Shown one piece after another: positions 1 to 64,000 of a DNA stretch of 64,000 bases. Below the pieces are notes generated by a model, which had not been told where the DNA came from, did no database searches, and worked only from the letters and a program-made list of their open reading frames with translations. The position numbers and the translations under genes are program-made. The stretch is taken from positions 62,001 through 126,000 of the forward strand of contig NZ_FNLC01000007.1 in NCBI RefSeq assembly GCF_900104065.1, read 5' to 3'. The first letter of the stretch is position 1. Every line of letters starts with the position of its first letter. The stretch is from Natronobacterium texcoconense (GTDB taxonomy: Archaea; Halobacteriota; Halobacteria; Halobacteriales; Natrialbaceae).

Positions 1-117
1 GTCTCGCCGTCCTGGTTCCGTGCGGTGACCGTCGGTGCGTTCGCACCCTCCTCGAGTGTCATGAGTGACCGTACTGCGAACGCGCGGAAACGGCTTTCGG
101 TGCGACCGCGACGGGAT

Positions 118-510
118 TCACGTTCTGGCCCACTCGAGCGCCTCTTCGAGGTCGTCGAAGCTCTCGATTGTGGCCCCGTCGACGTCGATCTGAGATTTCA
201 CCGCCATCGCCGTGATGCCACTCGAGACGAAGCCGATCTTCTCGACGCCGGTGTACTCGCCGTTGGCGGACCACTCTTTACCCATGTACTCCTGGGTCTC
301 TTTGGGAAGGTTCGTCGCGTCGCCGAAGACGGCGAGGGTCGCTTCGACGTCGCGTTTGCTCCCACGCTCCCGGTAGTGCTCGCTGGCTGCCTCGAGGTCC
401 TCGTCGGCGAACCCCTGCCAGCCTTTCATGAACCAGACCCCGACGCTGCCGCGTTTTTCGAAGTCCCATCCGTACTGTTCCGGATTCGGCACGTTGTCCG
501 TTGTTGCCAT
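118..510 (-). CDS. SpoIIAA/STAS-like small protein
   Basis: A 130-residue soluble acidic protein with no signal peptide or membrane segment. The alternating strand/helix pattern and the closing 'DLEEALEWA' helix resemble SpoIIAA/STAS-like proteins of haloarchaea, which are mostly uncharacterised and may bind lipid or partner proteins. The start is the ATG at 510. A TATA-like box at 533-540 lies 23-30 nt upstream, which fits a leaderless transcript. The gene stands alone. The fold assignment is by general pattern only, and the function is unknown. Confidence 0.7.
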   Translation of the reverse strand: MATTDNVPNPEQYGWDFEKRGSVGVWFMKGWQGFADEDLEAASEHYRERGSKRDVEATLAVFGDATNLPKETQEYMGKEWSANGEYTGVEKIGFVSSGITAMAVKSQIDVDGATIESFDDLEEALEWART

Positions 511-532
511 TATACTGCAACAGCGGTCGCGG

Positions 533-540
533 TTTTAAAA
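533..540 (-). promoter_or_regulatory. TATA-like box of the SpoIIAA-like gene
   Basis: The minus strand reads TTTTAAAA about 25 nt before the ATG at 510, the normal spacing for an archaeal leaderless transcript. Confidence 0.5.
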
Positions 541-613
541 GTAATCTTGCTAACTGTGTTTGGTCGAACCGTCGCAGTCGGAAGGGACGAACCGAATTCG
601 GCGCGTGTAGACC

Positions 614-735
614 GTTACTCGACGTGTTTTCGTATCGTACGACTCCATCCGTCGCACCGACCGTTCTCGACCAGGTTTTCGATATCCTCGATGTAACCGT
701 CTCGCCGCCTGATCTCGTGGGATGACCGTCGATAT
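614..735 (-). pseudogene. decayed 3' fragment of pheA
   Basis: On the minus strand this stretch aligns with the last ~35 codons of the intact pheA at 1957-2775. Both contain a version of 'EDIE..xENG' followed by a nearly identical run around 'gtatcgtacga', and both end at a stop codon in the same place. Small indels shift the frame after 'ENG', so it cannot encode a PheA C-terminus. No upstream part of pheA is present. The fragment and the intact gene are direct repeats bracketing the transducer-stub/opsin pair. In the rest of 511-1028 I see only an AT-rich patch at about 825-860 and no credible gene. Confidence 0.6.
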
Positions 736-1028
736 GCCCTCGCCTGTCTCGAGTACCATACGCGTGGTAGTGACTCGGCGACGACCTTGACTGGAGAATG
801 CCCGCTGGTGGACCGAGTGTTCGAATATATGATATAGGATTTATATTTCTGGATTACACGTCTCTTCCCTATCGAGATTCATTCGGGATTTTCGGGCCGA
901 ATACGACTCGAGAAGCCTGTAGAGTTTCTCACACGATTGGCGATAACAATTATCTGTTCTCCGAATAGTTCCTCGCCTAGCCAAAACTCGCCGTCGCTGA
1001 TGGCGAGGACGCTTGGACAGGATACACG

Positions 1029-1187
1029 ATGGTGCTCGAAACGTTCATTCCGGATCGGATTCGCAACCAGTATAGTGAAAAAACCATCACAGCGGTCGGC
1101 TGCGTACTGGCCGAAATCGGGCGGGTCGACGATAGCAGCCAGCAGATCACGTGGATGGCTGACGGGACCAGGGGTGGTTGTGCGTGA
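1029..1187 (+). pseudogene. stub of a halobacterial transducer (Htr) upstream of the opsin-like gene
   Basis: A 52-codon ORF. Its first 18 residues, 'FIPDRIRNQYSEK' preceded by MVLET, resemble the start of haloarchaeal Htr transducers (pattern FxPxRIRxxYxxK), which normally continues into the first membrane helix. Here the helix is cut after a few residues and the whole HAMP and signalling region is missing; the remaining ~30 residues are polar. The stop codon overlaps the likely GTG start of the opsin-like gene (GTGA, 1184-1187). This is the tail-to-head coupling typical of htr-sop pairs. I read it as an internally deleted transducer kept as a translational lead-in, though a real short peptide cannot be excluded. 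Confidence 0.55.
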
Positions 1188-1918
1188 TCGAATTCCTCTC
1201 GGCGCACCTGATGCAACTCACGGGCGTCATTCTCGGGTTGATCACCCTGATATTCGTCGGCTGGACGCGTCTCCTCCCGGCCACGAGTCGACAGTTCGGG
1301 TACGCGGTCGCGACGGCAGCCGGTGCGATGGCCGTCGTCTATCTGGCGACGGCACCGCTCCAACAGGTGCTCGGGATCGGCGAGGACCCGATCCGCTTCC
1401 TGGGATACACGGCGATGTGGATCCCGTTCGTGCTCGTCATCGGCGCGATCGCCGGTGCCAGCAAGCAGCTGATTCTGGGGCTACTCGGCGTGGTCCTGAC
1501 GCGCGTGTGGGTGACGTACTTCGCCGGCTTCCTCGATGGAATCGCCATGATACTTGCATCGCTTACCCCGTTCGTGTTGCTCGTGGTCGGCATCTTCCTG
1601 TTGTACGGGCCATTCGAGCGGGCGGCAAACGAACAATCTCCCGCACGGTCGCTCCTGTACAGCAAACTCGCGAATCTGGTCGTCCTTGCGTGGATGGGAC
1701 TCGTTGCGAACGGGCTTATCGCTGCCTTCCAACTGGTCGACGATTTCGTTGGGGGGGTCGTTCTGGTCTACGTCGAGATCATCCTCGTAGTCGGCTTCGG
1801 CGCGCTCGTCCTCCGGAACGCCGACGCACTCGAGGACGTATCGACTGGGCTGCTCTCGTTCGATGAGGATGCCTCCGTTCCCACGGAACCGGCCGAAACC
1901 CAGACTACTGGCGACTGA
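1184..1918 (+). CDS. microbial-rhodopsin homologue lacking the retinal-binding lysine
   Basis: A 244-residue protein with seven predicted membrane helices: about 9-28, 41-60, 72-91, 94-112, 122-141, 160-180 and 190-211. It aligns with bacteriorhodopsin throughout. 'RQFGYAVAT' matches KKFYAITT of helix B, R71 sits at the Arg82 position, and 'YSKLANLVVLAW' matches the helix F region FKVLRNVTVVLW. In helix G, 'EIILVVGFG' replaces DVSAKVGFG, so Asp212 becomes Glu198 and Lys216 becomes Val202. The pocket Tyr185, Pro186 and Trp189 of helix F are also changed, and no acid is seen at the Asp85 position. It should therefore not form a retinal Schiff base. The GTG at 1184 overlaps the upstream stop; a TTG at 1178 is the alternative. 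Confidence 0.8.
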   Translation: MIEFLSAHLMQLTGVILGLITLIFVGWTRLLPATSRQFGYAVATAAGAMAVVYLATAPLQQVLGIGEDPIRFLGYTAMWIPFVLVIGAIAGASKQLILGLLGVVLTRVWVTYFAGFLDGIAMILASLTPFVLLVVGIFLLYGPFERAANEQSPARSLLYSKLANLVVLAWMGLVANGLIAAFQLVDDFVGGVVLVYVEIILVVGFGALVLRNADALEDVSTGLLSFDEDASVPTEPAETQTTGD

Positions 1919-1956
1919 CGGCGAGACGAGCGACTTTTTCGCGACGACTCACAGTC

Positions 1957-2775
1957 CTACTCGACGACGTGTTCCGTATCGTACGAGCCTAGCCGTCGCA
2001 CCCAGCCGTTCTCCGCTAACTCCTCGATGTCCTCGAGTGCTTCCCCCGTCCGTGCCTCGTAGAGGCCGGCCTCGATGTCGACGTGGAAGACGTAGTCGCC
2101 GAGTCGCTGACCGCTGGGTCGGGACTCGACGCGGGTCAGGTTGATGTCTCGGTCGGCGAACGGCTCGAGTAACTCGAGCAACAGACCGGGGTAGTTCGCG
2201 TTCGGGTAGACGACTAGCGAGGTCTTGCCGCCGCCTTTCGAACGCTCTTCCGCGGGCGCGACCGCAAAGAACCGCGTCGCGTTCGAGTCCTGATCCTGAA
2301 TGTCCTCCGCGAGTACCTCGAGATCGGTTCCGTTGCCGGCGTTTGCTGGATGACCGATCCCCGCAACGGAGGGATCGTCGCGCGCGAACTCGACGCCCTG
2401 TGCCGTGCTCGCGACTGCTTCCAGCGCCGCATTGGGGTACTCCCGCTCGAGGTAGGACCGACACTGCGCGAGCGCCTGGGAGTGGCTGGCGATCGTATCG
2501 AACCCCTCGCCCTGGGCGAGTAAGGCGTGTCTGATCGGGGTGACGATTTCGCGGACGACGGCGACGTCGTACTCCGCGAGGGCGTCCAGACTCTCGGTTA
2601 CGGAGCCTTCGATGCTGTTCTCGATGGGGACGACGCCGCGGTCGTACTCGCCGCTGGCGACGGCGTCGACGATCGCAGTCACCGACTGTCGAAACTCGAT
2701 CTCGTCTTCGTCGGCGACGGCGGTCGCTGCCCGGTGTGAGTAGGTTCCCGCTGGGCCGAGCGTGACTGCAGTCAT
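1957..2775 (-). CDS. pheA: prephenate dehydratase
   Basis: A 272-residue enzyme that converts prephenate to phenylpyruvate in phenylalanine synthesis. It opens with 'MTAVTLGPAGTYSHRAA', the family's GPxGTYSxxA motif. 'VPIENSIEGSV' and 'TRFFAVA' (the TRF motif) are present in the catalytic domain. The last ~85 residues form an ACT regulatory domain ('LLLELLEPFADRDINLTRVESRPS'-type, spanning roughly 180-260), which normally gives feedback control by Phe. The ATG at 2775 is preferred because upstream in-frame codons add a non-conserved tail. It is divergent from the histidine kinase gene and shares a TATA region with it. Confidence 0.93.
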   Translation of the reverse strand: MTAVTLGPAGTYSHRAATAVADEDEIEFRQSVTAIVDAVASGEYDRGVVPIENSIEGSVTESLDALAEYDVAVVREIVTPIRHALLAQGEGFDTIASHSQALAQCRSYLEREYPNAALEAVASTAQGVEFARDDPSVAGIGHPANAGNGTDLEVLAEDIQDQDSNATRFFAVAPAEERSKGGGKTSLVVYPNANYPGLLLELLEPFADRDINLTRVESRPSGQRLGDYVFHVDIEAGLYEARTGEALEDIEELAENGWVRRLGSYDTEHVVE

Positions 2776-2851
2776 TGCCCATCCATTGCAGGGAGACCGC
2801 CAAAAACACGTTGGGTTCGGCAATTCCCGCTCGAGGGTGACGGTTGCCACA

Positions 2852-2863
2852 AGCTATATGTTT
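2852..2863. promoter_or_regulatory. shared TATA-like element between pheA and the kinase gene
   Basis: 'agctatatgttt' can serve either direction. It lies about 55 nt before the GTG of the kinase gene at 2916 and about 80 nt before the ATG of pheA at 2775. An imperfect palindrome, TCCAACATTGTCGGA, follows at 2870-2884 and could be an operator. Confidence 0.4.
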
Positions 2864-2915
2864 CAACTGTCCAACATTGTCGGAACTACGCGGTTGCGAT
2901 CGGAGGTGGGGACCA

Positions 2916-4508
2916 GTGCCAGCAGGCGGGGATCACAGATCGTTTCACGTGCTGTACGCCGGGACTGCGGATGGCGAACGGATGCGGAAACGAATCGTCG
3001 ACGCGCTCGAGCCACCGTATCGAGTGACGACGCTCGGGAACCAGTCGCTGCTCGAGGCGGTCGACGTTACGGTCGACTGTCTGGTAATTGCGGAGGGGTA
3101 CGACCGATCGGTCATCGAGGAACTCACTACGCAGTGGCCCGACCTCCCGGTTTTCCTGCTCGTCTCGCTGTCCGAGGACCACGACCGCGAGTGGTCGGTG
3201 TTTCGAACCGGCGTCGACGACCTCGTCTATCGCGGCCGGCGAGCGACGGACGATCCGCTACCGACTCGAGTCCGGAACCGGATCGACGACTGCTACGAGG
3301 AGACCATCTCCGACGTCGGCGAGACCGTCCTCACGACCGCACGATCGTTGCTCGTCGCCGCGGACGACGAACTCGACGTCGAGATCGAGTGGGGACTCGA
3401 GCAAGTCGGGACACGCCTCGACGCCGACCGCTGTCTCGTCTTCGGGTACGACGACGAGACCGACTTGCTCGAGCCGACACACGGCTGGGTGACGGACTCT
3501 CGGTCGGCCGTGGTCGGGCCTGAGCGACTCCCCGCGAAGTCGTTTCCGGGATTCGAGGACTCGCTGCGTGGGTTCGACGACTGTGTCGTTCCATCCGACG
3601 ATCCCTGGGCCCCTTCCACCGACGTTCCGGACGGGTTCGTCGGCGGCCTCGAGGACGCCGAAACCGACGCCAACGCCACGCACCCGTATCTCGAGCGCCG
3701 CGATCTCGAGGCGTTGCTCGCGGTACCGATCGTCGTCGACTGGGAGCTAACCGGCGTGTTCGTCGTCGGTCAGAGCCAGCGACGAACCTGGCCCCGACAC
3801 CTCCGGAAACAGCTCCGGACGTTCGGGAAACTCGTCGGCTACACGCTCGAGCGTCGCCGGCAACGACGGGCACTCGTCCGGCGGAACGAACGGCTGGAAC
3901 GGTTCGCCTCCGTCGTTAGTCACGACCTCCGGAACCCGCTGAACGTCATCGCCGGCAGCGCGGAACTGATCGCCGAAACCGACGATCCGACCTACGCCGA
4001 GAACGTCCTCGAGGCGGTCGACCGGATGGAGACGCTGATCGACGACCTGCTATTACTCGCGCGTGAGGGCGACGTCCTCGGAGACCTCGAGCGCGTCGAC
4101 CTCGAGACGCTCGTCGAAGACGCCTGGAAGACGGTTGCGACCCCCGACGCGACGCTCGAAACCGAGGGACTTTCGACGCTCGAAGCGGATCAGAATCGAC
4201 TCCGACAGGGACTCGAGAATCTCGTCAGAAACGCCGTCGAACACAACGAACCGGGCGTCACGGTACGCGTCGAGGGGTTCGAGACGGGGTTCGCCGTCGA
4301 GGACGACGGGACCGGAATCGCGCCCGAGAATCGAGAGCGGATTTTCGAAGAGGGGTACACCGACGGCGGCGGTACCGGACTCGGGTTATCGATCGTCGAC
4401 ACCGTCGTCGCGGCTCACGGCTGGGACATCTCGGTCACGGACGGCGATCTGGGCGGAGCGCGGTTCGAGATCGTCACGGATCCATCGCCCCGTGCGAACG
4501 GGGCGTAG
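2916..4508 (+). CDS. soluble sensor histidine kinase (receiver-like / GAF / HisKA / HATPase)
   Basis: About 530 residues. The first ~110 residues look like a receiver-type fold (strand-rich, 'DCLVIAEGYD'), but no clear phospho-acceptor set is visible. A GAF-like sensor region spans about 140-330, followed by the H-box in 'SVVSHDLRNPLNVI' (HisKA) and a C-terminal ATPase with the N box 'NLVRNAVEHN', G1 'VEDDGTGI' and G2 'GGGTGLGLSIV'. There are no membrane helices, so it is a cytoplasmic sensor. The GTG at 2916 is chosen because GGAGGTGG lies 7-14 nt before it; an ATG at 2844 would overlap the shared promoter. No response regulator is adjacent, so it is an orphan kinase. The signal is unknown. 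Confidence 0.88.
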   Translation: MPAGGDHRSFHVLYAGTADGERMRKRIVDALEPPYRVTTLGNQSLLEAVDVTVDCLVIAEGYDRSVIEELTTQWPDLPVFLLVSLSEDHDREWSVFRTGVDDLVYRGRRATDDPLPTRVRNRIDDCYEETISDVGETVLTTARSLLVAADDELDVEIEWGLEQVGTRLDADRCLVFGYDDETDLLEPTHGWVTDSRSAVVGPERLPAKSFPGFEDSLRGFDDCVVPSDDPWAPSTDVPDGFVGGLEDAETDANATHPYLERRDLEALLAVPIVVDWELTGVFVVGQSQRRTWPRHLRKQLRTFGKLVGYTLERRRQRRALVRRNERLERFASVVSHDLRNPLNVIAGSAELIAETDDPTYAENVLEAVDRMETLIDDLLLLAREGDVLGDLERVDLETLVEDAWKTVATPDATLETEGLSTLEADQNRLRQGLENLVRNAVEHNEPGVTVRVEGFETGFAVEDDGTGIAPENRERIFEEGYTDGGGTGLGLSIVDTVVAAHGWDISVTDGDLGGARFEIVTDPSPRANGA

Positions 4509-4589
4509 CGACTCTCCAGACGTTACTGCCCTGCTCGACAGATGGCTGTCTCTACGCCAGGATTCTGGCGAGAAAATACCGTTCCTGCT

Positions 4590-4898
4590 TCACTCGTCGA
4601 GGTGTTCGATACCTTTCTTGGAGACGTTCGCCTCCGTGATCTCCTCGGGCATCCAGTCGGGCTTGTCGTCGGGCGCCGTCTCCTCCCAGGCCCAGCCGTC
4701 GTAGATGTGAACCTTGTCCGTTCCCTTCTCGCGGAGTCGGAGTTCGACGCGGTCGGCCTCGTCTTCGCTCGAGCCCGGCTCGAGTCGTCGAGCGGCCTTG
4801 AGCGCTGCCTGACGTGGTGTGTTCCCCGAGAAGACGCTGTCTTCTTCCCCGTTCGATTCGCGCAGTGCAAAGTTTCGTTTCCCGTCTTCGCGTACCAT
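4590..4898 (-). CDS. MC1-family non-histone chromosomal protein
   Basis: A 102-residue DNA-binding protein of the archaeal MC1 family, which bends and compacts DNA. The family core is clear: 'KRNFALRESNGEE', 'VFSGNTPRQAALKAARR', 'LRLREKGTDKVHIYDGW', 'DWMPEEI' and the closing 'KKGIEHLDE'. It is slightly longer and more acidic than methanogen MC1, as expected for a halophile. The ATG at 4898 is preceded by a strong GGAGGA ribosome-binding site. It is convergent with the histidine kinase gene. Confidence 0.93.
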   Translation of the reverse strand: MVREDGKRNFALRESNGEEDSVFSGNTPRQAALKAARRLEPGSSEDEADRVELRLREKGTDKVHIYDGWAWEETAPDDKPDWMPEEITEANVSKKGIEHLDE

Positions 4899-5094
4899 AG
4901 TTCTCCTCCGTGTCAATTCAGTACATGGTATGACATAAAGATATCCCCGAGAATCGACCGACTGCGCCGGTATTTTTAAGTGGGTTCGGTACGCCAGCTT
5001 TCCGCAGTATCCGTTCTCCCGGCGATTCGACCGCGTTCGCCGATGACGTAGAGTCAACCGGCCGTGACCGATCGCTGGCAGGTAGAAAACACTT

Positions 5095-5104
5095 AAGTAT
5101 ATCC
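5095..5104 (+). promoter_or_regulatory. TATA-like box of the AbrB-like gene
   Basis: 'aagtatatcc' lies about 30-39 nt before the ATG at 5134, giving a very short leader. Confidence 0.45.
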
Positions 5105-5133
5105 TACGGCGAAGTTCGTCATAGAATCCCGCG

Positions 5134-5331
5134 ATGGTCCGGAAAAAGAAGCTGAGTCCGAGCGGTGCGAAAGACGAAGACGGTAACTACCACAACGTCC
5201 ACCTCAACCTCCACGAGGACGAACTCGCGGTCGCGGGCATGGATATCGGTGACGAGGTCTTCGTCCGAGTACGGGACGGCAAGATCATCATCCAGAAAGC
5301 CGACGAGGAAGAAGTAGAACACGAGTTCTAA
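5134..5331 (+). CDS. small AbrB-like beta-barrel protein
   Basis: A 65-residue protein conserved in style with small haloarchaeal proteins. A basic N-terminus (MVRKKKLSPSG) is followed by 'VHLNLHEDELAVAGMDIGDEVFVRVRDGKIIIQKA', written here in two overlapping parts: 'DELAVAGMDIGDEVFVRVR' and 'DGKIIIQKA'. The spacing of 'GDEVFVRV' and 'GKIIIQ' is typical of the SpoVT/AbrB swapped-hairpin fold that binds DNA as antitoxin or regulator. No toxin gene is adjacent. The target and role are unknown. Confidence 0.75.
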   Translation: MVRKKKLSPSGAKDEDGNYHNVHLNLHEDELAVAGMDIGDEVFVRVRDGKIIIQKADEEEVEHEF

Positions 5332-5362
5332 GAACGAAGTTTTGCGCTGCGTTCTGAGCGTT

Positions 5363-5387
5363 CCGGGAGCGCTGCTGGCGCTCCCGG
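5363..5387. repeat. perfect 10-bp inverted repeat
   Basis: CCGGGAGCGC / GCGCTCCCGG arms surround a 5-nt loop. It lies 32 nt after the AbrB-like gene and could act as a terminator or be one of the intergenic inverted repeats frequent in haloarchaea. The rest of 5388-5559 holds only low-complexity 'cgctcgctc'-type sequence. Confidence 0.5.
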
Positions 5388-5559
5388 CCGCTCGTCACTC
5401 GGCAAAAATTCGATTAAAAGCACTCCTCTTTCCTCTTCGCTCACTCCGTTCGCTCCGAGTCAGTCGTCGGCCCGTTCGCTCGCCCTACGGGCTCGCTCAC
5501 GGTACGAATAGCCACGAAGCCAACTAGAGTCTGGGAAAACCCGAGGAAAATTCGATCAG

Positions 5560-5580
5560 CAGTCGTCTTTCTCACGACTG
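5560..5580 (-). terminator. stem-loop after pheT
   Basis: CAGTCGT / ACGACTG form a perfect 7-bp stem around a 7-nt loop, 16 nt past the pheT stop in the direction of transcription. A T-containing run 'gaattttcc' follows on the minus strand. Archaeal terminators need only the T-run, so the role is probable rather than certain. Confidence 0.45.
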
Positions 5581-5596
5581 AAGCTGTCTTTTTCGA

Positions 5597-7309
5597 TTAC
5601 TGCAGCGCCGCGAGGTCGAACTCGAACCCGGACACGGGCACCTCGAGGTCGTGCTCGACGAGCACCTTCGGATGTACTTCGCCGATCACGCCGACCTCCT
5701 CGCCGTCGATGACGACGCTCGCCGTTCGACCCGAAATGAAGGTCGGGTGTTCCGTGGGCGGGGTCTCGAGGTCGACGTCGAACCGGCGACAGAGCGCCTG
5801 CAGGCGAGCTTTGGCGTCCTCGTAGCCGGCTTCGTGGCTCGCGAGGACGGCTCCGACGCGGCGGCGTTCGGCGATGCCAGTGTTCTCGCTCTCGTCGACC
5901 TCAGCGGTGAACCCGATCTCCGCGAGGTCCTGCGGGTACGCACGGTGAGTGTTGCGCTCGAGGACCATCAGCAGCGAGGGTGTGACCCACGTCCGCAACA
6001 TCGTGAAGTCCTCGCTGTAGGGACCCTTGATCGTCGCGGGTTTGCCGCCGCCGTAGACGTCAGCGTCGGGTTCTACGTCTACGCGTTCGTAGTTCTCCTC
6101 CTCACTGATCATGTGGAAGTTCAACAGATCCTCGAAGCCCAGGCCGACGAGTTGCTCGCGGACCGACCGCTCGAGACGCGAGCGTTCGTGGCGGCCACCG
6201 ACGGTGCCGACGTCGGGGTACTTCGGCTCGAGTTCGTTGAAGCCGTACGCTCGCCCGAGGTCGTCGATGACGTCCAGCGGGTGGAGCACGTCGACGCGAT
6301 ACGGTGGGATCGTGACCTCGTAGACGAGGTCGCCGTCGTCGCCCTCCTCTTTTGCGGCCTCGAGTCCCGACCGCTCCGCCAGATCGATTACCTCGTCGGG
6401 TGCGAGTTCGATCCCCAGGATCGTCTCGATCCGGTCGTGTGCGACCGTCTTTTCCTTCGTCGAGAGGTCGGGGCGAACGATCTCGTGATCCGGATACTCG
6501 ATGGTGACTTCCTCGAGGGTCGCTCCGCGCGCAGCGAGCGCGTAGCAGACGATGTTGAGCATCCTGTCGATCGTCCACTGGTCGGTGCCGGTCATCTCGA
6601 CGAAGAGGTCTCGGGAGTCGGTCGAAACCTCCGTGCGCCGACCGTTGATCACCGGCGGGAACGAGAACAGCCCGATATCGTCGTAGATCGCGGGGTAGCG
6701 CTCGTACTCACTGACGAGGTCGGCGTAAGTCTCGCCGGTGGGGTGTTCCTCGAGCACCTCCGCGGGCGTCAGCTCCGCGTCGGAATCGAGGGGGACGAAC
6801 CGGTCGCCATCGGGTTCGACGCCGACGTAATCGATGGTGGGATTCCCTTCGGTGGCAGCCCTGCCTTTCAACATCGTCAGGTCGTGGATCCCGATCGCAC
6901 CCTTGGCGCGCTTGCGCCCCATCGTCGCGTGGAGTTTCTCCTGCAACTGGATGAGGGAGTCCAAACTCTCCTCGTCGAGATCGACGTCTCGGATTACCGC
7001 GCCCGTGACGTAGGGTCGCTCCTCGGGGACCGATTCGTCGACCTGGATCGTCCAGTCAGGCTTGTTCGTCGAGGGGACGTGAACGCCTCGCGAGTCGCCG
7101 TACTGGTAGGAGAGCGAGCGTGCGACGCCCTCTACGGAGAGCCGGTCGAGGCGGTCGGGCGCGAACTCGAGTTCGAACTCGCCGTCTTCCGTCCGCCCCT
7201 CGAATTCGAGACCGAGGCCGAACAGGTCCTCTTTCAGTTCTTCGTCGCCCTTCTCGTCCTTGCCGGTCAGTTCGCGCAGTTCGTCGGGGTCGATGTCGAC
7301 CGTGGGCAT
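5597..7309 (-). CDS. pheT: phenylalanyl-tRNA synthetase beta subunit
   Basis: A 570-residue protein of the archaeal/eukaryotic PheT type, shorter than bacterial PheT and without the EMAP tRNA-binding domain. It starts 'MPTVDIDPDELRELTGKD'. A B3/4-like region includes 'GAIGIHDL', followed by B5-like segments and 'TPSLLMVLERN' in the catalytic-like core. It pairs with PheS as an (alpha-beta)2 enzyme that charges tRNA-Phe. Its ATG overlaps the last base of the pheS stop (TGATG), so it is translationally coupled and in one operon with pheS. Confidence 0.94.
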   Translation of the reverse strand: MPTVDIDPDELRELTGKDEKGDEELKEDLFGLGLEFEGRTEDGEFELEFAPDRLDRLSVEGVARSLSYQYGDSRGVHVPSTNKPDWTIQVDESVPEERPYVTGAVIRDVDLDEESLDSLIQLQEKLHATMGRKRAKGAIGIHDLTMLKGRAATEGNPTIDYVGVEPDGDRFVPLDSDAELTPAEVLEEHPTGETYADLVSEYERYPAIYDDIGLFSFPPVINGRRTEVSTDSRDLFVEMTGTDQWTIDRMLNIVCYALAARGATLEEVTIEYPDHEIVRPDLSTKEKTVAHDRIETILGIELAPDEVIDLAERSGLEAAKEEGDDGDLVYEVTIPPYRVDVLHPLDVIDDLGRAYGFNELEPKYPDVGTVGGRHERSRLERSVREQLVGLGFEDLLNFHMISEEENYERVDVEPDADVYGGGKPATIKGPYSEDFTMLRTWVTPSLLMVLERNTHRAYPQDLAEIGFTAEVDESENTGIAERRRVGAVLASHEAGYEDAKARLQALCRRFDVDLETPPTEHPTFISGRTASVVIDGEEVGVIGEVHPKVLVEHDLEVPVSGFEFDLAALQ

Positions 7310-8823
7310 CAGTAGGTCACCTCCGTATTCCGCAGCAGTTCCAGGTCACACAGCGTCCCGTGAATGTCTCGGATGTCCTCGAAGCCGTACATCAGCATGA
7401 GCAGGCGCTCGAGGGCGAGTCCCCAGGCCATCACGTCGCACTCGACGCCCAGCGGCTCGAGCATCTCCTCGCGGAAGATACCCGAGTTGCCGATTTCGAC
7501 GAGTTCGCCGGTCGTCGGGTGGGTGCCGAACAGTTCGAACGACGGCTCCGTGTAGGGATTGTAGTGGGGTTTGAACTGGATATCCTCGATGCCGAACTGG
7601 GCGTAGAACTCCTCGAAGGTGCCCATCAGGTCGCGCACCGAGAGATCCTCGGCCATCACCCAGCCCTCGATCTGGAAGAACTCGAGCAGGTGGGTCGGGT
7701 CGAGCGTGTCGTTGCGATACACCTTCTCGACGCTGAAGTACCGTGCCGGCGGTTCGATCTCGCCGATCTCCTCGCCCGACAGATAGCGCGTCGACAGCGA
7801 GGTCGTGTGGCCTCGTAGCGCGAGTGCACGCGCGAAGTCCTCGTCCCACGGCGAGTGATACCCCTCACCGTCCGCGCCGACGCCCTCGCGGTGGGCGCGT
7901 TCGACGTCCGCGACGAGTCCCTCGGGCAGGTCGTCGATGTGCGTCGGCTCCTCGAGCGCGAACCGGTCCCAGTGGGTCCGTGCGGGGTGGTCCTGAGGCA
8001 TGAACAGGCAGTCGTTGATCCAGAAGTCAGCGTCGACGTGCGGGCCTTCCATCTCCTGGAAGCCCATGCCGACGAGGACGTCTTTCACACGCTCTGCCGT
8101 CTGGCGCAGGATGTGGACGTTGCCGCCCTCGAATCGCTCGGCGTCGGCTTCGACGTTGTAGTCGGCGAACTCGACGTCCTGCCAGTCGCCGCCCGTCAGC
8201 AGTTCCGGCGTCACCTGCCCGACCGTCTCGGCGGTCTCCACGCCGGCCATCAGTTCCGTAACGCCCTGCTCGGTCACCGTCACCTCGCGAGTCGTCGTCT
8301 CGACGACCTCGACCAGTCCGCGGCGTTCGAGGCTCTCGAGCGTGTCGTCGTCGACGGAGTCGGCGTCCGGGTCGTCGGCGAGCGTCTCGAGCGTGCTGGC
8401 TTCCGCGTCGGCCGCGGGATCGGCGTCCGGATCGGCGGTGATCTCGCCGCTGTCGATCGAGCCATAGCCCTTCCGGGCGTAGTTCGAGAGCGCGATGTCG
8501 ACCGCGTCGCCCTCGAGACCCGACCCGCCGATGACCTGTCCCATCGAGACCGCGTCGGTGTCGGCACCGGCCTCGAGAGCAGTCTCGTAGAGTTTCACCT
8601 CGGGCAGTTCGCCGTCGGCGTACTCCTGGCCTTCTTCGGTGAGTTCGATCGTTTCGTCGACGCGTTCCTCGACGGTGACCAGTCCTTCCTCCTCGAGTTC
8701 GAACGCCGCCCCGGTGACGGTCTCGGGTGGAAGGTCGGTCGCCTCGGCGAGGGCGTCGACGGACGTTGCCTCGTCCGCGCTCGCGGCCTCTAGGACCGCG
8801 ACCTGTGATTCTGGGAGTTGCAT
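7309..8823 (-). CDS. pheS: phenylalanyl-tRNA synthetase alpha subunit
   Basis: A 504-residue catalytic subunit. The N-terminal ~200 residues are winged-helix-like repeats ('LPPETVTGAAFELEEEGLV') typical of archaeal and eukaryotic PheS. The class II core follows: motif 2 in 'VEKVYRNDTLDPTHLLEF' and motif 3 in 'DVMAWGLALERLLMLMYG'. It is the first gene of the pheST operon. About 440 nt separate its ATG (8823) from the next gene upstream. That gap contains a TATA-like box, a Phe-rich mini-ORF and two hairpins. Confidence 0.94.
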   Translation of the reverse strand: MQLPESQVAVLEAASADEATSVDALAEATDLPPETVTGAAFELEEEGLVTVEERVDETIELTEEGQEYADGELPEVKLYETALEAGADTDAVSMGQVIGGSGLEGDAVDIALSNYARKGYGSIDSGEITADPDADPAADAEASTLETLADDPDADSVDDDTLESLERRGLVEVVETTTREVTVTEQGVTELMAGVETAETVGQVTPELLTGGDWQDVEFADYNVEADAERFEGGNVHILRQTAERVKDVLVGMGFQEMEGPHVDADFWINDCLFMPQDHPARTHWDRFALEEPTHIDDLPEGLVADVERAHREGVGADGEGYHSPWDEDFARALALRGHTTSLSTRYLSGEEIGEIEPPARYFSVEKVYRNDTLDPTHLLEFFQIEGWVMAEDLSVRDLMGTFEEFYAQFGIEDIQFKPHYNPYTEPSFELFGTHPTTGELVEIGNSGIFREEMLEPLGVECDVMAWGLALERLLMLMYGFEDIRDIHGTLCDLELLRNTEVTY

Positions 8824-8882
8824 TCGCTTGTTCGTATGGCTGCGTGGCGGTCAGTTAGCGGTTCCGACTCGCATCGGGCCGA

Positions 8883-8945
8883 CGCCGACTCCCGTCGGCG
8901 CGGGACGAACGGTTTCGCCACGGCGTCCAACTACGGCTGCCGTGG
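8883..8945 (-). promoter_or_regulatory. two hairpins in the pheST leader
   Basis: In the minus-strand RNA, CCACGGC/GCCGTGG (8918-8945, 7-bp stem) is followed by CGCCGAC/GTCGGCG (8883-8900, 7-bp stem with a 4-nt loop). Both lie between the Phe-rich mini-ORF and the pheS start. No U-run follows either stem, so an intrinsic attenuator is not proven. Confidence 0.4.
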
Positions 8946-8960
8946 GTCCACCGTTCGGAA

Positions 8961-9077
8961 CTACAGGAAAAAGAAGCCGAATCCCGAACGCGTCTGCTGT
9001 GGCTGGCTGACGACGCTTTCACGGCCGCGGGATTCGGATGCCATACGCGTTCGATGGAGAGGGGATCGCAAAAACAT
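8961..9077 (-). CDS. possible Phe-rich leader peptide of pheST
   Basis: A 38-codon ORF (ATG at 9077; internal ATG at 9044 gives 27 codons) on the pheST strand. It ends 'SGFGFFFL' with four Phe codons in its last six positions, immediately before a TAG. It ends 137 nt before pheS. Bacterial pheST operons have a Phe-rich leader peptide (PheM) used in attenuation; this is an analogy, not homology. A TATA-like box at 9155-9164 would start a transcript about 50 nt before the ATG. It could also be a chance ORF: no ribosome-binding site is evident. Confidence 0.35.
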   Translation of the reverse strand: MFLRSPLHRTRMASESRGRESVVSQPQQTRSGFGFFFL

Positions 9078-9154
9078 TGTGAATCGGTGACGGTCGTCAG
9101 TTTTCGTCCCACTCGATCGAATCCGGCCGTTCGAGCCCGTCTCTGCGGGCCACA

Positions 9155-9164
9155 AACTATAATC
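9155..9164 (-). promoter_or_regulatory. candidate TATA box for the pheST transcript
   Basis: The minus strand reads 'gattatagtt', the only good TATA-like match between 8824 and 9263. It predicts a leader of about 300 nt before pheS. Confidence 0.4.
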
Positions 9165-9263
9165 CGTCAGAGGGACCTTTTTCTCTAGGGTCAACACGGA
9201 AAACGAAGCAGTGTCACACGCTCCAGTTCCCTGTTGACCCTCCCTGTTCGACGTTACGTTTCC

Positions 9264-9500
9264 TTACGATTCTTGCTCGTCGAGTTTCGACGTCGCCAGC
9301 GTCTGCTCGATGACCGTCAGTGCCTCCCCGTCCGCCAGTTCGGTCAGCAGGTCGGCCGTATCGTCGTAGGTGGCGAGTTCCTTTATCGCGGCCTCCCGTC
9401 GGTACGGAAACTCCGAGTCGTCCGTGGCGATAGAATAGAGTTCGTCCGGATCGTCGGGTAGCTCGTCCGGGACAGCCTCGTTGTCGTCAGTATCACTCAT
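9264..9500 (-). CDS. small acidic helical protein, HEAT-like
   Basis: A 78-residue protein. After an acidic N-terminus (MSDTDDNEAVPDELPDD), two short helical units, 'YRREAAIKELATYDDTADLLTELAD' (about residues 37-61) and the C-terminal helix, have the look of a HEAT-type repeat pair. Small proteins of this kind are common in haloarchaea and usually unassigned. The ATG at 9500 is favoured over upstream codons because the extra residues are basic and non-conserved in character. Function unknown. Confidence 0.65.
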   Translation of the reverse strand: MSDTDDNEAVPDELPDDPDELYSIATDDSEFPYRREAAIKELATYDDTADLLTELADGEALTVIEQTLATSKLDEQES

Positions 9501-9635
9501 TGATGGCCCGAACGAACTATTGCCATATAGTGACAGCGGCCGATAGCTACCGGTGGGGTGACTGTCACTCGCTCGAGCCACTGCCGACGTGATAGCGAAC
9601 CGAAATGATTAGTGGACTGACTCCAAAGGCGGGGT

Positions 9636-10025
9636 ATGGCACACGCCCGCTCGAAAGACCGGTCCTCGTCTCGCTCCACGATCGTCAACGGCCTCATCGG
9701 TGGGGTCGCTGCACTCGTTCTCTCGTTTATCCCTTTCTCGTCGCTGCTCGGCGGTATCCTCGCGGGGTATCTCGAGGGGCCGGACGTCGGCAGCGGGTTC
9801 GTCGCCGGCGTCGTTGCCGGTCTCGTCTACGGCGTTCTCGGCTTCGTCCTGTTTCTCGTTCTCGGAGGGCTCTTCTTGGGGTTCGTGGGTGCACCGATGA
9901 TGGGCAGTATGATCCTCTTTGGAGCCGTCTTCGTAGGCATCTACGCACTCGTCTTCGCGGCCGCCGGTGGTGCGCTCGGTGCGTACCTGAACGAGGAGTT
10001 CGGCGACGATATCGGGCGGTACTGA
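9636..10025 (+). CDS. DUF5518-like small membrane protein
   Basis: A 129-residue protein with a short basic N-terminus (MAHARSKDRSSSRS) and four Gly/Ala/Val-rich membrane helices. The pattern 'GGILAGYLEGPDVGSGFVAG' is the hallmark of small DUF5518-type haloarchaeal membrane proteins. The C-terminus 'YLNEEFGDDIGRY' is cytoplasmic or external and acidic. Single gene; role unknown. Confidence 0.75.
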   Translation: MAHARSKDRSSSRSTIVNGLIGGVAALVLSFIPFSSLLGGILAGYLEGPDVGSGFVAGVVAGLVYGVLGFVLFLVLGGLFLGFVGAPMMGSMILFGAVFVGIYALVFAAAGGALGAYLNEEFGDDIGRY

Positions 10026-10159
10026 TCACCCACCTCGTCCGATCGTTACGTCCCTTCCCAGTTGGCTTCCGGTCAGACGCCCTCCTCGCCGCTCTCGTTG
10101 CATGGTGGTGCATCTGCAGGGCGCGTGAGAAGCAAAAAACACCCTCGTTTGTCGGAGTA

Positions 10160-10168
10160 CAATATATT
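10160..10168 (+). promoter_or_regulatory. TATA-like box upstream of the 10225 membrane gene
   Basis: 'caatatatt' lies about 60 nt before the GTG at 10225, or about 30 nt before a TTG at 10198. Confidence 0.45.
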
Positions 10169-10224
10169 CCTAAGTAAACACTCCAATCAGAAAACACTTG
10201 GTCGGTAGCGGAGACCGACCACCA

Positions 10225-10938
10225 GTGAACGAACGCACCCTCCTGATTGCCGCCCTCGTCGTCGCCGTCGTCCTCCCGGGTATCATGCTGGCCGGCCCAA
10301 CGTTTCACCCGCAAACACCCTACCAGTACAATTCCCCCGATTACGCCGTCGCACACGAGTCAACCGACGCGTTCGAGGAGACGGCCGACGACGTCTCCTT
10401 CTCCGAACCGACGCCAGTCAGTGAACTTCCAGCGACTACCCAGCGTGCATTCCACGAAGCGACGGCCGAGGCTGCCGACTCGAGCGACGGCTGGCAGCGC
10501 CTCGAGATCGATATCTGTCGCGACGACATGCTCGTCTGCACCGCCTACGAGGAACCGCCGTCGCTTCCGGATACCGTAACCGTCCATCCCGATTCGAAGA
10601 CGACTATCGAGTACACACTGGTCGAACACGAAGACGACCGGTACGTCGCGGCGGTCGAATACAACAGCCAAACCGGATTCGCCGCGATCCCGATTTTCCT
10701 GCTGGGGGTGTTTACGTTCGCCGTCTTCGTGCTGTACAGTCTCGTCCTGGTCCTTGTCGCGCGCCACTACCGTCAGTCGCGGCCACGACTCGTTCTCGCC
10801 TACACAGGGCTCGGACTGCTTCTCGCCGCATGGCCATACCCCGGCATGCTGACCGGCGGCAGACTCTCAGCCACCCACGTCCCGATCCCCGCGATCTGCG
10901 GGCTACTGTACGGGATCTACTTGTACGCCTCGCGGTAG
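10225..10938 (+). CDS. membrane protein with extracellular domain
   Basis: About 237 residues. It has an N-terminal hydrophobic segment (roughly 4-24), an extracytoplasmic domain of ~125 residues containing a Cys pair ('ICRDDMLVC'), then three membrane helices ('AAIPIFLLGVFTFAVFVLY', 'LVLAYTGLGLLLAAWPY' and a last one near the end). I recognise no family. The GTG at 10225 is chosen over TTG 10198 as the more usual start. The TATA box fits both. Confidence 0.65.
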   Translation: MNERTLLIAALVVAVVLPGIMLAGPTFHPQTPYQYNSPDYAVAHESTDAFEETADDVSFSEPTPVSELPATTQRAFHEATAEAADSSDGWQRLEIDICRDDMLVCTAYEEPPSLPDTVTVHPDSKTTIEYTLVEHEDDRYVAAVEYNSQTGFAAIPIFLLGVFTFAVFVLYSLVLVLVARHYRQSRPRLVLAYTGLGLLLAAWPYPGMLTGGRLSATHVPIPAICGLLYGIYLYASR

Positions 10939-11000
10939 CTTCACTGTTTTTTATTTTCTTGCGGAAAACCTATCGACTCGCAGTCGAGAACGGTATCGAC

Positions 11001-11399
11001 ATGGCTCGACGGCTTCCGCTCTCGGACGTCCGCCCGACGCAACTGTACCTCTCGAGCGAGAAACTCGCGGGCGTTCTCGAGTGGTTCGATTTCGACGAGC
11101 CGAACTACGAGCCGTTGCCGGCGTTCGAACACGACGGCGAGTGGTACCTCGCTGACGGCCACACCCGGGCGTTCGCCGCCTCTCTCGCGGGAGCAGAGAC
11201 GCTCCGGATCGAACACGACGAGTCGGTCCGCGAGGAGTACGACTTCGAGGTGTATCTGCGGTGTCTCGAGTGGTGTGAGGACGCCGGTATCGAGACGATC
11301 GATGATCTACACGGTCGGGTCGTCAGTCCGAACGCCTACCAAGAGCTGTGGATCGATCGATGTCAGCGAGTCAGTGACGACGCGCACGAGACAGCCTGA
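11001..11399 (+). CDS. ParB/sulfiredoxin-fold-like protein
   Basis: A 132-residue soluble protein. 'LPLSDVRPTQLYLS' followed by 'PLPAFEHDGEWYLADGHTRA' and 'FAASLAGAETL' reproduces the ParB-N/sulfiredoxin-like pattern (an interaction strand, then xxxDGHxRxxAA). Such stand-alone domains can be ATP- or CTP-binding enzymes or kinases. No helix-turn-helix follows, so it is not a classic chromosome partition protein. The ATG at 11001 is the first in-frame start with a conserved continuation. Substrate unknown. Confidence 0.7.
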   Translation: MARRLPLSDVRPTQLYLSSEKLAGVLEWFDFDEPNYEPLPAFEHDGEWYLADGHTRAFAASLAGAETLRIEHDESVREEYDFEVYLRCLEWCEDAGIETIDDLHGRVVSPNAYQELWIDRCQRVSDDAHETA

Positions 11400-11427
11400 A
11401 TCAACTGAACGGCTAGCGAACGGGCTA

Positions 11428-12399
11428 CTACCTCCTCCCTGCCGTGGATTCGATGGTGAGTTTGCCGTCTTCCGTGAGCCAGATTCCGAGAGGGGCGTCC
11501 GCGTGATACGTTTCGGTCGTCTCCATACCGAAGCCTTCCACCCTCGCCTCGACCGTATACGATTCACCGTACTCGCCGAACAGACCTAGGGTTCTCCACC
11601 ACTGCAAATCTGACCCAACCGAGACCGAGTCCGAAACTCGTTCGTGACCGTCCGCGGAGATGATTCGAACCTCGAGCGTCGCGGTTTTCACCCAGTCGTT
11701 CCCGACGAGAGCCGGAATCAGGGTGACGAAGCCCTCTGTCGATTCGAAATGAACGCGGTTGCACTCGTCTACAGTGAGACTCACTCGAGCGCCCTGATTC
11801 TCGATGCCTGTCCGGTCGATAGCTAGCAGGCTCGCCCAAAACGTGCCGTCGGACGTCACGATTTCCGGTTGGCTGTAGTAGCCGTGGAGATGGAGTCCGT
11901 CGTTGGCCGCTTCAACCCGTGCCCATCGTTGCTCGATCGAACTCGAGCCACGACCGGAGGCGACGAACACGAGTACGGTGTCGTCGAAATCGATCTTCCG
12001 GTATCGGTCCCGGAGGCCGTCGAACCGCTCGCGGCATTGCTCCGGTACTTCCGCTGGAAGTTCGTTCGGAAGTAACTCGAGAGCGACGACTTCGGCTAGC
12101 TCTTCTTCTGTTTCTAGAATCTCGACGAAATAGGTGTGATTGCTTCCCTGCTGGAGTTCTGGAATCCGGATCGCGTCTTTGGTGACCGGTAGTGACTCGA
12201 ACGATACTGATGGTTCGGTCTCGATGTGTTCGCCGAGATAGTCGCTATTCCAGGCCTTTCGTTCGTCTTTTCCTGGCTGCCGGACGATATCGTGCGGTGG
12301 GATGTCGACGCGTCCCCACTCGGACACGGATTTCTCTGTGCACGAAACCAGCTCCTCTTTTCGGTCGTTCTGTCGACCGGTTCGATCGTCGGGAGGCAT
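11428..12399 (-). CDS. hypothetical protein, probably extracytoplasmic type
   Basis: A 323-residue acidic protein, rich in beta strands in its C-terminal two-thirds ('VSLTVDECNRVHFES', 'TATLEVRIISADGHERVSDS', 'YTVEARVEGFGMET'). The composition resembles haloarchaeal lipoproteins and surface proteins, but no signal peptide or lipobox is seen at this start. Nothing better lies upstream in frame, so the N-terminus may have been lost or the protein is cytoplasmic. Codon use is a little less GC-rich than its neighbours. No family recognised. Confidence 0.6.
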   Translation of the reverse strand: MPPDDRTGRQNDRKEELVSCTEKSVSEWGRVDIPPHDIVRQPGKDERKAWNSDYLGEHIETEPSVSFESLPVTKDAIRIPELQQGSNHTYFVEILETEEELAEVVALELLPNELPAEVPEQCRERFDGLRDRYRKIDFDDTVLVFVASGRGSSSIEQRWARVEAANDGLHLHGYYSQPEIVTSDGTFWASLLAIDRTGIENQGARVSLTVDECNRVHFESTEGFVTLIPALVGNDWVKTATLEVRIISADGHERVSDSVSVGSDLQWWRTLGLFGEYGESYTVEARVEGFGMETTETYHADAPLGIWLTEDGKLTIESTAGRR

Positions 12400-12558
12400 T
12401 GTCGTTACCGTCGAGTCCAATCTGCTCCACGTTCAGCGCGTTCGACTGTCTTCGGACTGTCGACGCAGACCGTAATTCAGTAGCCACTGACTATACCGTC
12501 GAACCGAAAATAGCTTCGGAAAACTGGACTCGATGACCGACGACCAAGTCTGTCGAAC

Positions 12559-14175
12559 TCAGCGACGACGCGGCGACTCGAGTTCGATATCCGCGTCCTC
12601 GAGTAACTCCTCGACTTCCTCGCGTTTTTCCTGGTGGTCCTCGAGGAACTCCTTCATCAGCTGTGCGGCCTGTTCTTTGCAGTCGCCACAGAGGCGTTCG
12701 CCGCCGACGCACTCGTCGTAGACGCGTTTGGCGAACTCGTCGTCGTCGCCGGCGAGCAGGTAGGCGTACAGTTCGTAGACGGGACACTCGTCTGCCTTCC
12801 CGCCTTTCTCGCGCTGTTCTTCGGCGGTTTCGCGGCCGCCGGTGGTCGCCGACTTCACCTTATTGTAGCCGTCCTCGGGGTCGTCGAGCAGCGAGATGTG
12901 GCTCGCCGGAATCGACGAGGACATCTTGCCGCCGGTGAGACCGGTCATGAACCGGTGGTAGATCGACGACGGCGGCTGGAAGCCGTAGCCGCCGTTGTCG
13001 ACCTCGACCTCGCGGGCGAGTTCCTCGGCCTCCGCAAGGTCGATCTCGAAGGCGTCGACGTGGTTCTCGTAGACGCGCTTTTCGCCGTCGATCGCGTCGA
13101 TCAGGGCGTCGAACGCCTCGTCGGTCGCCCGTCGATCGAAGAAGCGCGTCCGGGGACGGACGGGCTCCATGCCGCCTTCCTCGAGTTTCGTCAGGAGGTC
13201 GTCGAGCGTGCTCGCGTCGACCGCGAGTTCCTCGAGCGGCGTCTCCGCGATAGCTTCGGCGACGTGCGTACACCGGAGCATGTCGTCGTCGAACTCGGCG
13301 GGATCGAGCCGCTTGTAGAAGTCCGCGACGATGTCGCGTTCCTCGGGCTCGAGTTCGAAGCTGGCGTACGCCTCGCTGACCTTGAAGAAGCGCATCCGTT
13401 CGGCGAGGTCCCGTGCCAGCCGAACGTGGGGGTCCTGGTCGGGGCCGACTGGGATGACGGTCGGCTTTGGCTCCTCGAGTTGCGGGTAGAGGATGTCGGC
13501 CATCTGGGTGACGACCGACTGCATGTGGGAGACGTCGGTCTCGCCGTCGAAGCCGTAGATCGACTGGAACTCCGAGAAGTTAGCTTCCGCGCCGAGGTCG
13601 AACGCGAGGTCCTGGACCTCGCGGTTCGTCGACTGGCGGTAGAGCGTCCCTTCCTCGGGGTCGAACCCTAGCGCGAGCAGCGAGAGGAGGTAGCTACGTG
13701 CGTGTTCGTCGATCTCCTCCCAGGTCATCCCGCGGGCGGCGTTGGCCTCTAAGTCGGCGATCAGCGCGTAGGCGTCGGCACCCTGCTGTTGATGCCAGAC
13801 GATCTCGTCGAAGACGAGTTTGTGGCCGATGTGTGGGTCGCCGGTCGGCATGAATCCCGAGAGAACGGCCGCAGGCTCGTCTTCGCGCATCGCCTCGGCG
13901 ACCGGGCGATAGTCACGGTGGCCGAAAATGACGCCCCGTCGCATCAGGTAATGGGGATTCGGAACCTCCTCGAGCACCTCGTCGAACTCTTCGATGCCGA
14001 ACTCCTCGAATAGCTTGCGATAGTCGGAGACGGACGAGGAGCCCCACGGATCCAGTGCGACTTCGTCAGCACCTGCTGCCCCACCGTCGGAACGAAGCTC
14101 CGACGAAGATCGCTCACCACCGTCCGCGATCGGTTCTCCTGGCTCGGACTCCTCGAGCGGGTCGTCTCCGGTCAT
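12559..14175 (-). CDS. trpS: tryptophanyl-tRNA synthetase
   Basis: A 538-residue class I synthetase that charges tRNA-Trp. The HIGH-type motif is 'PTGDPHIGHK' and the KMSKS-type motif is 'GGKMSSSIPASH'. 'VIPVGPDQDPHVRLARDLA' lines the ATP/tRNA region. About 60 low-complexity acidic residues precede the core, and an acidic helical tail ends the protein; both are usual haloarchaeal additions. Haloarchaea often carry two trpS genes; this is the archaeal/eukaryotic type. The ATG at 14175 is used; a GTG two codons upstream is possible. Confidence 0.93.
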   Translation of the reverse strand: MTGDDPLEESEPGEPIADGGERSSSELRSDGGAAGADEVALDPWGSSSVSDYRKLFEEFGIEEFDEVLEEVPNPHYLMRRGVIFGHRDYRPVAEAMREDEPAAVLSGFMPTGDPHIGHKLVFDEIVWHQQQGADAYALIADLEANAARGMTWEEIDEHARSYLLSLLALGFDPEEGTLYRQSTNREVQDLAFDLGAEANFSEFQSIYGFDGETDVSHMQSVVTQMADILYPQLEEPKPTVIPVGPDQDPHVRLARDLAERMRFFKVSEAYASFELEPEERDIVADFYKRLDPAEFDDDMLRCTHVAEAIAETPLEELAVDASTLDDLLTKLEEGGMEPVRPRTRFFDRRATDEAFDALIDAIDGEKRVYENHVDAFEIDLAEAEELAREVEVDNGGYGFQPPSSIYHRFMTGLTGGKMSSSIPASHISLLDDPEDGYNKVKSATTGGRETAEEQREKGGKADECPVYELYAYLLAGDDDEFAKRVYDECVGGERLCGDCKEQAAQLMKEFLEDHQEKREEVEELLEDADIELESPRRR

Positions 14176-14256
14176 TACCACGGTTTTGGCGCGCCAGCGC
14201 GCAAAAGCCTTCGGCTTCGTTCGTCGGGATTCTCGACAGCGTTTCGACGACCACTC

Positions 14257-14721
14257 TCAGGCGTCCGGACGCGGCATCTCCTCGAGGTCCCGGATTCGAG
14301 CCGTCTTCTCGACGGCCTGATACTGGCGTTGCCAGGCCTCCTCGGGGAACAGTCCGTTGCGGTCGAACAGGTCGCGAGCGTCGTCGGTGAGTTCGTAGAA
14401 CTTGTAGGGGTAGTCCCGGAGCCGGTCGCCCGGTTCGAACTCGCGTTCTCGAACGACACCGACGTCAGCCAGCGTCCTGAGGTGCCGGCGGATCGCATCC
14501 TCGCTGAGCGGCGGATTCATGTAATCCAGTTCTTCGACGCTCGGCATCCCTTTCGGATGTCCGACGACGTCCGCGAGGAGGTCGGCTCGCTTCTTGTCGG
14601 TCGCCTTCTGAAGCGCCCGCCACGCGTCGAACCCCTCGTCGGACGGGTTCCGGGATCCCTGCGAGCCGGTGGCCACCGCCGTTTCGGGTCTCATACAGTC
14701 CCTTTCGTCCTCATCTTCCAT
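14257..14721 (-). CDS. winged-helix transcriptional regulator
   Basis: About 154 residues. An ArsR-like winged helix spans roughly residues 25-115: 'KRADLLADVVGHPKGMPSVE', 'LSEDAIRRHLRTLADVGVV' (recognition helix) and a wing ending 'KFYELTDDARDLFDRNG'. It probably binds the 6-bp inverted repeat at 14747-14762 just upstream and so controls itself and perhaps the divergent gene at 14822. Start choice among the ATGs at 14733, 14721 and 14694 is uncertain. It may also read through to trpS, 81 nt downstream. Confidence 0.75.
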   Translation of the reverse strand: MEDEDERDCMRPETAVATGSQGSRNPSDEGFDAWRALQKATDKKRADLLADVVGHPKGMPSVEELDYMNPPLSEDAIRRHLRTLADVGVVREREFEPGDRLRDYPYKFYELTDDARDLFDRNGLFPEEAWQRQYQAVEKTARIRDLEEMPRPDA

Positions 14722-14746
14722 AAACACTCGCATCTGACTGAGGTTA

Positions 14747-14762
14747 GTACCACAACTGGTAC
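14747..14762. promoter_or_regulatory. palindromic operator candidate
   Basis: GTACCA-CAAC-TGGTAC is a perfect 6-bp dyad with a 4-bp spacer. It lies between the divergent winged-helix gene (ATG 14721) and the gene at 14822, where an autoregulator would bind. Confidence 0.5.
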
Positions 14763-14821
14763 TGCAAACGGTTGGCCGCCGAACACATAATTGATGTTGA
14801 TTCCAGAACGAACGTCGCGTA

Positions 14822-15427
14822 ATGGAACGTGGTGGCGAAAACGTCGAAGACGACGATCCCCGACATGGTCGGGTTCCGGACGAAGACGCCCTCCTCGACG
14901 AGATGGAGAGCGTTCGTCTCTCCCCGAGCGAACACCAGCGGATCAAGGACCTGGTCAACGGTGAGCGACTGAACCGAATCGAGGGATACGACCGCCGATA
15001 TCTGGTCGTCGGGGCTGGCGGTGAAACCGGGGCCGCGTCGCGACGCAGGATCGTCTACGATCGCCTCGACGCACGGACCGATCCCCCCGCGGTCGCGATG
15101 CAACTCGAGGAGTTCGGTCTCACGCCCGAGGAGATCCGTCTCTGGACGCGAGTGTTCGATATTCTCTGTGGACGTGCGACGCATATCGTCGCCGTCATCG
15201 AGGACTTCGACGGCGGCTACGTCTGGGAACTCGGATTGCTGTTCGCGCCGTCCTACCGAGCCAAAACGTGGGTGTTGAAACGGCGGTATCCGGACGAAGA
15301 GACCGAACGTGAGCGATACGCGAACGGAATGGCCGCCTCGTACGTCGAACTACTCCTGACGGGGGATCGCGCACACGAGTGGATCGATACCGACGAGTTA
15401 CGCGACGCCGTCGATTCAATTCCGTAA
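14822..15427 (+). CDS. hypothetical protein with a Rossmann-like core
   Basis: A 201-residue soluble protein. After ~50 acidic helical residues, 'RYLVVGAGGETGAASRRR' opens an alternating strand-helix core, with 'ATHIVAVIEDFDGGYVWELG' and 'AKTWVLKRRYPDEETERERY' following. The strand order and the acidic 'ED' plus 'WELG' loop recall nucleoside 2-deoxyribosyltransferase-like folds, where the Glu in 'xxE.G' is catalytic; this is a fold-level guess. It is divergent from the winged-helix gene across a palindromic operator. No close family is recognised. Confidence 0.6.
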   Translation: MERGGENVEDDDPRHGRVPDEDALLDEMESVRLSPSEHQRIKDLVNGERLNRIEGYDRRYLVVGAGGETGAASRRRIVYDRLDARTDPPAVAMQLEEFGLTPEEIRLWTRVFDILCGRATHIVAVIEDFDGGYVWELGLLFAPSYRAKTWVLKRRYPDEETERERYANGMAASYVELLLTGDRAHEWIDTDELRDAVDSIP

Positions 15428-15472
15428 CGAATGCCAGTACGTTCTTGGTGGTCCGGTGGACAGTGACGTTCG

Positions 15473-16444
15473 ATGCAAGACGATCTCACCGTCACGTCGG
15501 CGAGCGAGCGGTGTGACGAGGTTATCTCCCGTATCGACGACGCGGTCATCACGGACCGCGTGTTTCTGGAACAGGTTCTGACTGCGACGCTCGCGCGCGG
15601 CCACGTCCTCCTCGAGGACGTCCCCGGAACTGGCAAGACCCTGACGGCGCTGACACTCGCCCAGGCGCTTGGTCTCGAGTTCTCCCGCATCCAGTTCACG
15701 CCGGATCTGCTCCCCAACGACATCACCGGCTCGCACGTGTTCAACGAGCGAACCGGCGAGTTCGAGTTCAAAAAGGGGCCAGTGTTCGCGAACGTGGTGC
15801 TGGCCGACGAGATCAACCGTGCGCCGCCGAAGACCCAGGCGGCCCTGCTCGAGGCGATGGACGAGGGACAGGTCAGCGTCGGCGGGACGACCCGACAGCT
15901 TCCCGATCCGTTCCTGGTGATCGCGACGCAGAACCCGGTCGAACAGGAGGGGACCTTCGAGTTGCCCGAAGCCCAGCGCGACCGCTTCATGGTCAAGACG
16001 TCGATCGGGTATCCGGATAGAGCGGGGGAACTCGAGTTGATCGAGCGTCGGAGCCAGCGCGACACGAAGATGCCGACGGTCGACGCCGTACTCGACACCG
16101 CCGGCGTCCGGAATCTCCAGACCGTCCCCGAACGGATCACGATGGCAGAGCCGGTCAGGGAGTACCTCGTCGACCTCGCACGAGCGACGCGCGAGGACGA
16201 CCGCGTCGACGTCGGTATCTCGCCTCGAGGGATCCAGCGGTACTACGAGGCTGCCCGCGCCAGAGCGACGATTTCCGGTCGCGAGTACGTCGCACCGGAC
16301 GACGTCAAACGGATCGCGAAACCAGTTATGCAACACCGGATCGTGTTGACGACGGACGCGAAGATCGAGGGCGTCGACGGCGCGACGGTCGTCGACGACG
16401 TTCTGCGCCGGACGGAGGTCCCGGCGGTCGATCCGCCGGCGTAA
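15473..16444 (+). CDS. MoxR-type AAA+ ATPase
   Basis: A 323-residue AAA+ ATPase. Walker A is 'DVPGTGKT' (residues 49-56) and Walker B/MoxR signature is 'VVLADEINRAPPKTQ' (108-122). 'IATQNPVEQEGTFELPEAQ' carries the sensor 1 Asn and the MoxR-specific loop. The C-terminal lid has 'GISPRGIQRYYEAARA'. MoxR ATPases act as chaperones for the maturation of partner complexes, typically with DUF58 and vWA proteins. Its usual partners (DUF58, transglutaminase) are next door but on the opposite strand and convergent, so co-transcription is not possible here. Confidence 0.92.
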   Translation: MQDDLTVTSASERCDEVISRIDDAVITDRVFLEQVLTATLARGHVLLEDVPGTGKTLTALTLAQALGLEFSRIQFTPDLLPNDITGSHVFNERTGEFEFKKGPVFANVVLADEINRAPPKTQAALLEAMDEGQVSVGGTTRQLPDPFLVIATQNPVEQEGTFELPEAQRDRFMVKTSIGYPDRAGELELIERRSQRDTKMPTVDAVLDTAGVRNLQTVPERITMAEPVREYLVDLARATREDDRVDVGISPRGIQRYYEAARARATISGREYVAPDDVKRIAKPVMQHRIVLTTDAKIEGVDGATVVDDVLRRTEVPAVDPPA

Positions 16445-16466
16445 CGGAGTCGGACTCCGAGAGCCG

Positions 16467-18425
16467 TCACTCTTCTTCGCCGTATTCGTCGTCGACAGCG
16501 GAGACGATCAGCCTCGCTTTCGCGTTCGTGACTCGCGTTTCCGATGCGATCTCGCTCGCGCTCGCTGACTGCAGATCGCCGATCGTTTCGAAGCCGCCGA
16601 CACGGAGCGTCTCCGCTTCGTTCGAGACGACGGTCGGGACGGTCTCCGCCTCGAGGTCGAGAGACGCCGCGTCGGTCTCGAGCGACGACTGGACGCCATC
16701 CTCGCTGTCCGATGCCGTGGGGTGCTCCGGAGTCGCGTCGTCGCTGTCGCCGGCCGGTTGCGATTCGTCGATAGTCGAGGGCTCGTCGGACTCGAGACCG
16801 CCGGCGTCGACCGTTCGGCTCGCGTTCGCCCGGCGTTTGAGCGCGACGAAGACGGCGAGCAGTGCAACGGTCAGGCTGAGAGCGACGGTGATCCCGGTTC
16901 GAACCGCGAACGCCCCGACGAGTCGCGGGACGGCGAGTGCGACGCCGACTCCGACGGCTCCGACCAGGACAGTGCCGGTGGTATGCGCCAACGCGGGCAT
17001 GCGAGCGTTCGTGTCTCGACCGAGTTCCTCGGTGATCGAGACGCCGTAGACGGCTGCATCCCAGGCGACGACCGCGGCCGCGACCGCGATGCAGACGACG
17101 AACGGCGACGCACCGCCGGCCGCGGCGACGATGGTGCCACCGACGAGGGCACCGGCACCGAGCGCGCCGGGAGCGCCCCGCGTTGGCAGGAGTCGCACGA
17201 GTCCGGTCGCCCAGATACCGAGCAACAGGGCGACGACGCTGCCGACGATGCCCACGATCACGACGCTCGCGATCACGATCCCCTCCGGCGGAGAGGCGAC
17301 CTCGAGTAGCTCCTCCAGAGGCACCTCCCCGAGTTGGGGGACGACGAACGGGCCGTCGGCTGCCATCGCCTCGAGTTCCGGTCGAATCCGCTCCTCGAAG
17401 ACGGTCGGGTAGCCGCTGGCGACGAGTGACGCGACGAGGACGCCGCCCGTGAATACCGGCCCCCAGGACACGAGGACGCCGTGGCGAAGTCGGCGCAGTC
17501 CGGGGAGCCTCGACAGCAGCCACACCAGCCACAGCGTCACGATCGCTCCGACGACGCCGATTCTGACTGCGGGTGCCATCGCGACCGGGACGAGTACGGA
17601 CTCGAGGACTGGAATCACCGATTCCACGTACGGTAGCTGTGATAGTGCCGGGACGAACAGGACGCCTGTCGCGGCGGTGCCTGCGAGCAGGACGAACATC
17701 CCGGCGATTCCCGTTCGGAGTGCGAGCCGTCGAATGCGTTGCTGGGCCGGTTCCCGCCGGTCACGGGGTAACAACTGAGGAATTGGCAGTCGCGGGAGGA
17801 CGACGTACGCGGTCCACAGCAGCCCCACGAACAGGGCCAGGAACGTCACGACGCCGACTGCCGTCCCGTCCGGCGAGAGGAACCGTTCGACAGCGACGCG
17901 TCCCTCTGCGGTCCATCCGGCTCGAGTCACTCCGTCCCAGGTGGCGCGAACCGGAACGGCGTACACCGCGGCAGCGACCGCGATCGGAACGGCAGTGAAG
18001 ACGGCGACGGGAACCGCAGAGCGGACCGCGCCGTCGCCGACCGCACCGGTGAGCGTCGCCGTCGCTCCGAACGCCGCGAGGCCGACCGAGAGGGCGACGC
18101 CGACGCGGAAGATCGCGCTGACGTCTATGGGTCCGCTTACGGCCGCGAAACCGATCGCTCCCGTCATGGCGGTCGCGGCGAACACCACGAGGACGCTTCC
18201 GACGGCCCGTCCGCCGGGCGTTCGGCGTTTCGTCGCGGTCACCGTCGCCGTCAACAGACAGCCCGCGACGGCGGCGACGGCGGCCGGTTCCAGTGCGTCG
18301 ACGCCGACTGCAAGCGCCACCGCGCCGACGGCGGTTGCGAGCATCGTTACGATCGCCGTCACGGGTGCGCTGATGGTTCCGTTCGGCTGGTCGTCACGTT
18401 CCGAGCGTTTCGTCGTCGCTGTCAT
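16467..18425 (-). CDS. polytopic membrane protein with a C-terminal HhH-like domain
   Basis: About 652 residues with roughly 13-14 membrane helices over the first ~500. After an acidic linker, the last ~60 residues ('TLRVGGFETIGDLQSASASE', then 'IASETRVTNAKARLIVSAV') form a helix-hairpin-helix-like module normally found in DNA-binding or protein-interaction proteins. The gene is last in the transglutaminase/DUF58 operon, with a 1-nt TGATG overlap with DUF58. Its role is unknown; the module would face the cytoplasm if the helix count is even. Confidence 0.7.
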   Translation of the reverse strand: MTATTKRSERDDQPNGTISAPVTAIVTMLATAVGAVALAVGVDALEPAAVAAVAGCLLTATVTATKRRTPGGRAVGSVLVVFAATAMTGAIGFAAVSGPIDVSAIFRVGVALSVGLAAFGATATLTGAVGDGAVRSAVPVAVFTAVPIAVAAAVYAVPVRATWDGVTRAGWTAEGRVAVERFLSPDGTAVGVVTFLALFVGLLWTAYVVLPRLPIPQLLPRDRREPAQQRIRRLALRTGIAGMFVLLAGTAATGVLFVPALSQLPYVESVIPVLESVLVPVAMAPAVRIGVVGAIVTLWLVWLLSRLPGLRRLRHGVLVSWGPVFTGGVLVASLVASGYPTVFEERIRPELEAMAADGPFVVPQLGEVPLEELLEVASPPEGIVIASVVIVGIVGSVVALLLGIWATGLVRLLPTRGAPGALGAGALVGGTIVAAAGGASPFVVCIAVAAAVVAWDAAVYGVSITEELGRDTNARMPALAHTTGTVLVGAVGVGVALAVPRLVGAFAVRTGITVALSLTVALLAVFVALKRRANASRTVDAGGLESDEPSTIDESQPAGDSDDATPEHPTASDSEDGVQSSLETDAASLDLEAETVPTVVSNEAETLRVGGFETIGDLQSASASEIASETRVTNAKARLIVSAVDDEYGEEE

Positions 18426-19783
18426 CACCGGATCACCTCGCCCAGTCCCTGACTCAGTGCAGTCACGAGCGGCTCCGACGTGTTCCAGTCGACCACCGGA
18501 ACCTCGAGTCGGCGCAGTCGTTCCAGCCGGGCGTGTCGTTCGACGCCGGCCAGTCGTGCCCCGACCTCGTCGCCGTCGGTCACGTCCGGCGAGACCATCG
18601 TCGTCCGGAATCCGCGCCGGCGCAACGCGATCGCGAGATCGACGATCGCGTCGTCGACTGCGGGCGTACAGACCACGAGCTGTGCATCGCCCGGAAGCAA
18701 CGTCTCGAGGTGTGCCGCGGCTTTCCCGCTGTCGGACCGGAGCGCCGACCGGTTGTGACCCGGCTGATTCGTCCGACTCGGCGTTCGTGCGTCGTCGCTC
18801 GAGGCTCCGTCGCTCCCGCGAGCGGCGATGGCGTCACACACTCGCGAGATACGTCCGCCGACGTCGGCGCCGGCACCGGGTTCGACGTAGGCTGGCGGGC
18901 CGGTGTAGACGCCGGGGATCTCGCCCTCGATTCCGAAGCCGATCATTCCGACGCTGTGGCCGACGTCTGCGAGCGCCGAACTCGTCACGATTCCCGTATA
19001 CGCTGCGAGAGTCGTCCCGTCCGGCCGGCCGGGTTCCGGCGTGACCTGCGTGACGGCGCGCCCGTCGACGATCACGACGATCTTGGCCGACTCCTGTTCG
19101 CGATAGAGGACAGTCCCGAGTTCGCCCGTCCGGGCGTACCGTCGCCAGTCGACCCGACTCAGCGGATCGCCCTGCTGGTACTCCCGCGTCGAGTGGAACT
19201 CGTAACCCGGCCCGCCACTGTCGCTCGCGACGGTGCCAGCGAGCGGAATCGTCTGCCGATCGATCGGGAACCCGTTCAACGGGATCGTACACTCGAGAGC
19301 GTCGTCGCCGCGTACCGTCGGTGACGCCGTCGCAACTGCGGTTGCGCTCAGACTTCGGAGCCGAATCCACGGTGCGTCGAAGGCGTACGTCCCTCGCTGT
19401 GGACGGACGGCGTAGGTCAGTTCCGTCCGGTCGCCCGCACGCAGGGTGACCGCACGTTCCGGGGACCCCTCGACGACCTCGAGGCCGTCGGGAACGTGGT
19501 CGGCGATCCGGACATCTGGCAGGGTCCGACTCGAGTCGTTTTCGACGGTGAGCGTGACCTCGACGCGTTCGCCGGGCAACGGCATCCGTGGCGTACAGTC
19601 GCGTTCGACGGTCAGCGTCGTCTCGGGGTCCGGCGCCGACGACAGCGCGGCGTAGCCGAGATACGTCACGGGAACGATCGACGCGAGCAGCAGCGACTGG
19701 ATCCCCAGGAACGCACCGGTGGCGACGAGCACGATCGAGGCGACGACGCCGGAGTGCCACCGCGAGACGCGTCCCCTACGCAT
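18425..19783 (-). CDS. DUF58 domain protein
   Basis: A 452-residue protein. Two closely spaced N-terminal membrane helices (about 12-45) are followed by an Ig-like segment ('TLTVENDSSRTLPDVRIADH'). The DUF58 signature comes next: 'FHSTREYQQGDPLSRVDWRR' and 'TGELGTVLYREQE'. A vWA-like remainder includes 'KIVVIVDG'. DUF58 proteins are the standard partner of MoxR ATPases. It overlaps both neighbours (8 nt with the upstream gene, 1 nt with the downstream one), so it is translationally coupled. Confidence 0.88.
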   Translation of the reverse strand: MRRGRVSRWHSGVVASIVLVATGAFLGIQSLLLASIVPVTYLGYAALSSAPDPETTLTVERDCTPRMPLPGERVEVTLTVENDSSRTLPDVRIADHVPDGLEVVEGSPERAVTLRAGDRTELTYAVRPQRGTYAFDAPWIRLRSLSATAVATASPTVRGDDALECTIPLNGFPIDRQTIPLAGTVASDSGGPGYEFHSTREYQQGDPLSRVDWRRYARTGELGTVLYREQESAKIVVIVDGRAVTQVTPEPGRPDGTTLAAYTGIVTSSALADVGHSVGMIGFGIEGEIPGVYTGPPAYVEPGAGADVGGRISRVCDAIAARGSDGASSDDARTPSRTNQPGHNRSALRSDSGKAAAHLETLLPGDAQLVVCTPAVDDAIVDLAIALRRRGFRTTMVSPDVTDGDEVGARLAGVERHARLERLRRLEVPVVDWNTSEPLVTALSQGLGEVIR

Positions 19784-20450
19784 CGTCTCCCTCCGCGGCG
19801 TCTGTGTCCGTCCTCCGTTCGCTCTCCGTCACGTCTGCGGTCGCGTACCGCTCGAGTTCCTCGAGGGTTCGCTCGAGTCGCCGTTCGAACGTCCGGCCGG
19901 GGAACAGCCACATCCGGAGTCGGTGCCAGAGCGAGAGGCTGCCGGCGGTTTCGTCGCCGAGGAACGTAGCCGCGATGCGGTCGTCGGTCCACTTGCCCCG
20001 TCGAATGCGGTTTTCGCGGCGGACACCCGAGTAGCCTCTCGCGGTCTCGATGGCTCGAAGCGACGCGCGGAGGTCCTCGACGAGCGGGTCCGTGTCGACC
20101 GACTGGCCGCCTTTCAGCGCCGCGATCGTCCGATCGGCGCGTTCGCTCGTTCGCGCTCCGATCACGGCGGCGTCGGTGGATTCGTCGACTGCCGCTCGTG
20201 TCCGACCGACACCGGAATCGCGAACGTCGCTCGCCCCGGAGAAGTACGTCCGCCACAGCCCGAACAGGAAGACGACGACCGTAATTCCGATCAGTACGGT
20301 CCGGGTGTCGATCGACTGCTCGAACGCCGTGATTTCGTCCGCGATTGCCGGCGGAAGCGCGGAGGGGACGGTCACGATCACGGCGCCGAAAACGAGTGCG
20401 ACCACCGACACGACCGCGAGTAACGCGTTCAGTTTGGACCAGTCACCCAT
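19776..20450 (-). CDS. two-helix membrane protein of the DUF58/transglutaminase operon
   Basis: A 224-residue protein with one N-terminal helix (about 8-33), a short external or internal loop, a second helix near 55-75 ('TVLIGITVVVFLFGLW') and a cytoplasmic helical domain rich in Arg/Glu. Haloarchaeal MoxR loci regularly have such a small membrane protein between DUF58 and the transglutaminase. It overlaps the upstream transglutaminase stop by 8 nt. Probably a scaffold; no enzymatic motif seen. Confidence 0.72.
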   Translation of the reverse strand: MGDWSKLNALLAVVSVVALVFGAVIVTVPSALPPAIADEITAFEQSIDTRTVLIGITVVVFLFGLWRTYFSGASDVRDSGVGRTRAAVDESTDAAVIGARTSERADRTIAALKGGQSVDTDPLVEDLRASLRAIETARGYSGVRRENRIRRGKWTDDRIAATFLGDETAGSLSLWHRLRMWLFPGRTFERRLERTLEELERYATADVTESERRTDTDAAEGDDA

Positions 20451-23433
20451 CCGTCGTCCCCTCGTCTTCCGTCTCGTCTCGGTCATCGGCTTCGTTTCCG
20501 TCGGTCGCGGCCGGTGGCTCTTGAGTCGCTTCCGCGTCGTCGTCGCTCTCGTCGTCGTCCGCTACGGGCGTCGTCTCGCCGATCAGCCGCGCCGAGTCGT
20601 CGCCGACCCGTTCGACGACCTCCCGTCCCGACTGCTCCGAGTCCGCTGCCACCGACTGCAGCGCCGTACCGACCTGCTCGACTCGATCCGTCGAGGGCGT
20701 CGACTGTCCATACTCGGTGTCCCGGAAGGCGTCGACCACGGTCCGGACGGCCGGCTCCGGGAACCCGCGCTCGACCGCGTACCGGCCGATCTCACCTGGC
20801 GTCTTCGTCCGGACGTTCGGCGGCTGGACGAACTGGACGAACGCCCGCCAGAGGTCCCGCAGCGTGAGCACGACCTGGGAGTCGCCGCCACCCCCGTCCG
20901 CGGGTCCCGGCTGACCCCTGCCGAGCAGCGCCGCGAGCGCGTTCGCCCGCTTTCTCGAGGCGTCTACTATCGCATAGATCGCGTCGAGACCGAGGGCAGC
21001 CAGCCGGAGCGGGTGTAACGCCGCAAGTGCGGCCAGCCCCTCGTCGGTGAACCGCCTCGCCACGGACCGACACCAGTCGCCGACCCGCTCGAGGCGTTCG
21101 GCGACGCGGACGACCGCGTCGACGACCGTCCGTCCGAGCGTCTGCGCCAGTTCGATCGCACGCCGAGGGAGTCGTCTGGCGATCGCGGGCAGGGATCGGA
21201 GCGTCTCTCGCGTGATTTCGTATCGTCGACCGAGGACTCTGCCGGCGAGTCCTGTTCCGCCGACGAGCGCGACCGCGAGCAGTCCGGCGTTGCGGTAGAG
21301 CCCGTCGACGGTCGTCTCGGCGGCCGCGCCGTCGAACTGTCCCGCGATCGTCGCCTCGTTCGCGATCGGTAACCCGACTGTCGCGGTCCCGTTCGCCGTC
21401 GTCGCCGCCTCTTCGCCGTCGACGAGGATCGTCGCGCCGTCGACTGGATCGCCGCCGTGTGTCAACTCGAGGTCGACCGTCCGTCCCGGTAGCGGCACGA
21501 GACTGTCGACGTCGATCTCGCCGTCGGCGATCGCGATCGTTCGTTCGGCGCCGATTTCACCGCGCTCGACGCTGACCGTCGCGTTTCCGCCCGTCTCCGG
21601 CATCGTGACTCGTGCCGTCCCGGTGTCGTCGGTCGTCGTCCGCTCCTCGCCGTCGACGAGCACCGTCCCGTCGACGAGCGAGCTATCGCCGACCGTCGCC
21701 GTGATCGTAACCTCTGCTCCGGGAACGGCCGTCTCCGGTGCCTCGAGTGTGGTTTCGGCGTTCGTCTCGACGGTCGTCTCTGTCCCCGCGCTCTCGCTGC
21801 CCGCAGCCTGTGTCGTCGCCGTGCTGACGAGGCCCGCTCCGGGCCCACCTCGAGCGAGCGAACCCTGTGTCGTCGTCGTCGTCGGTTCGACCTGAACGGT
21901 GAACGATTCCGTGTAGGGGACGGTTCCCGTCACGGTTCCGTCCACGTCCGTCGTCCCGATTCGATCGTCGTCGAAGTAGACGACTGCGCCTTCGACTGGC
22001 TCGCCGGTGTTGCGGTTCGTGACGGTGACTTCGACCTCGGAGCCCGGTGTCGGCGACGGGTCGTCCAGGGCGATGTCGTAGGTCGTCTCCGTCTCGAGTT
22101 CCTCGTCCGTCGTTTCCTCTTCGTCGGCATCTTCGGTCTCTTCGTCGTCGCTTTCCTGCTCGTCTTCGGGTTCGTCTTCTTGCTCGTGGTCGTCCTCCCG
22201 GTCGTCTTCGGATTCGTCGCGGTCGTCCTCGTCTTCCCGGTCGTCTTCGCTTTCTTCGTCGTGTTCGTCCTCGCTCTCTTCGTCGTCGTGGCCGTCGTCG
22301 GACTCTTCCTCGAAGTGTTCGTCTTCGAACTCGTCTTCGTCCATCTCCTCGAGTCGCTCCGAGTGGGCGTCGTCGCGGTCGTCACCGGCCGTCGGCTCGA
22401 AAGTCACCCAGCCGTGGTCCGGGAAGTAGACCTCGACCCAGGCGTGGGCGTTCGTCCCGCGGACGACGTACTCGTCGTCGACCCGTTCGCCGGTCGTGTA
22501 GCCGGTCACGTACCGGGCCGGAACGTCTTCGGTCCGAAGCATCTGTGTCATCGTCGTCGCGAAGTAGACGCAGTAGCCCTCGTCCATCTCGAGTAGGAAC
22601 TCCTCGGCGACGTTGCCCTCGGGTTGGTCGACGTCGAGCGAGTAGTCTTTCGAGGATCGGAGGTGGGTCTCGATCGCTGTCGCCTTCTCGTATGGCGTGT
22701 CGGCGTCTTCGGTGATCGCTTCGGTTCGCTCGACGAACTCGCTCGAGGTGTCGTCGGGGACCTGCCGGTAGTCGAACTCGTCGATCGAGTCGGGATAGTC
22801 GGTGCCTGCCGTCCGGAGTTCCTCGGGGCTTGGCTCGTGGACCGTACTCTCGACGACGTAGCTGTCGCCCTCACGAATCGGCGACGTGGGATGTGGCTGG
22901 CCGTGTCCGGAAACCTCCGTGTGGCGAGCCTGCTCGTCGTCGACGAAGACTGGCTCGGCTGCCGCCGGCATGAGTCCGAGGTCGGTCTCGGCAGTGACGA
23001 CCTGGGTCAGCCGCTCGCCCCGTGGCTCCGCGATCGAGCCGTCGTACGGGCTTCGCTCGCCGGTTCGAACCCACTCGTCGCCGGTGAACCGATCGTAGAC
23101 GCCCGTTCGCCAGTACGTCCCCTGCTCTGCCCTGACGGTAAACTGTACCTCGGTCGAGAGTTCGACGGAGCCACCGATCGTAGAGCGATCGGACGAGTGT
23201 CCGACCGCGCCATCGAGCGTTTGCCCGCCGCTCGCTCCGTCCCCGAGCTGGGGAACGTCGTGTTCGCCGTCACCTGCCGATAGCTGCCCCGGCCCGGCGA
23301 ACGTGACGCCACCCAGTGCCGGTATCACCACTGCCGACAGCGCCAGCACCACGATAGCGACCACGACGAGGGCGAACTGCCCCCAGTCCGGCCGGATCGT
23401 ACGTTCCGCTCGCCTCGAGTCTTTCTCTCCCAT
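20443..23433 (-). CDS. large membrane-anchored transglutaminase-like protein
   Basis: A 996-residue protein. A membrane helix at about 19-45 is followed by an external transglutaminase core with 'EMDEGYCVYFATTM' (Cys288), 'GTNAHAWVEVYFPDHGW' (His330) and 'VTFEPT', with Glu346 where Asp is the textbook residue. An extremely acidic spacer (about 350-450) leads to Ig/CARDB-like repeats, a second helix near 725-750 and a C-terminal domain like the DUF4129 tail of such proteins ('TPGEIGRYAVERGFPEPAV'). It is first in the operon, probably acting on surface proteins at the cell envelope. A likely TATA box lies near 23495. Confidence 0.85.
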   Translation of the reverse strand: MGEKDSRRAERTIRPDWGQFALVVVAIVVLALSAVVIPALGGVTFAGPGQLSAGDGEHDVPQLGDGASGGQTLDGAVGHSSDRSTIGGSVELSTEVQFTVRAEQGTYWRTGVYDRFTGDEWVRTGERSPYDGSIAEPRGERLTQVVTAETDLGLMPAAAEPVFVDDEQARHTEVSGHGQPHPTSPIREGDSYVVESTVHEPSPEELRTAGTDYPDSIDEFDYRQVPDDTSSEFVERTEAITEDADTPYEKATAIETHLRSSKDYSLDVDQPEGNVAEEFLLEMDEGYCVYFATTMTQMLRTEDVPARYVTGYTTGERVDDEYVVRGTNAHAWVEVYFPDHGWVTFEPTAGDDRDDAHSERLEEMDEDEFEDEHFEEESDDGHDDEESEDEHDEESEDDREDEDDRDESEDDREDDHEQEDEPEDEQESDDEETEDADEEETTDEELETETTYDIALDDPSPTPGSEVEVTVTNRNTGEPVEGAVVYFDDDRIGTTDVDGTVTGTVPYTESFTVQVEPTTTTTQGSLARGGPGAGLVSTATTQAAGSESAGTETTVETNAETTLEAPETAVPGAEVTITATVGDSSLVDGTVLVDGEERTTTDDTGTARVTMPETGGNATVSVERGEIGAERTIAIADGEIDVDSLVPLPGRTVDLELTHGGDPVDGATILVDGEEAATTANGTATVGLPIANEATIAGQFDGAAAETTVDGLYRNAGLLAVALVGGTGLAGRVLGRRYEITRETLRSLPAIARRLPRRAIELAQTLGRTVVDAVVRVAERLERVGDWCRSVARRFTDEGLAALAALHPLRLAALGLDAIYAIVDASRKRANALAALLGRGQPGPADGGGGDSQVVLTLRDLWRAFVQFVQPPNVRTKTPGEIGRYAVERGFPEPAVRTVVDAFRDTEYGQSTPSTDRVEQVGTALQSVAADSEQSGREVVERVGDDSARLIGETTPVADDDESDDDAEATQEPPAATDGNEADDRDETEDEGTTDG

Positions 23434-23622
23434 TGATACTACTCCGGGACCACGTTCGTTCGCCGACTTCTACTAACTCGTTTCCCATAAAGACACCCAT
23501 AAATGACATACCAGAACCAGAACAGTTGTATACGGTTTCCCGCCCTGGACGGCCCCGACAAATGATATCGAGGCGGATATGTTCGGTAGAATTAGAATCC
23601 GCGTCGGTCGACGTCAGCGCGT

Positions 23623-24777
23623 TCACCGCCGCGAGCGCCACAACGACTCGAGCCGATCGACCGACTCGAGGCCGGCGAGCAAGACGACGGTAAAGACGTG
23701 GTCGCTGTCGGGACGCGGTGCGTCGCCGCCGAGGATTTCCGCCGATCCGGTCGCGGATTGGACGGTTCGCCGGCCGTCGGCGATCGCCTTGCGGTTGAGC
23801 CAGTCCGGTGGGCCGCCGACGACGACCATCGCCCGGTTGACGTTCGCGCGCTCGCACTCGAGGGTGAGTTTTCCGTGAAGCGCCTTGTTGATCGTCGTCT
23901 CGACGGCGCTGACCGCCTCGGTGGTGTCGACCGACGATTCCGTGGGGATGAGGCCGAGGCCGAACCGGGAGCCGCCGTCGTCGGTCTCGACGTTCTGATG
24001 TCCGTATCCCAGCGTCGCGACGACGGTCTCGTCGGTAGAATCGAGAATCCGTGCGAGGTCGCTCGCGTCGATGACGGTTTCGGCCACGTCGCCGTCACCT
24101 GCGGCGCCGGCGCCGAACAGCGCCTCGACCCGCGTCGCGAGGTCGCGGTTGAGCCGATCCCGTGCTTCGACGAGGTTCTCGTCGGTGTGAAGCCACGACT
24201 CGTTGTCGAAACAGATGACCGCGTTCGCGAGGCCATCGAGCAGTTTGAGGGTACGGACCGCGTTCTCTTCCGCGAGCGGTCTGGTCTCGCCGACGTCGAC
24301 CTCGACGGAAGAGCCCGCTGCCGCCGGTCGTTCGATGCCGACGGTGTCGTCCGCGCTCAGTTCGGACTTCGCCGGCAGCGTCGCGAGGACGTACACCGGC
24401 TTGTCGTACACCGTCTGCAGCCGCGGGATCAGGTGCGGAACCGCTCCGCTCCCCGTCGCACCGCCGAGTCCGACGGTCAGGAGGAAGGCGTCGGCCGTCG
24501 ACGGCCGTCCCTGATCGAGCACGCGACCGAGTTCGTCGACGTACTCCTCGCCGACCTCGAGTCCACGATCGAGGTTGCCGTTGAGCCCCTCGTCGATCGT
24601 ATCGCCGAACCGGTGGCGGTACTCTTCGGGAATCGCTTCGAGCGTCGCCGCGCTCTCGACGTCGGTGTCGAACGCGAAGGCGTCGCCGACGAACCGGTAC
24701 TGCTCCGACTCTCTCGCCACGATCGCATCGGCGATCCGACACCCTGCCCCACCGACGCCGATCACCTCGAGTTGCAT
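23623..24777 (-). CDS. CetZ-family tubulin-like protein
   Basis: A 384-residue tubulin/FtsZ-superfamily GTPase of the archaeal CetZ group, which controls haloarchaeal cell shape. It has 'VIGVGGAGCRIADAI' (nucleotide loop 1), 'GLGGATGSGAVPHL' (signature 105-111, GGGTGSG with one Gly to Ala) and 'ICFDNESW'. The C-terminal half matches CetZ1 in 'MVVVGGPPDWLNRKAI' and 'VLLAGLESVDRLESL'. The Ala in the signature loop and the shortened start of the N-terminal region set it apart from CetZ1, so it is a divergent CetZ. ATG 24777 is chosen over 24792 for its match to CetZ starts. The endA gene lies 62 nt upstream. Confidence 0.85.
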   Translation of the reverse strand: MQLEVIGVGGAGCRIADAIVARESEQYRFVGDAFAFDTDVESAATLEAIPEEYRHRFGDTIDEGLNGNLDRGLEVGEEYVDELGRVLDQGRPSTADAFLLTVGLGGATGSGAVPHLIPRLQTVYDKPVYVLATLPAKSELSADDTVGIERPAAAGSSVEVDVGETRPLAEENAVRTLKLLDGLANAVICFDNESWLHTDENLVEARDRLNRDLATRVEALFGAGAAGDGDVAETVIDASDLARILDSTDETVVATLGYGHQNVETDDGGSRFGLGLIPTESSVDTTEAVSAVETTINKALHGKLTLECERANVNRAMVVVGGPPDWLNRKAIADGRRTVQSATGSAEILGGDAPRPDSDHVFTVVLLAGLESVDRLESLWRSRR

Positions 24778-24838
24778 ACCCTGACCTATCACACGCGGAG
24801 GTTTTTACAGTTCCGACCGGCGGACACGCCCAAAACTG

Positions 24839-25900
24839 TCAGGGGGTCAACCGCTCGAGCGACCACCACTCGATCGTTTCGTCGTCGTCGACCAGCGCGA
24901 ACACCATCGTCTTGCGGACGCCGTGGGCGAGCCGAACGTCGAGTGCGATATCGCGGGGTTCGAAGACGTGTTCTGCGGGATGCACCCGGACCAGGAGTTC
25001 GGAGTGGCTCAGATCGTCCACGGAGTCGACGTCGGCGTAGGTCCGGAAGTCCGCGCCGAACTTGTACCCCGTCTTCGGGACGACGTCGCGCTCGCGCAGT
25101 TCCGTGTAGACCGTCAGCCGCCGGTCGAATCGCTCGCCCTCGACCTCGCGGCCGCGTTCGCGCACCGTCGACGGCTCGAGGTCGATCGCCCCCTCTTCGG
25201 CGAGGTAGGCCGCCTCGAGCAGCGAACACTGCAGCGTCGGCTCGTCGTACTCCCGGCCCTCGAGCGGCTGGCCGTAGAACGTCCGCTCGTAGAGCGCTAC
25301 GGGTGGGTCCCAGACGACGACCCGGTCCTCGAGCAGGTCGGCGTCACAGCGGTCGGGGAGGGCGACGTCGGGATTCGAGGAACCCGTGGGATTCCGGCGA
25401 TCGACTTCGAAGTACGTGATCTCGCTTTCCTCGTCGACCACCGCGAGGACGCCGGCCGACAGCTCCGTGGCGGGGACGTCCGTCCGCTCGCCGATCACCC
25501 GCAAGGCGTAGGCGATTTCGCCGTCGCCAGGACCCTTTCCCCGTGGGAAGACCGCGAAGTCGACCTCACCCGCTGGCGGCTCGTCGATCCACGGCTCTTC
25601 GGCCGGCGAGAGGTAGAACCCCCGCTCGCGCAGGTCCGAGTAGACCAGAAAGCGGACGCCGAACTCCTCGCCCGGTTCCTGCGCGACGAACGACTGGAAA
25701 TCCAGGCGGTCGCCATCGTCGTCGACGATCGCCTCGAGGTCACCCCTGTACAGCAGATGTGCCGCCTCGACCGGCGAGAGAGCGATTTCGTTGCCCGAAA
25801 CCGGATAGCCGTACCCCCGCGAGTCGTGATAGCGCTGGCGTGCGTCGTGACCGACGGTGACGACGCCCGTCTCCTCGTCGAACCGCCCCTCGAGAGACAT
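24839..25900 (-). CDS. endA: tRNA-splicing endonuclease
   Basis: A 353-residue enzyme of the fused, two-repeat haloarchaeal type. It cuts bulge-helix-bulge motifs in intron-containing tRNA and rRNA precursors. Both repeats begin with the small N-domain ('LSPVEAAHLLYRGDLEA' and 'CSLLEAAYLAEEGAIDL'). The second repeat carries the catalytic set: Tyr in 'PKTGYKFGADFRTY', His in 'SHSELLVRVH' and Lys in 'AHGVRKTMVFAL'. The first repeat lacks these and is structural. It is probably co-transcribed with the CetZ gene downstream. Confidence 0.94.
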   Translation of the reverse strand: MSLEGRFDEETGVVTVGHDARQRYHDSRGYGYPVSGNEIALSPVEAAHLLYRGDLEAIVDDDGDRLDFQSFVAQEPGEEFGVRFLVYSDLRERGFYLSPAEEPWIDEPPAGEVDFAVFPRGKGPGDGEIAYALRVIGERTDVPATELSAGVLAVVDEESEITYFEVDRRNPTGSSNPDVALPDRCDADLLEDRVVVWDPPVALYERTFYGQPLEGREYDEPTLQCSLLEAAYLAEEGAIDLEPSTVRERGREVEGERFDRRLTVYTELRERDVVPKTGYKFGADFRTYADVDSVDDLSHSELLVRVHPAEHVFEPRDIALDVRLAHGVRKTMVFALVDDDETIEWWSLERLTP

Positions 25901-25995
25901 GTGCGGGCCTTGGCCGTGGGGGACTAAGTGGCTATGGATCGCTCGCTATTCGACTTCGCCGGTATTGCTCGAGTTGTTCGAGCGAGGAACACCCC

Positions 25996-26110
25996 GAAAG
26001 CCCCTGGCGTTCTCGACTCGCGCGCCTCGCTGCGCGCTTCGGTTGCTCGTTTCACTCGCTCCCTCCAGTGCTAGCGTCGTCGTGCTTCTCCGAGAACGCC
26101 AGCCCCTTTC
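25996..26110. repeat. 20-bp inverted repeat around a 75-nt spacer
   Basis: Arms at 25996-26015 and 26091-26110 pair over ~17 of 20 positions; the inner CTGGCGTTCTCG / CGAGAACGCCAG is perfect. The spacer is the 'ctcgcgcgcctcgctgcgcg' type often seen between haloarchaeal genes. It fills the gap between endA and the gene ending at 26172. It may be a terminator-like structure or a dispersed repeat; nothing else is seen in 25901-26171. Confidence 0.55.
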
Positions 26111-26171
26111 AGTCCCACCCTGGCGGGTGGTCGGCCAAGTGCTGGCGGTGGGTGGGATAGCATGGCTTCGG

Positions 26172-26954
26172 TTAGTCGTCGCTGGCCGCACCGGGCTCGG
26201 GATCGACCCGGCGCTGACGGACCTGTTCGCAGGTCGCGTCGAGACACCTCGTCTCGCCGCCGGTGTCGAACGTCGGCAGGCCACAGCCGCACTCGCCGTC
26301 GACGACGCCGGCCGGGATCGCAAAGCCGGTGTCGCAGTCGGGGTAGTGTTCGCAGCCGGCGATGAGCCCGCCGCGTCTGAGGATCCGCAGGTCGCCGTCG
26401 CAGTCCGGTTCGGGACAGTTCCACTCGCGGTCGAACGCCTCGGTGACTGCCTCGTCCAGCGACTCACAGTCCCGGTCCAGACAGACGTTGAACGCCAGAC
26501 CGCGCTCGACGCGCATCCGCGGGAGCCCACACTCGCAGTTCGCTGCGTCGTCGCGGATCGTGGCGTCGGCCGGTACGCCGTACCGATCGCCGCAATCGAC
26601 GCAGTGGACGCCCTTCGACCGGACGAGCGCGCCGCTGCAGTCCGGACAGGTACCCACGAGCGGTCCTGCTGCCGAGGCTGGATAGTTCGCGAAACCGTCC
26701 TGGTCGTGAGCCGCGATGCGTAGCCGCTGGGAGTCCTTCTTCGCGACGAGGGTGAATCCGTCTGAGCGATCGCTCGAGACGCTGTCGGCCCTGGTCAGCC
26801 ACGCGACCGGCTGGTAGCCGTCCGTGTCGTGGACGAGGACGGTGTTGTCGGGTTTGACGATCGTCGTCATTCGCCCGCGGTACTCCTCTCGGTCGCCCGT
26901 TTCGGTGATCACCGTGCAGTCGCCCGCGAGGACGCGGATCGAGTCGTCGATCAT
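26172..26954 (-). CDS. NucS N-terminal-like domain fused to zinc ribbons
   Basis: A 260-residue protein. The first ~90 residues match the N-terminal half of the mismatch endonuclease NucS (DUF91): 'VLAGDCTVITETGDREE' and 'IVKPDNTVLVHDTDGYQPV' followed by AW. The nuclease half is missing. Instead there are Cys-rich modules: a CPxC...CxxC ribbon ('GTCPDCSGALVRSKGVHCVD'), then three topoisomerase-I-type zinc ribbons ('NCECGLPRMRV', 'NCPEPDCDGDLR' and 'CGCGLPTFDTGG'). It probably binds DNA or RNA structures without cutting. A TATA box about 25 nt upstream suggests a leaderless transcript. Confidence 0.8.
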   Translation of the reverse strand: MIDDSIRVLAGDCTVITETGDREEYRGRMTTIVKPDNTVLVHDTDGYQPVAWLTRADSVSSDRSDGFTLVAKKDSQRLRIAAHDQDGFANYPASAAGPLVGTCPDCSGALVRSKGVHCVDCGDRYGVPADATIRDDAANCECGLPRMRVERGLAFNVCLDRDCESLDEAVTEAFDREWNCPEPDCDGDLRILRRGGLIAGCEHYPDCDTGFAIPAGVVDGECGCGLPTFDTGGETRCLDATCEQVRQRRVDPEPGAASDD

Positions 26955-26975
26955 GCCGGTGGTGGCCGCGGTCTG

Positions 26976-26985
26976 GTATTTAAAC
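26976..26985 (-). promoter_or_regulatory. TATA-like box of the NucS-N/zinc-ribbon gene
   Basis: The minus strand reads 'tttaaatacc' 22-31 nt before the ATG at 26954. The same AT patch may also serve the rightward gene at 27040. Confidence 0.5.
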
Positions 26986-27039
26986 TCGAGGACGGCTGGA
27001 GACGCAATCTCTTTCCCGCTGTTTTCGGTGACTGTCAGT

Positions 27040-27753
27040 ATGACCGATCGAGACGACGGTAGCGGCGTCGATTCGTCTCGAGCCCTCGAGACGCTCGAGA
27101 CGCTCGAGGCGCTCGAGGACGAGGTAGCGACGATGAAACAGGTCGTTCGCGAGGGCGACGACCCACACCGGACTCGGTTCGAGGCAGTGGCGAACCGACT
27201 TCAGGAGGTGCTCGCGGAGACGAACGGTGGCCACGGGACGATCGATACGCGCTCGGGCGAGCGGATCACGCCGCTCGATCCGGATCCCAAACGGATCGCA
27301 CTCACGGACGTTGCGCACGCGCTCTCGAACCTGAGTCGGTTCACGGGTCAGGGGAAGGAGTTCTACAGCGTCGCTCGCCACGCGGTCCACGTCAGCCGCG
27401 AGGTCGAAGCGCGCGGCGGCACCCGCGAAGCACAGCGGTGGGGACTGCTCCACGACGCGAGCGAGGCCTACTTCTCGGACGTTCCAGCTCCCGTCAAGCA
27501 GTCGCTTCCGGGCTACACTCGCGCGGAAAAGCGGTTTCAGGCGGCCGTCCGCGAGGCGTTCGACCTTGAGTTGACGGTCGAAGACGAACGACTGGTCGAC
27601 GCCGTCGACGGCGATATCGCACGGTACGAACTGTCGATCCACTTCCCGGCGAACCACGAGAGCCCGGGACTCGAGTGCGAGCACGACGACCTCGAGTCGG
27701 GTGGCGACGAAGGCCTGTATCTTCGGCGGGCGAGTGAACTCGCCTTGCGGTAG
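27040..27753 (+). CDS. HD-domain hydrolase (YfbR-like)
   Basis: A 237-residue protein. An N-terminal coiled coil with repeated 'ALETLETLEALED' is followed by an HD metal-binding core: 'FYSVARHAVHVS', 'WGLLHDASEAYFSDVPAPVK' and a distal Asp in 'DAVDGDIARYEL'. The set fits 5'-deoxynucleotidase/YfbR-like HD proteins that dephosphorylate nucleotides. ATG 27040 is the start because upstream in-frame sequence crosses the divergent promoter. Substrate not shown. Confidence 0.82.
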   Translation: MTDRDDGSGVDSSRALETLETLEALEDEVATMKQVVREGDDPHRTRFEAVANRLQEVLAETNGGHGTIDTRSGERITPLDPDPKRIALTDVAHALSNLSRFTGQGKEFYSVARHAVHVSREVEARGGTREAQRWGLLHDASEAYFSDVPAPVKQSLPGYTRAEKRFQAAVREAFDLELTVEDERLVDAVDGDIARYELSIHFPANHESPGLECEHDDLESGGDEGLYLRRASELALR

Positions 27754-27967
27754 TCGTTCCTGCGGTGACCCGGTGGAGGTGTTGCGTCACATCCATTCAC
27801 GTCCGGGCGTCGAATCGGTCGCTCTCGAGGAGCGAACACCACTCGGTCCGATGACCTTTCTGGACTTTGATATACTGGTGGCTGACTACCGAGACCGTCC
27901 CTACTTCGGGCGGTTTTTGCCCAGTAAGCCACACAGATACATAGTGAAACGTTCTCGTGAACCGCGA

Positions 27968-27977
27968 TCTATATATC
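27968..27977 (+). promoter_or_regulatory. TATA-like box of the phnDCE-like operon
   Basis: 'tctatatatc' lies about 45-55 nt before the ATG at 28022. The 27754-28021 gap otherwise contains only an earlier weaker AT box near 27867. Confidence 0.5.
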
Positions 27978-28021
27978 GTAATCAGAAATTATTTGATGGA
28001 GCCCTAAGTATCAACTCCCAG

Positions 28022-29176
28022 ATGTCCCAAGATAGCGGCAACGCAGCCAATTCACGGCGTAGTTTCTTGACCAAAACTGGTGCAGTAGGGACGATCGCGC
28101 TGGCAGGGTGTCTGGGTCGCAGTGAGGACAACGGGGATGAAAGTAGCGACGACGATGTCGAGACTATCCGGTGGGTAATGAACCCAGCAGAGGAGACGAT
28201 CGACATCCAGATCCAGTATCAGCCGCTGTTCCAGCGGATCGAAGACGAGTTCGACGTCGAAATCGAAGGGCAGCCGACACAGAGTTACTCGCACACGCTG
28301 CAGGACCTCGACCGTGCCGGCGAGGGTGACCGAGTCTTCGCCGACACGTCGCCGATTGCAGTTCCGACCCTCGGCCCCGACGAGATCGACGTCGTCGGGA
28401 TGCGAGAACAGCACGGCGCAGAGCAGTACTTCGGTACGCTCGTCACGACGGCCGACAGCGGGATTACTGAGATCTCGGACCTCGAGGGTGAAGCGGTCGC
28501 GACGGCCGACGCTGGCTCGGTCTCCGGTGGGGTCGCACCGCTGTGGCTGCTGCAGGAAAACGGCCTCGACATCGGGAACGCTGCCGATGGTGGGAGTGCC
28601 GAGGACTTCGAGTGGCGAAGCGGCGTCGCACACGACCTCGCAGTCGAGGAACTGATCAACGACGACACGATCATGGCGGCAGGCGCGGGCGGCTTCGCAT
28701 CGCTCCCGCACGTCCCTGCGGAGCAGATCGAGGAGAACTTCCCGGAAGTCGCCGAAATCTCGGCGGAGATGCCCAACGCCGGATCGCGGGAGCCGGAGCT
28801 TCGACTGCTCGATGCGTCGCCACCGATCCCCCGCGCACCGATCGTCGTCAACACCGCGTGGGACGAGGACCTTCGGTACGACATCGAGGAGTTCATGCGT
28901 GACCTCGAGACCGAGGAACTCGACCACGACGCCTTCGACCTGGCCGACCAACTCAACCTCGACCTGCCCGACGGCCTCCTCGAGGATTACAACGATCCAG
29001 ACGTGTCGGCGGATCCGGACGAGTACGATCTCGACGAGGACCAGCAGGACGACTGGAGTGACTTCGACGACCACACCCTCTGGTTCACGGACATCGTCGA
29101 AGCCGACCACGACGACTACCAGCCGATCAACGACTTCGCCGAGGGCCTCGATATCGAACTCGACCGACTGGGATAA
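28022..29176 (+). CDS. phnD: phosphonate/phosphite-type ABC substrate-binding lipoprotein
   Basis: A 384-residue exported lipoprotein. A Tat signal with Arg-Arg at 12-13 ('SRRSFLTKTGAVGTIALAGC') ends at lipobox Cys30. The mature part has the PhnD-like type II binding-protein pattern: 'VMNPAEETIDIQIQYQPLF' at the start, 'YFGTLVTTADSGI', 'VATADAGSVSGGV' and a long acidic C-terminus. It would capture a phosphorus oxyanion (phosphonate, phosphite or phosphate) outside the cell. It is first of a three-gene operon with its ATPase and permease; no C-P lyase genes are in the window, so the substrate is open. Confidence 0.85.
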   Translation: MSQDSGNAANSRRSFLTKTGAVGTIALAGCLGRSEDNGDESSDDDVETIRWVMNPAEETIDIQIQYQPLFQRIEDEFDVEIEGQPTQSYSHTLQDLDRAGEGDRVFADTSPIAVPTLGPDEIDVVGMREQHGAEQYFGTLVTTADSGITEISDLEGEAVATADAGSVSGGVAPLWLLQENGLDIGNAADGGSAEDFEWRSGVAHDLAVEELINDDTIMAAGAGGFASLPHVPAEQIEENFPEVAEISAEMPNAGSREPELRLLDASPPIPRAPIVVNTAWDEDLRYDIEEFMRDLETEELDHDAFDLADQLNLDLPDGLLEDYNDPDVSADPDEYDLDEDQQDDWSDFDDHTLWFTDIVEADHDDYQPINDFAEGLDIELDRLG

Positions 29177-29208
29177 GCTAACTAACCCATTATAAATTCA
29201 GGCAACTG

Positions 29209-30015
29209 ATGAGCAAAATAGTCGTCGACAATCTTAGAAAAACGTACGGAGATACTGTCGCACTCGACAATATCTCCTTTGAGGTCCCGGAAGGTGAGTT
29301 CGTCATCATCCTCGGCGTCTCCGGATCGGGTAAATCGACGCTCTTGCGATGTATGTCCGCCCTGACGGAACCGACCGAAGGACAGGTACTGATCGATGGC
29401 GAACCGATGACGAGTACGCGACCGGAGGTGGCGATGATCTTCCAGCGCCACAACATCATCGGCGACATGACGGCCTACTCGAACGCGCTCTCGGGTGGCA
29501 TCCACCGTAGCGGCTTCGTCGAGAGCGTCCTCCAGTTACAGGACGAAGACGAGAAACAACGTGCACTCGAGGCGCTCGAGACGGTCGGCTTGCTGGACGA
29601 AGCCGAACAGAAGGCTCGCCGGATGAGCGGCGGACAGCAACAGCGCGTCGGGATCGCCCGTGCGCTGACGCAGTTGCCCGACGTGTTGCTGGCCGACGAA
29701 CCGGTCGCGAGCCTCGATCCGGGAAGCGCACAGGACGTCATGGGGTACTTGCGGCGTGCCTCGAACGACCGGGGGCTGACGACGTTTACGAGCCTCCACC
29801 AGGTCAACATCGCCCGCAAGTACGGACAGCGCTTCATCGGACTGCACAATGGGGAGAAGGTCTTCGACGGCTACCGTGAGGACCTCACGATCGACGTGAT
29901 CGACGAAATCTACGGCGACATCGACACGGAAGGAATGTTCGTTACTGACGACGGTGACGGGACGCCAGCCCGGGAATCGACAACCGAGAACCAGGAGACG
30001 GGGGCTACACTGTGA
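29209..30015 (+). CDS. phnC: phosphonate-type ABC transporter ATPase
   Basis: A 268-residue ABC ATPase. Walker A is 'GVSGSGKST' (36-44), the Q-loop is 'AMIFQRHNIIGDMT', the signature is 'MSGGQQQR' (139-146) and Walker B is 'VLLADEPVASLDP' (159-171). The long insertion between Q-loop and signature is the PhnC style. The acidic C-terminal tail is haloarchaeal. The gene starts 32 nt after phnD and overlaps phnE by 4 nt (GTGA). Confidence 0.9.
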   Translation: MSKIVVDNLRKTYGDTVALDNISFEVPEGEFVIILGVSGSGKSTLLRCMSALTEPTEGQVLIDGEPMTSTRPEVAMIFQRHNIIGDMTAYSNALSGGIHRSGFVESVLQLQDEDEKQRALEALETVGLLDEAEQKARRMSGGQQQRVGIARALTQLPDVLLADEPVASLDPGSAQDVMGYLRRASNDRGLTTFTSLHQVNIARKYGQRFIGLHNGEKVFDGYREDLTIDVIDEIYGDIDTEGMFVTDDGDGTPARESTTENQETGATL

Positions 30016-31202
30016 GTGATTCGACCGACGACGACTCGGCGGGACGGACCGAACGGACGAACGACGCCTCGCCGACGGCGACCGACGGCGGTGTGGACGA
30101 ATCGCCGCCACTCGAGTCCGCGAGTCCACAGATAAACGAACAGTTCGAGAACATCCGGCAGACGCGACGTCGACGAGCACTCGGCTGGCTCGTGGGAATC
30201 ATCTCGCTTACGTTTGTCACTCTGCAAGGACTCGTCGCGACGGAATTCTTCTCCGAGCGAACGCACTTCACGTGGAGTCACTTCGCCGGACGGATGAGCG
30301 ATTACTTTCCGGTGACGGAGTACTCCGCATCGCTCCCGGATATCGGCATCCCGTTTCTCGACGTCACAATCCCGCTCCCGGATGTCGGCGTTCCGTTCCT
30401 CGACCTCGGCAGTTACTGGGAGTTCGTTCAGGCGAACGATCTGATCTACGATCCCGAGGTCGGTAGCCTGATCTTCCAGTTCCCGCCGTATCTCGGCGAT
30501 ATTTACGCGTTCTTCTTCGAAGAGCTTGGCATGTTCACGCTCTTCGGTGAGGCCGGGACGACGCTCGCGATGGGGCTCGTCGGGACTATCCTCGGCTTCC
30601 CGCTCGCGTTACTGTTCAGCGTGCTCGGCTCCGAGCGGGTGACGCCGTTCCCGATCAACTTCATCTTCCGGGGGATCATGTCCTTTATCCGCGCGATTCC
30701 GGCGATCATCTGGGCGCTCATCTTCGTCGCGCTCGTCGGCCTCGGTGCCGCTGCAGCGACGCTCGCGATCGCGCTCAACACGATCGGGAACCTCGGCCGC
30801 CTGTTCGTCGAAGAACTCGAGGAACTCGAGGAGGGCCCGATCGAGGCGATGCAGACGACTGGTGCGAACAAGCCCCAGCTCGTCTTCTTCGGGATGTTGA
30901 GTCAGGTGAAGACCTCGTTTATCGCCTGGACGCTGTACATCTTCGAGATCAACGTCCGGTCGGCCGTGACCGTCGGCGTCATCGGTGCCGGTGGACTCGG
31001 TGCGGTCGTCGCCTCGCAGGAGGCGATGATGGCGTTCGACAACATGATGGCGACGCTGTTCGTCATCTTCGTGCTCATCTTCCTCGTCGAACTGTTCAGC
31101 CAGCGGCTACGCGCCCGGCTTCGATCCGACGAGGAGAAACAGAGCATTCAGGAACTCATCGCCGGGTTCCCGAACCGGATGGCCGACTCGCTCCTGCGGT
31201 AA
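30012..31202 (+). CDS. phnE: phosphonate-type ABC transporter permease
   Basis: A 396-residue permease, longer than the usual ~270 because of ~130 extra N-terminal residues. It has one N-terminal helix (about 57-76), then an external segment with a repeated 11-mer 'LPDIGIPFLDV' / 'LPDVGVPFLDL' (108-118 and 122-132). Five to six helices follow with the coupling motif region 'EGPIEAMQTTGANKPQLVFF' (EAA-type loop). The GTG start overlaps the phnC stop, so it is translationally coupled. With PhnC it forms the import channel. Confidence 0.88.
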   Translation: MSDSTDDDSAGRTERTNDASPTATDGGVDESPPLESASPQINEQFENIRQTRRRRALGWLVGIISLTFVTLQGLVATEFFSERTHFTWSHFAGRMSDYFPVTEYSASLPDIGIPFLDVTIPLPDVGVPFLDLGSYWEFVQANDLIYDPEVGSLIFQFPPYLGDIYAFFFEELGMFTLFGEAGTTLAMGLVGTILGFPLALLFSVLGSERVTPFPINFIFRGIMSFIRAIPAIIWALIFVALVGLGAAAATLAIALNTIGNLGRLFVEELEELEEGPIEAMQTTGANKPQLVFFGMLSQVKTSFIAWTLYIFEINVRSAVTVGVIGAGGLGAVVASQEAMMAFDNMMATLFVIFVLIFLVELFSQRLRARLRSDEEKQSIQELIAGFPNRMADSLLR

Positions 31203-31275
31203 CGACCTCGCTGTTTTTTCTCTCGTTTGCCGTGGAATCGGTTCGGTTTAGTACGCTTCCTGTGCATGAACGATC

Positions 31276-31776
31276 GTGTCTCGCCCAACGCTGATCGTCT
31301 ACTGTGGACTGCCGGGAGTGGGCAAATCCGTCGCGTCCGCCTACACCGCAGAGCAGTTGCCCGCCGAACGATACCGGAGCGACGAGGTTCGGAAACGGCT
31401 GTTTCCCGACCCCGAGTACACGGACGAGGAGACCGTCGCAACCTACGAGGAACTGCTCTCGCACGCGCGATCCGAACTCGAGTCCGAACGGGACGTCGTC
31501 CTCGACGCGACGTTCCGGACGAAACGGTTCCGCGACCGGGCGGCTGCGGTCGCCAGTGACCTCGAGGCCGACGTGGAGTACGTCCACGTGACCTGTGACG
31601 TCGACGTCGTCCGGGACCGCATCGAGAACCGAACGGAGACCGTCAGCGACGCCGAGTTCGAGCAACACCTGCAGCTCAGGGAGTCGTTCGAACCGATCGA
31701 ACGCGACCACGCGGTGATCGACAACTCGGGTTCGCTCGAGGAAACGTATCGGCAGATCGACCGTACCCTTCTGTAA
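31276..31776 (+). CDS. P-loop kinase-like ATPase
   Basis: A 166-residue small P-loop protein. Walker A is 'GLPGVGKS' (11-18) and a lid-type acidic strand 'VVLDATFRTKRFRDRA' follows, as in zeta-toxin/gluconate-kinase/polynucleotide-kinase-like families that phosphorylate small molecules or nucleic acid ends. Cysteine 'VTCDVDVVRDRIENR' is the adenine-contact region. The start is GTG 31276. It may be co-transcribed with the phn genes (74 nt gap) or with the HD gene that follows. Substrate not known. Confidence 0.78.
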   Translation: MSRPTLIVYCGLPGVGKSVASAYTAEQLPAERYRSDEVRKRLFPDPEYTDEETVATYEELLSHARSELESERDVVLDATFRTKRFRDRAAAVASDLEADVEYVHVTCDVDVVRDRIENRTETVSDAEFEQHLQLRESFEPIERDHAVIDNSGSLEETYRQIDRTLL

Positions 31777-31851
31777 CGGTTGCCACGGGAGTCGGTACCG
31801 ACGGCGTCCGAGACCACCGCGGCTAAGGTTCCGCTCGCGAGTGTACACGCC

Positions 31852-33027
31852 ATGACGACGATCAAGGACAGCGTCCACGACTACATCGAACTCGAGCCCA
31901 CTGCGGAGGCGCTGCTCGATACCGCGCCGATGCAGCGACTCCGGTACGTTCGCCAGCTGAGTACGGTCCAGCTCGTCTATCCCTCCGCGAACCACACCCG
32001 GTTCGAGCACAGTTTGGGCGTCTACCACCTCGCGTCCGAGGCCGTCGACCGGCTCCCGATCGACGACGACCTCGCGCGGCGACTCCGTATCGCCGCGCTC
32101 GTCCACGACGTCGGCCACGGTCCGTTCGGCCACCAGACCGAGGCGGCGATCGAACGCCACCTCGGGCGTCACCACGACGAGATCGGCTGGCTGCTCGAGG
32201 AGACCGAACTGGGAACGGTCCTCGAGGACCACGGTCTCGACCCCGAGGCGGTCGCGGCGACGGTCGACGGGCGCGGGCCGCTGGGCGAACTCGTCGCTGG
32301 TACGCTCGACGTCGACCGGATGGACTACCTCGTGCGGGACGCCCACCACACCGGCGTCCCCTACGGCACGATCGACCACGCGCGCCTGCTGTACGCCCTC
32401 GAGATCGTCGACGGCGAACTCGCGCTCGCGGACGGTAACGTCGCGACGGCAGAGAGCGCGCTGATCGCCCGGACGCTGATGAACGCGACCGTCTACCGCC
32501 ACCACGTCTCGCGGATCGCGGGCTCGATGCTCGACCGGGCGAGCGAGCGACTCCTCTCGGATGGGGACGTCGACCCCGAACGATTCGCGCGCCTGACCGA
32601 TTCGGAACTGCTCGCGACGCTCGAGGAGCACGAACCGACGGCCGAGTTCGCCGACCGGATCCGCGAACGGAACCTCTACAAGCGAGCGATCTGGGCGCGA
32701 CGCGGCGAGGTCCCCGACGAGTTCAGGGGACTCGAGTACGACCGGACGCGCGACCTCGAGCGGGAGATCGCCGAGATAGCCGGCGTCGACCCCGAACACG
32801 TCGTTCTCGACAGCCCGGGAGAACCCAGTTCGCCCGAATCCCGCGCTCGAATCGTCGTCGACGGCGACCTGCGTCGACTCGAGGAACGCTCTTCACTCGT
32901 CGCGGGACTGGACGCTTGTGCGCGCGAAATCTGGCGGCTCGGGGTCTACGCGCCCGAAGACGCTCTCGAGTCGGTTCGCGAGGCTGCCGCGACCGTCCTC
33001 GAGGTAGAGCCGTCTGCCACGCCCTGA
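31852..33027 (+). CDS. HD-superfamily phosphohydrolase (dNTPase-like)
   Basis: A 391-residue HD-domain protein. The metal set is 'HTRFEHSLGVYHLA', 'ALVHDVGHGPFGHQTE' and 'LDVDRMDYLVRDAHH'; this triplet with 'PSANHTRFEHS' is the SAMHD1/dGTPase-like subgroup. Such proteins hydrolyse dNTPs or related nucleotides. The C-terminal ~150 residues are helical. The ATG at 31852 is preferred because residues before it are unlike the family. The MazG-like gene that follows on the other strand suggests a nucleotide housecleaning neighbourhood. Confidence 0.87.
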   Translation: MTTIKDSVHDYIELEPTAEALLDTAPMQRLRYVRQLSTVQLVYPSANHTRFEHSLGVYHLASEAVDRLPIDDDLARRLRIAALVHDVGHGPFGHQTEAAIERHLGRHHDEIGWLLEETELGTVLEDHGLDPEAVAATVDGRGPLGELVAGTLDVDRMDYLVRDAHHTGVPYGTIDHARLLYALEIVDGELALADGNVATAESALIARTLMNATVYRHHVSRIAGSMLDRASERLLSDGDVDPERFARLTDSELLATLEEHEPTAEFADRIRERNLYKRAIWARRGEVPDEFRGLEYDRTRDLEREIAEIAGVDPEHVVLDSPGEPSSPESRARIVVDGDLRRLEERSSLVAGLDACAREIWRLGVYAPEDALESVREAAATVLEVEPSATP

Positions 33028-33339
33028 TTACTCGCCCGAACCGGGCGCGTCTGCCCCGTTATCCAGTCGTTTCTCGTACTTCTCGAGGGCTTCCTCGAGT
33101 GCGTCCTCCGCGTCGATCTCGAGGGAGTCCGCGACGGCAAGTAAGGCGAACAGCGCGTCGCCGACCTCGTCGGGTGCGATCTCGAGGTCGGCCGGGTCGT
33201 CGCCGTAGCCGGTCGAGACGTTCGCGTCCTTGGCGAGTTCGCCGACCTCGGAGACCAGATCGAGTAACCTGAACGCGGGCGGCGTCTCGAGGTCGTACTC
33301 GTCCACGAACTCCGCCACCTGACGTTGTGCGTCGTCCAT
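33028..33339 (-). CDS. MazG-like nucleotide pyrophosphohydrolase
   Basis: A 103-residue all-alpha NTP pyrophosphatase. The metal-binding helices read 'LVSEVGELAKDANVSTGYG' (ExxE) and 'DEVGDALFALLAVAD' (ExxD), matching the MazG-type pattern, though with fewer acids than full-length MazG. It would remove aberrant NTPs. It abuts the HD gene tail to tail with no gap, and is divergent from the inositol-monophosphatase-like gene. Confidence 0.85.
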   Translation of the reverse strand: MDDAQRQVAEFVDEYDLETPPAFRLLDLVSEVGELAKDANVSTGYGDDPADLEIAPDEVGDALFALLAVADSLEIDAEDALEEALEKYEKRLDNGADAPGSGE

Positions 33340-33410
33340 ATCTCTCGGTAGCGCGTCGATCCGGAAACTGTTTCGAAATCCACACTATCCTCGCCTCGGA
33401 TCGATGTACC

Positions 33411-34205
33411 ATGCCCACGCCCGCTCTCGATGCAGTCGAGACGACCGCCATCGAAGCCTGCAAAGCCGGCGGCACGTACCTGCGTGATGCCTACCGATCC
33501 GGGAACACGACCGCCGATGCCGGGGAACACGACGTCAAGTCGAGCGCGGATACGGCCGCCGAGGAGCGTATCCTCGCGGTGATCCGCGATCGGTTCCCGG
33601 ATCACCCGCTCGAGGCCGAAGAGTCCGGCATCCACGAGGGAAGCGGTCGATACCGATGGCTCGTCGATCCGCTCGACGGAACGAACAACTTCGAGGCCGG
33701 ACTGCCGTCGTTCGCGACGGGGATCACGGTACTCGACCTGAAAGACGACAACGACCCTGAACCCGTCCTCGGCGTCGTCTACGCCCCCGTCAGCGACGAC
33801 CTCTACGTCGGGCGTCGCGGTCGCGGCGTCCGTCACGACGGTCAGCCGGTTACAGCCGACAGCGACCTCGAGCCGGCCGCCGCGACGATCGTCTCGGTCA
33901 TCGGCCACGACGTGAAACGAGACCCCGAGCACGCGGCGGTCTCGGCAGCGATCAACCGATCGATCGAGGACCGGTGTAAACGTCGCCTCGAGAGCTGGAG
34001 TCCGACGGTCCACTGGGGGCTGCTCGCGCGCGGTCGGCTCGACGGCATCGTCTGCTATCGGCCGGATCGGGAGGAACAGTTACTCGGGGAGCTGTTTTCG
34101 GCGGAGAGTGGCCTCCGGACGGCCGCCGGTGACGAGTGGTTCGTCGCCGCCGGAAACGACGCCGTCTTCGACGCTGTCCGGGAAATCGCCCTCGAGCACG
34201 CCTAG
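33411..34205 (+). CDS. inositol-monophosphatase-family phosphatase
   Basis: A 264-residue Li-sensitive-phosphatase-fold enzyme. Metal motif 1 is 'EAEESGIHEGS' and motif 2 is 'WLVDPLDGTNNFEAG' (84-98). In the third motif, normally WDxAAG, the sequence is 'REEQLLGELFSAESG', so the Asp is replaced by Glu and the Trp is lost. It probably hydrolyses inositol phosphate, fructose-1,6-bisphosphate or 3'-phosphoadenylate; which one cannot be told. Convergent by 4 nt with the acyltransferase gene. Confidence 0.82.
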   Translation: MPTPALDAVETTAIEACKAGGTYLRDAYRSGNTTADAGEHDVKSSADTAAEERILAVIRDRFPDHPLEAEESGIHEGSGRYRWLVDPLDGTNNFEAGLPSFATGITVLDLKDDNDPEPVLGVVYAPVSDDLYVGRRGRGVRHDGQPVTADSDLEPAAATIVSVIGHDVKRDPEHAAVSAAINRSIEDRCKRRLESWSPTVHWGLLARGRLDGIVCYRPDREEQLLGELFSAESGLRTAAGDEWFVAAGNDAVFDAVREIALEHA

Positions 34206-34969
34206 TCGTCTTCGGCCATCGGTGGCGACGTGACTGCCGGTTGCTGCTCGCTCTCGACCGTCTCTTCGATGGGGCCGATCGCGTCGAGGTCGTCCGCGTC
34301 GAGATCCGAGAGTTCGCGTTCGAAGAACTCGCGGTGCTCGAGGATCGTCTCCTCGTCCCACTCCCACCACTCGAGTTCGAGCAGTCGCTCTCGGACCGCT
34401 TCGGGGAATCGCCACTTGATGTGTTCGGCCGGGACGCCAGCAACGACGGAGTACGGCTCCACGTCGCCGGTGACGACGGAACCGGCACCCACGATCGCGC
34501 CGTCGCCGATCGTCACGCCGGTGAGGACGGTCGTCCCGGCACCGATCCAGACGTCGTTGCCGACCGTGATCGGCCCGTCGTCGGTCGGCGGTAGTTCGCT
34601 GTCTAACACCTCGCTGTACAGCTTCATCTGTTGGGAGGGCTGGGTCGTCTTGTGGTTGGTCTGCTGGAACGTGCTCTCCCTGGCGATCGCACAGTAGTTG
34701 CCGAACTCGACGTCGCCGACGACGTCGCAGTCGGGTTCGAGGTTGGTTCGTCGCCCAATACTGACGTCGCCCCCGACGACACAGCCACGGCTCAACCGCA
34801 CGTACGGCCCCAGGTCGACCGCTCCCCGGAGCAGACAGCCGACCGAAATCCGGGCGGTCGGATCGACGTCGAGTCGGGTCGACTCCGAGTACCGGTTGAC
34901 GAGTTCGTGGGCCGCGGTCGGATACCCCAGTACCGACAGCGACCGGTGGAGCAGCGTCTCGAGGGTCAC
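34202..34969 (-). CDS. left-handed beta-helix acyltransferase
   Basis: A 255-residue hexapeptide-repeat protein of the maltose/xenobiotic/LpxA-like acetyltransferase class. Repeats are clear in 'VDPTARISVGCLLRGAVDLG', 'GGDVSIGRRTNLEPDCDVVG' and 'VGNDVWIGAGTTVLTGVTIG', followed by 'DGAIVGAGSVVTGDVEPYSV' and 'VAGVPAEHI'. The catalytic His is likely in 'QQTNHKTTQP'. It would acetylate a sugar or other small acceptor. The C-terminal ~60 residues are acidic helix. GTG start; a TATA box about 25-30 nt upstream gives a leaderless transcript. Confidence 0.85.
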   Translation of the reverse strand: MTLETLLHRSLSVLGYPTAAHELVNRYSESTRLDVDPTARISVGCLLRGAVDLGPYVRLSRGCVVGGDVSIGRRTNLEPDCDVVGDVEFGNYCAIARESTFQQTNHKTTQPSQQMKLYSEVLDSELPPTDDGPITVGNDVWIGAGTTVLTGVTIGDGAIVGAGSVVTGDVEPYSVVAGVPAEHIKWRFPEAVRERLLELEWWEWDEETILEHREFFERELSDLDADDLDAIGPIEETVESEQQPAVTSPPMAEDD

Positions 34970-34990
34970 GCCTATGCCATGGACGATCCG

Positions 34991-35000
34991 CTACATATAG
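34991..35000 (-). promoter_or_regulatory. TATA-like box of the acyltransferase gene
   Basis: The minus strand reads 'ctatatgtag' 22-31 nt before the GTG at 34969. Confidence 0.45.
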
Positions 35001-35052
35001 TTCACTCGACTATCGTTACTATTCATCGCGAGAAACCATTCGAAGGCCGTCA

Positions 35053-35100
35053 CTACCGGCGTTAGGGCCAGCTATCGCCGCCGGTAGGCCAACCTAACGC
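35053..35100. repeat. two interlocked inverted repeats between divergent genes
   Basis: CTACCGGCG (35053-35061) pairs with CGCCGGTAG (35079-35087), and GCGTTAGG (35059-35066) pairs with CCTAACGC (35093-35100). The arms overlap, so only one hairpin can form at a time. They lie in the 210-bp gap between divergent genes and could be an operator pair or an RNA switch. Confidence 0.5.
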
Positions 35101-35179
35101 GACGGATCGCTGCCCCGTGCCTGCCACCGAACGTCGGTAGGCACAAGCGGTTTGTCCGCCGGGAGAGAGATCATCGACT

Positions 35180-35785
35180 ATGAGCGAGACGACTGCCGAG
35201 ATCGTACTGTTCGACGGCTTCGACGAACTCGACGCCATCGGTCCATACGAAGTTCTCGAGAACGGGGCCGAACTGGGTGCCGACCTCGAGACGCGACTCG
35301 TCACCCTCGAGGGCGACACGGACGAGGACGGACTCGTCACCGCGAGTCACGGACTCCGCGTCGAACCCGAAGGGACGCTGGGCGAACCGGACCTGCTCGT
35401 CGTCCCCGGCGGTGGGTGGACGACGGAGGGTGGCGTTCGGGCGGTCGTCGAGGACGGTTCGATTCCGGCGGCCGTCGACGAGTGTTACACGGCCGGCGCG
35501 ACCGTCGCGTCGGTCTGTACCGGCGGGATGATCCTCTCGGAAGCGGGCCTGCTCGAGGGCCGACCGGCCGCCACCCACCACGTCGCGGTCGACGACCTCG
35601 CAGACACGGACGCGAACGTGGTCGACGAACGTGTTGTCGACGATGGCGACGTGCTCACCGCGGGCGGCGTCACGTCGGGGATCGACCTGGCGCTGTGGAT
35701 TCTGGAACGGGAGTTCGGCGAGGACGTCGCGGACGCGGTCTCCGAGCGGATGGTTCACGAGCGACGCGGCGAGGTGTTCGGCTGA
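35180..35785 (+). CDS. DJ-1/PfpI-family protein
   Basis: A 201-residue protein of the DJ-1/PfpI superfamily. The nucleophile elbow is 'VASVCTGGMILSEAGLL' with Cys113, the GGG loop is 'LLVVPGGGWTTEGG', and 'HHVAVDDL' follows. 'LFDGFDELDAIGPYEVL' is the AraC-subgroup/isonitrile-hydratase-like N-terminus. Members are hydratases, glyoxalases or deglycases. It is followed after 3 nt by the HAD gene and is probably in one operon with it. Confidence 0.88.
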   Translation: MSETTAEIVLFDGFDELDAIGPYEVLENGAELGADLETRLVTLEGDTDEDGLVTASHGLRVEPEGTLGEPDLLVVPGGGWTTEGGVRAVVEDGSIPAAVDECYTAGATVASVCTGGMILSEAGLLEGRPAATHHVAVDDLADTDANVVDERVVDDGDVLTAGGVTSGIDLALWILEREFGEDVADAVSERMVHERRGEVFG

Positions 35786-35788
35786 TCG

Positions 35789-36439
35789 ATGTCCGCAGTC
35801 CTGTTCGACATGGACGGCGTTCTCGTCGACAGCGAAGACTACTGGGTTCAGTTCGAACGCGAGGAGATCCTGCCGGCCGCAGTCCCGGACGACGACGTCG
35901 ACCTCGCCGAACTCAGCGGGATGAACTACCGCGATATCTACGACTATCTCGAGGCCGAGTACGGAACCGCGATCACGCGCGAGGAGTTCGTCGAGCGGTT
36001 CACCGAGGCCGCCGAGGAGATCTACACCGAGCGAGTGGCGCTGCTGGACGGGACGCGCGACCTGCTCGAGCGACTCGACGAGCGGGACGTTCCCACGGCG
36101 GTCGTCTCCTCGTCACCCCACGACTGGATCGGCATGGTACTCGAGCGGTTCGACCTCGAGGACGAGTTCGATCACGTGATCAGCGCCGACGACATCGAGG
36201 CGGCGAGCAAACCGGCGCCGGACGTCTTCGAGTATGCGGCCGGGGAGGTCGGGGTTCCGGCCGAGGAGTGTGTCGTCGTCGAGGACTCCGAGAACGGAAT
36301 CGAGGCGGCCGCGCGAGCGGGGACGTACGTCGTCGCCTACCGGATCGACGCCCACGGCGACATCGACCGCTCGCCAGCGGATGCCGTCGTCGACGCACCG
36401 GACGGAATTCGGGAGACAATTCTGAAACTGACCGACTGA
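35789..36439 (+). CDS. HAD-superfamily phosphatase (phosphoglycolate phosphatase-like)
   Basis: A 216-residue HAD subfamily I enzyme. Motif 1 is 'VLFDMDGVLVDSEDYW' (nucleophile Asp7, general acid Asp9), motif 2 is 'TAVVSSSPHDW', motif 3 Lys is in 'ASKPAPDVF', and motif 4 is 'CVVVEDSENGIEAA'. A helical cap lies between motifs 1 and 2. It hydrolyses a sugar or related phosphate. A near-identical copy of its 3' end is found at 37519-37716, so its own 3' part may have been exchanged by recombination. Confidence 0.9.
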   Translation: MSAVLFDMDGVLVDSEDYWVQFEREEILPAAVPDDDVDLAELSGMNYRDIYDYLEAEYGTAITREEFVERFTEAAEEIYTERVALLDGTRDLLERLDERDVPTAVVSSSPHDWIGMVLERFDLEDEFDHVISADDIEAASKPAPDVFEYAAGEVGVPAEECVVVEDSENGIEAAARAGTYVVAYRIDAHGDIDRSPADAVVDAPDGIRETILKLTD

Positions 36440-36489
36440 GTCGATATCAATTGGCATTGGATCGAGGTGAGCCGGTACGAGCCCACCGT

Positions 36490-36639
36490 TCACGTTCTGT
36501 GCTCTCCGCTGACGTAGCCGTCCATGAAGAACAACAGTCCGCGGACGCCGACCGCAAGGATGAGCACGACACCGCTGTTCAGGTGCGGGAAGAACGCGCG
36601 CCAGTCGAGCAGGCCAGCAGCCGCGGTAACTGAATCCAT
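36490..36639 (-). CDS. 49-residue membrane peptide or gene fragment
   Basis: ATG at 36639, TGA at 36490. It has one hydrophobic helix ('GVVLILAVGVRGLLFFMDGY') with a polar start (MDSVTAAAGLLDWRAF). Codon use is normal for the region. I recognise no family; it could be a real small membrane protein or the tail of a lost larger one, given the gene fragments on both sides. Confidence 0.35.
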   Translation of the reverse strand: MDSVTAAAGLLDWRAFFPHLNSGVVLILAVGVRGLLFFMDGYVSGEHRT

Positions 36640-36683
36640 CGCGACCCATCGAAAAGATACAAATTCAAGAGAAAGATGTGTGT

Positions 36684-37124
36684 TTACCGTTCACAGTTCA
36701 TTGACTCGACTATCTCGTCACATGGATGGGGTGAAAATTCGACATCTTCATTGCTCCACGAGGGTGAGGGTCTGATACGGACCGCCACACAATTTTCGTG
36801 GTCGATATGTGGGACATCAAATGACTCCCATTCACTATTTTCTCGGCGGGCTTTAATCTCAAATTGACTTCGGCTTGCTGACCAGTCACAATCGGGGAGA
36901 CTGTAAGTGGTATCGCCTCCTTCTGGTTCTGTTAATTCATGGATGGATGAGTGTACTCTCGTACCGTTTTCGAACACTTCGAGCTCGATACGCTGTGGTT
37001 CATCGGTTGGGTTTTCTAGCACGACCGTCCCAAGTTCGATAGCCTTGTTAGATGACAGCATGCACCCTGCACATAGACTCATAAGCCCACCACAAAGAAG
37101 TGATCTTCTAAAAATCGTCTCCAT
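36684..37124 (-). CDS. small lipoprotein
   Basis: A 146-residue predicted lipoprotein. The signal 'METIFRRSLLCGGLMSLCAGC' (here split at Cys21: 'RRSLLCGGLMSLCAGC') carries a lipobox LCAGC. The mature part has a Cys pair and beta-sandwich pattern 'LGTVVLENPTDEPQRIELEV', with 'VHSSIHELTEPEGGDTTYSL'. It resembles small Ig-like haloarchaeal lipoproteins. The gene and its flanks are clearly more AT-rich than the rest of the window, suggesting recent arrival. Confidence 0.7.
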   Translation of the reverse strand: METIFRRSLLCGGLMSLCAGCMLSSNKAIELGTVVLENPTDEPQRIELEVFENGTRVHSSIHELTEPEGGDTTYSLPDCDWSASRSQFEIKARRENSEWESFDVPHIDHENCVAVRIRPSPSWSNEDVEFSPHPCDEIVESMNCER

Positions 37125-37328
37125 TACTTCTCATTACTTCAGAGTCAGCTAATAATTTTCCGATATAATTTCGCGTCTTCTTTCCTCTTTCGCCTGAGAG
37201 TCATATACCGTTCCAGTTTCGCTTGAGACTTGTCGAAGTGCGGGTAGCCCGTGTTCGCCCGCCGGACGGGCAACCCCAGCGAATCAGCCTTCGATCAAAC
37301 GTGCCAGGGCGGTCGCGGATCGGGTCGA

Positions 37329-37515
37329 TCTCGAGGATCGTCATGAGATCGGCCCGCGAGATCAGGCCGGCCAGCGAGCCGTCCGACTCCGTGACGAGAA
37401 TCCGACCGATGCCCTCGCGCTGGAGCGTGTCGAGCGCCGTCGTCGCCTCGGTCTCGGGCGAGACGGTCACGAGATTGGTCGACATCACGTCCCGGACGGT
37501 CTCGCCGCTGCGCTC
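37329..37515 (-). pseudogene. CBS-domain gene fragment
   Basis: About 62 codons encode one CBS motif: 'ETVRDVMSTNLVTVSPETE', 'ALDTLQREGIGRILVTE' and 'GSLAGLISRADLMTIL'. No proper start or end is seen, and the frame continues into unrelated sequence on both sides (the antisense of the HAD duplicate upstream). It is a broken piece of a larger CBS protein. Confidence 0.6.
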
Positions 37516-37518
37516 CTG

Positions 37519-37716
37519 AACGTCTTCGAGTACGCGGCCGAGGAGTGTGTCGTCGTCGAGGACTCCGAGAACGGAATCGAGGCGGCCGCGCGAGCGGGAA
37601 CGTACGTCGTCGCCTACCGGATCGACGCCCACGGCGACATCGACCGCTCGCCGGCCGACGTCGTCGTCGATTCGCCGGTGGCGTTGCGCGAGCGAGTTCT
37701 GGACGCGGCTACGTGA
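37519..37716 (+). pseudogene. duplicated 3' end of the HAD phosphatase gene
   Basis: It matches the HAD gene from 36222 on. From 'acgtcttcgag' to about 37658 it is nearly identical, except for a 21-bp deletion after 'gcggcc'. After that it diverges sharply while still encoding a homologous tail ('DVVVDSPVALRERVLDAAT'). It has no start and lacks motifs 1-3. The sharp drop in identity points to gene conversion or duplication followed by recombination. Confidence 0.7.
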
Positions 37717-37828
37717 CGGTCGGCTACCGATCGATTCATAGCTCCGCTGTCACTACTGGCTCACACGTAACTCCCGGAGGAACGGTTGAAATAGCGGCCG
37801 TAACCGGGAAACGAAGTCTGTGAGCGCA

Positions 37829-37838
37829 AGGTTTAGTA
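37829..37838 (+). promoter_or_regulatory. TATA-like box of the rightward system operon
   Basis: 'gtttagtatg' lies 25-34 nt before the ATG at 37863, as expected for a leaderless transcript. A second AT box 'catataac' lies nearer (about 37843-37850). Confidence 0.4.
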
Positions 37839-37862
37839 TGCGAGCATATAACTCACTCTACA

Positions 37863-38981
37863 ATGACGCTCTTACCGGTCGACACCGACGTCCTGGAAGA
37901 TGTGTGCCGGGACATCGCTCAAGACAACTACGGATTTATCTACGTCTCCGATCAGAAGGGGGAGATCAAGTCCGCCTACGAGAGCGCCGACGTGGGGCTT
38001 ACGAACGCGAAGTCGCTGTCCGCAAGCGACATGCGCAAGGCGCTGACCGAGATGGCGGCAGACGAGTTCATCGACCTCGAACAGCTCCGGGACGGCGTCT
38101 TCTACGTCGACCCGTTCGGCGTCAAGGGGAACATGAACATCACTCGCGAGTTGACGAATCTGTTCGGCCAGCGGCTGGTCGTTACCGGCGAGACGCTTCG
38201 CTCGCGGTTCTCGCTCGCGATCGACGACATCGAATTCTTCGCGGACGAACTCGCCGATCGGGACTACGTTCGCCGAATCACGGCAGGCAAACGCGACTAC
38301 TACACGATCGGCCCACAGCTCAAGGAACACGCCGACGACGTCGGACTCGACTCCCGTCTCGAGCGGGAGGCCTCGAACGGCAAGATCGCTCACAGCGACC
38401 TCGAGCGGGTCATCGACGTCGACGCGACGTCCGACGTGATCCGGTATCTCGACCGCGAAGGGTACATCGTCGACCTCGACGGGGAGTACCTCGTCCAGGA
38501 GGCGATCGACGAGTACGGTCGCTACCTCACAGAAGAGATCGATGAAGCGATCGAGGCGGAGTTCGAGGAGTCGAGTTACGTGCTCCGGACCGACGAGTTC
38601 GAGCAGGTCGTCGAGAACGAGATCGACGTCCGGTTCGACGTCCTCTCGAAGGCCCGTAGCGTCCGCCGAGAGATCCTCGAGGAAACCCGTTCGACGCTGG
38701 TCGAACGGCTCGGACTCGACGAGGGTCGGGAGATGATCGAGATGGTCGATCCGTTCGAGGACGTCGTCGAGGATCACGCCAGACGGATTCTCACCGATAT
38801 GAAAGCAGAACAGGACCAGCTTCCGGGGACGCTGCCGGAGTGGGTCGAACTGGCCGAGGAACACTTCGAGGAGTTACAGGTCAGCAACGCCGAACCGGTC
38901 AACGAGCACGTTCGCGACGCGGTCCGAAGCCGGTACCGGAGTCTCGTCAACGACGAAGAGTTCGGCGGGATGGCGGAGTGA
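37863..38981 (+). CDS. tandem winged-helix-like protein of the tubulin/AAA system
   Basis: A 372-residue soluble acidic protein, first gene of the rightward operon. No family recognised. The sequence reads as serial small helical units with winged-helix-like endings: 'LSASDMRKALTEMAADEFID', then 'VTGETLRSRFSLAIDDIEFF' with 'ADELADRDYVRRITAGKRDY', and 'IAHSDLERVIDVDATSDVIR' with 'YLDREGYIVDLDGEYLV'. No DNA-binding function is implied; tandem winged helices also build adaptor proteins such as ESCRT-II. The C-terminal 120 residues are long helices. Confidence 0.7.
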   Translation: MTLLPVDTDVLEDVCRDIAQDNYGFIYVSDQKGEIKSAYESADVGLTNAKSLSASDMRKALTEMAADEFIDLEQLRDGVFYVDPFGVKGNMNITRELTNLFGQRLVVTGETLRSRFSLAIDDIEFFADELADRDYVRRITAGKRDYYTIGPQLKEHADDVGLDSRLEREASNGKIAHSDLERVIDVDATSDVIRYLDREGYIVDLDGEYLVQEAIDEYGRYLTEEIDEAIEAEFEESSYVLRTDEFEQVVENEIDVRFDVLSKARSVRREILEETRSTLVERLGLDEGREMIEMVDPFEDVVEDHARRILTDMKAEQDQLPGTLPEWVELAEEHFEELQVSNAEPVNEHVRDAVRSRYRSLVNDEEFGGMAE

Positions 38982-39010
38982 ACACGGATACCAACCAGGT
39001 GTACTAATCA

Positions 39011-40069
39011 ATGCCTCAAAAATACGAATTCGAACGGATCGAAAGCGACGGACGGGAGTACGTGATTGCCGACCCGGTCAACCAGACCGACGACCCGGTG
39101 CGTCTCGAGGCCGAGTGGGTCGAGGGCGACGACGTCGAAGGCGAGTGGGAACGAGCGGTCCGGGCGATCATCAAGACCGATCTGCTGGGATCGATGGAAC
39201 TCAAGGAGGGCAACGGTCGGATCGACCGCCGGCAGGCGATCGAGACGCTGACCGAAGCCAGCGACGAGGAAGGCGACATCGTCACCAGCGACCAGCAGGC
39301 CGAAGCCCTGCTCGAGTTCTTCGCTCACGAGGACATCCTCGAGCTACAGGGCGGCGATGTCGTGATGCTTCGTAACCCGAGCGAGAACGCCGAGGAGGTA
39401 AACGGCCGGATGATCCTCAACTGGGCGGCCGCGATCGACGCCTGCGTCGAGAAGATCTCCGAGACGATCGACCGGGTCGACAGCGCGAAGGCGAAACTCG
39501 AGAACCGGATCGACGACCTCGACCAGGACTCGGGCAAGATCGACGAGCACCTGGAAGAGACGGCTCAGGAACTCAAGAGTCTGGGCGACGGTCCCGGCGT
39601 TCCGGAGGACCCCTCGACGCTCCCGAAAGACGAGCAGGAGCGGTTCCAGCAGCTCAAACGGAAGCTGATCTACCACAAGAAGATGAAGGAGGCGGACCAG
39701 GAGAACCTGGCCGACAAGGTCGAGAGCGGGACCGCCAGGCTCGCCGACAACATCGAGATGCTCGAGTCGGCCAAGACGACGCTTGCAAACAAACGCGAGC
39801 AGGTCCGGACCCAGGCGCTGAAGAAACAGACGTTCCCGGACGAGGCGATGAACATCGTCGACAACATGGGCGAACTCACGACCCAGCTCGCCGGCGTGGG
39901 TGGGTTCGAGGAAGAGCTAGAGAACACGGAGGACCACGAACTCGACTCGATAGCGGACGACATCCTCAACGACATCGGCTCCCTCGGCGAGACCGCCCAG
40001 CAGACGGCCGGCGAGGAGGTCGAAGAGACGGAAGCGGAGACGGAGACCAGCGGCCTCGAGATGTCGTAG
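39011..40069 (+). CDS. coiled-coil protein with a winged-helix-like head
   Basis: A 352-residue soluble protein. Residues ~50-120 resemble a winged helix ('DRRQAIETLTEASDEEGDIV', then 'DQQAEALLEFFAHEDILELQ'). A long helical part, ~135-300, has heptads ('DSAKAKLENRIDDLDQDSGK') and a basic stretch 'LKRKLIYHKKMKEADQENLA'. The tail is acidic. The layout (basic helical hairpin, then acidic end) is reminiscent of Snf7/ESCRT-III-like proteins, but I see no sequence proof. It starts 29 nt after its upstream neighbour and ends 1 nt before the next gene. Confidence 0.7.
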   Translation: MPQKYEFERIESDGREYVIADPVNQTDDPVRLEAEWVEGDDVEGEWERAVRAIIKTDLLGSMELKEGNGRIDRRQAIETLTEASDEEGDIVTSDQQAEALLEFFAHEDILELQGGDVVMLRNPSENAEEVNGRMILNWAAAIDACVEKISETIDRVDSAKAKLENRIDDLDQDSGKIDEHLEETAQELKSLGDGPGVPEDPSTLPKDEQERFQQLKRKLIYHKKMKEADQENLADKVESGTARLADNIEMLESAKTTLANKREQVRTQALKKQTFPDEAMNIVDNMGELTTQLAGVGGFEEELENTEDHELDSIADDILNDIGSLGETAQQTAGEEVEETEAETETSGLEMS

Positions 40070-40070
40070 G

Positions 40071-40775
40071 ATGCGTGCCGATTCGTTGTTGCAGAGTGTC
40101 CGCCGGGTCGACGATCAGGGGGAGCGTCTCCTCTCGCTGCGGACGTTTTCGGGGCCCGAACCGTCGCGGCGGATCGACGTCGCGACGGCGACGCTCGGCG
40201 ACCTCGCAGAACTGCTCCGGACTGGCGCTCCGTTTCCGCCGCGGGTGGGGGATACGACGATTAGACGGGCCGATTTCGACGCCTCTCCAGCCGGATCGTC
40301 GACGACAGCCGAAACCGATCGGGCGCGATCGACCGATCTCGTCCTCGGCGTCCTCGAGCACAGTTACGAGCGAGGCGGGGCGAGGATCGACGACTTCGAA
40401 CCGGCACTCGCAGATCGGATCGCGGCCGACGACCGCCTCGAAACCGTCGGTTCGTGGGTGCTGGTGCCGCTCTCGTCGACCGCGCCGTACGCCCGAAACT
40501 GGTGGCCGGTCGTCGAGACGCTCCTCGACCGTCTCGAGGGCGTTCTCGAGGATTTCAGACGGGTTTCGCGGCGTGTCCGGGTCGCTGGAATCGATCACTC
40601 GCTCGCGACGGGCTGTGAGACGGTCGTCGATATGCTCGAGACGCTCTCGCTGGTCGTCAGGCGAGCCGACGCCGATTCCAGGTACGTCTCGAACCGGACG
40701 GACCAGCGTCAGGGGGAATTGCTAGCGACGATCGAGAACGCGACAGCGCAGCTACGAGGGAACGACGATGGATAA
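40071..40775 (+). CDS. helical protein of the tubulin/AAA system
   Basis: A 234-residue soluble protein that I cannot place. The first ~90 residues have a basic-acidic mix ('RRVDDQGERLLSLRTFSGPE'), and the rest is predicted helix with Leu/Val heptads ('WWPVVETLLDRLEGVLEDFR' and 'LETLSLVVRRADADS'). No membrane segment or catalytic motif. It sits between the coiled-coil protein and the AAA ATPase, overlapping the latter by 8 nt (ATGGATAA), so its translation is coupled to the ATPase's. Confidence 0.65.
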   Translation: MRADSLLQSVRRVDDQGERLLSLRTFSGPEPSRRIDVATATLGDLAELLRTGAPFPPRVGDTTIRRADFDASPAGSSTTAETDRARSTDLVLGVLEHSYERGGARIDDFEPALADRIAADDRLETVGSWVLVPLSSTAPYARNWWPVVETLLDRLEGVLEDFRRVSRRVRVAGIDHSLATGCETVVDMLETLSLVVRRADADSRYVSNRTDQRQGELLATIENATAQLRGNDDG

Positions 40776-42477
40776 TCTAACGCCAATACTGAAACGAGAT
40801 CAGCCGACGTCCCGAATCAAGATCGGGGCAAAGAAAGTCGGACCGAACGCGGAGACCGTCGAAATACGCCACAACGGGAGGCGGGCCTTCTTCTACGTCG
40901 AACCGATCGAGGACTCGATCGTCGACGGGATCGGGAACAAGGTCCGGATGCACCAGAACGTCACGACGGTGTTCGGCGGAATCGACCGGGGCAAGGACTT
41001 TCTCGTCGATTCCGACGCGAGCAAGCGCGACGTCGTGGAGTGTTCGTCCGCGAAGATCCACACGAGCGAAATCTCGCCGGACGACCTCGCGCCGTTCCTC
41101 CGGGAGAACGACTACCTGTTGCATCCGATGGAAGAAGTCGTCCCGAAAGGCGACGACCTGGCGACGTTCGAGGTCGCCGCGATGGAGCCGACTGGATACA
41201 ACACGCTCCGGGTAACCGAGGGGACGGAGTTCGAGTTCATCGACGCCGGCGAACTCCGGGAACTTCGCGCGACGCGGAACGCAGCAGGTCGCGGCGGCCC
41301 CGGTGCCGGTCCCGGTGAGGAGGGCGCGGACGAGGACGAGATCCAGGTCACTCTCGAGCCCAAGAAGCCGACCGTCAGCTTCGAAGAGGACGTCGCGGGG
41401 CTGCCGGAGGTCAAGCGGACGGCCGAAAACCTGCTTGCGCTGTTCGATCCCGACGTTCGCGACGAGGTGGTCGAACGCTACGGCGACGAGTTCGCCTCCC
41501 GCGGTAACAGCATGCTGCTGTACGGGCCGCCGGGCTGTGGGAAGACGCTCATCTCCGAAGCGATCGCTTACGAGGCCAAGTACAACTCGAACATCGAGGA
41601 CAGCTACGGCGAGGTGAAGTTCTTAGAGATCAAGGGCAGTGACGTCCTCTCGAAGTACTCCGGCGAGTCCGAGAAACGCGTCGAGGCGATCTTCGAGAAG
41701 GCCCACGGGATCGCACAGGAGGGGTTTGCCGTCCTCTTTTTCGACGAGGTCGACACTCTCATCCCGGATCGCGGAGACGACTCGCTGCAGCGTCACGAGC
41801 GGTCACTGACCAACGCCTTCCTCCAGGAGATGAACGAGATCGAGGACAACCTGCTCGTGATCGGCGCGACGAACATGCCCTTCACCATCGATCCGGCCGC
41901 GACGAGACGGTTCCCGATCCAGCAGTTCATCCCCCAGCCCGACCGGGAGGTGATGGCCGGAGTCTGGCGCAAACACCTCTCCGAGATGAACGCCACCGAG
42001 GAGATCGACTACGAACGCCTCGGCGGTGCCTCGGAAGGGTACACGCCGGCCGAAATCGCCGACCGCGTGCTCGGCAGCGAACTCCAGCGGGAGTTCGTCG
42101 AGAGCGTCTACCAGCCCGACAGAGAGCCCATCGACCCCGATACGGACTACTTCCTCGAGCGACTCGAGGAGACCGATCCGAAGACGATCCGCCAGTACGT
42201 CGCCAGCGTCCGGACCCAGATCGACGACCTCGAGGGGTATCCGGAACTGCGCCGATACGTCGAGGATCAGGCCGACCGGCTGGGGATGCAACTGGGCAAC
42301 GAGCCGTCGTCGCTCGAGCGGCTGCTCGCCGGCAGTGGGGCCGAGACGGACGAACCCGACGCTGCCGACGGCGACACCGACGGCGGCTTCGACTTCGGCG
42401 ACGGTGACGGTGGCGACGACGGTAGCGGTGGAAACGGCAGTGACTGTAGCGACGACGGTGGTGGCGACGATGGCTGA
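40768..42477 (+). CDS. Cdc48/Vps4-like single-ring AAA ATPase
   Basis: A 569-residue classical AAA ATPase. The N-terminal ~190 residues include a part resembling the Cdc48 N-domain ('ATFEVAAMEPTGYNTLRVTE'), followed by a Gly-rich linker. The ATPase core has Walker A 'GPPGCGKT' (253-260), an aromatic pore loop with Tyr297 ('SKYSGESEK'), Walker B 'LFFDEVD' (323-329), sensor 1 Asn ('GATN'), and Arg residues in 'DPAATRRFP' at the Arg-finger position. A helical C-terminal domain and a Gly/Asp-rich tail end it. Only one ring is present, so it is a remodelling/unfolding motor rather than full Cdc48. Substrate inferred to be within the operon. Confidence 0.9.
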   Translation: MDNLTPILKRDQPTSRIKIGAKKVGPNAETVEIRHNGRRAFFYVEPIEDSIVDGIGNKVRMHQNVTTVFGGIDRGKDFLVDSDASKRDVVECSSAKIHTSEISPDDLAPFLRENDYLLHPMEEVVPKGDDLATFEVAAMEPTGYNTLRVTEGTEFEFIDAGELRELRATRNAAGRGGPGAGPGEEGADEDEIQVTLEPKKPTVSFEEDVAGLPEVKRTAENLLALFDPDVRDEVVERYGDEFASRGNSMLLYGPPGCGKTLISEAIAYEAKYNSNIEDSYGEVKFLEIKGSDVLSKYSGESEKRVEAIFEKAHGIAQEGFAVLFFDEVDTLIPDRGDDSLQRHERSLTNAFLQEMNEIEDNLLVIGATNMPFTIDPAATRRFPIQQFIPQPDREVMAGVWRKHLSEMNATEEIDYERLGGASEGYTPAEIADRVLGSELQREFVESVYQPDREPIDPDTDYFLERLEETDPKTIRQYVASVRTQIDDLEGYPELRRYVEDQADRLGMQLGNEPSSLERLLAGSGAETDEPDAADGDTDGGFDFGDGDGGDDGSGGNGSDCSDDGGGDDG

Positions 42478-45265
42478 TCGCTACAGGCAGGTCGGCTCCT
42501 TCGAGAGCGGGCGCGTCGCGGCCGTCGGCGTCGGCGACGAGATAATCGCGATCGGTCTCGAGGACTGCGTCGAGGTCGTCGACGGAAGCCGTTCGGTCGA
42601 AATCGACCACGGCGAGCGAGTCGTCGACGTCGCGGTCGCCGACCGAATACTCGTGCTCTCGCCGGCCGAACTGACGACGTACTCCAGGGACGGCGACCGG
42701 CTCTGGAGTCAGGAACTCGAGGACGCCCACGCGATTGCGGCCATCACCGACCGCGGACTCTGTGGTATCCTCGGCCCCGACCGGTTCCGCGCCGTCGACG
42801 TCGCTACCGGCCGCGAACGGTTCGACGTCGAGCGATCGCGGCCGGGCGGTTCCGACGACGACTTGCTCGCCGTTCCCACGGGATTTCTGATCGCGACCTG
42901 GTCGTTTCTCACGCACGTCGACGCCGACGGCGAGGTGGACTTCGACCGCGACCTCTCCGCGGTCGTCCGAAGCGTCGGCCGCTGTGAGGACGCGATCGTC
43001 GCGACACTCCAGAGCGATCAGGTCGTCGGTATCCAGGCCGGTACCGGGGAACTTCGGTGGCGAACCGAACTCGAGGCGACCCACGTCGCACCCGTCGGCG
43101 AGGGAGCGGTCCTCGTGCGGACGGCCGACGGAATCCGAGCGGTCGATCCGGAGGGGACGACCGAACCGGTCGGCGATATCCCCGACGGTGACGTCTACGC
43201 GACGGCCGACGGAACGACCGTCTGTTCGGTCCACGACGGCACGGTATCGATCCACGTCCACGGCGGGGACCGACTTTCCCTCGCGGTCGCGACCGACACC
43301 GTCGGCGCGGGCGGAACGATCGACGTCGAGGTGACGAACCCGACGGATCGTGAACGGACAGTCTCGCTCGCCGTCGACGCCGCGGGTTGTTCGCTCTCGC
43401 CGAGCGACCGGACCGTCACCGTCGCTCCGGACGAAACCGTACTCGCCGAGTTCCCGGTCGCAGCCGTGCAGTCGGAGGGGCACGCTGCCCTCGAGGTCGC
43501 CGTCGACGGCTCGGTCACCCTCCGGGAGACGATCGCGCTCGAGGACGCCACAAGCGGCGAAGTGGCCGTCGAGACCGACCTCGAGCCGATCGGAATCGAA
43601 GATGGGGTCGTCGAACTCGCGGTGACCGTCGAGAACGTCGGTGACGTCGCACTCGACTCGGTTCGGCTCCTCGAGACGGGCGACAGTTCCGACGAGATGG
43701 CACCCGACGAGACGTGGACGACGACGGTACCGCAACCCTACGAGCCCGATCGACGCGTGTCGGTGGGGCTCGAGGTGGTACGCGGTGACCGTCGCCGGGA
43801 GTACGCCCCGACGTGTTCGCTTCCGCCGGCACCGACGATCGACCTCGAGGCGAACGGCGACGTTTTGCGTGCAACGGTCGCGGTAGCGGGTGAGGTCGCC
43901 GTCTCCGATCGGCTGGTACTCGAGGTGCCCGGTGTCGACCGCGTCCAGTCGCCGGTGACGATCGACGGCGAGGACCTTCTGCTGGTCGTCCCGCGGTACG
44001 ACGGCGGAACCGCACGCATCGGCTTCGACGCCATCGACGTCGACGAACGGATACGGCTGTCCGGTTCGGGTCCGTTCGCGACGCCGGCGGACTCGAGCGA
44101 CCCGCGTAGTCAGAACCGAGTCCGGACCGAACGTGACGAGACGCGGGAGTCGCCAGCGAACGACTCGGCTCCGCGTGCCGACCGTGGGTCGCCCGACGCT
44201 GGAACCGACCCGGGACTTGCCGTACACCGACGCGTCTCCGACGACTCGCCAGTACTCGGTCACGCCGTCCGCGACCGACTCGTCGTCGAAAACGAGGGCG
44301 ACACCGCGGCGGACGTCTCCCTCACCGTCGACGGCGACCGCCTCGAGGTCGGCCCGCTAGCGCCCGGCGAGTCGACCGCGCTCGAGCGGATCGTCAGTGG
44401 CGTTTCGAGCGACGGGATCGTCCTGCCGCGAGCGACGCTCGAGGCAGACGGGCGGACCGTCGACCGACTCTCCGAGCACCGACTCGACGTCGCCAGGTCG
44501 GGTGTCGCCGTCAGAGCGGCGGTCGATCCGGCCGACGGACGGATCGTCGCCGACCTCGCGAACCGAACCGATCGGGACTGTCGAGTACTCGGCGTCGAAC
44601 TCGCCGAACAGGGTGCCGAGTCGGTCGGCGAACGGCTCGCTGCCGGCGAGACGACGACCGTGTCTATCGGACCCGACGCGGATCGACGCCGGGCGCTCGA
44701 GGGCGACACTGCCGCGCTGTCGCTTCCGATCCGGTACGCCGACGGCGAGGAGGAGACGATCGATGCGCTGGCAGCGGTCGTCGCGCTCGAGTCGGGATCG
44801 GCCGCTACCGAGTCGGGTTCGGAAGACGCGCTGCTCACGACCGAAATCGGCTCGGAGACGCGGGCAGCAGGCGAGTACGGGTCAGTCGTCCTCGTCTTCG
44901 AAAATGGGAGCGACCGAACGCTTTCGAACGTCTCGGTGTCGGCGACCGGCGACCCCATCGACGAGACGTTCTACTCGGCGGCCCACCGTGAGGTGCTCGA
45001 AGCAGGCGACTGGATCGAACACTTCGTCGACCTCGAGGCAGGTGTCGACGACCCGACGTTCGAGGCGACGGTGGAGTACGCGCTCGAGGACGTCGAGCGA
45101 GAGTACACCGTTCGTGCGTCGGGGCCAGCAGTCGCAGACGAGGACGACTGGACCGACGATCACCTGGCCGCGTGGTCGGTCGACCGGATCGACGAGTCGA
45201 CGTCGTCGACGCCGTCCGTGCCGACGCTCCCGCCGTCACTGGCGACGCCGTTCCGTACGCGGTAA
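42470..45265 (+). CDS. beta-propeller plus Ig-like repeat protein
   Basis: A 931-residue soluble protein with no signal peptide. Residues ~1-270 form a PQQ/WD-like propeller ('RLWSQELEDAHAIAAITDRG', 'DVATGRERFDVE', 'QAGTGELRWRTELE'). About 280-900 carry repeated CARDB-like Ig modules ('IDVEVTNPTDRERTVSLAVD', 'VVELAVTVENVGDVALDSVR', 'LVVENEGDTAADVSLTVDG'). Such modules are usually extracellular; here they seem cytoplasmic, as no export signal is visible. It begins in the last 8 nt of the AAA gene (ATGGCTGA). It is likely a scaffold or adaptor of the ATPase. Confidence 0.75.
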   Translation: MADRYRQVGSFESGRVAAVGVGDEIIAIGLEDCVEVVDGSRSVEIDHGERVVDVAVADRILVLSPAELTTYSRDGDRLWSQELEDAHAIAAITDRGLCGILGPDRFRAVDVATGRERFDVERSRPGGSDDDLLAVPTGFLIATWSFLTHVDADGEVDFDRDLSAVVRSVGRCEDAIVATLQSDQVVGIQAGTGELRWRTELEATHVAPVGEGAVLVRTADGIRAVDPEGTTEPVGDIPDGDVYATADGTTVCSVHDGTVSIHVHGGDRLSLAVATDTVGAGGTIDVEVTNPTDRERTVSLAVDAAGCSLSPSDRTVTVAPDETVLAEFPVAAVQSEGHAALEVAVDGSVTLRETIALEDATSGEVAVETDLEPIGIEDGVVELAVTVENVGDVALDSVRLLETGDSSDEMAPDETWTTTVPQPYEPDRRVSVGLEVVRGDRRREYAPTCSLPPAPTIDLEANGDVLRATVAVAGEVAVSDRLVLEVPGVDRVQSPVTIDGEDLLLVVPRYDGGTARIGFDAIDVDERIRLSGSGPFATPADSSDPRSQNRVRTERDETRESPANDSAPRADRGSPDAGTDPGLAVHRRVSDDSPVLGHAVRDRLVVENEGDTAADVSLTVDGDRLEVGPLAPGESTALERIVSGVSSDGIVLPRATLEADGRTVDRLSEHRLDVARSGVAVRAAVDPADGRIVADLANRTDRDCRVLGVELAEQGAESVGERLAAGETTTVSIGPDADRRRALEGDTAALSLPIRYADGEEETIDALAAVVALESGSAATESGSEDALLTTEIGSETRAAGEYGSVVLVFENGSDRTLSNVSVSATGDPIDETFYSAAHREVLEAGDWIEHFVDLEAGVDDPTFEATVEYALEDVEREYTVRASGPAVADEDDWTDDHLAAWSVDRIDESTSSTPSVPTLPPSLATPFRTR

Positions 45266-45309
45266 GGAGTTGCTGTCCTCGAGGGAAATCGAAGAAAATT
45301 ACGGGACGC

Positions 45310-47553
45310 TTACATCAGGAAGTCGCCAGTAACGGACTCGTGAGCGTCCTGGACGTACCAGTACATCCGGCGAGCGGTCCGTGTAACGATCCCTGCCGCG
45401 ACGATTCCGTAGACGCCGATCGCGAGGAACAGCGAGATTCGGGCCGTACTCAACGCGGTAGCGCGATCCTCGTGTTCGGCGGCCACCGTTTCGGCACGGT
45501 TCGATTCACCCGCGTTCTCGAACGCCGCGACTGCATCGTCGTACGAGTCGTGTAGCTCCGCCGTTCTATCGGTAACCGTATCGTACTCCGCCGGATTCAA
45601 CAGCAGCGGCTGGCCCAGCACCGTCACGAACTGCTCGGACTCCATCGACTCCCAGACGTCGTCGGCCTCCTGCGCGGCACCTGCACCCTCGGCGACCGTC
45701 TCGGAGTACTCCTCGAACGCTGCGTCGGCCTCGCTCTCGAGTTCCGCAGCGCGCTGTTCGTCGCCCTGGAGGACAGCAACCCGCGCCAGTTCACGCTGGA
45801 TCGTCGCCTCCTCGATCAGCGATAGCTCGCCGTCCTCGAGGCGCTGCTCGTAGTGGGCTTCCTGTTCGTCGATCAGCGTCTCGAGATCCTCCTCTGCGGC
45901 TCCGAGAACGTCCCTGCTTTCGCTGCGAAGCTGGTTACCCTCGAGCTGGTCTGCGTACATCCCCATCGTGTTGTACGCGGCGGAGGCCTGGACGATACTT
46001 GCCTGAGCCTCGTCGTGTTCGCCCTCTTCGAGCAGGTCGGTCGCGTCGTCGGTCGCCTCGAGGTACAGCACCGACGCGCTCCCGAAGGCGAGCACGGTCG
46101 AGACGTCGTCGCCGTCCGCATCGCCCGCGCGCATCTCGTCGTCCATCGTCTCGACGATCGAGAGGGTGCCGTCGGGAACGGTGCCGGAGTGACCGGCGAG
46201 GTCGTTCTGGATCGGATCGAGATCGAGTGGGACCGGCGACGCGACGACTCGTAGTCGTTCTCTTTCGTCGTCGTTGCCCTCGATTCTGTACGTCCACTCG
46301 TAGGTCTCTCCCAGTTCCGCCTCGGTGTCGAACTCGAGCGCGAACGAGACGGTGTCGGACCCGCCAGCCTGCAGGTCCGAGGGTCCGCTCCGGACGGTGA
46401 GCCAGTCGTCGGGGCCGTCCACGAGGGTCATCTCGACGCCGTCGACGTCGTTGTAGCCGAGTTCCTCCTCGAGGGTGGTCGACGCCTCCTCGTACTCCCC
46501 GGTCGGAACGTCGCCGAACGAGATGCCGTTTACGACGAGTTCGGTGCCGTGGACGATCTCTATGTCCTCGTCGTAGCTGGTGCCGTCGACGTCGGGCGAA
46601 CTCGCCGACGCGGAGAAGTCGTACTCGCCCTCCGAGAGTTCGGTATCCGCGGTCACTTCGACGTCGACTACTTCCGTGGACTGCCCCTCGATCTCGTCGG
46701 GAACGTCGTCGTCATCGACGTCGACGTCGATGTCCCAGCTGGAAGACGATGCCGACACGCTGCTGACCTCGAGCGGCTGGTCGCCGTCGTTGGGAACCGC
46801 CAGTTCGATCGTCTTGGTGATCTCACCCTGGTCTTTCGGTTCGTCGAAGACCATCGGATCGCCGAACGCGAGTTCGCCGAAGTAACCGGGGTAGATGACT
46901 CGAGCCTCAGCGGTCGTCTGGCGAGTAACGCCATCTTCCGTCTCGAGTTCGACCGTCCACGACAGCGTCTCGTGTTGGGAGGCGTCGTCGTCGGCGGTCA
47001 CTTCCCAACTGGCGCTCGAGCCCGAACTGCTCATTTCGAGCGTGCCGTCGGAATCGGAACTGACGACCGAGACGTCGACGTTGCCGATCGAACCCTCGCT
47101 GCCGATCTGTTCGATGCTGGCCTCTCCGGACTCGGAGTCGCCGACGAGAACGTCACCGAGATCCAGCGGCTCCTCCTCGAAGCCCGCTGCTGGCTGGACT
47201 TCGACGTGGAAGCCGAATCCGTCACCACCGGCTGCCCCATCTACCGAACCCGTTTTCGCATCTGTGCCCGCACTGACAGTGAGCCCGACACTCTCTTCCT
47301 CACCGGGAGCGACTGTGACGGAACCCTGATGGGGCGACACGCTCACTCCATCCGGAGTGCTCGTAATATCGATACTGACCGTCTCTTCGCTATCTCCAGT
47401 GTTCTCGACCGTAAGCGATGTTTCGGTATCACCACCAGCGACCACGTCTACGTCCGATGGGCCACTGGTCACCTCGGTGGCCTGTGCAGCCGGCACTATC
47501 GCTAACCCGAACGCCAGCAACACCGCGAGCACTACGAGTCCTCGCCTAGACAT
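45310..47553 (-). CDS. membrane-anchored ectodomain protein, Ig-like and coiled-coil
   Basis: About 747 residues. Signal peptide ('GLVVLAVLLAFGLAIVPAAQ'), then NEW3/CARDB-like Ig modules ('DTETSLTVENTGDSEETVSI', 'IELAVPNDGDQPLEVSSVSA'), a coiled-coil region at ~500-690 ('LIEEATIQRELARVAVLQGD'), one C-terminal membrane helix ('LFLAIGVYGIVAAGIV') and a short cytoplasmic tail. It is last in the leftward operon. The start is chosen at ATG 47553, overlapping the upstream stop by 8 nt. A cell-envelope component. Confidence 0.75.
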   Translation of the reverse strand: MSRRGLVVLAVLLAFGLAIVPAAQATEVTSGPSDVDVVAGGDTETSLTVENTGDSEETVSIDITSTPDGVSVSPHQGSVTVAPGEEESVGLTVSAGTDAKTGSVDGAAGGDGFGFHVEVQPAAGFEEEPLDLGDVLVGDSESGEASIEQIGSEGSIGNVDVSVVSSDSDGTLEMSSSGSSASWEVTADDDASQHETLSWTVELETEDGVTRQTTAEARVIYPGYFGELAFGDPMVFDEPKDQGEITKTIELAVPNDGDQPLEVSSVSASSSSWDIDVDVDDDDVPDEIEGQSTEVVDVEVTADTELSEGEYDFSASASSPDVDGTSYDEDIEIVHGTELVVNGISFGDVPTGEYEEASTTLEEELGYNDVDGVEMTLVDGPDDWLTVRSGPSDLQAGGSDTVSFALEFDTEAELGETYEWTYRIEGNDDERERLRVVASPVPLDLDPIQNDLAGHSGTVPDGTLSIVETMDDEMRAGDADGDDVSTVLAFGSASVLYLEATDDATDLLEEGEHDEAQASIVQASAAYNTMGMYADQLEGNQLRSESRDVLGAAEEDLETLIDEQEAHYEQRLEDGELSLIEEATIQRELARVAVLQGDEQRAAELESEADAAFEEYSETVAEGAGAAQEADDVWESMESEQFVTVLGQPLLLNPAEYDTVTDRTAELHDSYDDAVAAFENAGESNRAETVAAEHEDRATALSTARISLFLAIGVYGIVAAGIVTRTARRMYWYVQDAHESVTGDFLM

Positions 47554-48544
47554 CGCTATCACCCACCGTTACGACCGAGCCGACCTGTGCCCGCTCGTAG
47601 GTCCGCTGCCAGGCGAAGATCCGTCGCAGGAGAATCGTTCCTAGTAGGCCGACGACGACCCCGTAGCCGACGAGCACTGTCACCGAAGCGACTGCGAGCG
47701 ACAGCTGTGTACCCCAGACCTCGCCCCCGACCGCGGCGATCTCTTCCTCGCGGTCCTCGAGGCCGTGTGCCGCCGCTTCGCTTTCGGCAGCACTGATCTC
47801 GGCGCTGACCGTTCGAACCTGCTGGTAGTTCTCGAACGTCTCGAGGGAACCCGGGACGCCGGCGACGGTGTTCCCGACGCTCTCACAGTCCGCACAGCGG
47901 TCGAGGAACGCCTCGGCGTCTTCTTCGGCCTCGTCGATCTGCTCGAGTGACGACTCGTAGGCTGCGGTCTCCTGTTCGACCTGAACGTTGAACTCCGCCG
48001 CCTCGTCGGGCATGTTCGCTCGCTCGTAGGCCGTCGCGGTCATCGAGAGGTACTCGATCCGGTCGGGCGTCCGTTCGGCGGCGTCAGCCTCGTCGTGGAG
48101 GCCGCCGGCCAGTCCCTCGTAGAACCGCGTCAGCGCGAGATCCGCGAGCGTCGCCTGAGTCGACTCGAGGTCGTCGATTCGGTCGTCCGTCCGTTCGGCG
48201 TACTCGAGGCTCCGCTCGTACTCGCCGGCCTCGGCGTAGTCGTAGGCCTGCTCGAATGCCATCATCGTCTCGTGGATGGCTTCGAACTCCGCGCGCTCGC
48301 TGGCGTCGAGCGATCCAGTATCCTGGACCTGGGTGACGGCGAACGTCCGGATCGTCTCGAACTCGTCGTACTCCTCGTAGGCGTCGGTACCTTCCATCGT
48401 GCGGAACTCGTCGAAGTAGTCGTCGGCCGTCCGCGGTTCGTCGGCGACGACGGCCGTGGCGAACAGCGGTACCGTCACGACGACTGCGACGACCATGACG
48501 ACGAGCAATCCTATGCGAGTGCTGTCTGGGATCTTTCTTTCCAT
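47546..48544 (-). CDS. two-helix membrane protein with external coiled coil
   Basis: A 332-residue protein. Membrane helix or signal at 11-34 ('LLVVMVVAVVVTVPLFATAV'), an external helical domain (35-283) with TPR-like units ('AFEQAYDYAEAGEYERSLEY') and a Cys pair (CADC), a helix at 284-309 and a basic cytoplasmic tail ('RRIFAWQRTYERAQVG'). Architecture parallels its downstream neighbour (helical ectodomain then C-terminal helix). It starts 3 nt after the stop of the 895-residue gene. Confidence 0.72.
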   Translation of the reverse strand: MERKIPDSTRIGLLVVMVVAVVVTVPLFATAVVADEPRTADDYFDEFRTMEGTDAYEEYDEFETIRTFAVTQVQDTGSLDASERAEFEAIHETMMAFEQAYDYAEAGEYERSLEYAERTDDRIDDLESTQATLADLALTRFYEGLAGGLHDEADAAERTPDRIEYLSMTATAYERANMPDEAAEFNVQVEQETAAYESSLEQIDEAEEDAEAFLDRCADCESVGNTVAGVPGSLETFENYQQVRTVSAEISAAESEAAAHGLEDREEEIAAVGGEVWGTQLSLAVASVTVLVGYGVVVGLLGTILLRRIFAWQRTYERAQVGSVVTVGDSDV

Positions 48545-48547
48545 GCG

Positions 48548-51235
48548 TCAGAACACCGTCCGTGAAAGTCGCTCGCGGAGGGCGTCGTGCTCGAACAGCC
48601 GTTCGACCGCATCGAACACCACCAGGGACGCATAAAGGGCCACGACCGCTTCGCGTTCGCGGTCGGTATCGTCGAAGAGTTCCCAGGCACGCTGGTGCAT
48701 CTCCCGTGCCGGCGCGGTCTCGGAGACGTCCTGCCGGGCGTCTTCGATCCGTTCTCCGACTGCGTTGTACCGTTCTTTGAGTTCTCTCCGTTGCTCCTTC
48801 GGCTCCGCCTCGAGCCGCTCGAACAGCTCGAACAGTTCCTCGAGTTCGTACTCGCCGCGCCAGCGAACGCCGGGATCGGGCATGTCCGCACAGGCAGCAA
48901 AGAGGTCGATAGTTCGCTTCGTCGTCATCGCATCGTTGATCGCATCCGTCGTCCTCGCGGCGGTCTCGAGAATCGCGTTGGCGAGCACGTCCGGATCGAC
49001 GTCGACGTCGCTGTCCACGAACAGGTGACCGGAGTCGGGAATCGACTCGACGGCCTCGAGCATCGATTCGACGACCGACGCGTAGTACGCCGGGATAGCC
49101 GTATCGCGCCCGGAGTGGACGGTCAGCGACTCGAGATCCTGCCGGATGCGGTCGATCCGGACGGCCTGGTCGTCTTTCCCGCTCGAGAGCGTCCAGGTGA
49201 ACTGAGCGTTTACCGACGCGTCCACGGTATCGTCTTCCGTGACTGTGAGCGGTGCTTCGTCGTCGTCGAATACCTCGTGGTAGCCGTCCGGTGCTGGAAT
49301 CTCGGCCCGATAGTTGCCGATCAGTACGTCACCTTCAACGACGCCGTTGCTGTCGGGTTCGACTGGAATATCGTTGGCGCGATGATCCGGAAACGGCTCG
49401 TTCTCGTTCGGGACGAGTCGGAGTGACAGCCATTCGTTCGGAACGCCGTCGATCCGCGAAGTGACCCGAACCCGCCCCGTTCGGGACGGGAGTGCGACCG
49501 TCGAATCTTCGTTACGACCGAACCGAACGGTCTCCGTTCGACTCTCGTACTTCTCGTGGCTGACCTCGACCTCGACGCTCGAGCCGTCCTCCGTCGGCTC
49601 GACCGTGACAGTGCCGTCGCCGTGTTGCTTTAGTTCCGTATCTGGTTCGCCAACGACGTCGACGGTTGCTTCGGGAATCGTCTTCTGTTTTTTCGACTTG
49701 CGGGTTGTCGACTCGTCGACGATAGTAACCGTCGTCGGAGAGGTGATCGCGAGGGTGGCGGACGAGCTACGGTGACTCACTTCGACGGGCTCGGACGAAT
49801 GGGAGCCGTCCGTCGCCCACAGCTTCCACACGCCCCGTTCCGGGAGCGGAACCGGTCCGCTTCCGTTCTCGACGCGTTCCTTACCGCCGAGGCTGCTATC
49901 GCTCGCGTGTTCGTACTTGACTGTCACGTCTTCGTCGATATCCCGGGTTCCGTCGGTGATCGTGACGGTTGCCGTGAATCCCGGCTCTTCGGGCTCCGGA
50001 CTCGAGCCGAACCGCCGGTAGGTCGCTGGCGCGACGATCGTTCCGAGGAGGACGGCGATCCCGCCGAGGAGGTGCTCGATAGAGAAGTCGTTGATCGGAT
50101 CCAGTGAAATATCGTTCAGGTAGAAGACACTGATCGTCGCCGCAGCCGTCAGACAGAGGCCGATGACTGCGAAAAGTGCGAGATTCACTGCCGTTGCAGC
50201 CCTGAATTTGCTGCCGACGGCACCCAGGCTGGTTCCGATAACCAGCGAGAGGACCAACGGTGCGACGAGCGCTAGTTCCTCGATGGACGGCAGTGACAGT
50301 CCGTCGTCGAGTTCGGACGTCTCGACCGTCGCGACGCCCGCCGCAGTCTGTAGCAGAAGTTCGTCGCCGGCATCCTTTCCCTCGATCTCGAGTTCGAGCT
50401 GTCCGTTCTCGCCGATCTCGCCGCCGGCGTACGTGTAGTTCTGACCCTCGACCGGTTCGGGGACGACAGACGTGACCTCGAGTCCGGCGACACCCTGCTG
50501 GAACTCGAGTGTGTTCCCGTCGACGGACGCCGTGAGTGCGAACGGACCGGGGTACTCGAGATTGTCCTCTTCGACGACGGTTTCGTCGTCGGAGTTGGTC
50601 ACGGTGATCGAAACGCTGTCGCCGGGTGACAGCGAATCGAGTCCGTACACGCCTGGTCGGAGCCGTTCGGTAGTATCGGCGCCCTCTACGTCCACGTCGT
50701 ACTCCTCTCCGCCGAGCAGCGGGTGCCAGACGGCGAGCTGACCGTCGACGGCCCGGATATCTGCTTCGAGAGGGAGTGTCCCGCCGTCTATCTTCTCGCC
50801 GTCGCTCGTTCGAACCTCGAGTTCGATCTCGTCACCGGGTTCGACGTCGGGGGGCCCGTCGTACTCGATGGCAAGCTGGTTTCCGTTGACGACGGTCGCC
50901 TCGAGTGGGTCGTCGTCGGAGGCGGTAACGGTGACGTTGATTTCGTCACCCGGTTCCAAGCCGGTCGTTTCGGAGCCGTTCAACGGCACGCGGAGTACGT
51001 CGGTCGCGTTCTCGTCGTCGCCGGCCCCGTCGATCCAGACTGGCACGTCCTCGTCGAAGGAGACGTCGTACGACGGTGCGGTTTCGTTCTCGGCTGTGTC
51101 TTCTCCCCCGTCGTCAGCCGCTGCAACGCCCGGGGCGACTGCGCCGGCGAGCGCGAGCGCCACGACGACGGCGACCACGACGAGGCCCGCTCTCACGACA
51201 GTCGTTCGAACGTCGGTTGTGTGTTGTGCGTCCAT
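48548..51235 (-). CDS. large membrane protein with Ig-like ectodomain and cytoplasmic helical tail
   Basis: An 895-residue protein. Signal peptide (12-40), an extracytoplasmic beta-rich region (~55-315), three membrane helices (~321-339, 349-371, 388-405), then a ~490-residue cytoplasmic half. That half begins with more Ig-like modules ('VTITDGTRDIDEDVTVKYEH'), goes on to carboxypeptidase-regulatory-like segments ('VEGDVLIGNYRAEIPAPDGY') and ends in an alpha-helical part ('YELEELFELFERLEAEPKEQ'). It is placed directly after the first tubulin-like gene and could link it to the membrane. Confidence 0.75.
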   Translation of the reverse strand: MDAQHTTDVRTTVVRAGLVVVAVVVALALAGAVAPGVAAADDGGEDTAENETAPSYDVSFDEDVPVWIDGAGDDENATDVLRVPLNGSETTGLEPGDEINVTVTASDDDPLEATVVNGNQLAIEYDGPPDVEPGDEIELEVRTSDGEKIDGGTLPLEADIRAVDGQLAVWHPLLGGEEYDVDVEGADTTERLRPGVYGLDSLSPGDSVSITVTNSDDETVVEEDNLEYPGPFALTASVDGNTLEFQQGVAGLEVTSVVPEPVEGQNYTYAGGEIGENGQLELEIEGKDAGDELLLQTAAGVATVETSELDDGLSLPSIEELALVAPLVLSLVIGTSLGAVGSKFRAATAVNLALFAVIGLCLTAAATISVFYLNDISLDPINDFSIEHLLGGIAVLLGTIVAPATYRRFGSSPEPEEPGFTATVTITDGTRDIDEDVTVKYEHASDSSLGGKERVENGSGPVPLPERGVWKLWATDGSHSSEPVEVSHRSSSATLAITSPTTVTIVDESTTRKSKKQKTIPEATVDVVGEPDTELKQHGDGTVTVEPTEDGSSVEVEVSHEKYESRTETVRFGRNEDSTVALPSRTGRVRVTSRIDGVPNEWLSLRLVPNENEPFPDHRANDIPVEPDSNGVVEGDVLIGNYRAEIPAPDGYHEVFDDDEAPLTVTEDDTVDASVNAQFTWTLSSGKDDQAVRIDRIRQDLESLTVHSGRDTAIPAYYASVVESMLEAVESIPDSGHLFVDSDVDVDPDVLANAILETAARTTDAINDAMTTKRTIDLFAACADMPDPGVRWRGEYELEELFELFERLEAEPKEQRRELKERYNAVGERIEDARQDVSETAPAREMHQRAWELFDDTDREREAVVALYASLVVFDAVERLFEHDALRERLSRTVF

Positions 51236-51241
51236 GGCTCG

Positions 51242-52471
51242 TCACTCCGCGTTCCGGTCGACGTACGACTCGAGGTTGTCGACGATGCGATCCAGTTCGC
51301 TCTCGCTGAGGTCGCTCTCGCCACGGCCACCACCGGCGAGACTGTCGCCGAGCATCTCGAACTCGTCCCAGGAGTGCTCGAGCAGCGGGTTCAGGTCGAA
51401 GCCGCCGAGCAACAGCAGGACGTCGACGTCGCTTCCGCGGCCCCGTTTCGGCGTGAGGCTGGCCTGTCCAGCGACGTTGATGTCGTGTTTCTCCGTCCAG
51501 TCGCGGAAGGCCCCGTAGACGTCTGGTTCGGTAATCGCGTCGTTCTCGATCATGCTCTCGGGGGCGCGAACGATCGCGTATGCTGCCTGCGTCGTGCCGA
51601 CGTCCATCGGCACGTACGTGTTCCCTGCGGCCTGGTCGAGCATGTACTCGAGTTCGTACACTTCGCCGTTGAGGTCCGTCGCGACCGCTGGCGTGAAGTG
51701 GTAGGCGTCCATCTGGGACGGGATCGTCACGTAATCTTTCACGTCGATCACGCTTCGGGTCTCGCGGCCGGCGCCGATCATCAGGTCGACCGCGGTGATG
51801 ATCGCGTCGTTGATCGAGTCGTAGTGACGGCCGTTGCCGTTCTCCTCGTCGTCGAGGTGGGAGTTTGCAGCGAGCAGGACCATGTCGGCGTTCTGTCCGC
51901 CATCGTCGACCCGGAGCAGCCGAGAGAGCCCACAGACCGCGTTGAAGTGTCGCTGCGGCGGCTCGGTGTAGTAGGGCCAGACGCCGAAGGCAGTGTGGAT
52001 CACGCTGTCCATCCACTCTTCGGCCGCGCCGTCGTCGTCCAGGTCCTCGAGACCGTGTTTGAACTGGTCGACGACGTAGGGAATCGACCCGTTTCCGGTA
52101 CCGCCGCCGAGCGTGGCGACGTGCATGAACGCGTCGGCGTGTCCGAAGTTGTCCTTGATCCGGTTGACGATCCGATCGAGGCTCTCGCGGGCACAGGCCT
52201 CCCCGTTCGGGAAGAAGTTCCCGGCTCCCTGCTGGGAACCGAATTCGAGGGCGTACGATCCCATCATCTCCTCCTCTCCCTGTTCGTCGTGTAACTGCTC
52301 TCGCATCCGGTCGATCGTGTTCCGGAGGTCCGCCCGGTTCGTGTTCATCACCAGGATCCGGTCGTCGATTCCCGGATTCTCTGTTCGGTCGAAAAACTGC
52401 GACGTGATCCGTCCGCCACCCTCTCCCGAGGCGATGACGCTCCATCTCGTAAACGTGTCCGTTGGTGCCAT
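51242..52471 (-). CDS. tubulin/FtsZ-superfamily protein 1 of the system
   Basis: A 409-residue protein with the superfamily's GTP-binding landmarks: 'VIASGEGGGRITSQFFDR' (loop 1, 12-29), 'LVMNTNRADL' and the tubulin signature 'ATLGGGTGNGSIPYVV' (GGGTGNG at 122-128). A helix-7-type region, 'HYDSINDAIITAVDLMIG', follows. The extra inserts and lack of FtsZ/CetZ C-terminal motifs place it with divergent tubulin-like families (Tubulin_2-like) rather than FtsZ1/2 or CetZ. A GTP-binding, possibly polymerising component. It follows the 698-residue membrane protein gene with 1 nt between. Confidence 0.82.
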   Translation of the reverse strand: MAPTDTFTRWSVIASGEGGGRITSQFFDRTENPGIDDRILVMNTNRADLRNTIDRMREQLHDEQGEEEMMGSYALEFGSQQGAGNFFPNGEACARESLDRIVNRIKDNFGHADAFMHVATLGGGTGNGSIPYVVDQFKHGLEDLDDDGAAEEWMDSVIHTAFGVWPYYTEPPQRHFNAVCGLSRLLRVDDGGQNADMVLLAANSHLDDEENGNGRHYDSINDAIITAVDLMIGAGRETRSVIDVKDYVTIPSQMDAYHFTPAVATDLNGEVYELEYMLDQAAGNTYVPMDVGTTQAAYAIVRAPESMIENDAITEPDVYGAFRDWTEKHDINVAGQASLTPKRGRGSDVDVLLLLGGFDLNPLLEHSWDEFEMLGDSLAGGGRGESDLSESELDRIVDNLESYVDRNAE

Positions 52472-52472
52472 G

Positions 52473-54569
52473 TTACTGTATCTCGATCGCTGTTTCGGTG
52501 GTCGTCACGCTGTGCTCCGTCTCGTCGATCGTCGCGATCACATCCCGGATAATCGAGTCGGACACCGGTGCCGAGAGGAAGTTCTGTCTGAGTTCGTCGA
52601 AGGGAAGTCGATCACCCGACTCGACGTTGTACTCGAGAACGTTCGTCAACTCCCGCTCGAGTTCTTCGCGGTCGTAGACGACGATTTCGTCGCCGTCCCG
52701 GTAGACGTCGTACTCGGTACGCTCGCTCCATGTCGCGAGCAGACACGGCGCGTGTGGGTCTCGCACCGGGAGGTCCATCGTCGTCGAGACGTACCCTTCC
52801 TCGTCGAACAGGTCCTCGAGGTGGGGCCGCATCTCCGGGAGCACCTCCTCGATGTCCGTATCGAGGTCTCCACAGAGTTGCTCCTGGAGGCTTCGCTCGG
52901 TGAACTCGAGGTCGATCTCGGTGCCGTCGTCGATCTCAATCTCCCGTTCGACGATGCCGAACGCCTCGTCGCCCGGATCGGCGACGAGCGTGTGGGTGCC
53001 CGCGGGCACGTCCTCGAACGTTATCGTGCCGGCGACTCGCGTCTCGACGGTTTCGGTCGCCGCGTAGCCGCCGGTCAGTTCGATCGTCGCCGTCCGGACG
53101 TCGCCGCCGCGTTCGTACGCGACGTCGACGGTGAGTTCGTACGTCTCGACGTCGCCACGTCGAAGGACGGGCACGTCGGGATCGAACTCGACGCCCTCGT
53201 TCCGACGGAAGTAGAGCCCGAGGAACTGGTCTGCGTGGCGCATCGGCAACTCCTCGCCGGTCACTTCGCCCTCGCGCTCGAGCGTCTCCTCGATCGTCTC
53301 GGCGACGTCGTCGTAGGCGTCGACGACCGCCGCTTTGGTGCTCGCCGTCTCGAGGGCCTCGACCAGTTGCGTCGCGACTTCGCTCCAGCGGTCGGTAAAC
53401 GCCTCGAGATCGCCGATTTCCTCGAGTTCGTCGACGAAGCGTTCACCGACGACCGACGGCTCGCTGTAGTAGCCCGACGGGAGATCGGCGTCTCGGAGCG
53501 TCTCCACGTCGTCCGCGAGGTCACCTTCCATCGCGGCGATCACGTCGACGCACGTCCGGCGCAGGTCCGCGCGTGGCCGACTCAGTTCCGCCAGATCCAG
53601 CGCCGAGTCGAGTTCCTCGACGGTCGACTCGATGCGATCGATCTCGTCGACGTAGTCGGCGTCGACGTGGGCGTCGACTCCGGTCCGATCGACGGCGTCG
53701 ATCAGGGACCGCAACGTCTCGCGTTCCTCCTCGAACGACCCGGAGAACTGATCGCGAAGCCGGTCCCGCGCCTCGAGGATCGATTCGACGGCGTCGTCGA
53801 ACGCGTCTTCGTCGAGGGCCTCGCGTGCGTCTTCGAGGTCGCGATCGATGGTGTCCGCGTCGTCGGGACGAACGTCTCCCCGCCCCATCTCGCGGACGGT
53901 GCCGATCGCGTCCTCGAACGATTCCGTCGCCTCCGTCCGGAGGGCCTCGATCGCGTCTCGACACTCCGGCACCGAGGCTTCCCGCTCCGGATCGAGTTCG
54001 GGATAGGCGTCGTGGTCGGCGTCTGCGAGGTCGACCTCTTCCAGGCGCTCGAGTGCAGCCTGGATTCGCGATCGTTCGCCGGCACCGAACTCGCGGAACG
54101 AAGACGCAACGTCATCCTCGAGGGTCTCGATCTCGGTCGATAGCCGTTCGAACTCCTGGAGGTCGCCGTTCTTGACGCCCTTTCCGAGGTCGAACGCGCC
54201 CGACTCGAGGTCGACGGTGACGCCCTGCGTCTCGAAGTCACCCGCGATCGACTCCATCCGGGCGTCGACGCCAGGATTCCAGTCGGCGTAGGCGCTCTCG
54301 AGGCTGTTTACCCGTCGAACGCACTGCTGGAACTCCTCGGCGACCGACCGGGCGCGGGTGCGGACGAACTGCTGTTCGCTGGTGCCGCTGCGGGCGACGA
54401 CGCCGCGGACGTACAGCGTGATCCCGGTGACGACGACCAGCGGGATGCCCACGAGCACGAACCAGGTCGCGGCCTGTGAGCCGGACCAGACGAAGATACC
54501 GGCACCGAGCGCCGCCGCGAGGACGACGAGTCCGCCGATTCCGGCGGCAGTCTTCCCGTTCCCGTTCAT
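52473..54569 (-). CDS. membrane-anchored cytoplasmic coiled-coil protein
   Basis: A 698-residue protein with two N-terminal membrane helices (~10-28 and 34-55), then ~640 cytoplasmic residues. These include a long acidic helical region (~60-440; 'DLEDAREALDEDAFDDAVES'), a beta-sandwich module ('TYELTVDVAYERGGDVRTAT' and 'GTITFEDVPAGTHTLVADPG') and a C-terminal alpha/beta part ('YDVYRDGDEIVVYDREELER'). The spectrin/septation-ring-like layout suits a membrane tether for filaments. It overlaps the upstream gene by 4 nt. Confidence 0.72.
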   Translation of the reverse strand: MNGNGKTAAGIGGLVVLAAALGAGIFVWSGSQAATWFVLVGIPLVVVTGITLYVRGVVARSGTSEQQFVRTRARSVAEEFQQCVRRVNSLESAYADWNPGVDARMESIAGDFETQGVTVDLESGAFDLGKGVKNGDLQEFERLSTEIETLEDDVASSFREFGAGERSRIQAALERLEEVDLADADHDAYPELDPEREASVPECRDAIEALRTEATESFEDAIGTVREMGRGDVRPDDADTIDRDLEDAREALDEDAFDDAVESILEARDRLRDQFSGSFEEERETLRSLIDAVDRTGVDAHVDADYVDEIDRIESTVEELDSALDLAELSRPRADLRRTCVDVIAAMEGDLADDVETLRDADLPSGYYSEPSVVGERFVDELEEIGDLEAFTDRWSEVATQLVEALETASTKAAVVDAYDDVAETIEETLEREGEVTGEELPMRHADQFLGLYFRRNEGVEFDPDVPVLRRGDVETYELTVDVAYERGGDVRTATIELTGGYAATETVETRVAGTITFEDVPAGTHTLVADPGDEAFGIVEREIEIDDGTEIDLEFTERSLQEQLCGDLDTDIEEVLPEMRPHLEDLFDEEGYVSTTMDLPVRDPHAPCLLATWSERTEYDVYRDGDEIVVYDREELERELTNVLEYNVESGDRLPFDELRQNFLSAPVSDSIIRDVIATIDETEHSVTTTETAIEIQ

Positions 54570-55300
54570 CGGATCACCCCCAGCAACTCGACGTCGACTC
54601 CGAAGTGGAGAACGAAGACGGCGATTCCCGCTATTGCGAGGACGAGTCCGAGCAGGATCGGCAACAGTGCCGTCTTCCGGTCGTAACTGACGTCCCGGCT
54701 CAGCTTCATCTTCTCGTCGACGCGCCTCGCGGCGATCAACGGCAGTGCAGCGCCGGCGACGGAACCGACGAGCAGGCCGCCGAGAAGCGGCCCGAACAGA
54801 GCGATCTGAACCGTCGATTTCGGCTCGTTGCGCTCGCTCTCTACCGCATCCACGTACTCGTCTGTCGCGTTCGCGAGCGCCTCGGTTCGCTGAGTACGCT
54901 GTGTGTCGATCGTCTCGATCACACCGACCGTCCCCGTCGCGTTCCCCGCTTTCGTCTCGCTTCGTAGGTAATTCACGAACGCAATCTCGTCTTCGGTCAT
55001 GTTCTGGTTCCGGTCGTCGAGGCGCTCGAGCGTCGCATTCGCGTTGTCCAGCGCTTCCTCGAAGTTCGTCTCGTCGTCTTCGATCGCTGCGATCGACTCG
55101 TTCAACTGATCGATCTCGTCCTGAAGGCGGTCCGACGACTCGAGATACTGCTCCTCGTGAGACTCGTACTCGCCGTCGCTTTCCGTGATCCAGTCGACGT
55201 CCTCGAGTTCGGAACTGTCTGCCGCGACAGTGCCGCCGACGATGGCGATTCCGACCGCTAGTACCGTCACGAGAATCAGGGCTCGCGTCGCACTAGTCAT
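54566..55300 (-). CDS. exported coiled-coil protein with two C-terminal membrane helices
   Basis: A 244-residue protein. Signal peptide (1-27), an extracytoplasmic coiled coil (~35-160; 'QDEIDQLNESIAAIEDDETN' and 'NANATLERLDDRNQNMTEDE'), a helix at ~166-190 and another at ~210-236, with the basic loop 'ARRVDEKMKLSRDVSYDRK' between them in the cytoplasm. Overlaps neighbours by 8 and 4 nt. Function unknown. Confidence 0.72.
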   Translation of the reverse strand: MTSATRALILVTVLAVGIAIVGGTVAADSSELEDVDWITESDGEYESHEEQYLESSDRLQDEIDQLNESIAAIEDDETNFEEALDNANATLERLDDRNQNMTEDEIAFVNYLRSETKAGNATGTVGVIETIDTQRTQRTEALANATDEYVDAVESERNEPKSTVQIALFGPLLGGLLVGSVAGAALPLIAARRVDEKMKLSRDVSYDRKTALLPILLGLVLAIAGIAVFVLHFGVDVELLGVIR

Positions 55301-55562
55301 GTAACCGCCTCCTGATCTGTCGGTTCTTGTGCCAGTAGGTGAGAGCGCTCGCGACGACGAGTCCGACGCCGAGACCGATCAGGAGTCCGCCAGCGGCGAC
55401 GAATAGTGGATCGGCCGCGAGTTCGAGTGTCGTCTGTGCTCGGTCGGTCGCTCCGGTAGCGTCTCCGATCGGTGATTCGGCCGCTGCGACGCCGACGAAG
55501 CCGAGACACGCCAGCGCGACTGCGAGCGTTCTGGTCGTAGCCCGTCGTAGCCTCCGTTTCAT
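55293..55562 (-). CDS. small exported membrane protein
   Basis: An 89-residue protein. Signal peptide ('TLAVALACLGFVGVAAA'), a short external stretch, one membrane helix (~53-75, 'PLFVAAGGLLIGLGVGLVVA') and a basic cytoplasmic end ('HKNRQIRRRLHD'). It overlaps the tubulin-like gene upstream by 4 nt (ATGA) and the downstream gene by 8 nt, so it is a real, translated member of the operon. Confidence 0.7.
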   Translation of the reverse strand: MKRRLRRATTRTLAVALACLGFVGVAAAESPIGDATGATDRAQTTLELAADPLFVAAGGLLIGLGVGLVVASALTYWHKNRQIRRRLHD

Positions 55563-56842
55563 GCCAGCAACTCCTCCGTCTCCGTCTCGTAGGCGTCTGC
55601 GGCCGCTTCGATCTCCTCGAGGCGGTCGATGTCCTCACGCCGGTAGGTCAGTAGCGTCGTCACCGACGCGAGGTTCCGGTCGCTGAGTGCGACGCCGAGA
55701 TTCACTTCGCTCAGTCCGCAACTGCGCTCTAAGAACTCCTTGACCGTTCCCGTCTCGATACTGTACGGTCCGGCCTCGAGGTTCGCGCTCGGAGCCCTGA
55801 CGAGCGAGATGGCCTTCTGTGCGTCGTCGACGTCCGCGTTCGCGAGCGTCTGTTTCGACGCCGACAGCCGGGACAGCGCGGCGCTGTCGATCTCTCGCTT
55901 GCCGACGAACGGCAACAGGTAGCCCGGCAACGATCGGGTCATCGTCACCGATCGTCCGATCGCGCCGTACCCCGGCTTCGAGTCGTCGGTGCCGACGCCG
56001 AACGACAGCGAGGTTACGATGTCCCGAACGTCGATGTCGGGTGTGTCGATTCCCTCGACCTCGCTCGCGTCGACGCTGCTGAGCATCGGGCCGGCGACCA
56101 TGTCGTGGATCGCCGCCGCGACGTACTCGTTGTACTCGCCGAACTCGCCGCCGGCGGAGTCGAGATACGAGATGCGCTGGTTGTCGACGAGGATGATGCC
56201 GTCGACCTCCTCCTCGAGCCGATTCAGGCCGTAGCGGGCGTTCCAGGCCTGTCGGCCGGCGGTCGTCTCCTCGTCGTCGGAACCGCTGCTCCCCTGCATG
56301 TTCGGCAGGATGGCGACGGCGATGATCTTCGTGTTATCGTCCGTGAACGCCTTGATCTCCCGTGCGAGGTGTGGGCTGATGCCACAGCCGGTTCCACCGC
56401 CGAGTCCGAGAAAGAGGAAGGCAAACTGGATCGTATCGGACCGGCCGCGGTCGGCCGCGTTGCCGCCGGATTCGTCGTACTCCGACTCGAAGCCGCGCTC
56501 GAACTTCTCGCTGAAGATCGTCTGTAGCTCCGAGGTGTGGTCGTCCATCACCTCGTCGGCCGCGGCGGGGTTGCGCCCGAAGCCGCCGGTAACCATCTCC
56601 TCGAAGCCGGGTTCGGTTCCCTGAACCAGGCCGTGCTGTTCCGCGATGCCGTACTGATCTTCGGCGGGCACGTTCGACAGGTTCTGGAGGTCCCGCATCG
56701 TCGAGTTAAAGACCAGCGGTCGACCGAGCGTCGAGATGTCGGTCGATTCGAACAGCCCTAACATCGAGTCGTCGGTATAATCGAAGATCGCATCGACGAT
56801 CGCTCCCCCTGCCTGTCCCGCCCCTACGAACAGGTATGTCAT
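55559..56842 (-). CDS. tubulin/FtsZ-superfamily protein 2 of the system
   Basis: A 427-residue protein with the clearest GTPase motifs of the three. 'LFVGAGQAGGAIVDAIFD' (loop 1; the GxGQAGG form is shared with tubulin and CetZ), 'VFNSTMRDLQNL' and 'FLGLGGGTGCGISPHLA' (GGGTGCG at 148-154). 'VAILPN' and the central helix 'NEYVAAAIHDMV' follow. Like the other two it lacks FtsZ C-terminal motifs. It heads the leftward eight-gene run and probably has its own promoter in the AT-rich gap upstream. Confidence 0.85.
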   Translation of the reverse strand: MTYLFVGAGQAGGAIVDAIFDYTDDSMLGLFESTDISTLGRPLVFNSTMRDLQNLSNVPAEDQYGIAEQHGLVQGTEPGFEEMVTGGFGRNPAAADEVMDDHTSELQTIFSEKFERGFESEYDESGGNAADRGRSDTIQFAFLFLGLGGGTGCGISPHLAREIKAFTDDNTKIIAVAILPNMQGSSGSDDEETTAGRQAWNARYGLNRLEEEVDGIILVDNQRISYLDSAGGEFGEYNEYVAAAIHDMVAGPMLSSVDASEVEGIDTPDIDVRDIVTSLSFGVGTDDSKPGYGAIGRSVTMTRSLPGYLLPFVGKREIDSAALSRLSASKQTLANADVDDAQKAISLVRAPSANLEAGPYSIETGTVKEFLERSCGLSEVNLGVALSDRNLASVTTLLTYRREDIDRLEEIEAAADAYETETEELLA

Positions 56843-57136
56843 TTGAGTTTCAACTGATTATGTATTTCACACACAAAATAATTGATAGACGATACACGTT
56901 TCGACGGTAGGTAGTAATCGAGTATCACCTAATAAAGATATTGGCTGTTGCTGTTATCTCGTTCTATTCGGACGTTTGGGCGTTAGTTGTGTGGTTTAGA
57001 GAAGTAATATATTCGGGTGGGTTCCGGGTTTCTATTCTCGAGAAAAGACATATGTGGAAACTAATAGTTGTCCGGCCCGTGGAAAACACAATAATACTGG
57101 TACGTTTTTCAGCGTAGCCGGAACGTGACTGCGGGA
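56843..57136. promoter_or_regulatory. AT-rich intergenic region with promoter of the eight-gene run
   Basis: A 294-bp stretch, far more AT-rich than its surroundings. On the minus strand 'aaatacataatc' and 'caattatttt' at about 56858-56882 could be TATA boxes for the tubulin-like gene starting at 56842. Other AT patches near 57020 and 57090 have no matching gene. No ORF of note. Confidence 0.45.
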
Positions 57137-57901
57137 CTATCCTCGAAGTCGCCGAAGCATGACGCTGTACTCGTTGCGGTCGTACAGCTGTTCGACGTAC
57201 GCCAGCAGTTCGTCCGCGGCGGAGAGGAGGCCGACGGCTCGTTCGGGACGTTCGCTCTCGAGTTGCATCGCTTCCTGCCGGAGGTCTCTGGCCAGCGAAA
57301 GGAAGTGGTTGGGAATCGTGTGGTTGTGGTCCGCTCGAACGTTGACGTACTCGTCTTCGATCGTCTCGATACGGGATTCGACGTCCGCCGCCAGCCGGCC
57401 CACGTCACTCGGCTGGTCGGCGGAACGGGCCCGTGCCAGCCGTGGCAACAGCGTCCGATCGTAGAACGTACACTCCTGATACACCGCGTACAGTTGTACG
57501 GCGTCGCCGTTCCGGTCGACCATCGCCTCGAGTTCCCGGATTCGATCCACGAGATGGCGATAGGTCGCCCCGTCTCTGTCCTGAAGCTCCGCCTCGAGCG
57601 AGTCGAGTCGCCGGCGGACGTCACGTTCCCCGATGTCGTCGATGCCCTCGAGCGCTTCTGCCGTCTCGAGTACCTCGATTGCGTCCTGCAGGACGTCTTC
57701 GACGCGCTCGCTCGTTGCGGACGGATCAGAAAGCGTCCGACACAGCCGTATCGCGAGATCGGAATCCAGACGTTCGCGGTTCGCGATCGTTTCGGCAGCC
57801 CTCGTCGCAGGGTGTGATTCCGGCTTCGAGTCTCGTCTTCTACCCCGGTCACGTTCCGATCGAGAGCTGTCGTCAGCGCCAGTGTTCGTGTCGTTCGTCA
57901 T
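57137..57901 (-). CDS. soluble helical protein of the system
   Basis: A 254-residue protein, helical throughout. An Arg/Asp-rich disordered start is followed by 'VEDVLQDAIEVLETAEALEG', 'RRRLDSLEAELQDRDGATYR' and a final pair of helices ('AVGLLSAADELLAYVEQLYD'). No membrane segment, no known domain. It lies between two tubulin-like genes (102 nt after one, 294 nt before the other) and is probably a partner or bundling factor. Confidence 0.65.
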   Translation of the reverse strand: MTNDTNTGADDSSRSERDRGRRRDSKPESHPATRAAETIANRERLDSDLAIRLCRTLSDPSATSERVEDVLQDAIEVLETAEALEGIDDIGERDVRRRLDSLEAELQDRDGATYRHLVDRIRELEAMVDRNGDAVQLYAVYQECTFYDRTLLPRLARARSADQPSDVGRLAADVESRIETIEDEYVNVRADHNHTIPNHFLSLARDLRQEAMQLESERPERAVGLLSAADELLAYVEQLYDRNEYSVMLRRLRG

Positions 57902-58003
57902 GGTTTTCGTGTCGTCGAATCGCCGTCTCTCTCGTTCGATTCCGAACTCCGGTGAGCGAAGCCCGCTTTCCGCTGCTGACGGTGGTCGCGTGCTCGGCTC
58001 GGT

Positions 58004-59626
58004 CTATCCCATGTTCTCCCGGCCCAGACAGGAGAACAGCGCCTCCACGTGTTCCCACGCGTCACGTACGTTCTCGGCCTGCTGGGTGTTACCCTCCTGT
58101 TTGAGCGTCCGGGCGTGGTCGTACATCTCCTCGAGCGACGGCATCTCCGGGTTCCACAGCGTTCCCCAGAGGTAGACGTCGTCGAGGTAGGGGGTAACGA
58201 GCTGTTTGACGTGGACGTCGACGGCCTCGATGCCGCTGACGCTTTCCGCGTCGAGGAACTGCTCGTCGGCGATGATACTCGAGAGGGTGCCGTCGGAGAC
58301 GAACTCGGTGACTTCTTCCATCTTCTCCTCGGGGCCGTAGACGAGGAAGGTGCCGCCCCAGGCCGTCGTCGGGTCGAACTCCGCGAGTTTGTTCTGGAAC
58401 AGTGCGTTCCGGACGAGAATCTCGAGTTTCGACTCGTCGAACGAACTGGCACGCGACCGTCCGAGGACGGGCGCGAGGATCACCGCTGGCGTGAACTCGC
58501 CGTCCGGATCGCGCTCGTACTTGTCCTGGACCGGTCGGAAACTGTCGGCAGGGTCGAATACGTCACCCTTGATCGACATGTTCGCATCCCGGTCGAGGAA
58601 CTGCGGCACCGACGACATGGTAAACGCCTCGAGGAAGGCGACCAGCGGCCGGTTGATCTCGCGGTACTGTGGCGGGTTGTACTCCTCGAGGCGGTCGATC
58701 CGCGGTCGGATGTCCGCCTGGGCGTCCTCCAGCCGGTTGTTGTCGAAGGGGATGATCGCGTCGACCGTCCGGGAGGCTCGAGCTAGCCCCACGACGCCGT
58801 TTACCTTCGCCCGGCCGCCGAACTCGGAGTACTCGGTCCCTTTCGAGGGGATGACGATGCTACTGAAAAGCGGCTTCGGGACGACGAAGTCGTCTTCCAG
58901 GACTTCGTTACGAACCTTTTCGGCGAGGACGGGCGTCGAGCCACAGCCAGTCCCTTTCGTGACGCTGTGGACGAACATGATCGCCTGCGAGTCCTGGATC
59001 GTCTGTGGCTTGAGATCCCACCGCTCCCGGAAGGGGTTGCCACCGTCCGCGAAGTCGGCCTCGACGAGGTCCTTGCCGATGTCCCACCGGTAGCCGGCAC
59101 CGGCGTAGTCGTGTTTCCCCTGGCCGATGATGCAGTTCGAGAGGAGGTCGTGTCGGCTGTACTCTTTCTCCTCCTGGGCGTAGTAGGTCTGCTCGAGTTC
59201 GCTGACGTTGGTGTTCAGCGGGCCGTATCCCGCGAGTCCCCCGTTCCAGATGCGGGCGCGACGTTCGTTGTTTTCCTCGAGGGTCTCGCGTCGGAGCAGT
59301 ATCGCGTCGAGGATGTTGTTCCCCGCACCGCCGACGCCGATCAGGAACCACTTCTTCCCGTAGGAACTGTCCATCAGGTCGTCGGTCGGCTGTTCGGTCC
59401 CTGACGGCCCACCTGTCGCTCCCGCTCCGTCAGTTCCGGGCGTTCCGCTGTGATTCCGGGCCGAATCGTCGGGCGGAGACTCGTCGAACACCTCCGCTTC
59501 TAGCTCCGGATACACTTGCTCGACCGATGCCGGTTCGTCCCCGTGTGCGAGTCGAACGTGTTCGACGAGCGAGCCGCCGTCCCACTCGTTCGCTCGCTTC
59601 ATACAGATTTTACAGATGTTGGCCAT
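58004..59626 (-). CDS. zinc-finger tubulin/FtsZ-superfamily protein 3 of the system
   Basis: A 540-residue protein. A C2H2-type finger (Cys5, Cys8, His23, His28 in 'CKICMKRANEWDGGSLVEHV' + RLAH) and a ~55-residue acidic/Gly linker precede the tubulin-like core. The core has 'FLIGVGGAGNNILDAIL' (94-110), 'PLNTNVSELEQ' and a changed signature, 'SVTKGTGCGSTP' (TKGTGCG at 223-229), where two Gly of GGGTG are Thr-Lys. GTP binding may persist but hydrolysis could differ. The finger is unusual for tubulins. A TATA-like box at 59661-59672 precedes it. Confidence 0.82.
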   Translation of the reverse strand: MANICKICMKRANEWDGGSLVEHVRLAHGDEPASVEQVYPELEAEVFDESPPDDSARNHSGTPGTDGAGATGGPSGTEQPTDDLMDSSYGKKWFLIGVGGAGNNILDAILLRRETLEENNERRARIWNGGLAGYGPLNTNVSELEQTYYAQEEKEYSRHDLLSNCIIGQGKHDYAGAGYRWDIGKDLVEADFADGGNPFRERWDLKPQTIQDSQAIMFVHSVTKGTGCGSTPVLAEKVRNEVLEDDFVVPKPLFSSIVIPSKGTEYSEFGGRAKVNGVVGLARASRTVDAIIPFDNNRLEDAQADIRPRIDRLEEYNPPQYREINRPLVAFLEAFTMSSVPQFLDRDANMSIKGDVFDPADSFRPVQDKYERDPDGEFTPAVILAPVLGRSRASSFDESKLEILVRNALFQNKLAEFDPTTAWGGTFLVYGPEEKMEEVTEFVSDGTLSSIIADEQFLDAESVSGIEAVDVHVKQLVTPYLDDVYLWGTLWNPEMPSLEEMYDHARTLKQEGNTQQAENVRDAWEHVEALFSCLGRENMG

Positions 59627-59660
59627 GTCTTCAGTTACCGTAGCCGTTCGTCGGAACTAT

Positions 59661-59672
59661 CTAAAGTATTAC
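59661..59672 (-). promoter_or_regulatory. TATA-like box of the zinc-finger tubulin-like gene
   Basis: The minus strand reads about 'gtaatactttag', 35-46 nt before the ATG at 59626. Confidence 0.4.
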
Positions 59673-59674
59673 GT

Positions 59675-59703
59675 GTGAGTGGAACTGCGAACGCAGTACT
59701 CAC
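59675..59703. terminator. hairpin between the 503-residue gene and the zinc-finger tubulin-like gene
   Basis: GTGAGT-gga-ACTGC-gaac-GCAGT-ACTCAC forms an 11-bp stem with a 3-nt bulge and a 4-nt loop. It may end the upstream transcript or be an operator just upstream of the TATA box at 59661-59672. Confidence 0.45.
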
Positions 59704-59750
59704 GAACTGTCTCGATAGCGTCTTTTTGCCGCCCCTATCGTTCTAACCAT

Positions 59751-61262
59751 TCATTTCACATGTCTGTCGGCGAACCGGTCACGGATCGTCTCGAGTCCCG
59801 CAGCGACGTTCGTCCGCTCGTCGAACTCGATCTCGAGAAAGCCCGGCGGCGCGTCCTCCTGTAACTCGACGTCGACGACGACGTCGGTCTGGCGTCGACA
59901 GAACCGTGCGAGTTCCTCAAGGACTGCCTGCTTCGCGACGGCGTCGGGAAGTCGTCCGGTCTGGCACTCGACGGTGTTGCCGTCGCCGACGCTCTCGAGT
60001 TCCCGCAGGACGAACAGCACTTCGTCGGCGACGGACTCGGCCGTCACCTGCTCGCGGGTTCGGTCCCGTGCCGGCGGTTCGTCGGCGGCCGGTGGTGTTC
60101 CGTTTTCCGTTCCGTTCTCCGGTTCACTACCGCCGTCCGACCGATTCTCGACGACGATCTCCCGTCCGTCGACTTCGGCGACGACGTCGTACTGCCGCTC
60201 GACGACCGGGGCCAGATCCGTCAGCACCGCCACCGGGACGTTCTCGGGAACCCCGACCGTTCCGCCGCCGTGATCGATCGTCCCGACCAGTCCACCCAGG
60301 AGATCGACCGTCACCAGCAGGTCGTCGGCCTGTTCGCGACTCTCCTCGAGCGTCCGGGTCGCGTCGTCGAACGCACACCGGTGGAACTGCCGGATCGCCT
60401 CCTCGAGTTGCCGTTCGATCCCGAGGACGCCGTCGATTTCGTCGTGTCTGCCCTCGAGGACGAACTCGCCGACGCGCTCGCCGAGGTCACCCTCGAGTCG
60501 GTCGGTCAGTTCGCGGACGTCCGCGAGGGCGTCTTCGACCGCTGCGTGTCGCTCGCGAAACGTCTCCTCCTGGCGGTCGACGTACGTCTCGATCTCCCGG
60601 CAGTGATCGAACAGCGTCGCGACCGTCCTGGCGGCGTCCCGGACGTACTCCTCGTCCTCGAGGACGTCCCGGGCGACGGCCTCGACGTCGGCGACGTGGA
60701 TCGTCTCCTCGGACGGCGGAAGCGACACCTCGCGGTACTGACTCGGGAGGTTCACGATCTCGTAGGATTCGCCGAACGACGACGTCACGCCTGGATCGAG
60801 GCGGCCGTCGGCGATCGCGTCCTCGATTCCACGACGGAGGTCGCGCTCGAGTCGGTCGATCGCCGCGGTCGAATCGTCGGCCTCGGCCGGGTCGAACTCC
60901 CGGACGCGGTCGACCGCGTCGGGTGCGATCGGCTCGAGGCGATCCAGCGTCCCGTCGCCGATCCGTTCCTCGAACTCGACGAGTGGGTCGGTCCCCTCGG
61001 TCTGTGTCTCCTCGGTGACGTCGATACTCGTCTCCGCCGGCGACGCCGACCGGCGAGAGTGAATCGCCACCGCCACCGTGCCGCCGGCGACGAGCACGGC
61101 TCCGACGAGGGCAAGCGCCGTTCCAGAGGTTCCCACGAATCCGACGACCGTCTCGAGTCGTCCGATATCGCTCACGGCCGAGAGTCCGGTTCCGCCGTCT
61201 CGAGCCGCCGCCGACCAGTCGACGAGAGCCGTCCAGTCCACGCCCCAGCGGTCGATCTGCAT
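59751..61262 (-). CDS. membrane-anchored cytoplasmic helical protein
   Basis: A 503-residue protein. One N-terminal membrane helix (~45-68, 'TALALVGAVLVAGGTVAVAI') leads to ~430 cytoplasmic residues, largely helical ('LFDHCREIETYVDRQEETFR', 'DALADVRELTDRLEGDLGER'), and a C-terminal alpha/beta part ('CRRQTDVVVDVELQEDA'). The layout is like the 698-residue protein at 52473 (membrane anchor, then cytoplasmic coiled coil). ATG 61262 is chosen; GTG 61271 is possible. A TATA-like box near 61292 gives a leaderless or short-leader transcript. Confidence 0.7.
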   Translation of the reverse strand: MQIDRWGVDWTALVDWSAAARDGGTGLSAVSDIGRLETVVGFVGTSGTALALVGAVLVAGGTVAVAIHSRRSASPAETSIDVTEETQTEGTDPLVEFEERIGDGTLDRLEPIAPDAVDRVREFDPAEADDSTAAIDRLERDLRRGIEDAIADGRLDPGVTSSFGESYEIVNLPSQYREVSLPPSEETIHVADVEAVARDVLEDEEYVRDAARTVATLFDHCREIETYVDRQEETFRERHAAVEDALADVRELTDRLEGDLGERVGEFVLEGRHDEIDGVLGIERQLEEAIRQFHRCAFDDATRTLEESREQADDLLVTVDLLGGLVGTIDHGGGTVGVPENVPVAVLTDLAPVVERQYDVVAEVDGREIVVENRSDGGSEPENGTENGTPPAADEPPARDRTREQVTAESVADEVLFVLRELESVGDGNTVECQTGRLPDAVAKQAVLEELARFCRRQTDVVVDVELQEDAPPGFLEIEFDERTNVAAGLETIRDRFADRHVK

Positions 61263-61353
61263 GTGCCACACCTGCCAGTAGAGGAGTAAAGAAGTATCGG
61301 CCTCGGGGGTACACAGCGAATCGAGGAGCTATCGACTCGTTAGATCTGCCGGA

Positions 61354-63723
61354 TCACTCGACCGTTACAGTTCGTCGCTGTTCGACCGGAAGCAGTGGTT
61401 CCTCCGGGAACGCGACGCTGACAGTGTACTCGAGTTCCTCGGCGTCGGCACCGAAGACGCCCACGGGAACGGTGTCCGTGTCGCGCAGGTAGGTGTTCGT
61501 GCTCGTCATCTCGCGGCCGTTGACGGTTACCGTGATTCCTGCGCGTGCAGGCTCCCCGACGTTCCGGACGGTCACCTCGTGGACCTCGTTCTCGCCCGTA
61601 TCGATCGTCTCGGGGAACTGGCCCCAGTCCATCTCGAGCGAGGGCAGCGACTGGGCACCCTCGTAGACCTGCTCGGCGATCCCTTCCGAGAGGCCGGCGT
61701 CGATCAGCCCGTCGATACCGGCTTCGAGGACGTCACCCGGCGTCGACAGGCCCTCTTTCGCGAGTTTGCTCGCACGGCCGGGTCCGACGCCGTCGATGGC
61801 CGTCAGTCCGACCGCGTCCTCGGCGACGCCGTTCTCGACGCGAGCCTCGACGCGGCTCGCGAGGTTCGCCGCTTGCGGACCGACGAATCGGTCGAGGAAG
61901 GCTCCGAGCGCAGACAGCAGTCGGGTGGCGTTCCGGCGGATCACCCAGGCGTCGCTTTGCAGTTCCGCGGGCGTCGTCCCGCTCGCTGCCGACCGGAGGA
62001 TCGCCAGCACCTTCCGCTGGCCGGGCTCTAGGTCCTCGGCGTCCTGACCGACCAGTACCGCGTTCACCGCCTCGCGTTCGTCCTGACGGGCCGAAACCGA
62101 CTCGAACTCCGTGGCTCCCGCGACTGCCGCGAGGACGTCGCCCGTGTCGAGGTCCCGTCCCGACTCCGCCCGGTCACAGAGGCTCGCAAACGCTGCCGCC
62201 GTCTCGAGTCGCAGGTAATACTTCGAGGCGAGCACACCTCTGGGAGTGGCCTCGATCGAGAGGTCGCCGGACTCGCCGGTCTCGACGAATCCGCGTTCGA
62301 CCAGCTCCTCGAGACAGTCCCGGACGCGGCCCTTGAGGTTCGGGAAGTCGTACGCCTCGGGTTTCGACTGGCCGCGCTCGTAGTAGAAGGTCGTCTCGAG
62401 CCAGTCCATCACGTCCTCTAAGTCGGTGATGGTTCCCATCGCGATCTCGGCGTTCAGGTGGGTCTCGAGGCTGTCGGCGAGCCTGGACTCGATCTCCTTG
62501 CCCTCGTTCAACAGTCGGCGGTACTTGTCGGCCTCGGCGGTGTCGCAGACGACCCAGCCGTAGCCGACGTCGTCGTACCCCGGCCGCCCTGCGCGACCGA
62601 GCATCTGGAGCACGTCGAGGGGGCTCATGTCGACCTCGCCCTCGAGCGGGTCGTGGAGTTTCGTGTCGCGAATGACGACGCAGCGGGCGGGGAGGTTCAC
62701 GCCCCAGGCCAGCGTCGAGGTCGAAAAGAGGAGTTCGATCGCTCCTTTCTTGAACCACTTTTCGACGAAATCACGGTCGTCTTTCGCGAGGCCGGCGTGG
62801 TGGAAGGCGACGCCATCGACGACGGAGTTTCGGAGAGTCGTGTTCTCGATCTCTTCTTTCTCCGAGTGGAAATCGTAGTCGTGGAAGTCGTCCCGGACGT
62901 CCATCGGGATGTCGCGTTCGGCGATTTCGTCGCGCGCGGCCTCGGCCGCCCGCACCGTGTCCTGACGCGAGGAGACGAACACGAGCGCCTGGCCGTCCTC
63001 CCGGAGGTGGGGTTCGGCGAGGTCCAGCGCCCGGTAGAGGCGTCGATACTTGTCCGCAAAGGAGTTCTCGCCGTGCGTGTAGGTCTTGACACCGGCGTTG
63101 AGGTCGACCGGCCGGTACTCCTCGTCGAACTCGAAGGTCGTCTCGTCGGGCGCGTCGAGCCACGCCGCCACGTCGTCGACGTTCGGCATCGTCGCCGACA
63201 GCGCGACGACGCGGGGATCACAAAGACGGCGGAGACGGGAGATGGTCACCTCGAGCACCGATCCTCGCCGATCTGCGTCCAGTAAGTGAACCTCGTCGAT
63301 GACGCAGACGTCGACGTCGGTGACGAAATCGTACCGCCGGGAGTCGTGTTTGCGCGTCGCCGAGTCGAGTTTCTCCGGCGTCATCACGAGGATGTCGGCG
63401 TGGCGGGCACGCCGGGGGTTCAGGTCGCGTTCGCCCGTGACGACGTACACCGAGTAATCCAGTTCCTCGAAGCGGTTCCAGTCGTCCTCTTTCTCGTTGG
63501 TCAGGGCCCGCAACGGCGCGATAAAGAGCGCAGTGCCGCCGTCGGCCAGTGCCTTGCAGATCGCCAGTTCAGCAAGCGCCGTCTTGCCCGAGGCCGTCGG
63601 CGCGCTCGCGACGACGTTCTCCTCGGACTCGAGCAAGGCGGGCAGGGCCTCACGTTGCATTCGGTTGAACTCCTCGAACGCGAACGCGTCGGCAAAGTCG
63701 GGTAGAACCTCGGCGACCTCCAT
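61354..63723 (-). CDS. Ski2/Hel308-type superfamily 2 DNA helicase
   Basis: A 789-residue helicase. Motif I is 'APTASGKTALAELAI', Ia 'FIAPLRALTNEKEDDW', II 'VIDEVHLLD', III 'VALSATMPN', IV 'ALVFVSSRQD', V 'FSTSTLAWGVNLPARCVVIR' and VI 'QMLGRAGRPGYDDVG'. A winged-helix domain and helical ratchet (Sec63-like) follow, with HhH 'LTAIDGVGPGRASKLAKEG', and the C-terminal ~100 residues form an Ig-like Sec63/Brr2-type domain ('EVTVRNVGEPARAGITVTVN'). Archaeal Hel308 acts at stalled replication forks; the C-terminal Ig module is the second haloarchaeal type. Leftmost gene of its own unit. Confidence 0.92.
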   Translation of the reverse strand: MEVAEVLPDFADAFAFEEFNRMQREALPALLESEENVVASAPTASGKTALAELAICKALADGGTALFIAPLRALTNEKEDDWNRFEELDYSVYVVTGERDLNPRRARHADILVMTPEKLDSATRKHDSRRYDFVTDVDVCVIDEVHLLDADRRGSVLEVTISRLRRLCDPRVVALSATMPNVDDVAAWLDAPDETTFEFDEEYRPVDLNAGVKTYTHGENSFADKYRRLYRALDLAEPHLREDGQALVFVSSRQDTVRAAEAARDEIAERDIPMDVRDDFHDYDFHSEKEEIENTTLRNSVVDGVAFHHAGLAKDDRDFVEKWFKKGAIELLFSTSTLAWGVNLPARCVVIRDTKLHDPLEGEVDMSPLDVLQMLGRAGRPGYDDVGYGWVVCDTAEADKYRRLLNEGKEIESRLADSLETHLNAEIAMGTITDLEDVMDWLETTFYYERGQSKPEAYDFPNLKGRVRDCLEELVERGFVETGESGDLSIEATPRGVLASKYYLRLETAAAFASLCDRAESGRDLDTGDVLAAVAGATEFESVSARQDEREAVNAVLVGQDAEDLEPGQRKVLAILRSAASGTTPAELQSDAWVIRRNATRLLSALGAFLDRFVGPQAANLASRVEARVENGVAEDAVGLTAIDGVGPGRASKLAKEGLSTPGDVLEAGIDGLIDAGLSEGIAEQVYEGAQSLPSLEMDWGQFPETIDTGENEVHEVTVRNVGEPARAGITVTVNGREMTSTNTYLRDTDTVPVGVFGADAEELEYTVSVAFPEEPLLPVEQRRTVTVE

Positions 63724-63790
63724 CAGACGGATACGGGAAGCGGGCGATGAAAGGCGTTTCCTTCCCGGCCGCGAGCTATCGTAGCCACTG

Positions 63791-63871
63791 ATACGGATTG
63801 CTGTAACGATTTACCGGCGCAACCGCGATCGGGCGGCGGCTGCGCCGGAAATGACTTACAGTAAACCGTAT
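63791..63871. repeat. ~31-bp-arm inverted repeat
   Basis: Arms 63791-63821 and 63841-63871 are imperfect inverted copies around a 19-nt spacer. The inner CCGGCGCA / TGCGCCGG is perfect. The outer part ('atacggattgctgtaa' versus its partner) has a few mismatches. It resembles a MITE-like or dispersed palindromic repeat of haloarchaeal intergenic space. Confidence 0.55.
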
Positions 63872-63907
63872 GAAAGTCAGTGCACACCCGATCGCACGAA
63901 GACCGAG

Positions 63908-63942
63908 CGGTTCGGAGCGAAGTGAGTGAGAACCCCGAACCG
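63908..63942. repeat. 8-bp inverted repeat
   Basis: CGGTTCGG (63908-63915) pairs with CCGAACCG (63935-63942). It lies next to the larger palindrome and upstream of the helicase gene; outer CGATCG/CGATCG segments also pair partly. The rest of 63872-64000 shows no gene. Confidence 0.4.
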
Positions 63943-64000
63943 TACGATCGGTGTACAAACGGTTTCAGTTGTTACTATGTGCCGACCGGCTCCGCTCGAC

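Follow-up and report, generated by a model that had tools for sequence, protein, structure and literature searches.

Archaeal tubulins described so far comprise FtsZ, which serves division, CetZ, which serves shape and motility, and a loose collection of non-canonical forms; the archaeal surface has no peptidoglycan wall. In haloarchaea the shape and motility tubulins constitute the CetZ family (PMC9856176), and FtsZl1 lies at the center of predicted membrane-remodelling loci (Makarova and Koonin 2010, PMC2875224). Here, we analyzed a 64,000-nt stretch of the Natronobacterium texcoconense genome (the window), in which an earlier note made from the letters alone had picked out a cassette with three divergent tubulin-like proteins.

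Comparison with described tubulin and ESCRT systems

Like the FtsZl1 loci, the cassette places non-division tubulin-superfamily proteins in a locus of several genes, many of them for membrane proteins. However, the Tubulin_2 model (PF13809, cut-off 27 bits) gave TubB only 17.6 bits and did not match TubA or TubC, and no protein of the window's genome matched PF13809 above the cut-off. The vWA, P-loop GTPase, kinase and OmpA partners of the FtsZl1 type were absent from a Pfam scan of the cassette genes, in which h7 was read in the wrong frame; the cassette instead combines its three tubulins with an AAA protein of the Cdc48/Vps4 type and with another set of membrane proteins. CetZ proteins are the nearest solved folds of TubC and TubA and are GTPases of the same kind, but none of the three cassette tubulins matched CetZ_C (PF21011) at E<=1, while a true CetZ encoded at 23623-24792 of the window matched it with 141.7 bits (2e-41). 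The cassette tubulins also differ from CetZ in occupying separate tree clades and in belonging to a multi-gene cassette.

With FtsZ1 and FtsZ2 they share the GTP-binding loops T1, T3, T4, T6 and T7, yet they score only 19.7, 33.2 and 25.6 bits against the ftsZ equivalog TIGR00065 of NCBIfam (cut-off 295), and FtsZ and CetZ proteins are encoded separately in the window's genome. The Cdv/ESCRT system resembles the cassette in the principle of a filament with a Vps4-type AAA disassembler, but we recognized no ESCRT-III-like protein, and the CdvC model (NF041006) gave 118.5 bits against a cut-off of 650. By the tests made, none of the three tubulins is FtsZ, CetZ or FtsZl1. A search of the open-licence literature returned no description of these genes as a set.

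Sixteen genes and three tubulin families

The cassette extends from 37863 to 61271 and consists of two converging gene sets, 5 rightward (g1 to g5) and 11 leftward (h1 to h11), that are separated by 44 nt (45265/45310). This arrangement had been proposed in the earlier note, and we confirmed all 16 genes. The end of the segment had been set at 61262, which is an ATG internal to h11, and we moved it to the GTG at 61271 where the open frame of h11 begins. The automatic ORF 55297-55638 lies in the wrong frame and was discarded; the true seventh leftward gene is h7 at 55293-55562. Overlaps of 4-8 nt, said to join most of the genes, are present at 6 of the 14 same-strand junctions (g3/g4, g4/g5, h1/h2, h5/h6, h6/h7 and h7/TubB), provided that h1 starts at its second ATG, with four of the other junctions having a gap of 1-6 nt and four a longer gap (29-294 nt).

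The three tubulin genes all lie on the minus strand: TubA (h4, 51242-52471, 409 aa), TubB (h8, 55559-56842, 427 aa) and TubC (h10, 58004-59626, 540 aa), the last with a zinc finger and a linker ahead of its tubulin-like fold. Each exceeds the curated cut-off of 33 bits for Tubulin (PF00091), with 35.0 bits for TubA, 57.1 for TubB and 41.8 for TubC. In profile searches against the PDB, TubA matched CetZ1 (4b46) at 2e-13 and TubB matched CetZ (3zid) at 1e-10. For TubC, the least certain of the three and the only one covered by a full-fold model, an AlphaFold model of residues 90-538 has a complete tubulin-like fold that matches CetZ/FtsZ over the whole fold; its best Z-scores were against CetZ1 and CetZ2, and residues 91-510 align to CetZ1 with Z 33.9 and an rmsd of 2.6 over 321 residues. 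The claim that three tubulin-superfamily proteins are present is therefore borne out by Pfam, by PDB profile matches and by one full-fold model, and the TubC model did not place the protein outside the superfamily.

The T4 glycine loop and T7 acidic residues are conserved across 39-41 sequences per family, with the T7 aspartates kept in 97-100%. In TubA, T4 (GGGTGNG) and T7 (DxxD) are invariant in 39 sequences, and both loops are conserved in TubB; T4 of TubC reads KGTGCG instead of GGGTG(S/T)G. The N-terminus of TubC is a C2H2-type zinc finger in which C5, C8, H23 and H28 are invariant. Judged from their sequences, TubA, TubB and TubC are three distinct families of the tubulin superfamily, each of which retains its GTP-binding motifs intact and preserves the acidic residues of T7. 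In a tree the three families lie apart from FtsZ and CetZ, and because long branches meet there (support 84/79), we make no claim about ancestor and descendant.

Occurrence of the cassette and of its core

We surveyed 391 genomes of the class and found that orthologues of TubC and g1 occur in an identical set of 38, about a tenth, and that TubA occurs in the same 38 plus 2 more. A failure of the genes to co-occur in other genomes, which the earlier note had named as a refutation of its reading, was not seen. Of the 38 genomes, 33 have the full set of 16 genes at a single locus and in identical order, and gene order and orientation are preserved down to about 50% TubC identity. In three Halopenitus genomes the g-operon lies away from the rest, with g1, g2, g4 and g5 still present. 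Relatives without the cassette have a clean empty site; in one such species of the same genus, only about 25 bp separate up2 from Hel308. The proximity of Hel308 to the cassette looks like a coincidence: a similar helicase lies near a Methanoperedens locus, but the arrangements differ. These genomic patterns show the 16 genes to be inherited, gained or lost as one unit. A chance neighborhood of unrelated operons, to which the two converging operons and the detached Halopenitus g-operon might point, is refuted by the exact coincidence of the TubC and g1 sets in 38 of 391 genomes, detached cases included, and retains practically no credence.

The cassette is plasmid-borne in Halobacterium salinarum R1 (on PHS2, block OE_RS12000-12075, where annotation offers only FtsZ, ATP-binding, beta-propeller and hypothetical proteins), in Natrinema and in Halobaculum. 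In many other genomes it lies on multi-megabase contigs and is therefore chromosomal. These plasmid copies, together with the TubC zinc finger and possible winged helices in g1 and g2, would suit a TubZ-type apparatus for plasmid or chromosome partition, but the chromosomal copies, the lack of a recognizable TubR-like partner and at least seven membrane-bound or exported partners make this highly improbable. A patchy, all-or-none distribution that includes plasmids would also fit antiviral defence by a membrane machine acting upon infection, and the AAA protein resembles IetA models. However, the IetA match is one that AAA proteins give generically, only g2 among the nine other proteins in the scan matched defence families, through weak coiled-coil matches, and the site in family f1 sits between a HAD hydrolase and Hel308, outside any defence island; we consider defence improbable, though less so than partition. 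A TubC search of 50,697 phage records returned no match, and no TubB relatives were found in viral contigs. Plasmid pNRC200 of strain NRC-1 gave no match to the cassette. The NRC-1 tubulin VNG6260G (named cetZ5 in PMC7439475) was considered as a member of the system, but the tubulin gene on the examined stretch of pNRC200 stands alone (361 aa) near gas-vesicle genes and lies outside the system.

The system divides into a core (TubA, TubB, h1-h3, h5-h7 and g5) and a part made up of TubC, h9, h11 and g1-g4. TubB, the most widespread of the three tubulins, extends to further classes within Halobacteriota. A smaller core (TubB, h1 and h2, often with TubA, h3 and h5) occurs in Methanoperedens and other Halobacteriota, and other Halobacteriota also have minimal TubB-h2-h1 loci. 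Some core loci lack TubC and g1, and one of them (G048) also lacks the cassette AAA gene, as far as that locus was read; the AAA protein is therefore unlikely to be essential for the predicted core activity. Elsewhere, modules of the system recombine with FtsZl1-type genes: Tubulin_2-type (FtsZl1-like) genes adjoin modules in G081 and adjoin TubB, h1 and h2 in G413. The TubC part of G081 is separated by some kb from DNA-transfer-like ATPases, and this is the only locus among those examined with such genes.

Partner proteins and a proposed machine at the membrane

In the rightward operon, g4 (40768-42477) is an AAA+ ATPase of the classic Cdc48/Vps4 type, as had been claimed, with a family-specific N-part followed by a single AAA domain (PF00004, 111.7 bits, 4.5e-32). 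Its Walker A/B motifs, sensor 1, arginine fingers and aromatic pore loop are all present and conserved in 35 sequences, its best solved relative is Cdc48, and its NCBIfam scores (131 bits for CDC48, 118.5 for CdvC) fall far under the cut-offs. Upstream, g1 (37863-38981, 372 aa, cytoplasmic) may be a tandem winged-helix protein and is strongly constrained (dN/dS 0.08-0.11), and g2 (39011-40069, 352 aa) is cytoplasmic and coiled-coil, and part of it may be a winged helix. Of the winged-helix/coiled-coil pair that had been proposed here, the coiled-coil half agrees with weak Pfam matches in g2. The winged-helix label is suggestive only: profile searches with g1 and g2 yielded no convincing solved relative, g2 giving a weak eIF2D winged-helix match, and a likeness of g1 to UFL1-type winged-helix repeats was set aside when the best matches came out at a chance-like level. 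g3 (40071-40775, 234 aa) has no Pfam match and keeps its position in relatives, where g2 and g3 are conserved neighbors. g5 (42470-45265, 931 aa) combines a PQQ_2-like beta-propeller with Ig-like repeats, lacks a signal peptide and also adjoins the core in genomes without TubC.

On the minus strand, h5 (52473-54569, 698 aa) has two N-terminal TM helices, long cytoplasmic helical bundles, a transthyretin/CnaB-like beta domain (Z 9.8) and a C-terminal alpha/beta part (AlphaFold2 model with mean pLDDT 85 and pTM 0.48); it is also present in Methanoperedens, and a search for EzrA/spectrin-like similarity returned relatives for the beta domain only, and the helical part may still be of that kind. 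h11 (59751-61271, 506 aa) joins an N-terminal TM region, with four TM helices in divergent relatives, to a cytoplasmic coiled-coil part. h9 (57137-57901, 254 aa) is N-terminally short in the window, its relatives having 500-700 aa and, in Natrinema, a PH domain and a zinc ribbon; it ends in YxxNxYSVMLRxLRG. Predicted topology marks h5, h11 and the longer h9 forms as membrane-anchored cytoplasmic scaffolds, and h1, h2, h3, h6 and h7 as exported.

Among the latter, h1 (45310-47562, 750 aa) has a signal peptide, an Ig-like (NEW3/ASH-type) ectodomain, a helical part, a C-terminal TM helix and a short conserved cytoplasmic tail, YxxDxxExxxGDFL, which is kept as far as Methanoperedens, where the ectodomain is only 17-18% identical. 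It is always adjoined by h2 (47546-48544, 332 aa; signal peptide, helical ectodomain, C-terminal TM helix and short tail), even in the minimal loci. h3 (48548-51235, 895 aa) has a signal peptide, a beta-rich ectodomain, 3 TM helices and a large cytoplasmic part, and is the fastest-evolving member (47% identity within the genus). h6 (54566-55300, 244 aa, 352 aa in H. salinarum) has a signal peptide and two C-terminal TM helices, and the small membrane protein h7 (89 aa; 83 aa in H. salinarum, 88 aa in Natrinema) is encoded by a gene that shares 4 nt with TubB and 8 nt with h6. Exported parts evolve faster (dN/dS 0.25-0.51) than the constrained cytoplasmic parts (0.07-0.18 for TubA, TubB, TubC, g1, g2 and the AAA protein).

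Fast-evolving ectodomains are what would be expected if Ig-like and helical domains met other cells, with a tubulin scaffold clustering them or drawing membranes together for contact, adhesion or antagonism. This alternative, which we consider plausible but less likely than not, also gains from the patchy movement of the cassette as a unit (TubC identity to the window is 77-80% in Halorubrum vs 62-64% in same-family g19 genomes) and from the transfer-like ATPases near the G081 TubC part. Against it, nothing inside the cassette was recognized as a toxin, an immunity pair, a pilin or a secretion ATPase, and transfer-like genes accompany just one of the loci examined.

Most likely, the genes act as a single machine through which a filament inside the cell is connected to its surface, in a way not described before. 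We give a probability of roughly 60% to the reading that the 16 genes encode an accessory machine of several tubulins that is anchored in the membrane and couples filaments driven by GTP to surface proteins that evolve fast; its unit and anatomy are well supported, and the cellular role is what we infer from them. TubA and TubB, joined by TubC in the full version, would form a GTP-dependent polymer beneath the membrane, tethered by h5, h11 and h9. Through their conserved cytoplasmic tails, h1 and h2 would dock on this polymer and so link it to the fast-evolving surface domains, the AAA protein would pull polymer or anchors apart to make assembly cyclic, and the TubC zinc finger, g1-g3 and the g5 propeller may serve regulation or scaffolding. 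The winged-helix hints in g1 and g2 and the TubC zinc finger could instead point to nucleic acids rather than membranes. The envelope-linked membrane remodelling suggested in the earlier note is consistent with membrane topology and the selection pattern, and the most likely use would be local reshaping of membrane or surface at contact sites, surface-protein patches or budding. A role outside division and general cell shape is suggested because the genome has separate FtsZ and CetZ and most relatives live without the cassette.

A bolder version of the multi-tubulin machine, which we regard as tentative and on balance unlikely, is a trans-envelope cytoskeletal machine in which three obligate, non-interchangeable tubulins would share one hetero-polymer under the membrane, docked to surface-receptor tails and dismantled by a dedicated Cdc48/Vps4-type motor. 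If true, it would be a prokaryotic counterpart of tubulin and a severing ATPase at the cell surface, and a new class of machine. The cassette adds three defined new tubulin families that travel together with their partners, in 38 of the 391 genomes surveyed, and its presence on PHS2 of H. salinarum R1 puts it within reach of genetics. If the machine is as it looks, it would offer a route to asking what makes several tubulins necessary at the same time in a prokaryote and how a filament inside the cell can reach the archaeal surface.

Locus architecture and joint inheritance

The window covers positions 62001-126000 of a 137-kb contig from a haloarchaeal genome of 4.0 Mb, for which Halobiforma haloterrestris was the closest named relative found. 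Within it, the cassette (37863-61271) comprises 5 open reading frames on the plus strand (g1-g5) and 11 on the minus strand (h1-h11), converging at 45265/45310. In its corrected frame, h7 (55293-55562, minus strand) encodes a small membrane protein of 89 aa, and its count across genomes is less secure, since the h7 profile also picks up wrong-frame ORFs in some of them.

Orthologues of TubC (h10) were found in 38 of the 391 genomes of the same class (E < 1e-150), spread over 16 genera, and g1 was present in the same 38/391 and no others. The probability of an identical 38-genome set arising by chance is ~1e-53, before correction for kinship. TubA (h4) occurred in 40/391, namely these 38 genomes plus G042 and G048. 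We found all 16 genes in a single locus, with order and orientation kept, in 33 of the 38; contig ends interrupt the locus in two more, and in three Halopenitus genomes the g-operon is present but lies elsewhere (at distances of ~70 and ~260 kb, or on a separate contig). In a same-genus species lacking the cassette, both flanking genes are ~25 bp apart. Since Halorubrum copies are closer to the window than some same-family copies, alike for most genes, and since TubC was found in five plasmid records, we infer that the cassette moves between genomes as a block.

Individual loci varied further. A Halobaculum genome (G340) carries two copies on one replicon (L093-L094 and L113-L114), the second with a stop codon inside TubC and the g1 end lost at the record end. 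In H. salinarum R1, the cassette is on PHS2 (L119); from strain NRC-1, the plasmid pNRC200 (NC_002608) was searched and gave no match, and R1 and NRC-1 may form a natural plus/minus pair. In two Halorubrum loci (L048 and L052), g2 and g3 are 28-36% identical to those of the window, compared to 73-75% for the flanking g1 and g4, and by these identities the two genes appear to have been exchanged internally.

Three divergent tubulins and their relatives

TubA (51242-52471), TubB (h8; 55559-56842) and TubC (58004-59626), all on the minus strand, score above the Pfam Tubulin cut-off, and their family profiles matched solved FtsZ/CetZ chains at 2e-13, 1e-10 and 3.5e-4, respectively. All three fell short in membership tests for FtsZ, CetZ and FtsZl1. 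TubC is the one that sequence places least securely; its structure model, built on 17 sequences (mean pLDDT 70.8, pTM 0.71), superposed through residues 91-510 on CetZ1 with a Z of 33.9 and an rmsd of 2.6 across 321 residues. All three retain the nucleotide loops: the T4 loop is invariant in TubA and TubB and reads KGTGCG in TubC, which also has four invariant N-terminal residues with C2H2 zinc finger spacing. In FtsZ, the T7 aspartates work on the GTP bound by the adjacent subunit, and both are 97-100% conserved in each of the three proteins. Besides these three, the window has one more tubulin-superfamily gene (23623-24792, minus strand); it encodes a true CetZ, whose CetZ_C domain scores 141.7 bits and which sits on a long branch amid the CetZ proteins of this genome.

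Non-canonical tubulins beside FtsZ and CetZ are known without gene context (PMC9856176), and FtsZl1/FtsZl2 have been described (PMC2875224). Predicted membrane-remodelling multi-gene tubulin loci are already known, and they have modules in common with the cassette. In Ca. Methanoperedens, TubB, TubA, h1, h2, h3 and h5 are present and h6/h7-like genes occupy the expected positions, while TubC and g1 were not found in the Ca. Methanoperedens genomes searched. The core TubB-h7-h6-h5-TubA-h3-h2-h1 recurs in Halobellus (L142) and in G048, the latter also with g5. In most of six further genomes from the Methanoperedens-side class, TubB-like genes adjoin h2 and/or h1, with few other cassette genes nearby, and TubB-like matches of comparable strength are common in family f16. 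In genome G413, TubB, h1 and h2 stand beside a further tubulin and a Tubulin_2 relative; these three tubulins recur in G440, and in G081 (L115/L116) a Tubulin_2 protein accompanies TubC, h9, h11 and g5. Based on these mixed loci, the cassette system and the predicted FtsZl1 loci draw on a common construction kit. Some kb from the G081 locus are ATPases resembling conjugation coupling and VirB4-type proteins, and near the G042 core is a 1157-aa protein putatively of Tubulin_2 type.

Membrane partners, selection and proposed role

The g4 product is a classic AAA ATPase whose closest solved protein is Cdc48; residues of its Walker motifs, sensor, arginine fingers and aromatic pore loop are conserved. 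Hydropathy, the basis of every topology assignment here, predicts signal peptides and TM helices in h1, h2, h3 and h6, the membrane location of h7, an N-terminal TM region in h11, and two N-terminal TM helices and a large cytoplasmic part in h5. The h11 protein also has a coiled-coil part, and a structure model of the cytoplasmic part of h5 shows helical bundles, a domain of transthyretin/CnaB-like type and an alpha/beta part at the C-terminus. The h9 protein is short in the window, 500-700 aa in most relatives, and bears a PH domain and zinc ribbon in Natrinema; a long gap lies between TubB and h9 (56843-57136), and the window's h9 seems to have lost its N-terminal PH/TM/zinc-ribbon part. Its extreme C-terminus, YxxNxYSVMLRxLRG, is almost invariant while the remainder varies freely, a pattern that a docking peptide would be expected to show. 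Elsewhere in the window, a row of genes (15473-23433) for a MoxR-type AAA ATPase, one DUF7519 and one DUF58 protein and a TgpA-like transglutaminase protein is a predicted second membrane-linked ATPase system near the cassette.

All genes measured are under purifying selection, far tighter on the internal engine than on the surface proteins. For the tubulins, AAA, g1 and g2, dN/dS was 0.11-0.18 against a same-genus copy and 0.07-0.10 against an other-genus copy, versus 0.29-0.51 and 0.25-0.34 for the exported proteins. The h1 cytoplasmic tail is still recognisable from haloarchaea to Methanoperedens, where whole h1 is only ~18% identical. This pattern fits a variable outside coupled to a conserved internal engine.

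We propose that TubA and TubB, possibly with TubC, would build a GTP-dependent polymer beneath the membrane. There h5, h11 and h9 would hold it, docking on the h1/h2 tails would connect it to the cell surface, and the AAA protein would take it apart. The GTPase motifs and genetic linkage are direct observations and the topology is predicted; we infer the other links. The role is probably local reshaping of the surface or membrane, and the main alternative, contact with other cells, overlaps with it. A role in division is unlikely, since this genome has its own FtsZ and CetZ proteins and the cassette is absent from nine in ten relatives. If the three tubulins do make one polymer, the cassette would represent a new kind of system.

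Follow-up and report, generated by a model that had tools for sequence, protein, structure and literature searches.

Three tubulin-like subfamilies inherited together with an ESCRT-like gene cluster in Halobacteriales

Background

Tubulin relatives of Halobacteriales have been described in two contexts that bear on the locus analysed here. First, the main text of Makarova 2024 (PMC10936438) presents Halo_adaptin ESCRT loci, with Haloquadratum walsbyi as exemplar, as comprising a VAT-N-type Vps4-like ATPase, PspA-like, winged-helix (wH) and PQQ/Ig proteins, a membrane protein and one CetZ-related protein. Second, the main text of Santana-Molina 2023 (PMC9871819) reports 'quasi-tandem' copies of Halo.Tub. 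Further afield, FtsZl1/Tubulin_2 proteins are membrane-linked, division-independent tubulin relatives whose operons also encode membrane proteins (Makarova and Koonin 2010, PMC2875224), and in tubulin heterodimers one partner carries the catalytic Glu at the T7/H8 sensor while the other carries Lys (PMC13371889).

The present analysis concerns a 64,000-nucleotide stretch of the Natronobacterium texcoconense genome (hereafter the window), in which a first-pass annotation had picked out three tubulin-like paralogues, here called TubA, TubB and TubC, and had likened them to the alpha/beta-tubulin pair.

Comparison with described systems

The island that houses the three genes is the published Halo_adaptin ESCRT system. 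In H. walsbyi J07HQW1, TubC, h254, TubB, M698 and TubA follow one another in that order, and an orthologue of AAA569 (55% identical) lies about 13 kb from tubA. Measured against the main text of the published description, the likeness extends to occurrence in Halobacteriales, the Vps4/VAT-like ATPase, the PQQ/Ig and other Ig proteins (M750), a membrane protein and a CetZ-related protein; the difference is that this text has a single CetZ-like protein, whereas here there are three obligate tubulin subfamilies and six to seven membrane proteins. Halo.Tub probably corresponds to some or all of TubA, TubB and TubC, though its main-text description comes without an ESCRT link or any analysis of loops, zinc finger or co-occurrence. 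The locus is thus partly known from these two papers. Relative to their main texts, what is new is the presence of three subfamilies instead of one, the obligate pairing of TubA with TubB, a fixed TKGTG loop, a finger-bearing tubulin and an apparent exchange with FtsZl1.

The island consists of two convergent operons (Table 1). The tub operon on the minus strand runs M506, TubC, h254, TubB, (M89), M244, M698, TubA, M895, M332, M750, and this order holds in almost all loci, across TubA identities of 44-89%. The plus-strand operon runs p372, cc352, q234, AAA569 and the PQQ/Ig protein, and lies convergent to it; nine of the ten loci sampled have this second operon. One genus (g58, three genomes) retains both operons far apart, by about 260 kb in one of its genomes. 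Hydropathy predicts transmembrane (TM) segments in six or seven island proteins, and searches of Pfam and NCBIfam gave no useful match for most of the membrane proteins. Among these M698 is kept in all island loci (37 orthologues, median 697 aa) and is a candidate filament anchor. p372 and cc352 occupy Halo_adaptin-like places upstream of the ATPase, with weak Pfam coil matches only.

Table 1. Genes of the island, in order of position in the window
Feature	Position	Strand	Description	Basis
p372	37863..38981	+	first gene of convergent operon, putative winged-helix by position	PMC10936438 description
cc352	39011..40069	+	coiled-coil protein, putative second wH / ESCRT-III-like slot	synteny, PMC10936438 description
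q234	40071..40775	+	small protein directly upstream of AAA ATPase	synteny
AAA569	40768..42477	+	Vps4/VAT-like AAA ATPase	PF00004 E 4.5e-32; PDB matches VAT/p97, Vps4
PQQ/Ig protein	42470..45265	+	'adaptin-like'	PF13360 weak, E 2.5e-4, below cut-off; synteny
M750	45310..47562	-	signal, Ig-like domain (NPCBM_assoc / HYDIN-type Ig), C-terminal TM	Pfam above cut-off, synteny
M332	47546..48544	-	N- and C-terminal TM	synteny, hydropathy
M895	48548..51235	-	signal, central TM block, soluble C-terminal part	synteny, hydropathy
TubA	51242..52471	-	tubulin-like GTPase, 409 aa; SGEGGGR; T4 GGGTGNG(S) 122-128; guanine-site N203/N221; T7 D243-xx-D246	PF00091 35.0 bits
M698	52473..54569	-	two N-terminal TM and large soluble part, between TubB and TubA	hydropathy
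M244	54566..55300	-	signal/TM, coiled region, two TM	hydropathy
M89	55293..55562	-	small membrane protein, poorly conserved	hydropathy
TubB	55559..56842	-	tubulin-like GTPase, 427 aa; GAGQAGG; T4 GGGTGCG 148-154; guanine-site N221/N238; T7 D271-xx-D274	PF00091 57.1 bits
h254	57137..57901	-	cytosolic helical protein between TubC and TubB	same place in 34 loci; also accompanies solo TubC
TubC	58004..59626	-	tubulin-like protein with N-terminal C2H2 finger motif, 540 aa; GVGGAG; T4 TKGTGCG 223-229; guanine-site N296/N325; T7 D358-xx-D361	PF00091 41.8 bits
M506	59751..61271	-	one predicted TM segment, first gene of tub operon	synteny, hydropathy

Placement within the tubulin superfamily

The open reading frames and PF00091 matches bear out the annotation as to the three genes, their signature loops and their differing loop 1 (GEGGGR, GAGQAGG, GVGGAG). 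All three lie above the Pfam cut-off of 33 bits, and these scores, together with the distribution of orthologues, rule out chance or mis-called reading frames. The T4 loop is fixed within each subfamily: GGGTGNG in 37/37 TubA, GGGTGCG in 37/37 TubB and TKGTG in 34/34 TubC orthologues. The GGGTG signature is accordingly found in TubA and TubB and is missing from TubC, where the loss of the first two Gly that had been pointed out turns out to be a fixed trait of the subfamily, with no sign of decay. That TubC might be a degenerate third paralogue is ruled out by this invariance, which extends to Haloquadratum; it is best regarded as a variant of the superfamily, assigned there by features other than T4. 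As an inventory, the set of three was incomplete: the genome encodes 11 PF00091 proteins, and a fourth tubulin-like gene lies within the window at 23623-24792. This is an ordinary CetZ (CetZ_C E 2.2e-41, 142 bits) beside a transglutaminase/MoxR cluster, and does not belong to the set. Nor does the extra tubulin that adjoins a separated AAA operon (L135, 6414-7601), which groups with ordinary CetZ in our tree.

Profiles of TubA, TubB and TubC align with one another (profile-profile E values of 8.7e-10, 7.9e-11 and 1.5e-14) and with a profile of CetZ from this genome (hhalign E values of 2.6e-17, 6.8e-22 and 1.1e-11, respectively), the TubB alignment spanning residues 1-422. Membership in FtsZ, CetZ or FtsZl1 is ruled out by scores under the cut-offs. 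Against the FtsZ equivalog TIGR00065 (cut-off 295 bits) TubA, TubB and TubC reach 19.7, 33.2 and 25.6 bits; CetZ_C (PF21011) gives no match at E values up to 1; and Tubulin_2 (PF13809, cut-off 27) gives 17.6 bits for TubB and no match for TubA or TubC. In a tree with few references, the three form a clade apart from the CetZ and FtsZ of the same genome, within which each subfamily is monophyletic and deeply set off from the other two (UFBoot 98, 100 and 100), with weakly supported branching among them (38). The stems of TubA and TubB are long (1.2-1.6 substitutions per site). Alpha- and beta-tubulin share about 40% identity, whereas the TubA and TubB profiles share about 25%.

Structural models agree with this placement. 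The AF2 model of TubA (mean pLDDT 79, pTM 0.84) has OdinTubulin as its best PDB match (Z 36.8, rmsd 2.8, 365 residues), followed by BtubB, the tubulin of a gamma-ring-capped microtubule, BtubA and beta-tubulin, all among the matches listed, which are filled by tubulins. The TubC model (mean pLDDT 71, pTM 0.70, with the T7 region at low confidence) best matches CetZ1 (Z 33.1) and CetZ2 (Z 32.9). In both models the match to tubulin and CetZ covers almost the entire core, and the two-domain fold with H7 and a C-terminal domain is recovered for TubA and TubC by comparison of the models with the PDB, and for TubB by profile alignment. The likeness to Haloferax CetZ1/2 thus lies in the structural match of TubC and the full-length profile alignment of TubB, and the difference in the missing CetZ_C and in the T4 loop and finger peculiar to TubC. 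TubA most resembles OdinTubulin, among the matches listed, and several tubulins per locus are also seen in the group of Loki/Heim alpha/beta-tubulin and BtubA/B, but identity is 18%, and the T7 Asp is present in all three Tub proteins, in contrast to the Glu/Lys split.

Joint inheritance and a proposed common machine

Among 392 Halobacteriales genomes, the main survey sample, TubA is present in 37 and TubB in the identical 37, about a tenth of the order. TubC occurs in 35 of these and, as a divergent solo copy, in two further genomes; p372 is found in those 35 as well, and in one further genome that is incomplete. The hypergeometric probability of such co-occurrence is below 1e-44, a value inflated by relatedness. 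In a second sample of 196 genomes drawn across the phylum, TubC was detected in four, all of them Halobacteriales.

Two genomes (G135 and G141) carry TubA and TubB without TubC or p372, and have FtsZl1 (Tubulin_2) genes of 1159 and 1174 aa close by. G204 has a solo TubC, lacks p372 and has an FtsZl1 gene about 10 kb away, while G010 combines a solo TubC with a 458-aa protein bearing the tubulin-like loops GGGGLR and GGSGNG. Of the four atypical loci, none of which has the ESCRT-like operon, three have FtsZl1 nearby; elsewhere among the 45 genomes checked, only G301 has an FtsZl1 of more than 1000 aa above the cut-off, and there it lies away from the island. This suggests that the ESCRT-like operon can be swapped for an FtsZl1 system, a lead drawn from three or four cases. 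FtsZl1 resembles the island in its membrane-protein operons, and differs from TubA, TubB and TubC in its long coiled coil and in their scores under the Tubulin_2 cut-off.

Since the tubulins, the membrane proteins and the ESCRT-like cluster are inherited together, they are probably joint parts of one machine that shapes membranes. The suggestion that the three tubulins form a functional set thus stands in so far as they are distinct, jointly inherited and plausibly parts of one set; as TubC occurs without TubA and TubB in two genomes, and TubA and TubB without TubC in two others, a strict three-part polymer is not required. With moderate confidence, we favour a reading in which each of the three proteins represents an old, separate subfamily of the tubulin superfamily, distantly related to CetZ and tubulin, and all three serve a single membrane-remodelling machine, the haloarchaeal Halo_adaptin ESCRT-like system. 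Co-inheritance, conserved gene order and the retention of both operons even when they are apart (g58) all argue for this, as does the presence in Haloquadratum, the Halo_adaptin genus, of three tubulins and an AAA ATPase in the island. Against it, TubC is not strictly tied to the pair, operon association can come from co-transfer, the ESCRT-III and wH identities are literature assignments, and the model of TubC has low confidence at T7.

Under this reading, TubA and TubB, as an obligate pair, would bind GTP and form a polymer along the cytoplasmic side of the membrane, where the TM proteins of the tub operon, M698 being the best candidate, would hold it. TubC would bind GTP, probably with slow turnover through its Thr-Lys phosphate loop, and its zinc finger would link the polymer to partners. 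The operon of AAA ATPase and ESCRT-III-like genes would then bring budding or scission to its end, and the PQQ/Ig proteins would choose the cargo. Polymerisation, membrane anchoring and slow turnover by TubC are steps that we infer from the genes, and the tie to ESCRT is drawn from gene neighbourhood and the literature. If correct, this would join Halo_adaptin and Halo.Tub in an archaeal membrane machine that has kept three distinct tubulins over large divergence, and, should these co-assemble, would amount to a multi-tubulin cytoskeleton outside the Asgard/eukaryote line, tied to ESCRT-like genes.

Nucleotide site, T7 and the mode of assembly

How the three proteins might assemble can be approached from the residues they retain. 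Two Asn, in T6 and H7, are invariant in all three and align with CetZ N169 and N187, which we take to be equivalent to the guanine-holding N206 and N228 of tubulin. The T7 DxxD motif, placed on the T7 of CetZ by three separate profile alignments, is likewise invariant (TubA 37/37, TubB 37/37, TubC 34/34). With guanine-site Asn and DxxD kept in all three, every one of them is expected to bind GTP and to present the adjoining subunit with a catalytic T7 acid. Conservation of T7-H8 (0.78, 0.78 and 0.86 in TubA, TubB and TubC) exceeds the protein averages (0.70, 0.64 and 0.70), which would follow if each protein used this region for longitudinal contact with the neighbour below. Together with the invariant T4 loops and the match of the models to tubulin and CetZ, these features also count in favour of one machine.

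The T7-H8 conservation fits a neighbour of the same or of another kind equally well. It is possible, if on balance unlikely, that TubA, TubB and TubC form three separate homopolymers acting at different steps or places of one pathway, without co-polymerising. The three deep clades (UFBoot 98-100), the full set of nucleotide and T7 residues in each protein and the occurrence both of TubC without the pair and of the pair without TubC are in keeping with such an arrangement, whereas the fact that TubA and TubB are never found apart (0/37) is not.

TubC raises a question of its own. The first Gly of GGGTG presumably corresponds to G105 of E. coli FtsZ; in the T4 loop of TubC this position is Thr, and the second Gly is replaced by Lys. 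The FtsZ84 substitution G105S lowers GTPase activity to 0.47 from 7 GTP/FtsZ/min (PMC4603965), and with Thr at this position and Lys next to it, slow hydrolysis of TubC's own GTP is plausible. The earlier proposal that TubC may bind GTP without cycling it is borne out in so far as slow turnover is plausible. Solo TubC proteins carry AKGTG and ENGTG in place of TKGTG, which indicates that the kept part of the loop is the third Gly, the Thr and the fourth Gly. TubC is further set apart by a C2H2 motif within residues 1-30 (C5-x2-C8-x14-H23-x4-H28), found in every full-length orthologue (33/33) after correction of two wrongly placed starts. A literature search for zinc fingers in archaeal members of the tubulin superfamily gave no hits, a weak hint of novelty. 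A finger fused to a tubulin, along with a T4 change at the FtsZ84 position that has become fixed in nature, opens the way to direct tests of the role of the signature loop.

These same traits, the Thr at the FtsZ84 position, the Lys in place of the second Gly and the finger motif with its linker, would also suit a TubC that binds GTP without cycling and acts as a cap or scaffold, in the manner of a switch, and not as a filament subunit. We regard this as unlikely. T7-H8 (0.86), the stretch 416-432 (0.88) and the nucleotide face are all conserved in TubC, which is unexpected for a one-sided cap, and the solo lineages with AKGTG and ENGTG still have DxxD. A fuller version of the shared-machine reading, in which a polymer of TubA and TubB with slow-cycling, finger-bearing TubC as adaptor drives or gates ESCRT-III/Vps4-like scission, and in which the ESCRT-like operon is swappable for FtsZl1, as a fourth tubulin, in some lineages, is put forward only tentatively, as one unlikely to hold in every part.

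The analogy with alpha- and beta-tubulin fares worse. It would predict an obligate mixed filament of one catalytic and one non-catalytic subunit, and the identical set of 37 genomes for TubA and TubB, along with the altered T4 of TubC, could be taken in that sense. By the T7/H8 criterion (PMC13371889), however, the catalytic acid is lost in no partner: an alpha/beta-type split into one catalytic and one dead T7 was sought among the three and not found, with DxxD and both Asn invariant throughout. TubA and TubB are, moreover, far more diverged from each other than alpha is from beta. We consider such a filament improbable.

Probable horizontal transfer and host range

The distribution of the island is patchy: it is present in three of the five genomes of the host's genus and in 16 of 95 genera. 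TubA is 86% identical to that of the host in some members of another family, as against 67% in a different genus of the host's own family; higher identity across families than within one suggests that the unit as a whole has been transferred horizontally. A search of 2.9 million viral contigs found no relatives, and on that ground a virus or provirus origin was rejected. This patchiness and these identities would also accord with a view of the island as an accessory unit spread by horizontal transfer, used for instance in defence or virus exit, with tubulins that play no part in cell biology. Given no relative among the viral contigs, no mobile genes noticed in the island and a large conserved set of membrane proteins, that view is very improbable.

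Named hosts comprise Halobiforma, Natrinema, Halorubrum, Halorussus, Haloarchaeobius, Halopenitus, Halobaculum, Natronomonas, Halomicroarcula, Halovenus and Haloquadratum; the proposed machine would be testable in cultivable haloarchaea, namely Natrinema, Halorubrum, Haloarchaeobius and Halorussus.

Evidence for a possible transfer of the island

TubA, the 409-aa tubulin-like protein, is 86% identical to its counterparts in members of family f5, yet only 67% identical to those in g19, a genus of its own family. Because identity thus cuts across families, the sequences suggest that the entire island moved as a unit by horizontal transfer.

Other tubulin-superfamily genes and associated domains

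Island versions without the p372/AAA operon (genomes G135, G141 and G204) are adjoined by genes for FtsZl1 (Tubulin_2), of about 1150 aa. In genus g58 an ordinary CetZ gene lies some 2-3 kb from the separated p372-AAA operon. The second TubA homologue of G141 has lost the GGGTG-type loop, reading VPGGKASW there, and matches no Pfam tubulin model; it is possibly a non-GTPase descendant. Near the solo TubC of G010, a 458-aa protein with tubulin-like loops gave no match to PF13809 (Tubulin_2) at 1e-4.

The membrane protein M750 matches the HYDIN/CFA65/VesB-type Ig model (28.3 bits against a cut-off of 25.5), a domain best known from cilia and centrosomes.

Coordinates of the features discussed
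Feature	Location	Remarks
Island	window 51242-61271	
M750	window 45310-47562	
CetZ, g58	L135 6414-7601; L136 2303-3490	
FtsZl1	L104 4211-7687; L131 8992-12513; L138	
Second TubA homologue, G141	L084 9474-10661	26% identical
458-aa protein, G010	L133 2148-3521	GLGGGGLR, GGSGNG
Window CetZ	window 23623-24792	adjoined by tRNA endonuclease
CetZ neighbourhood	window 15473-23433	MoxR AAA ATPase in same cluster

The window CetZ is a fourth tubulin-superfamily gene there, and a transglutaminase/DUF4129 protein is encoded upstream in its cluster.
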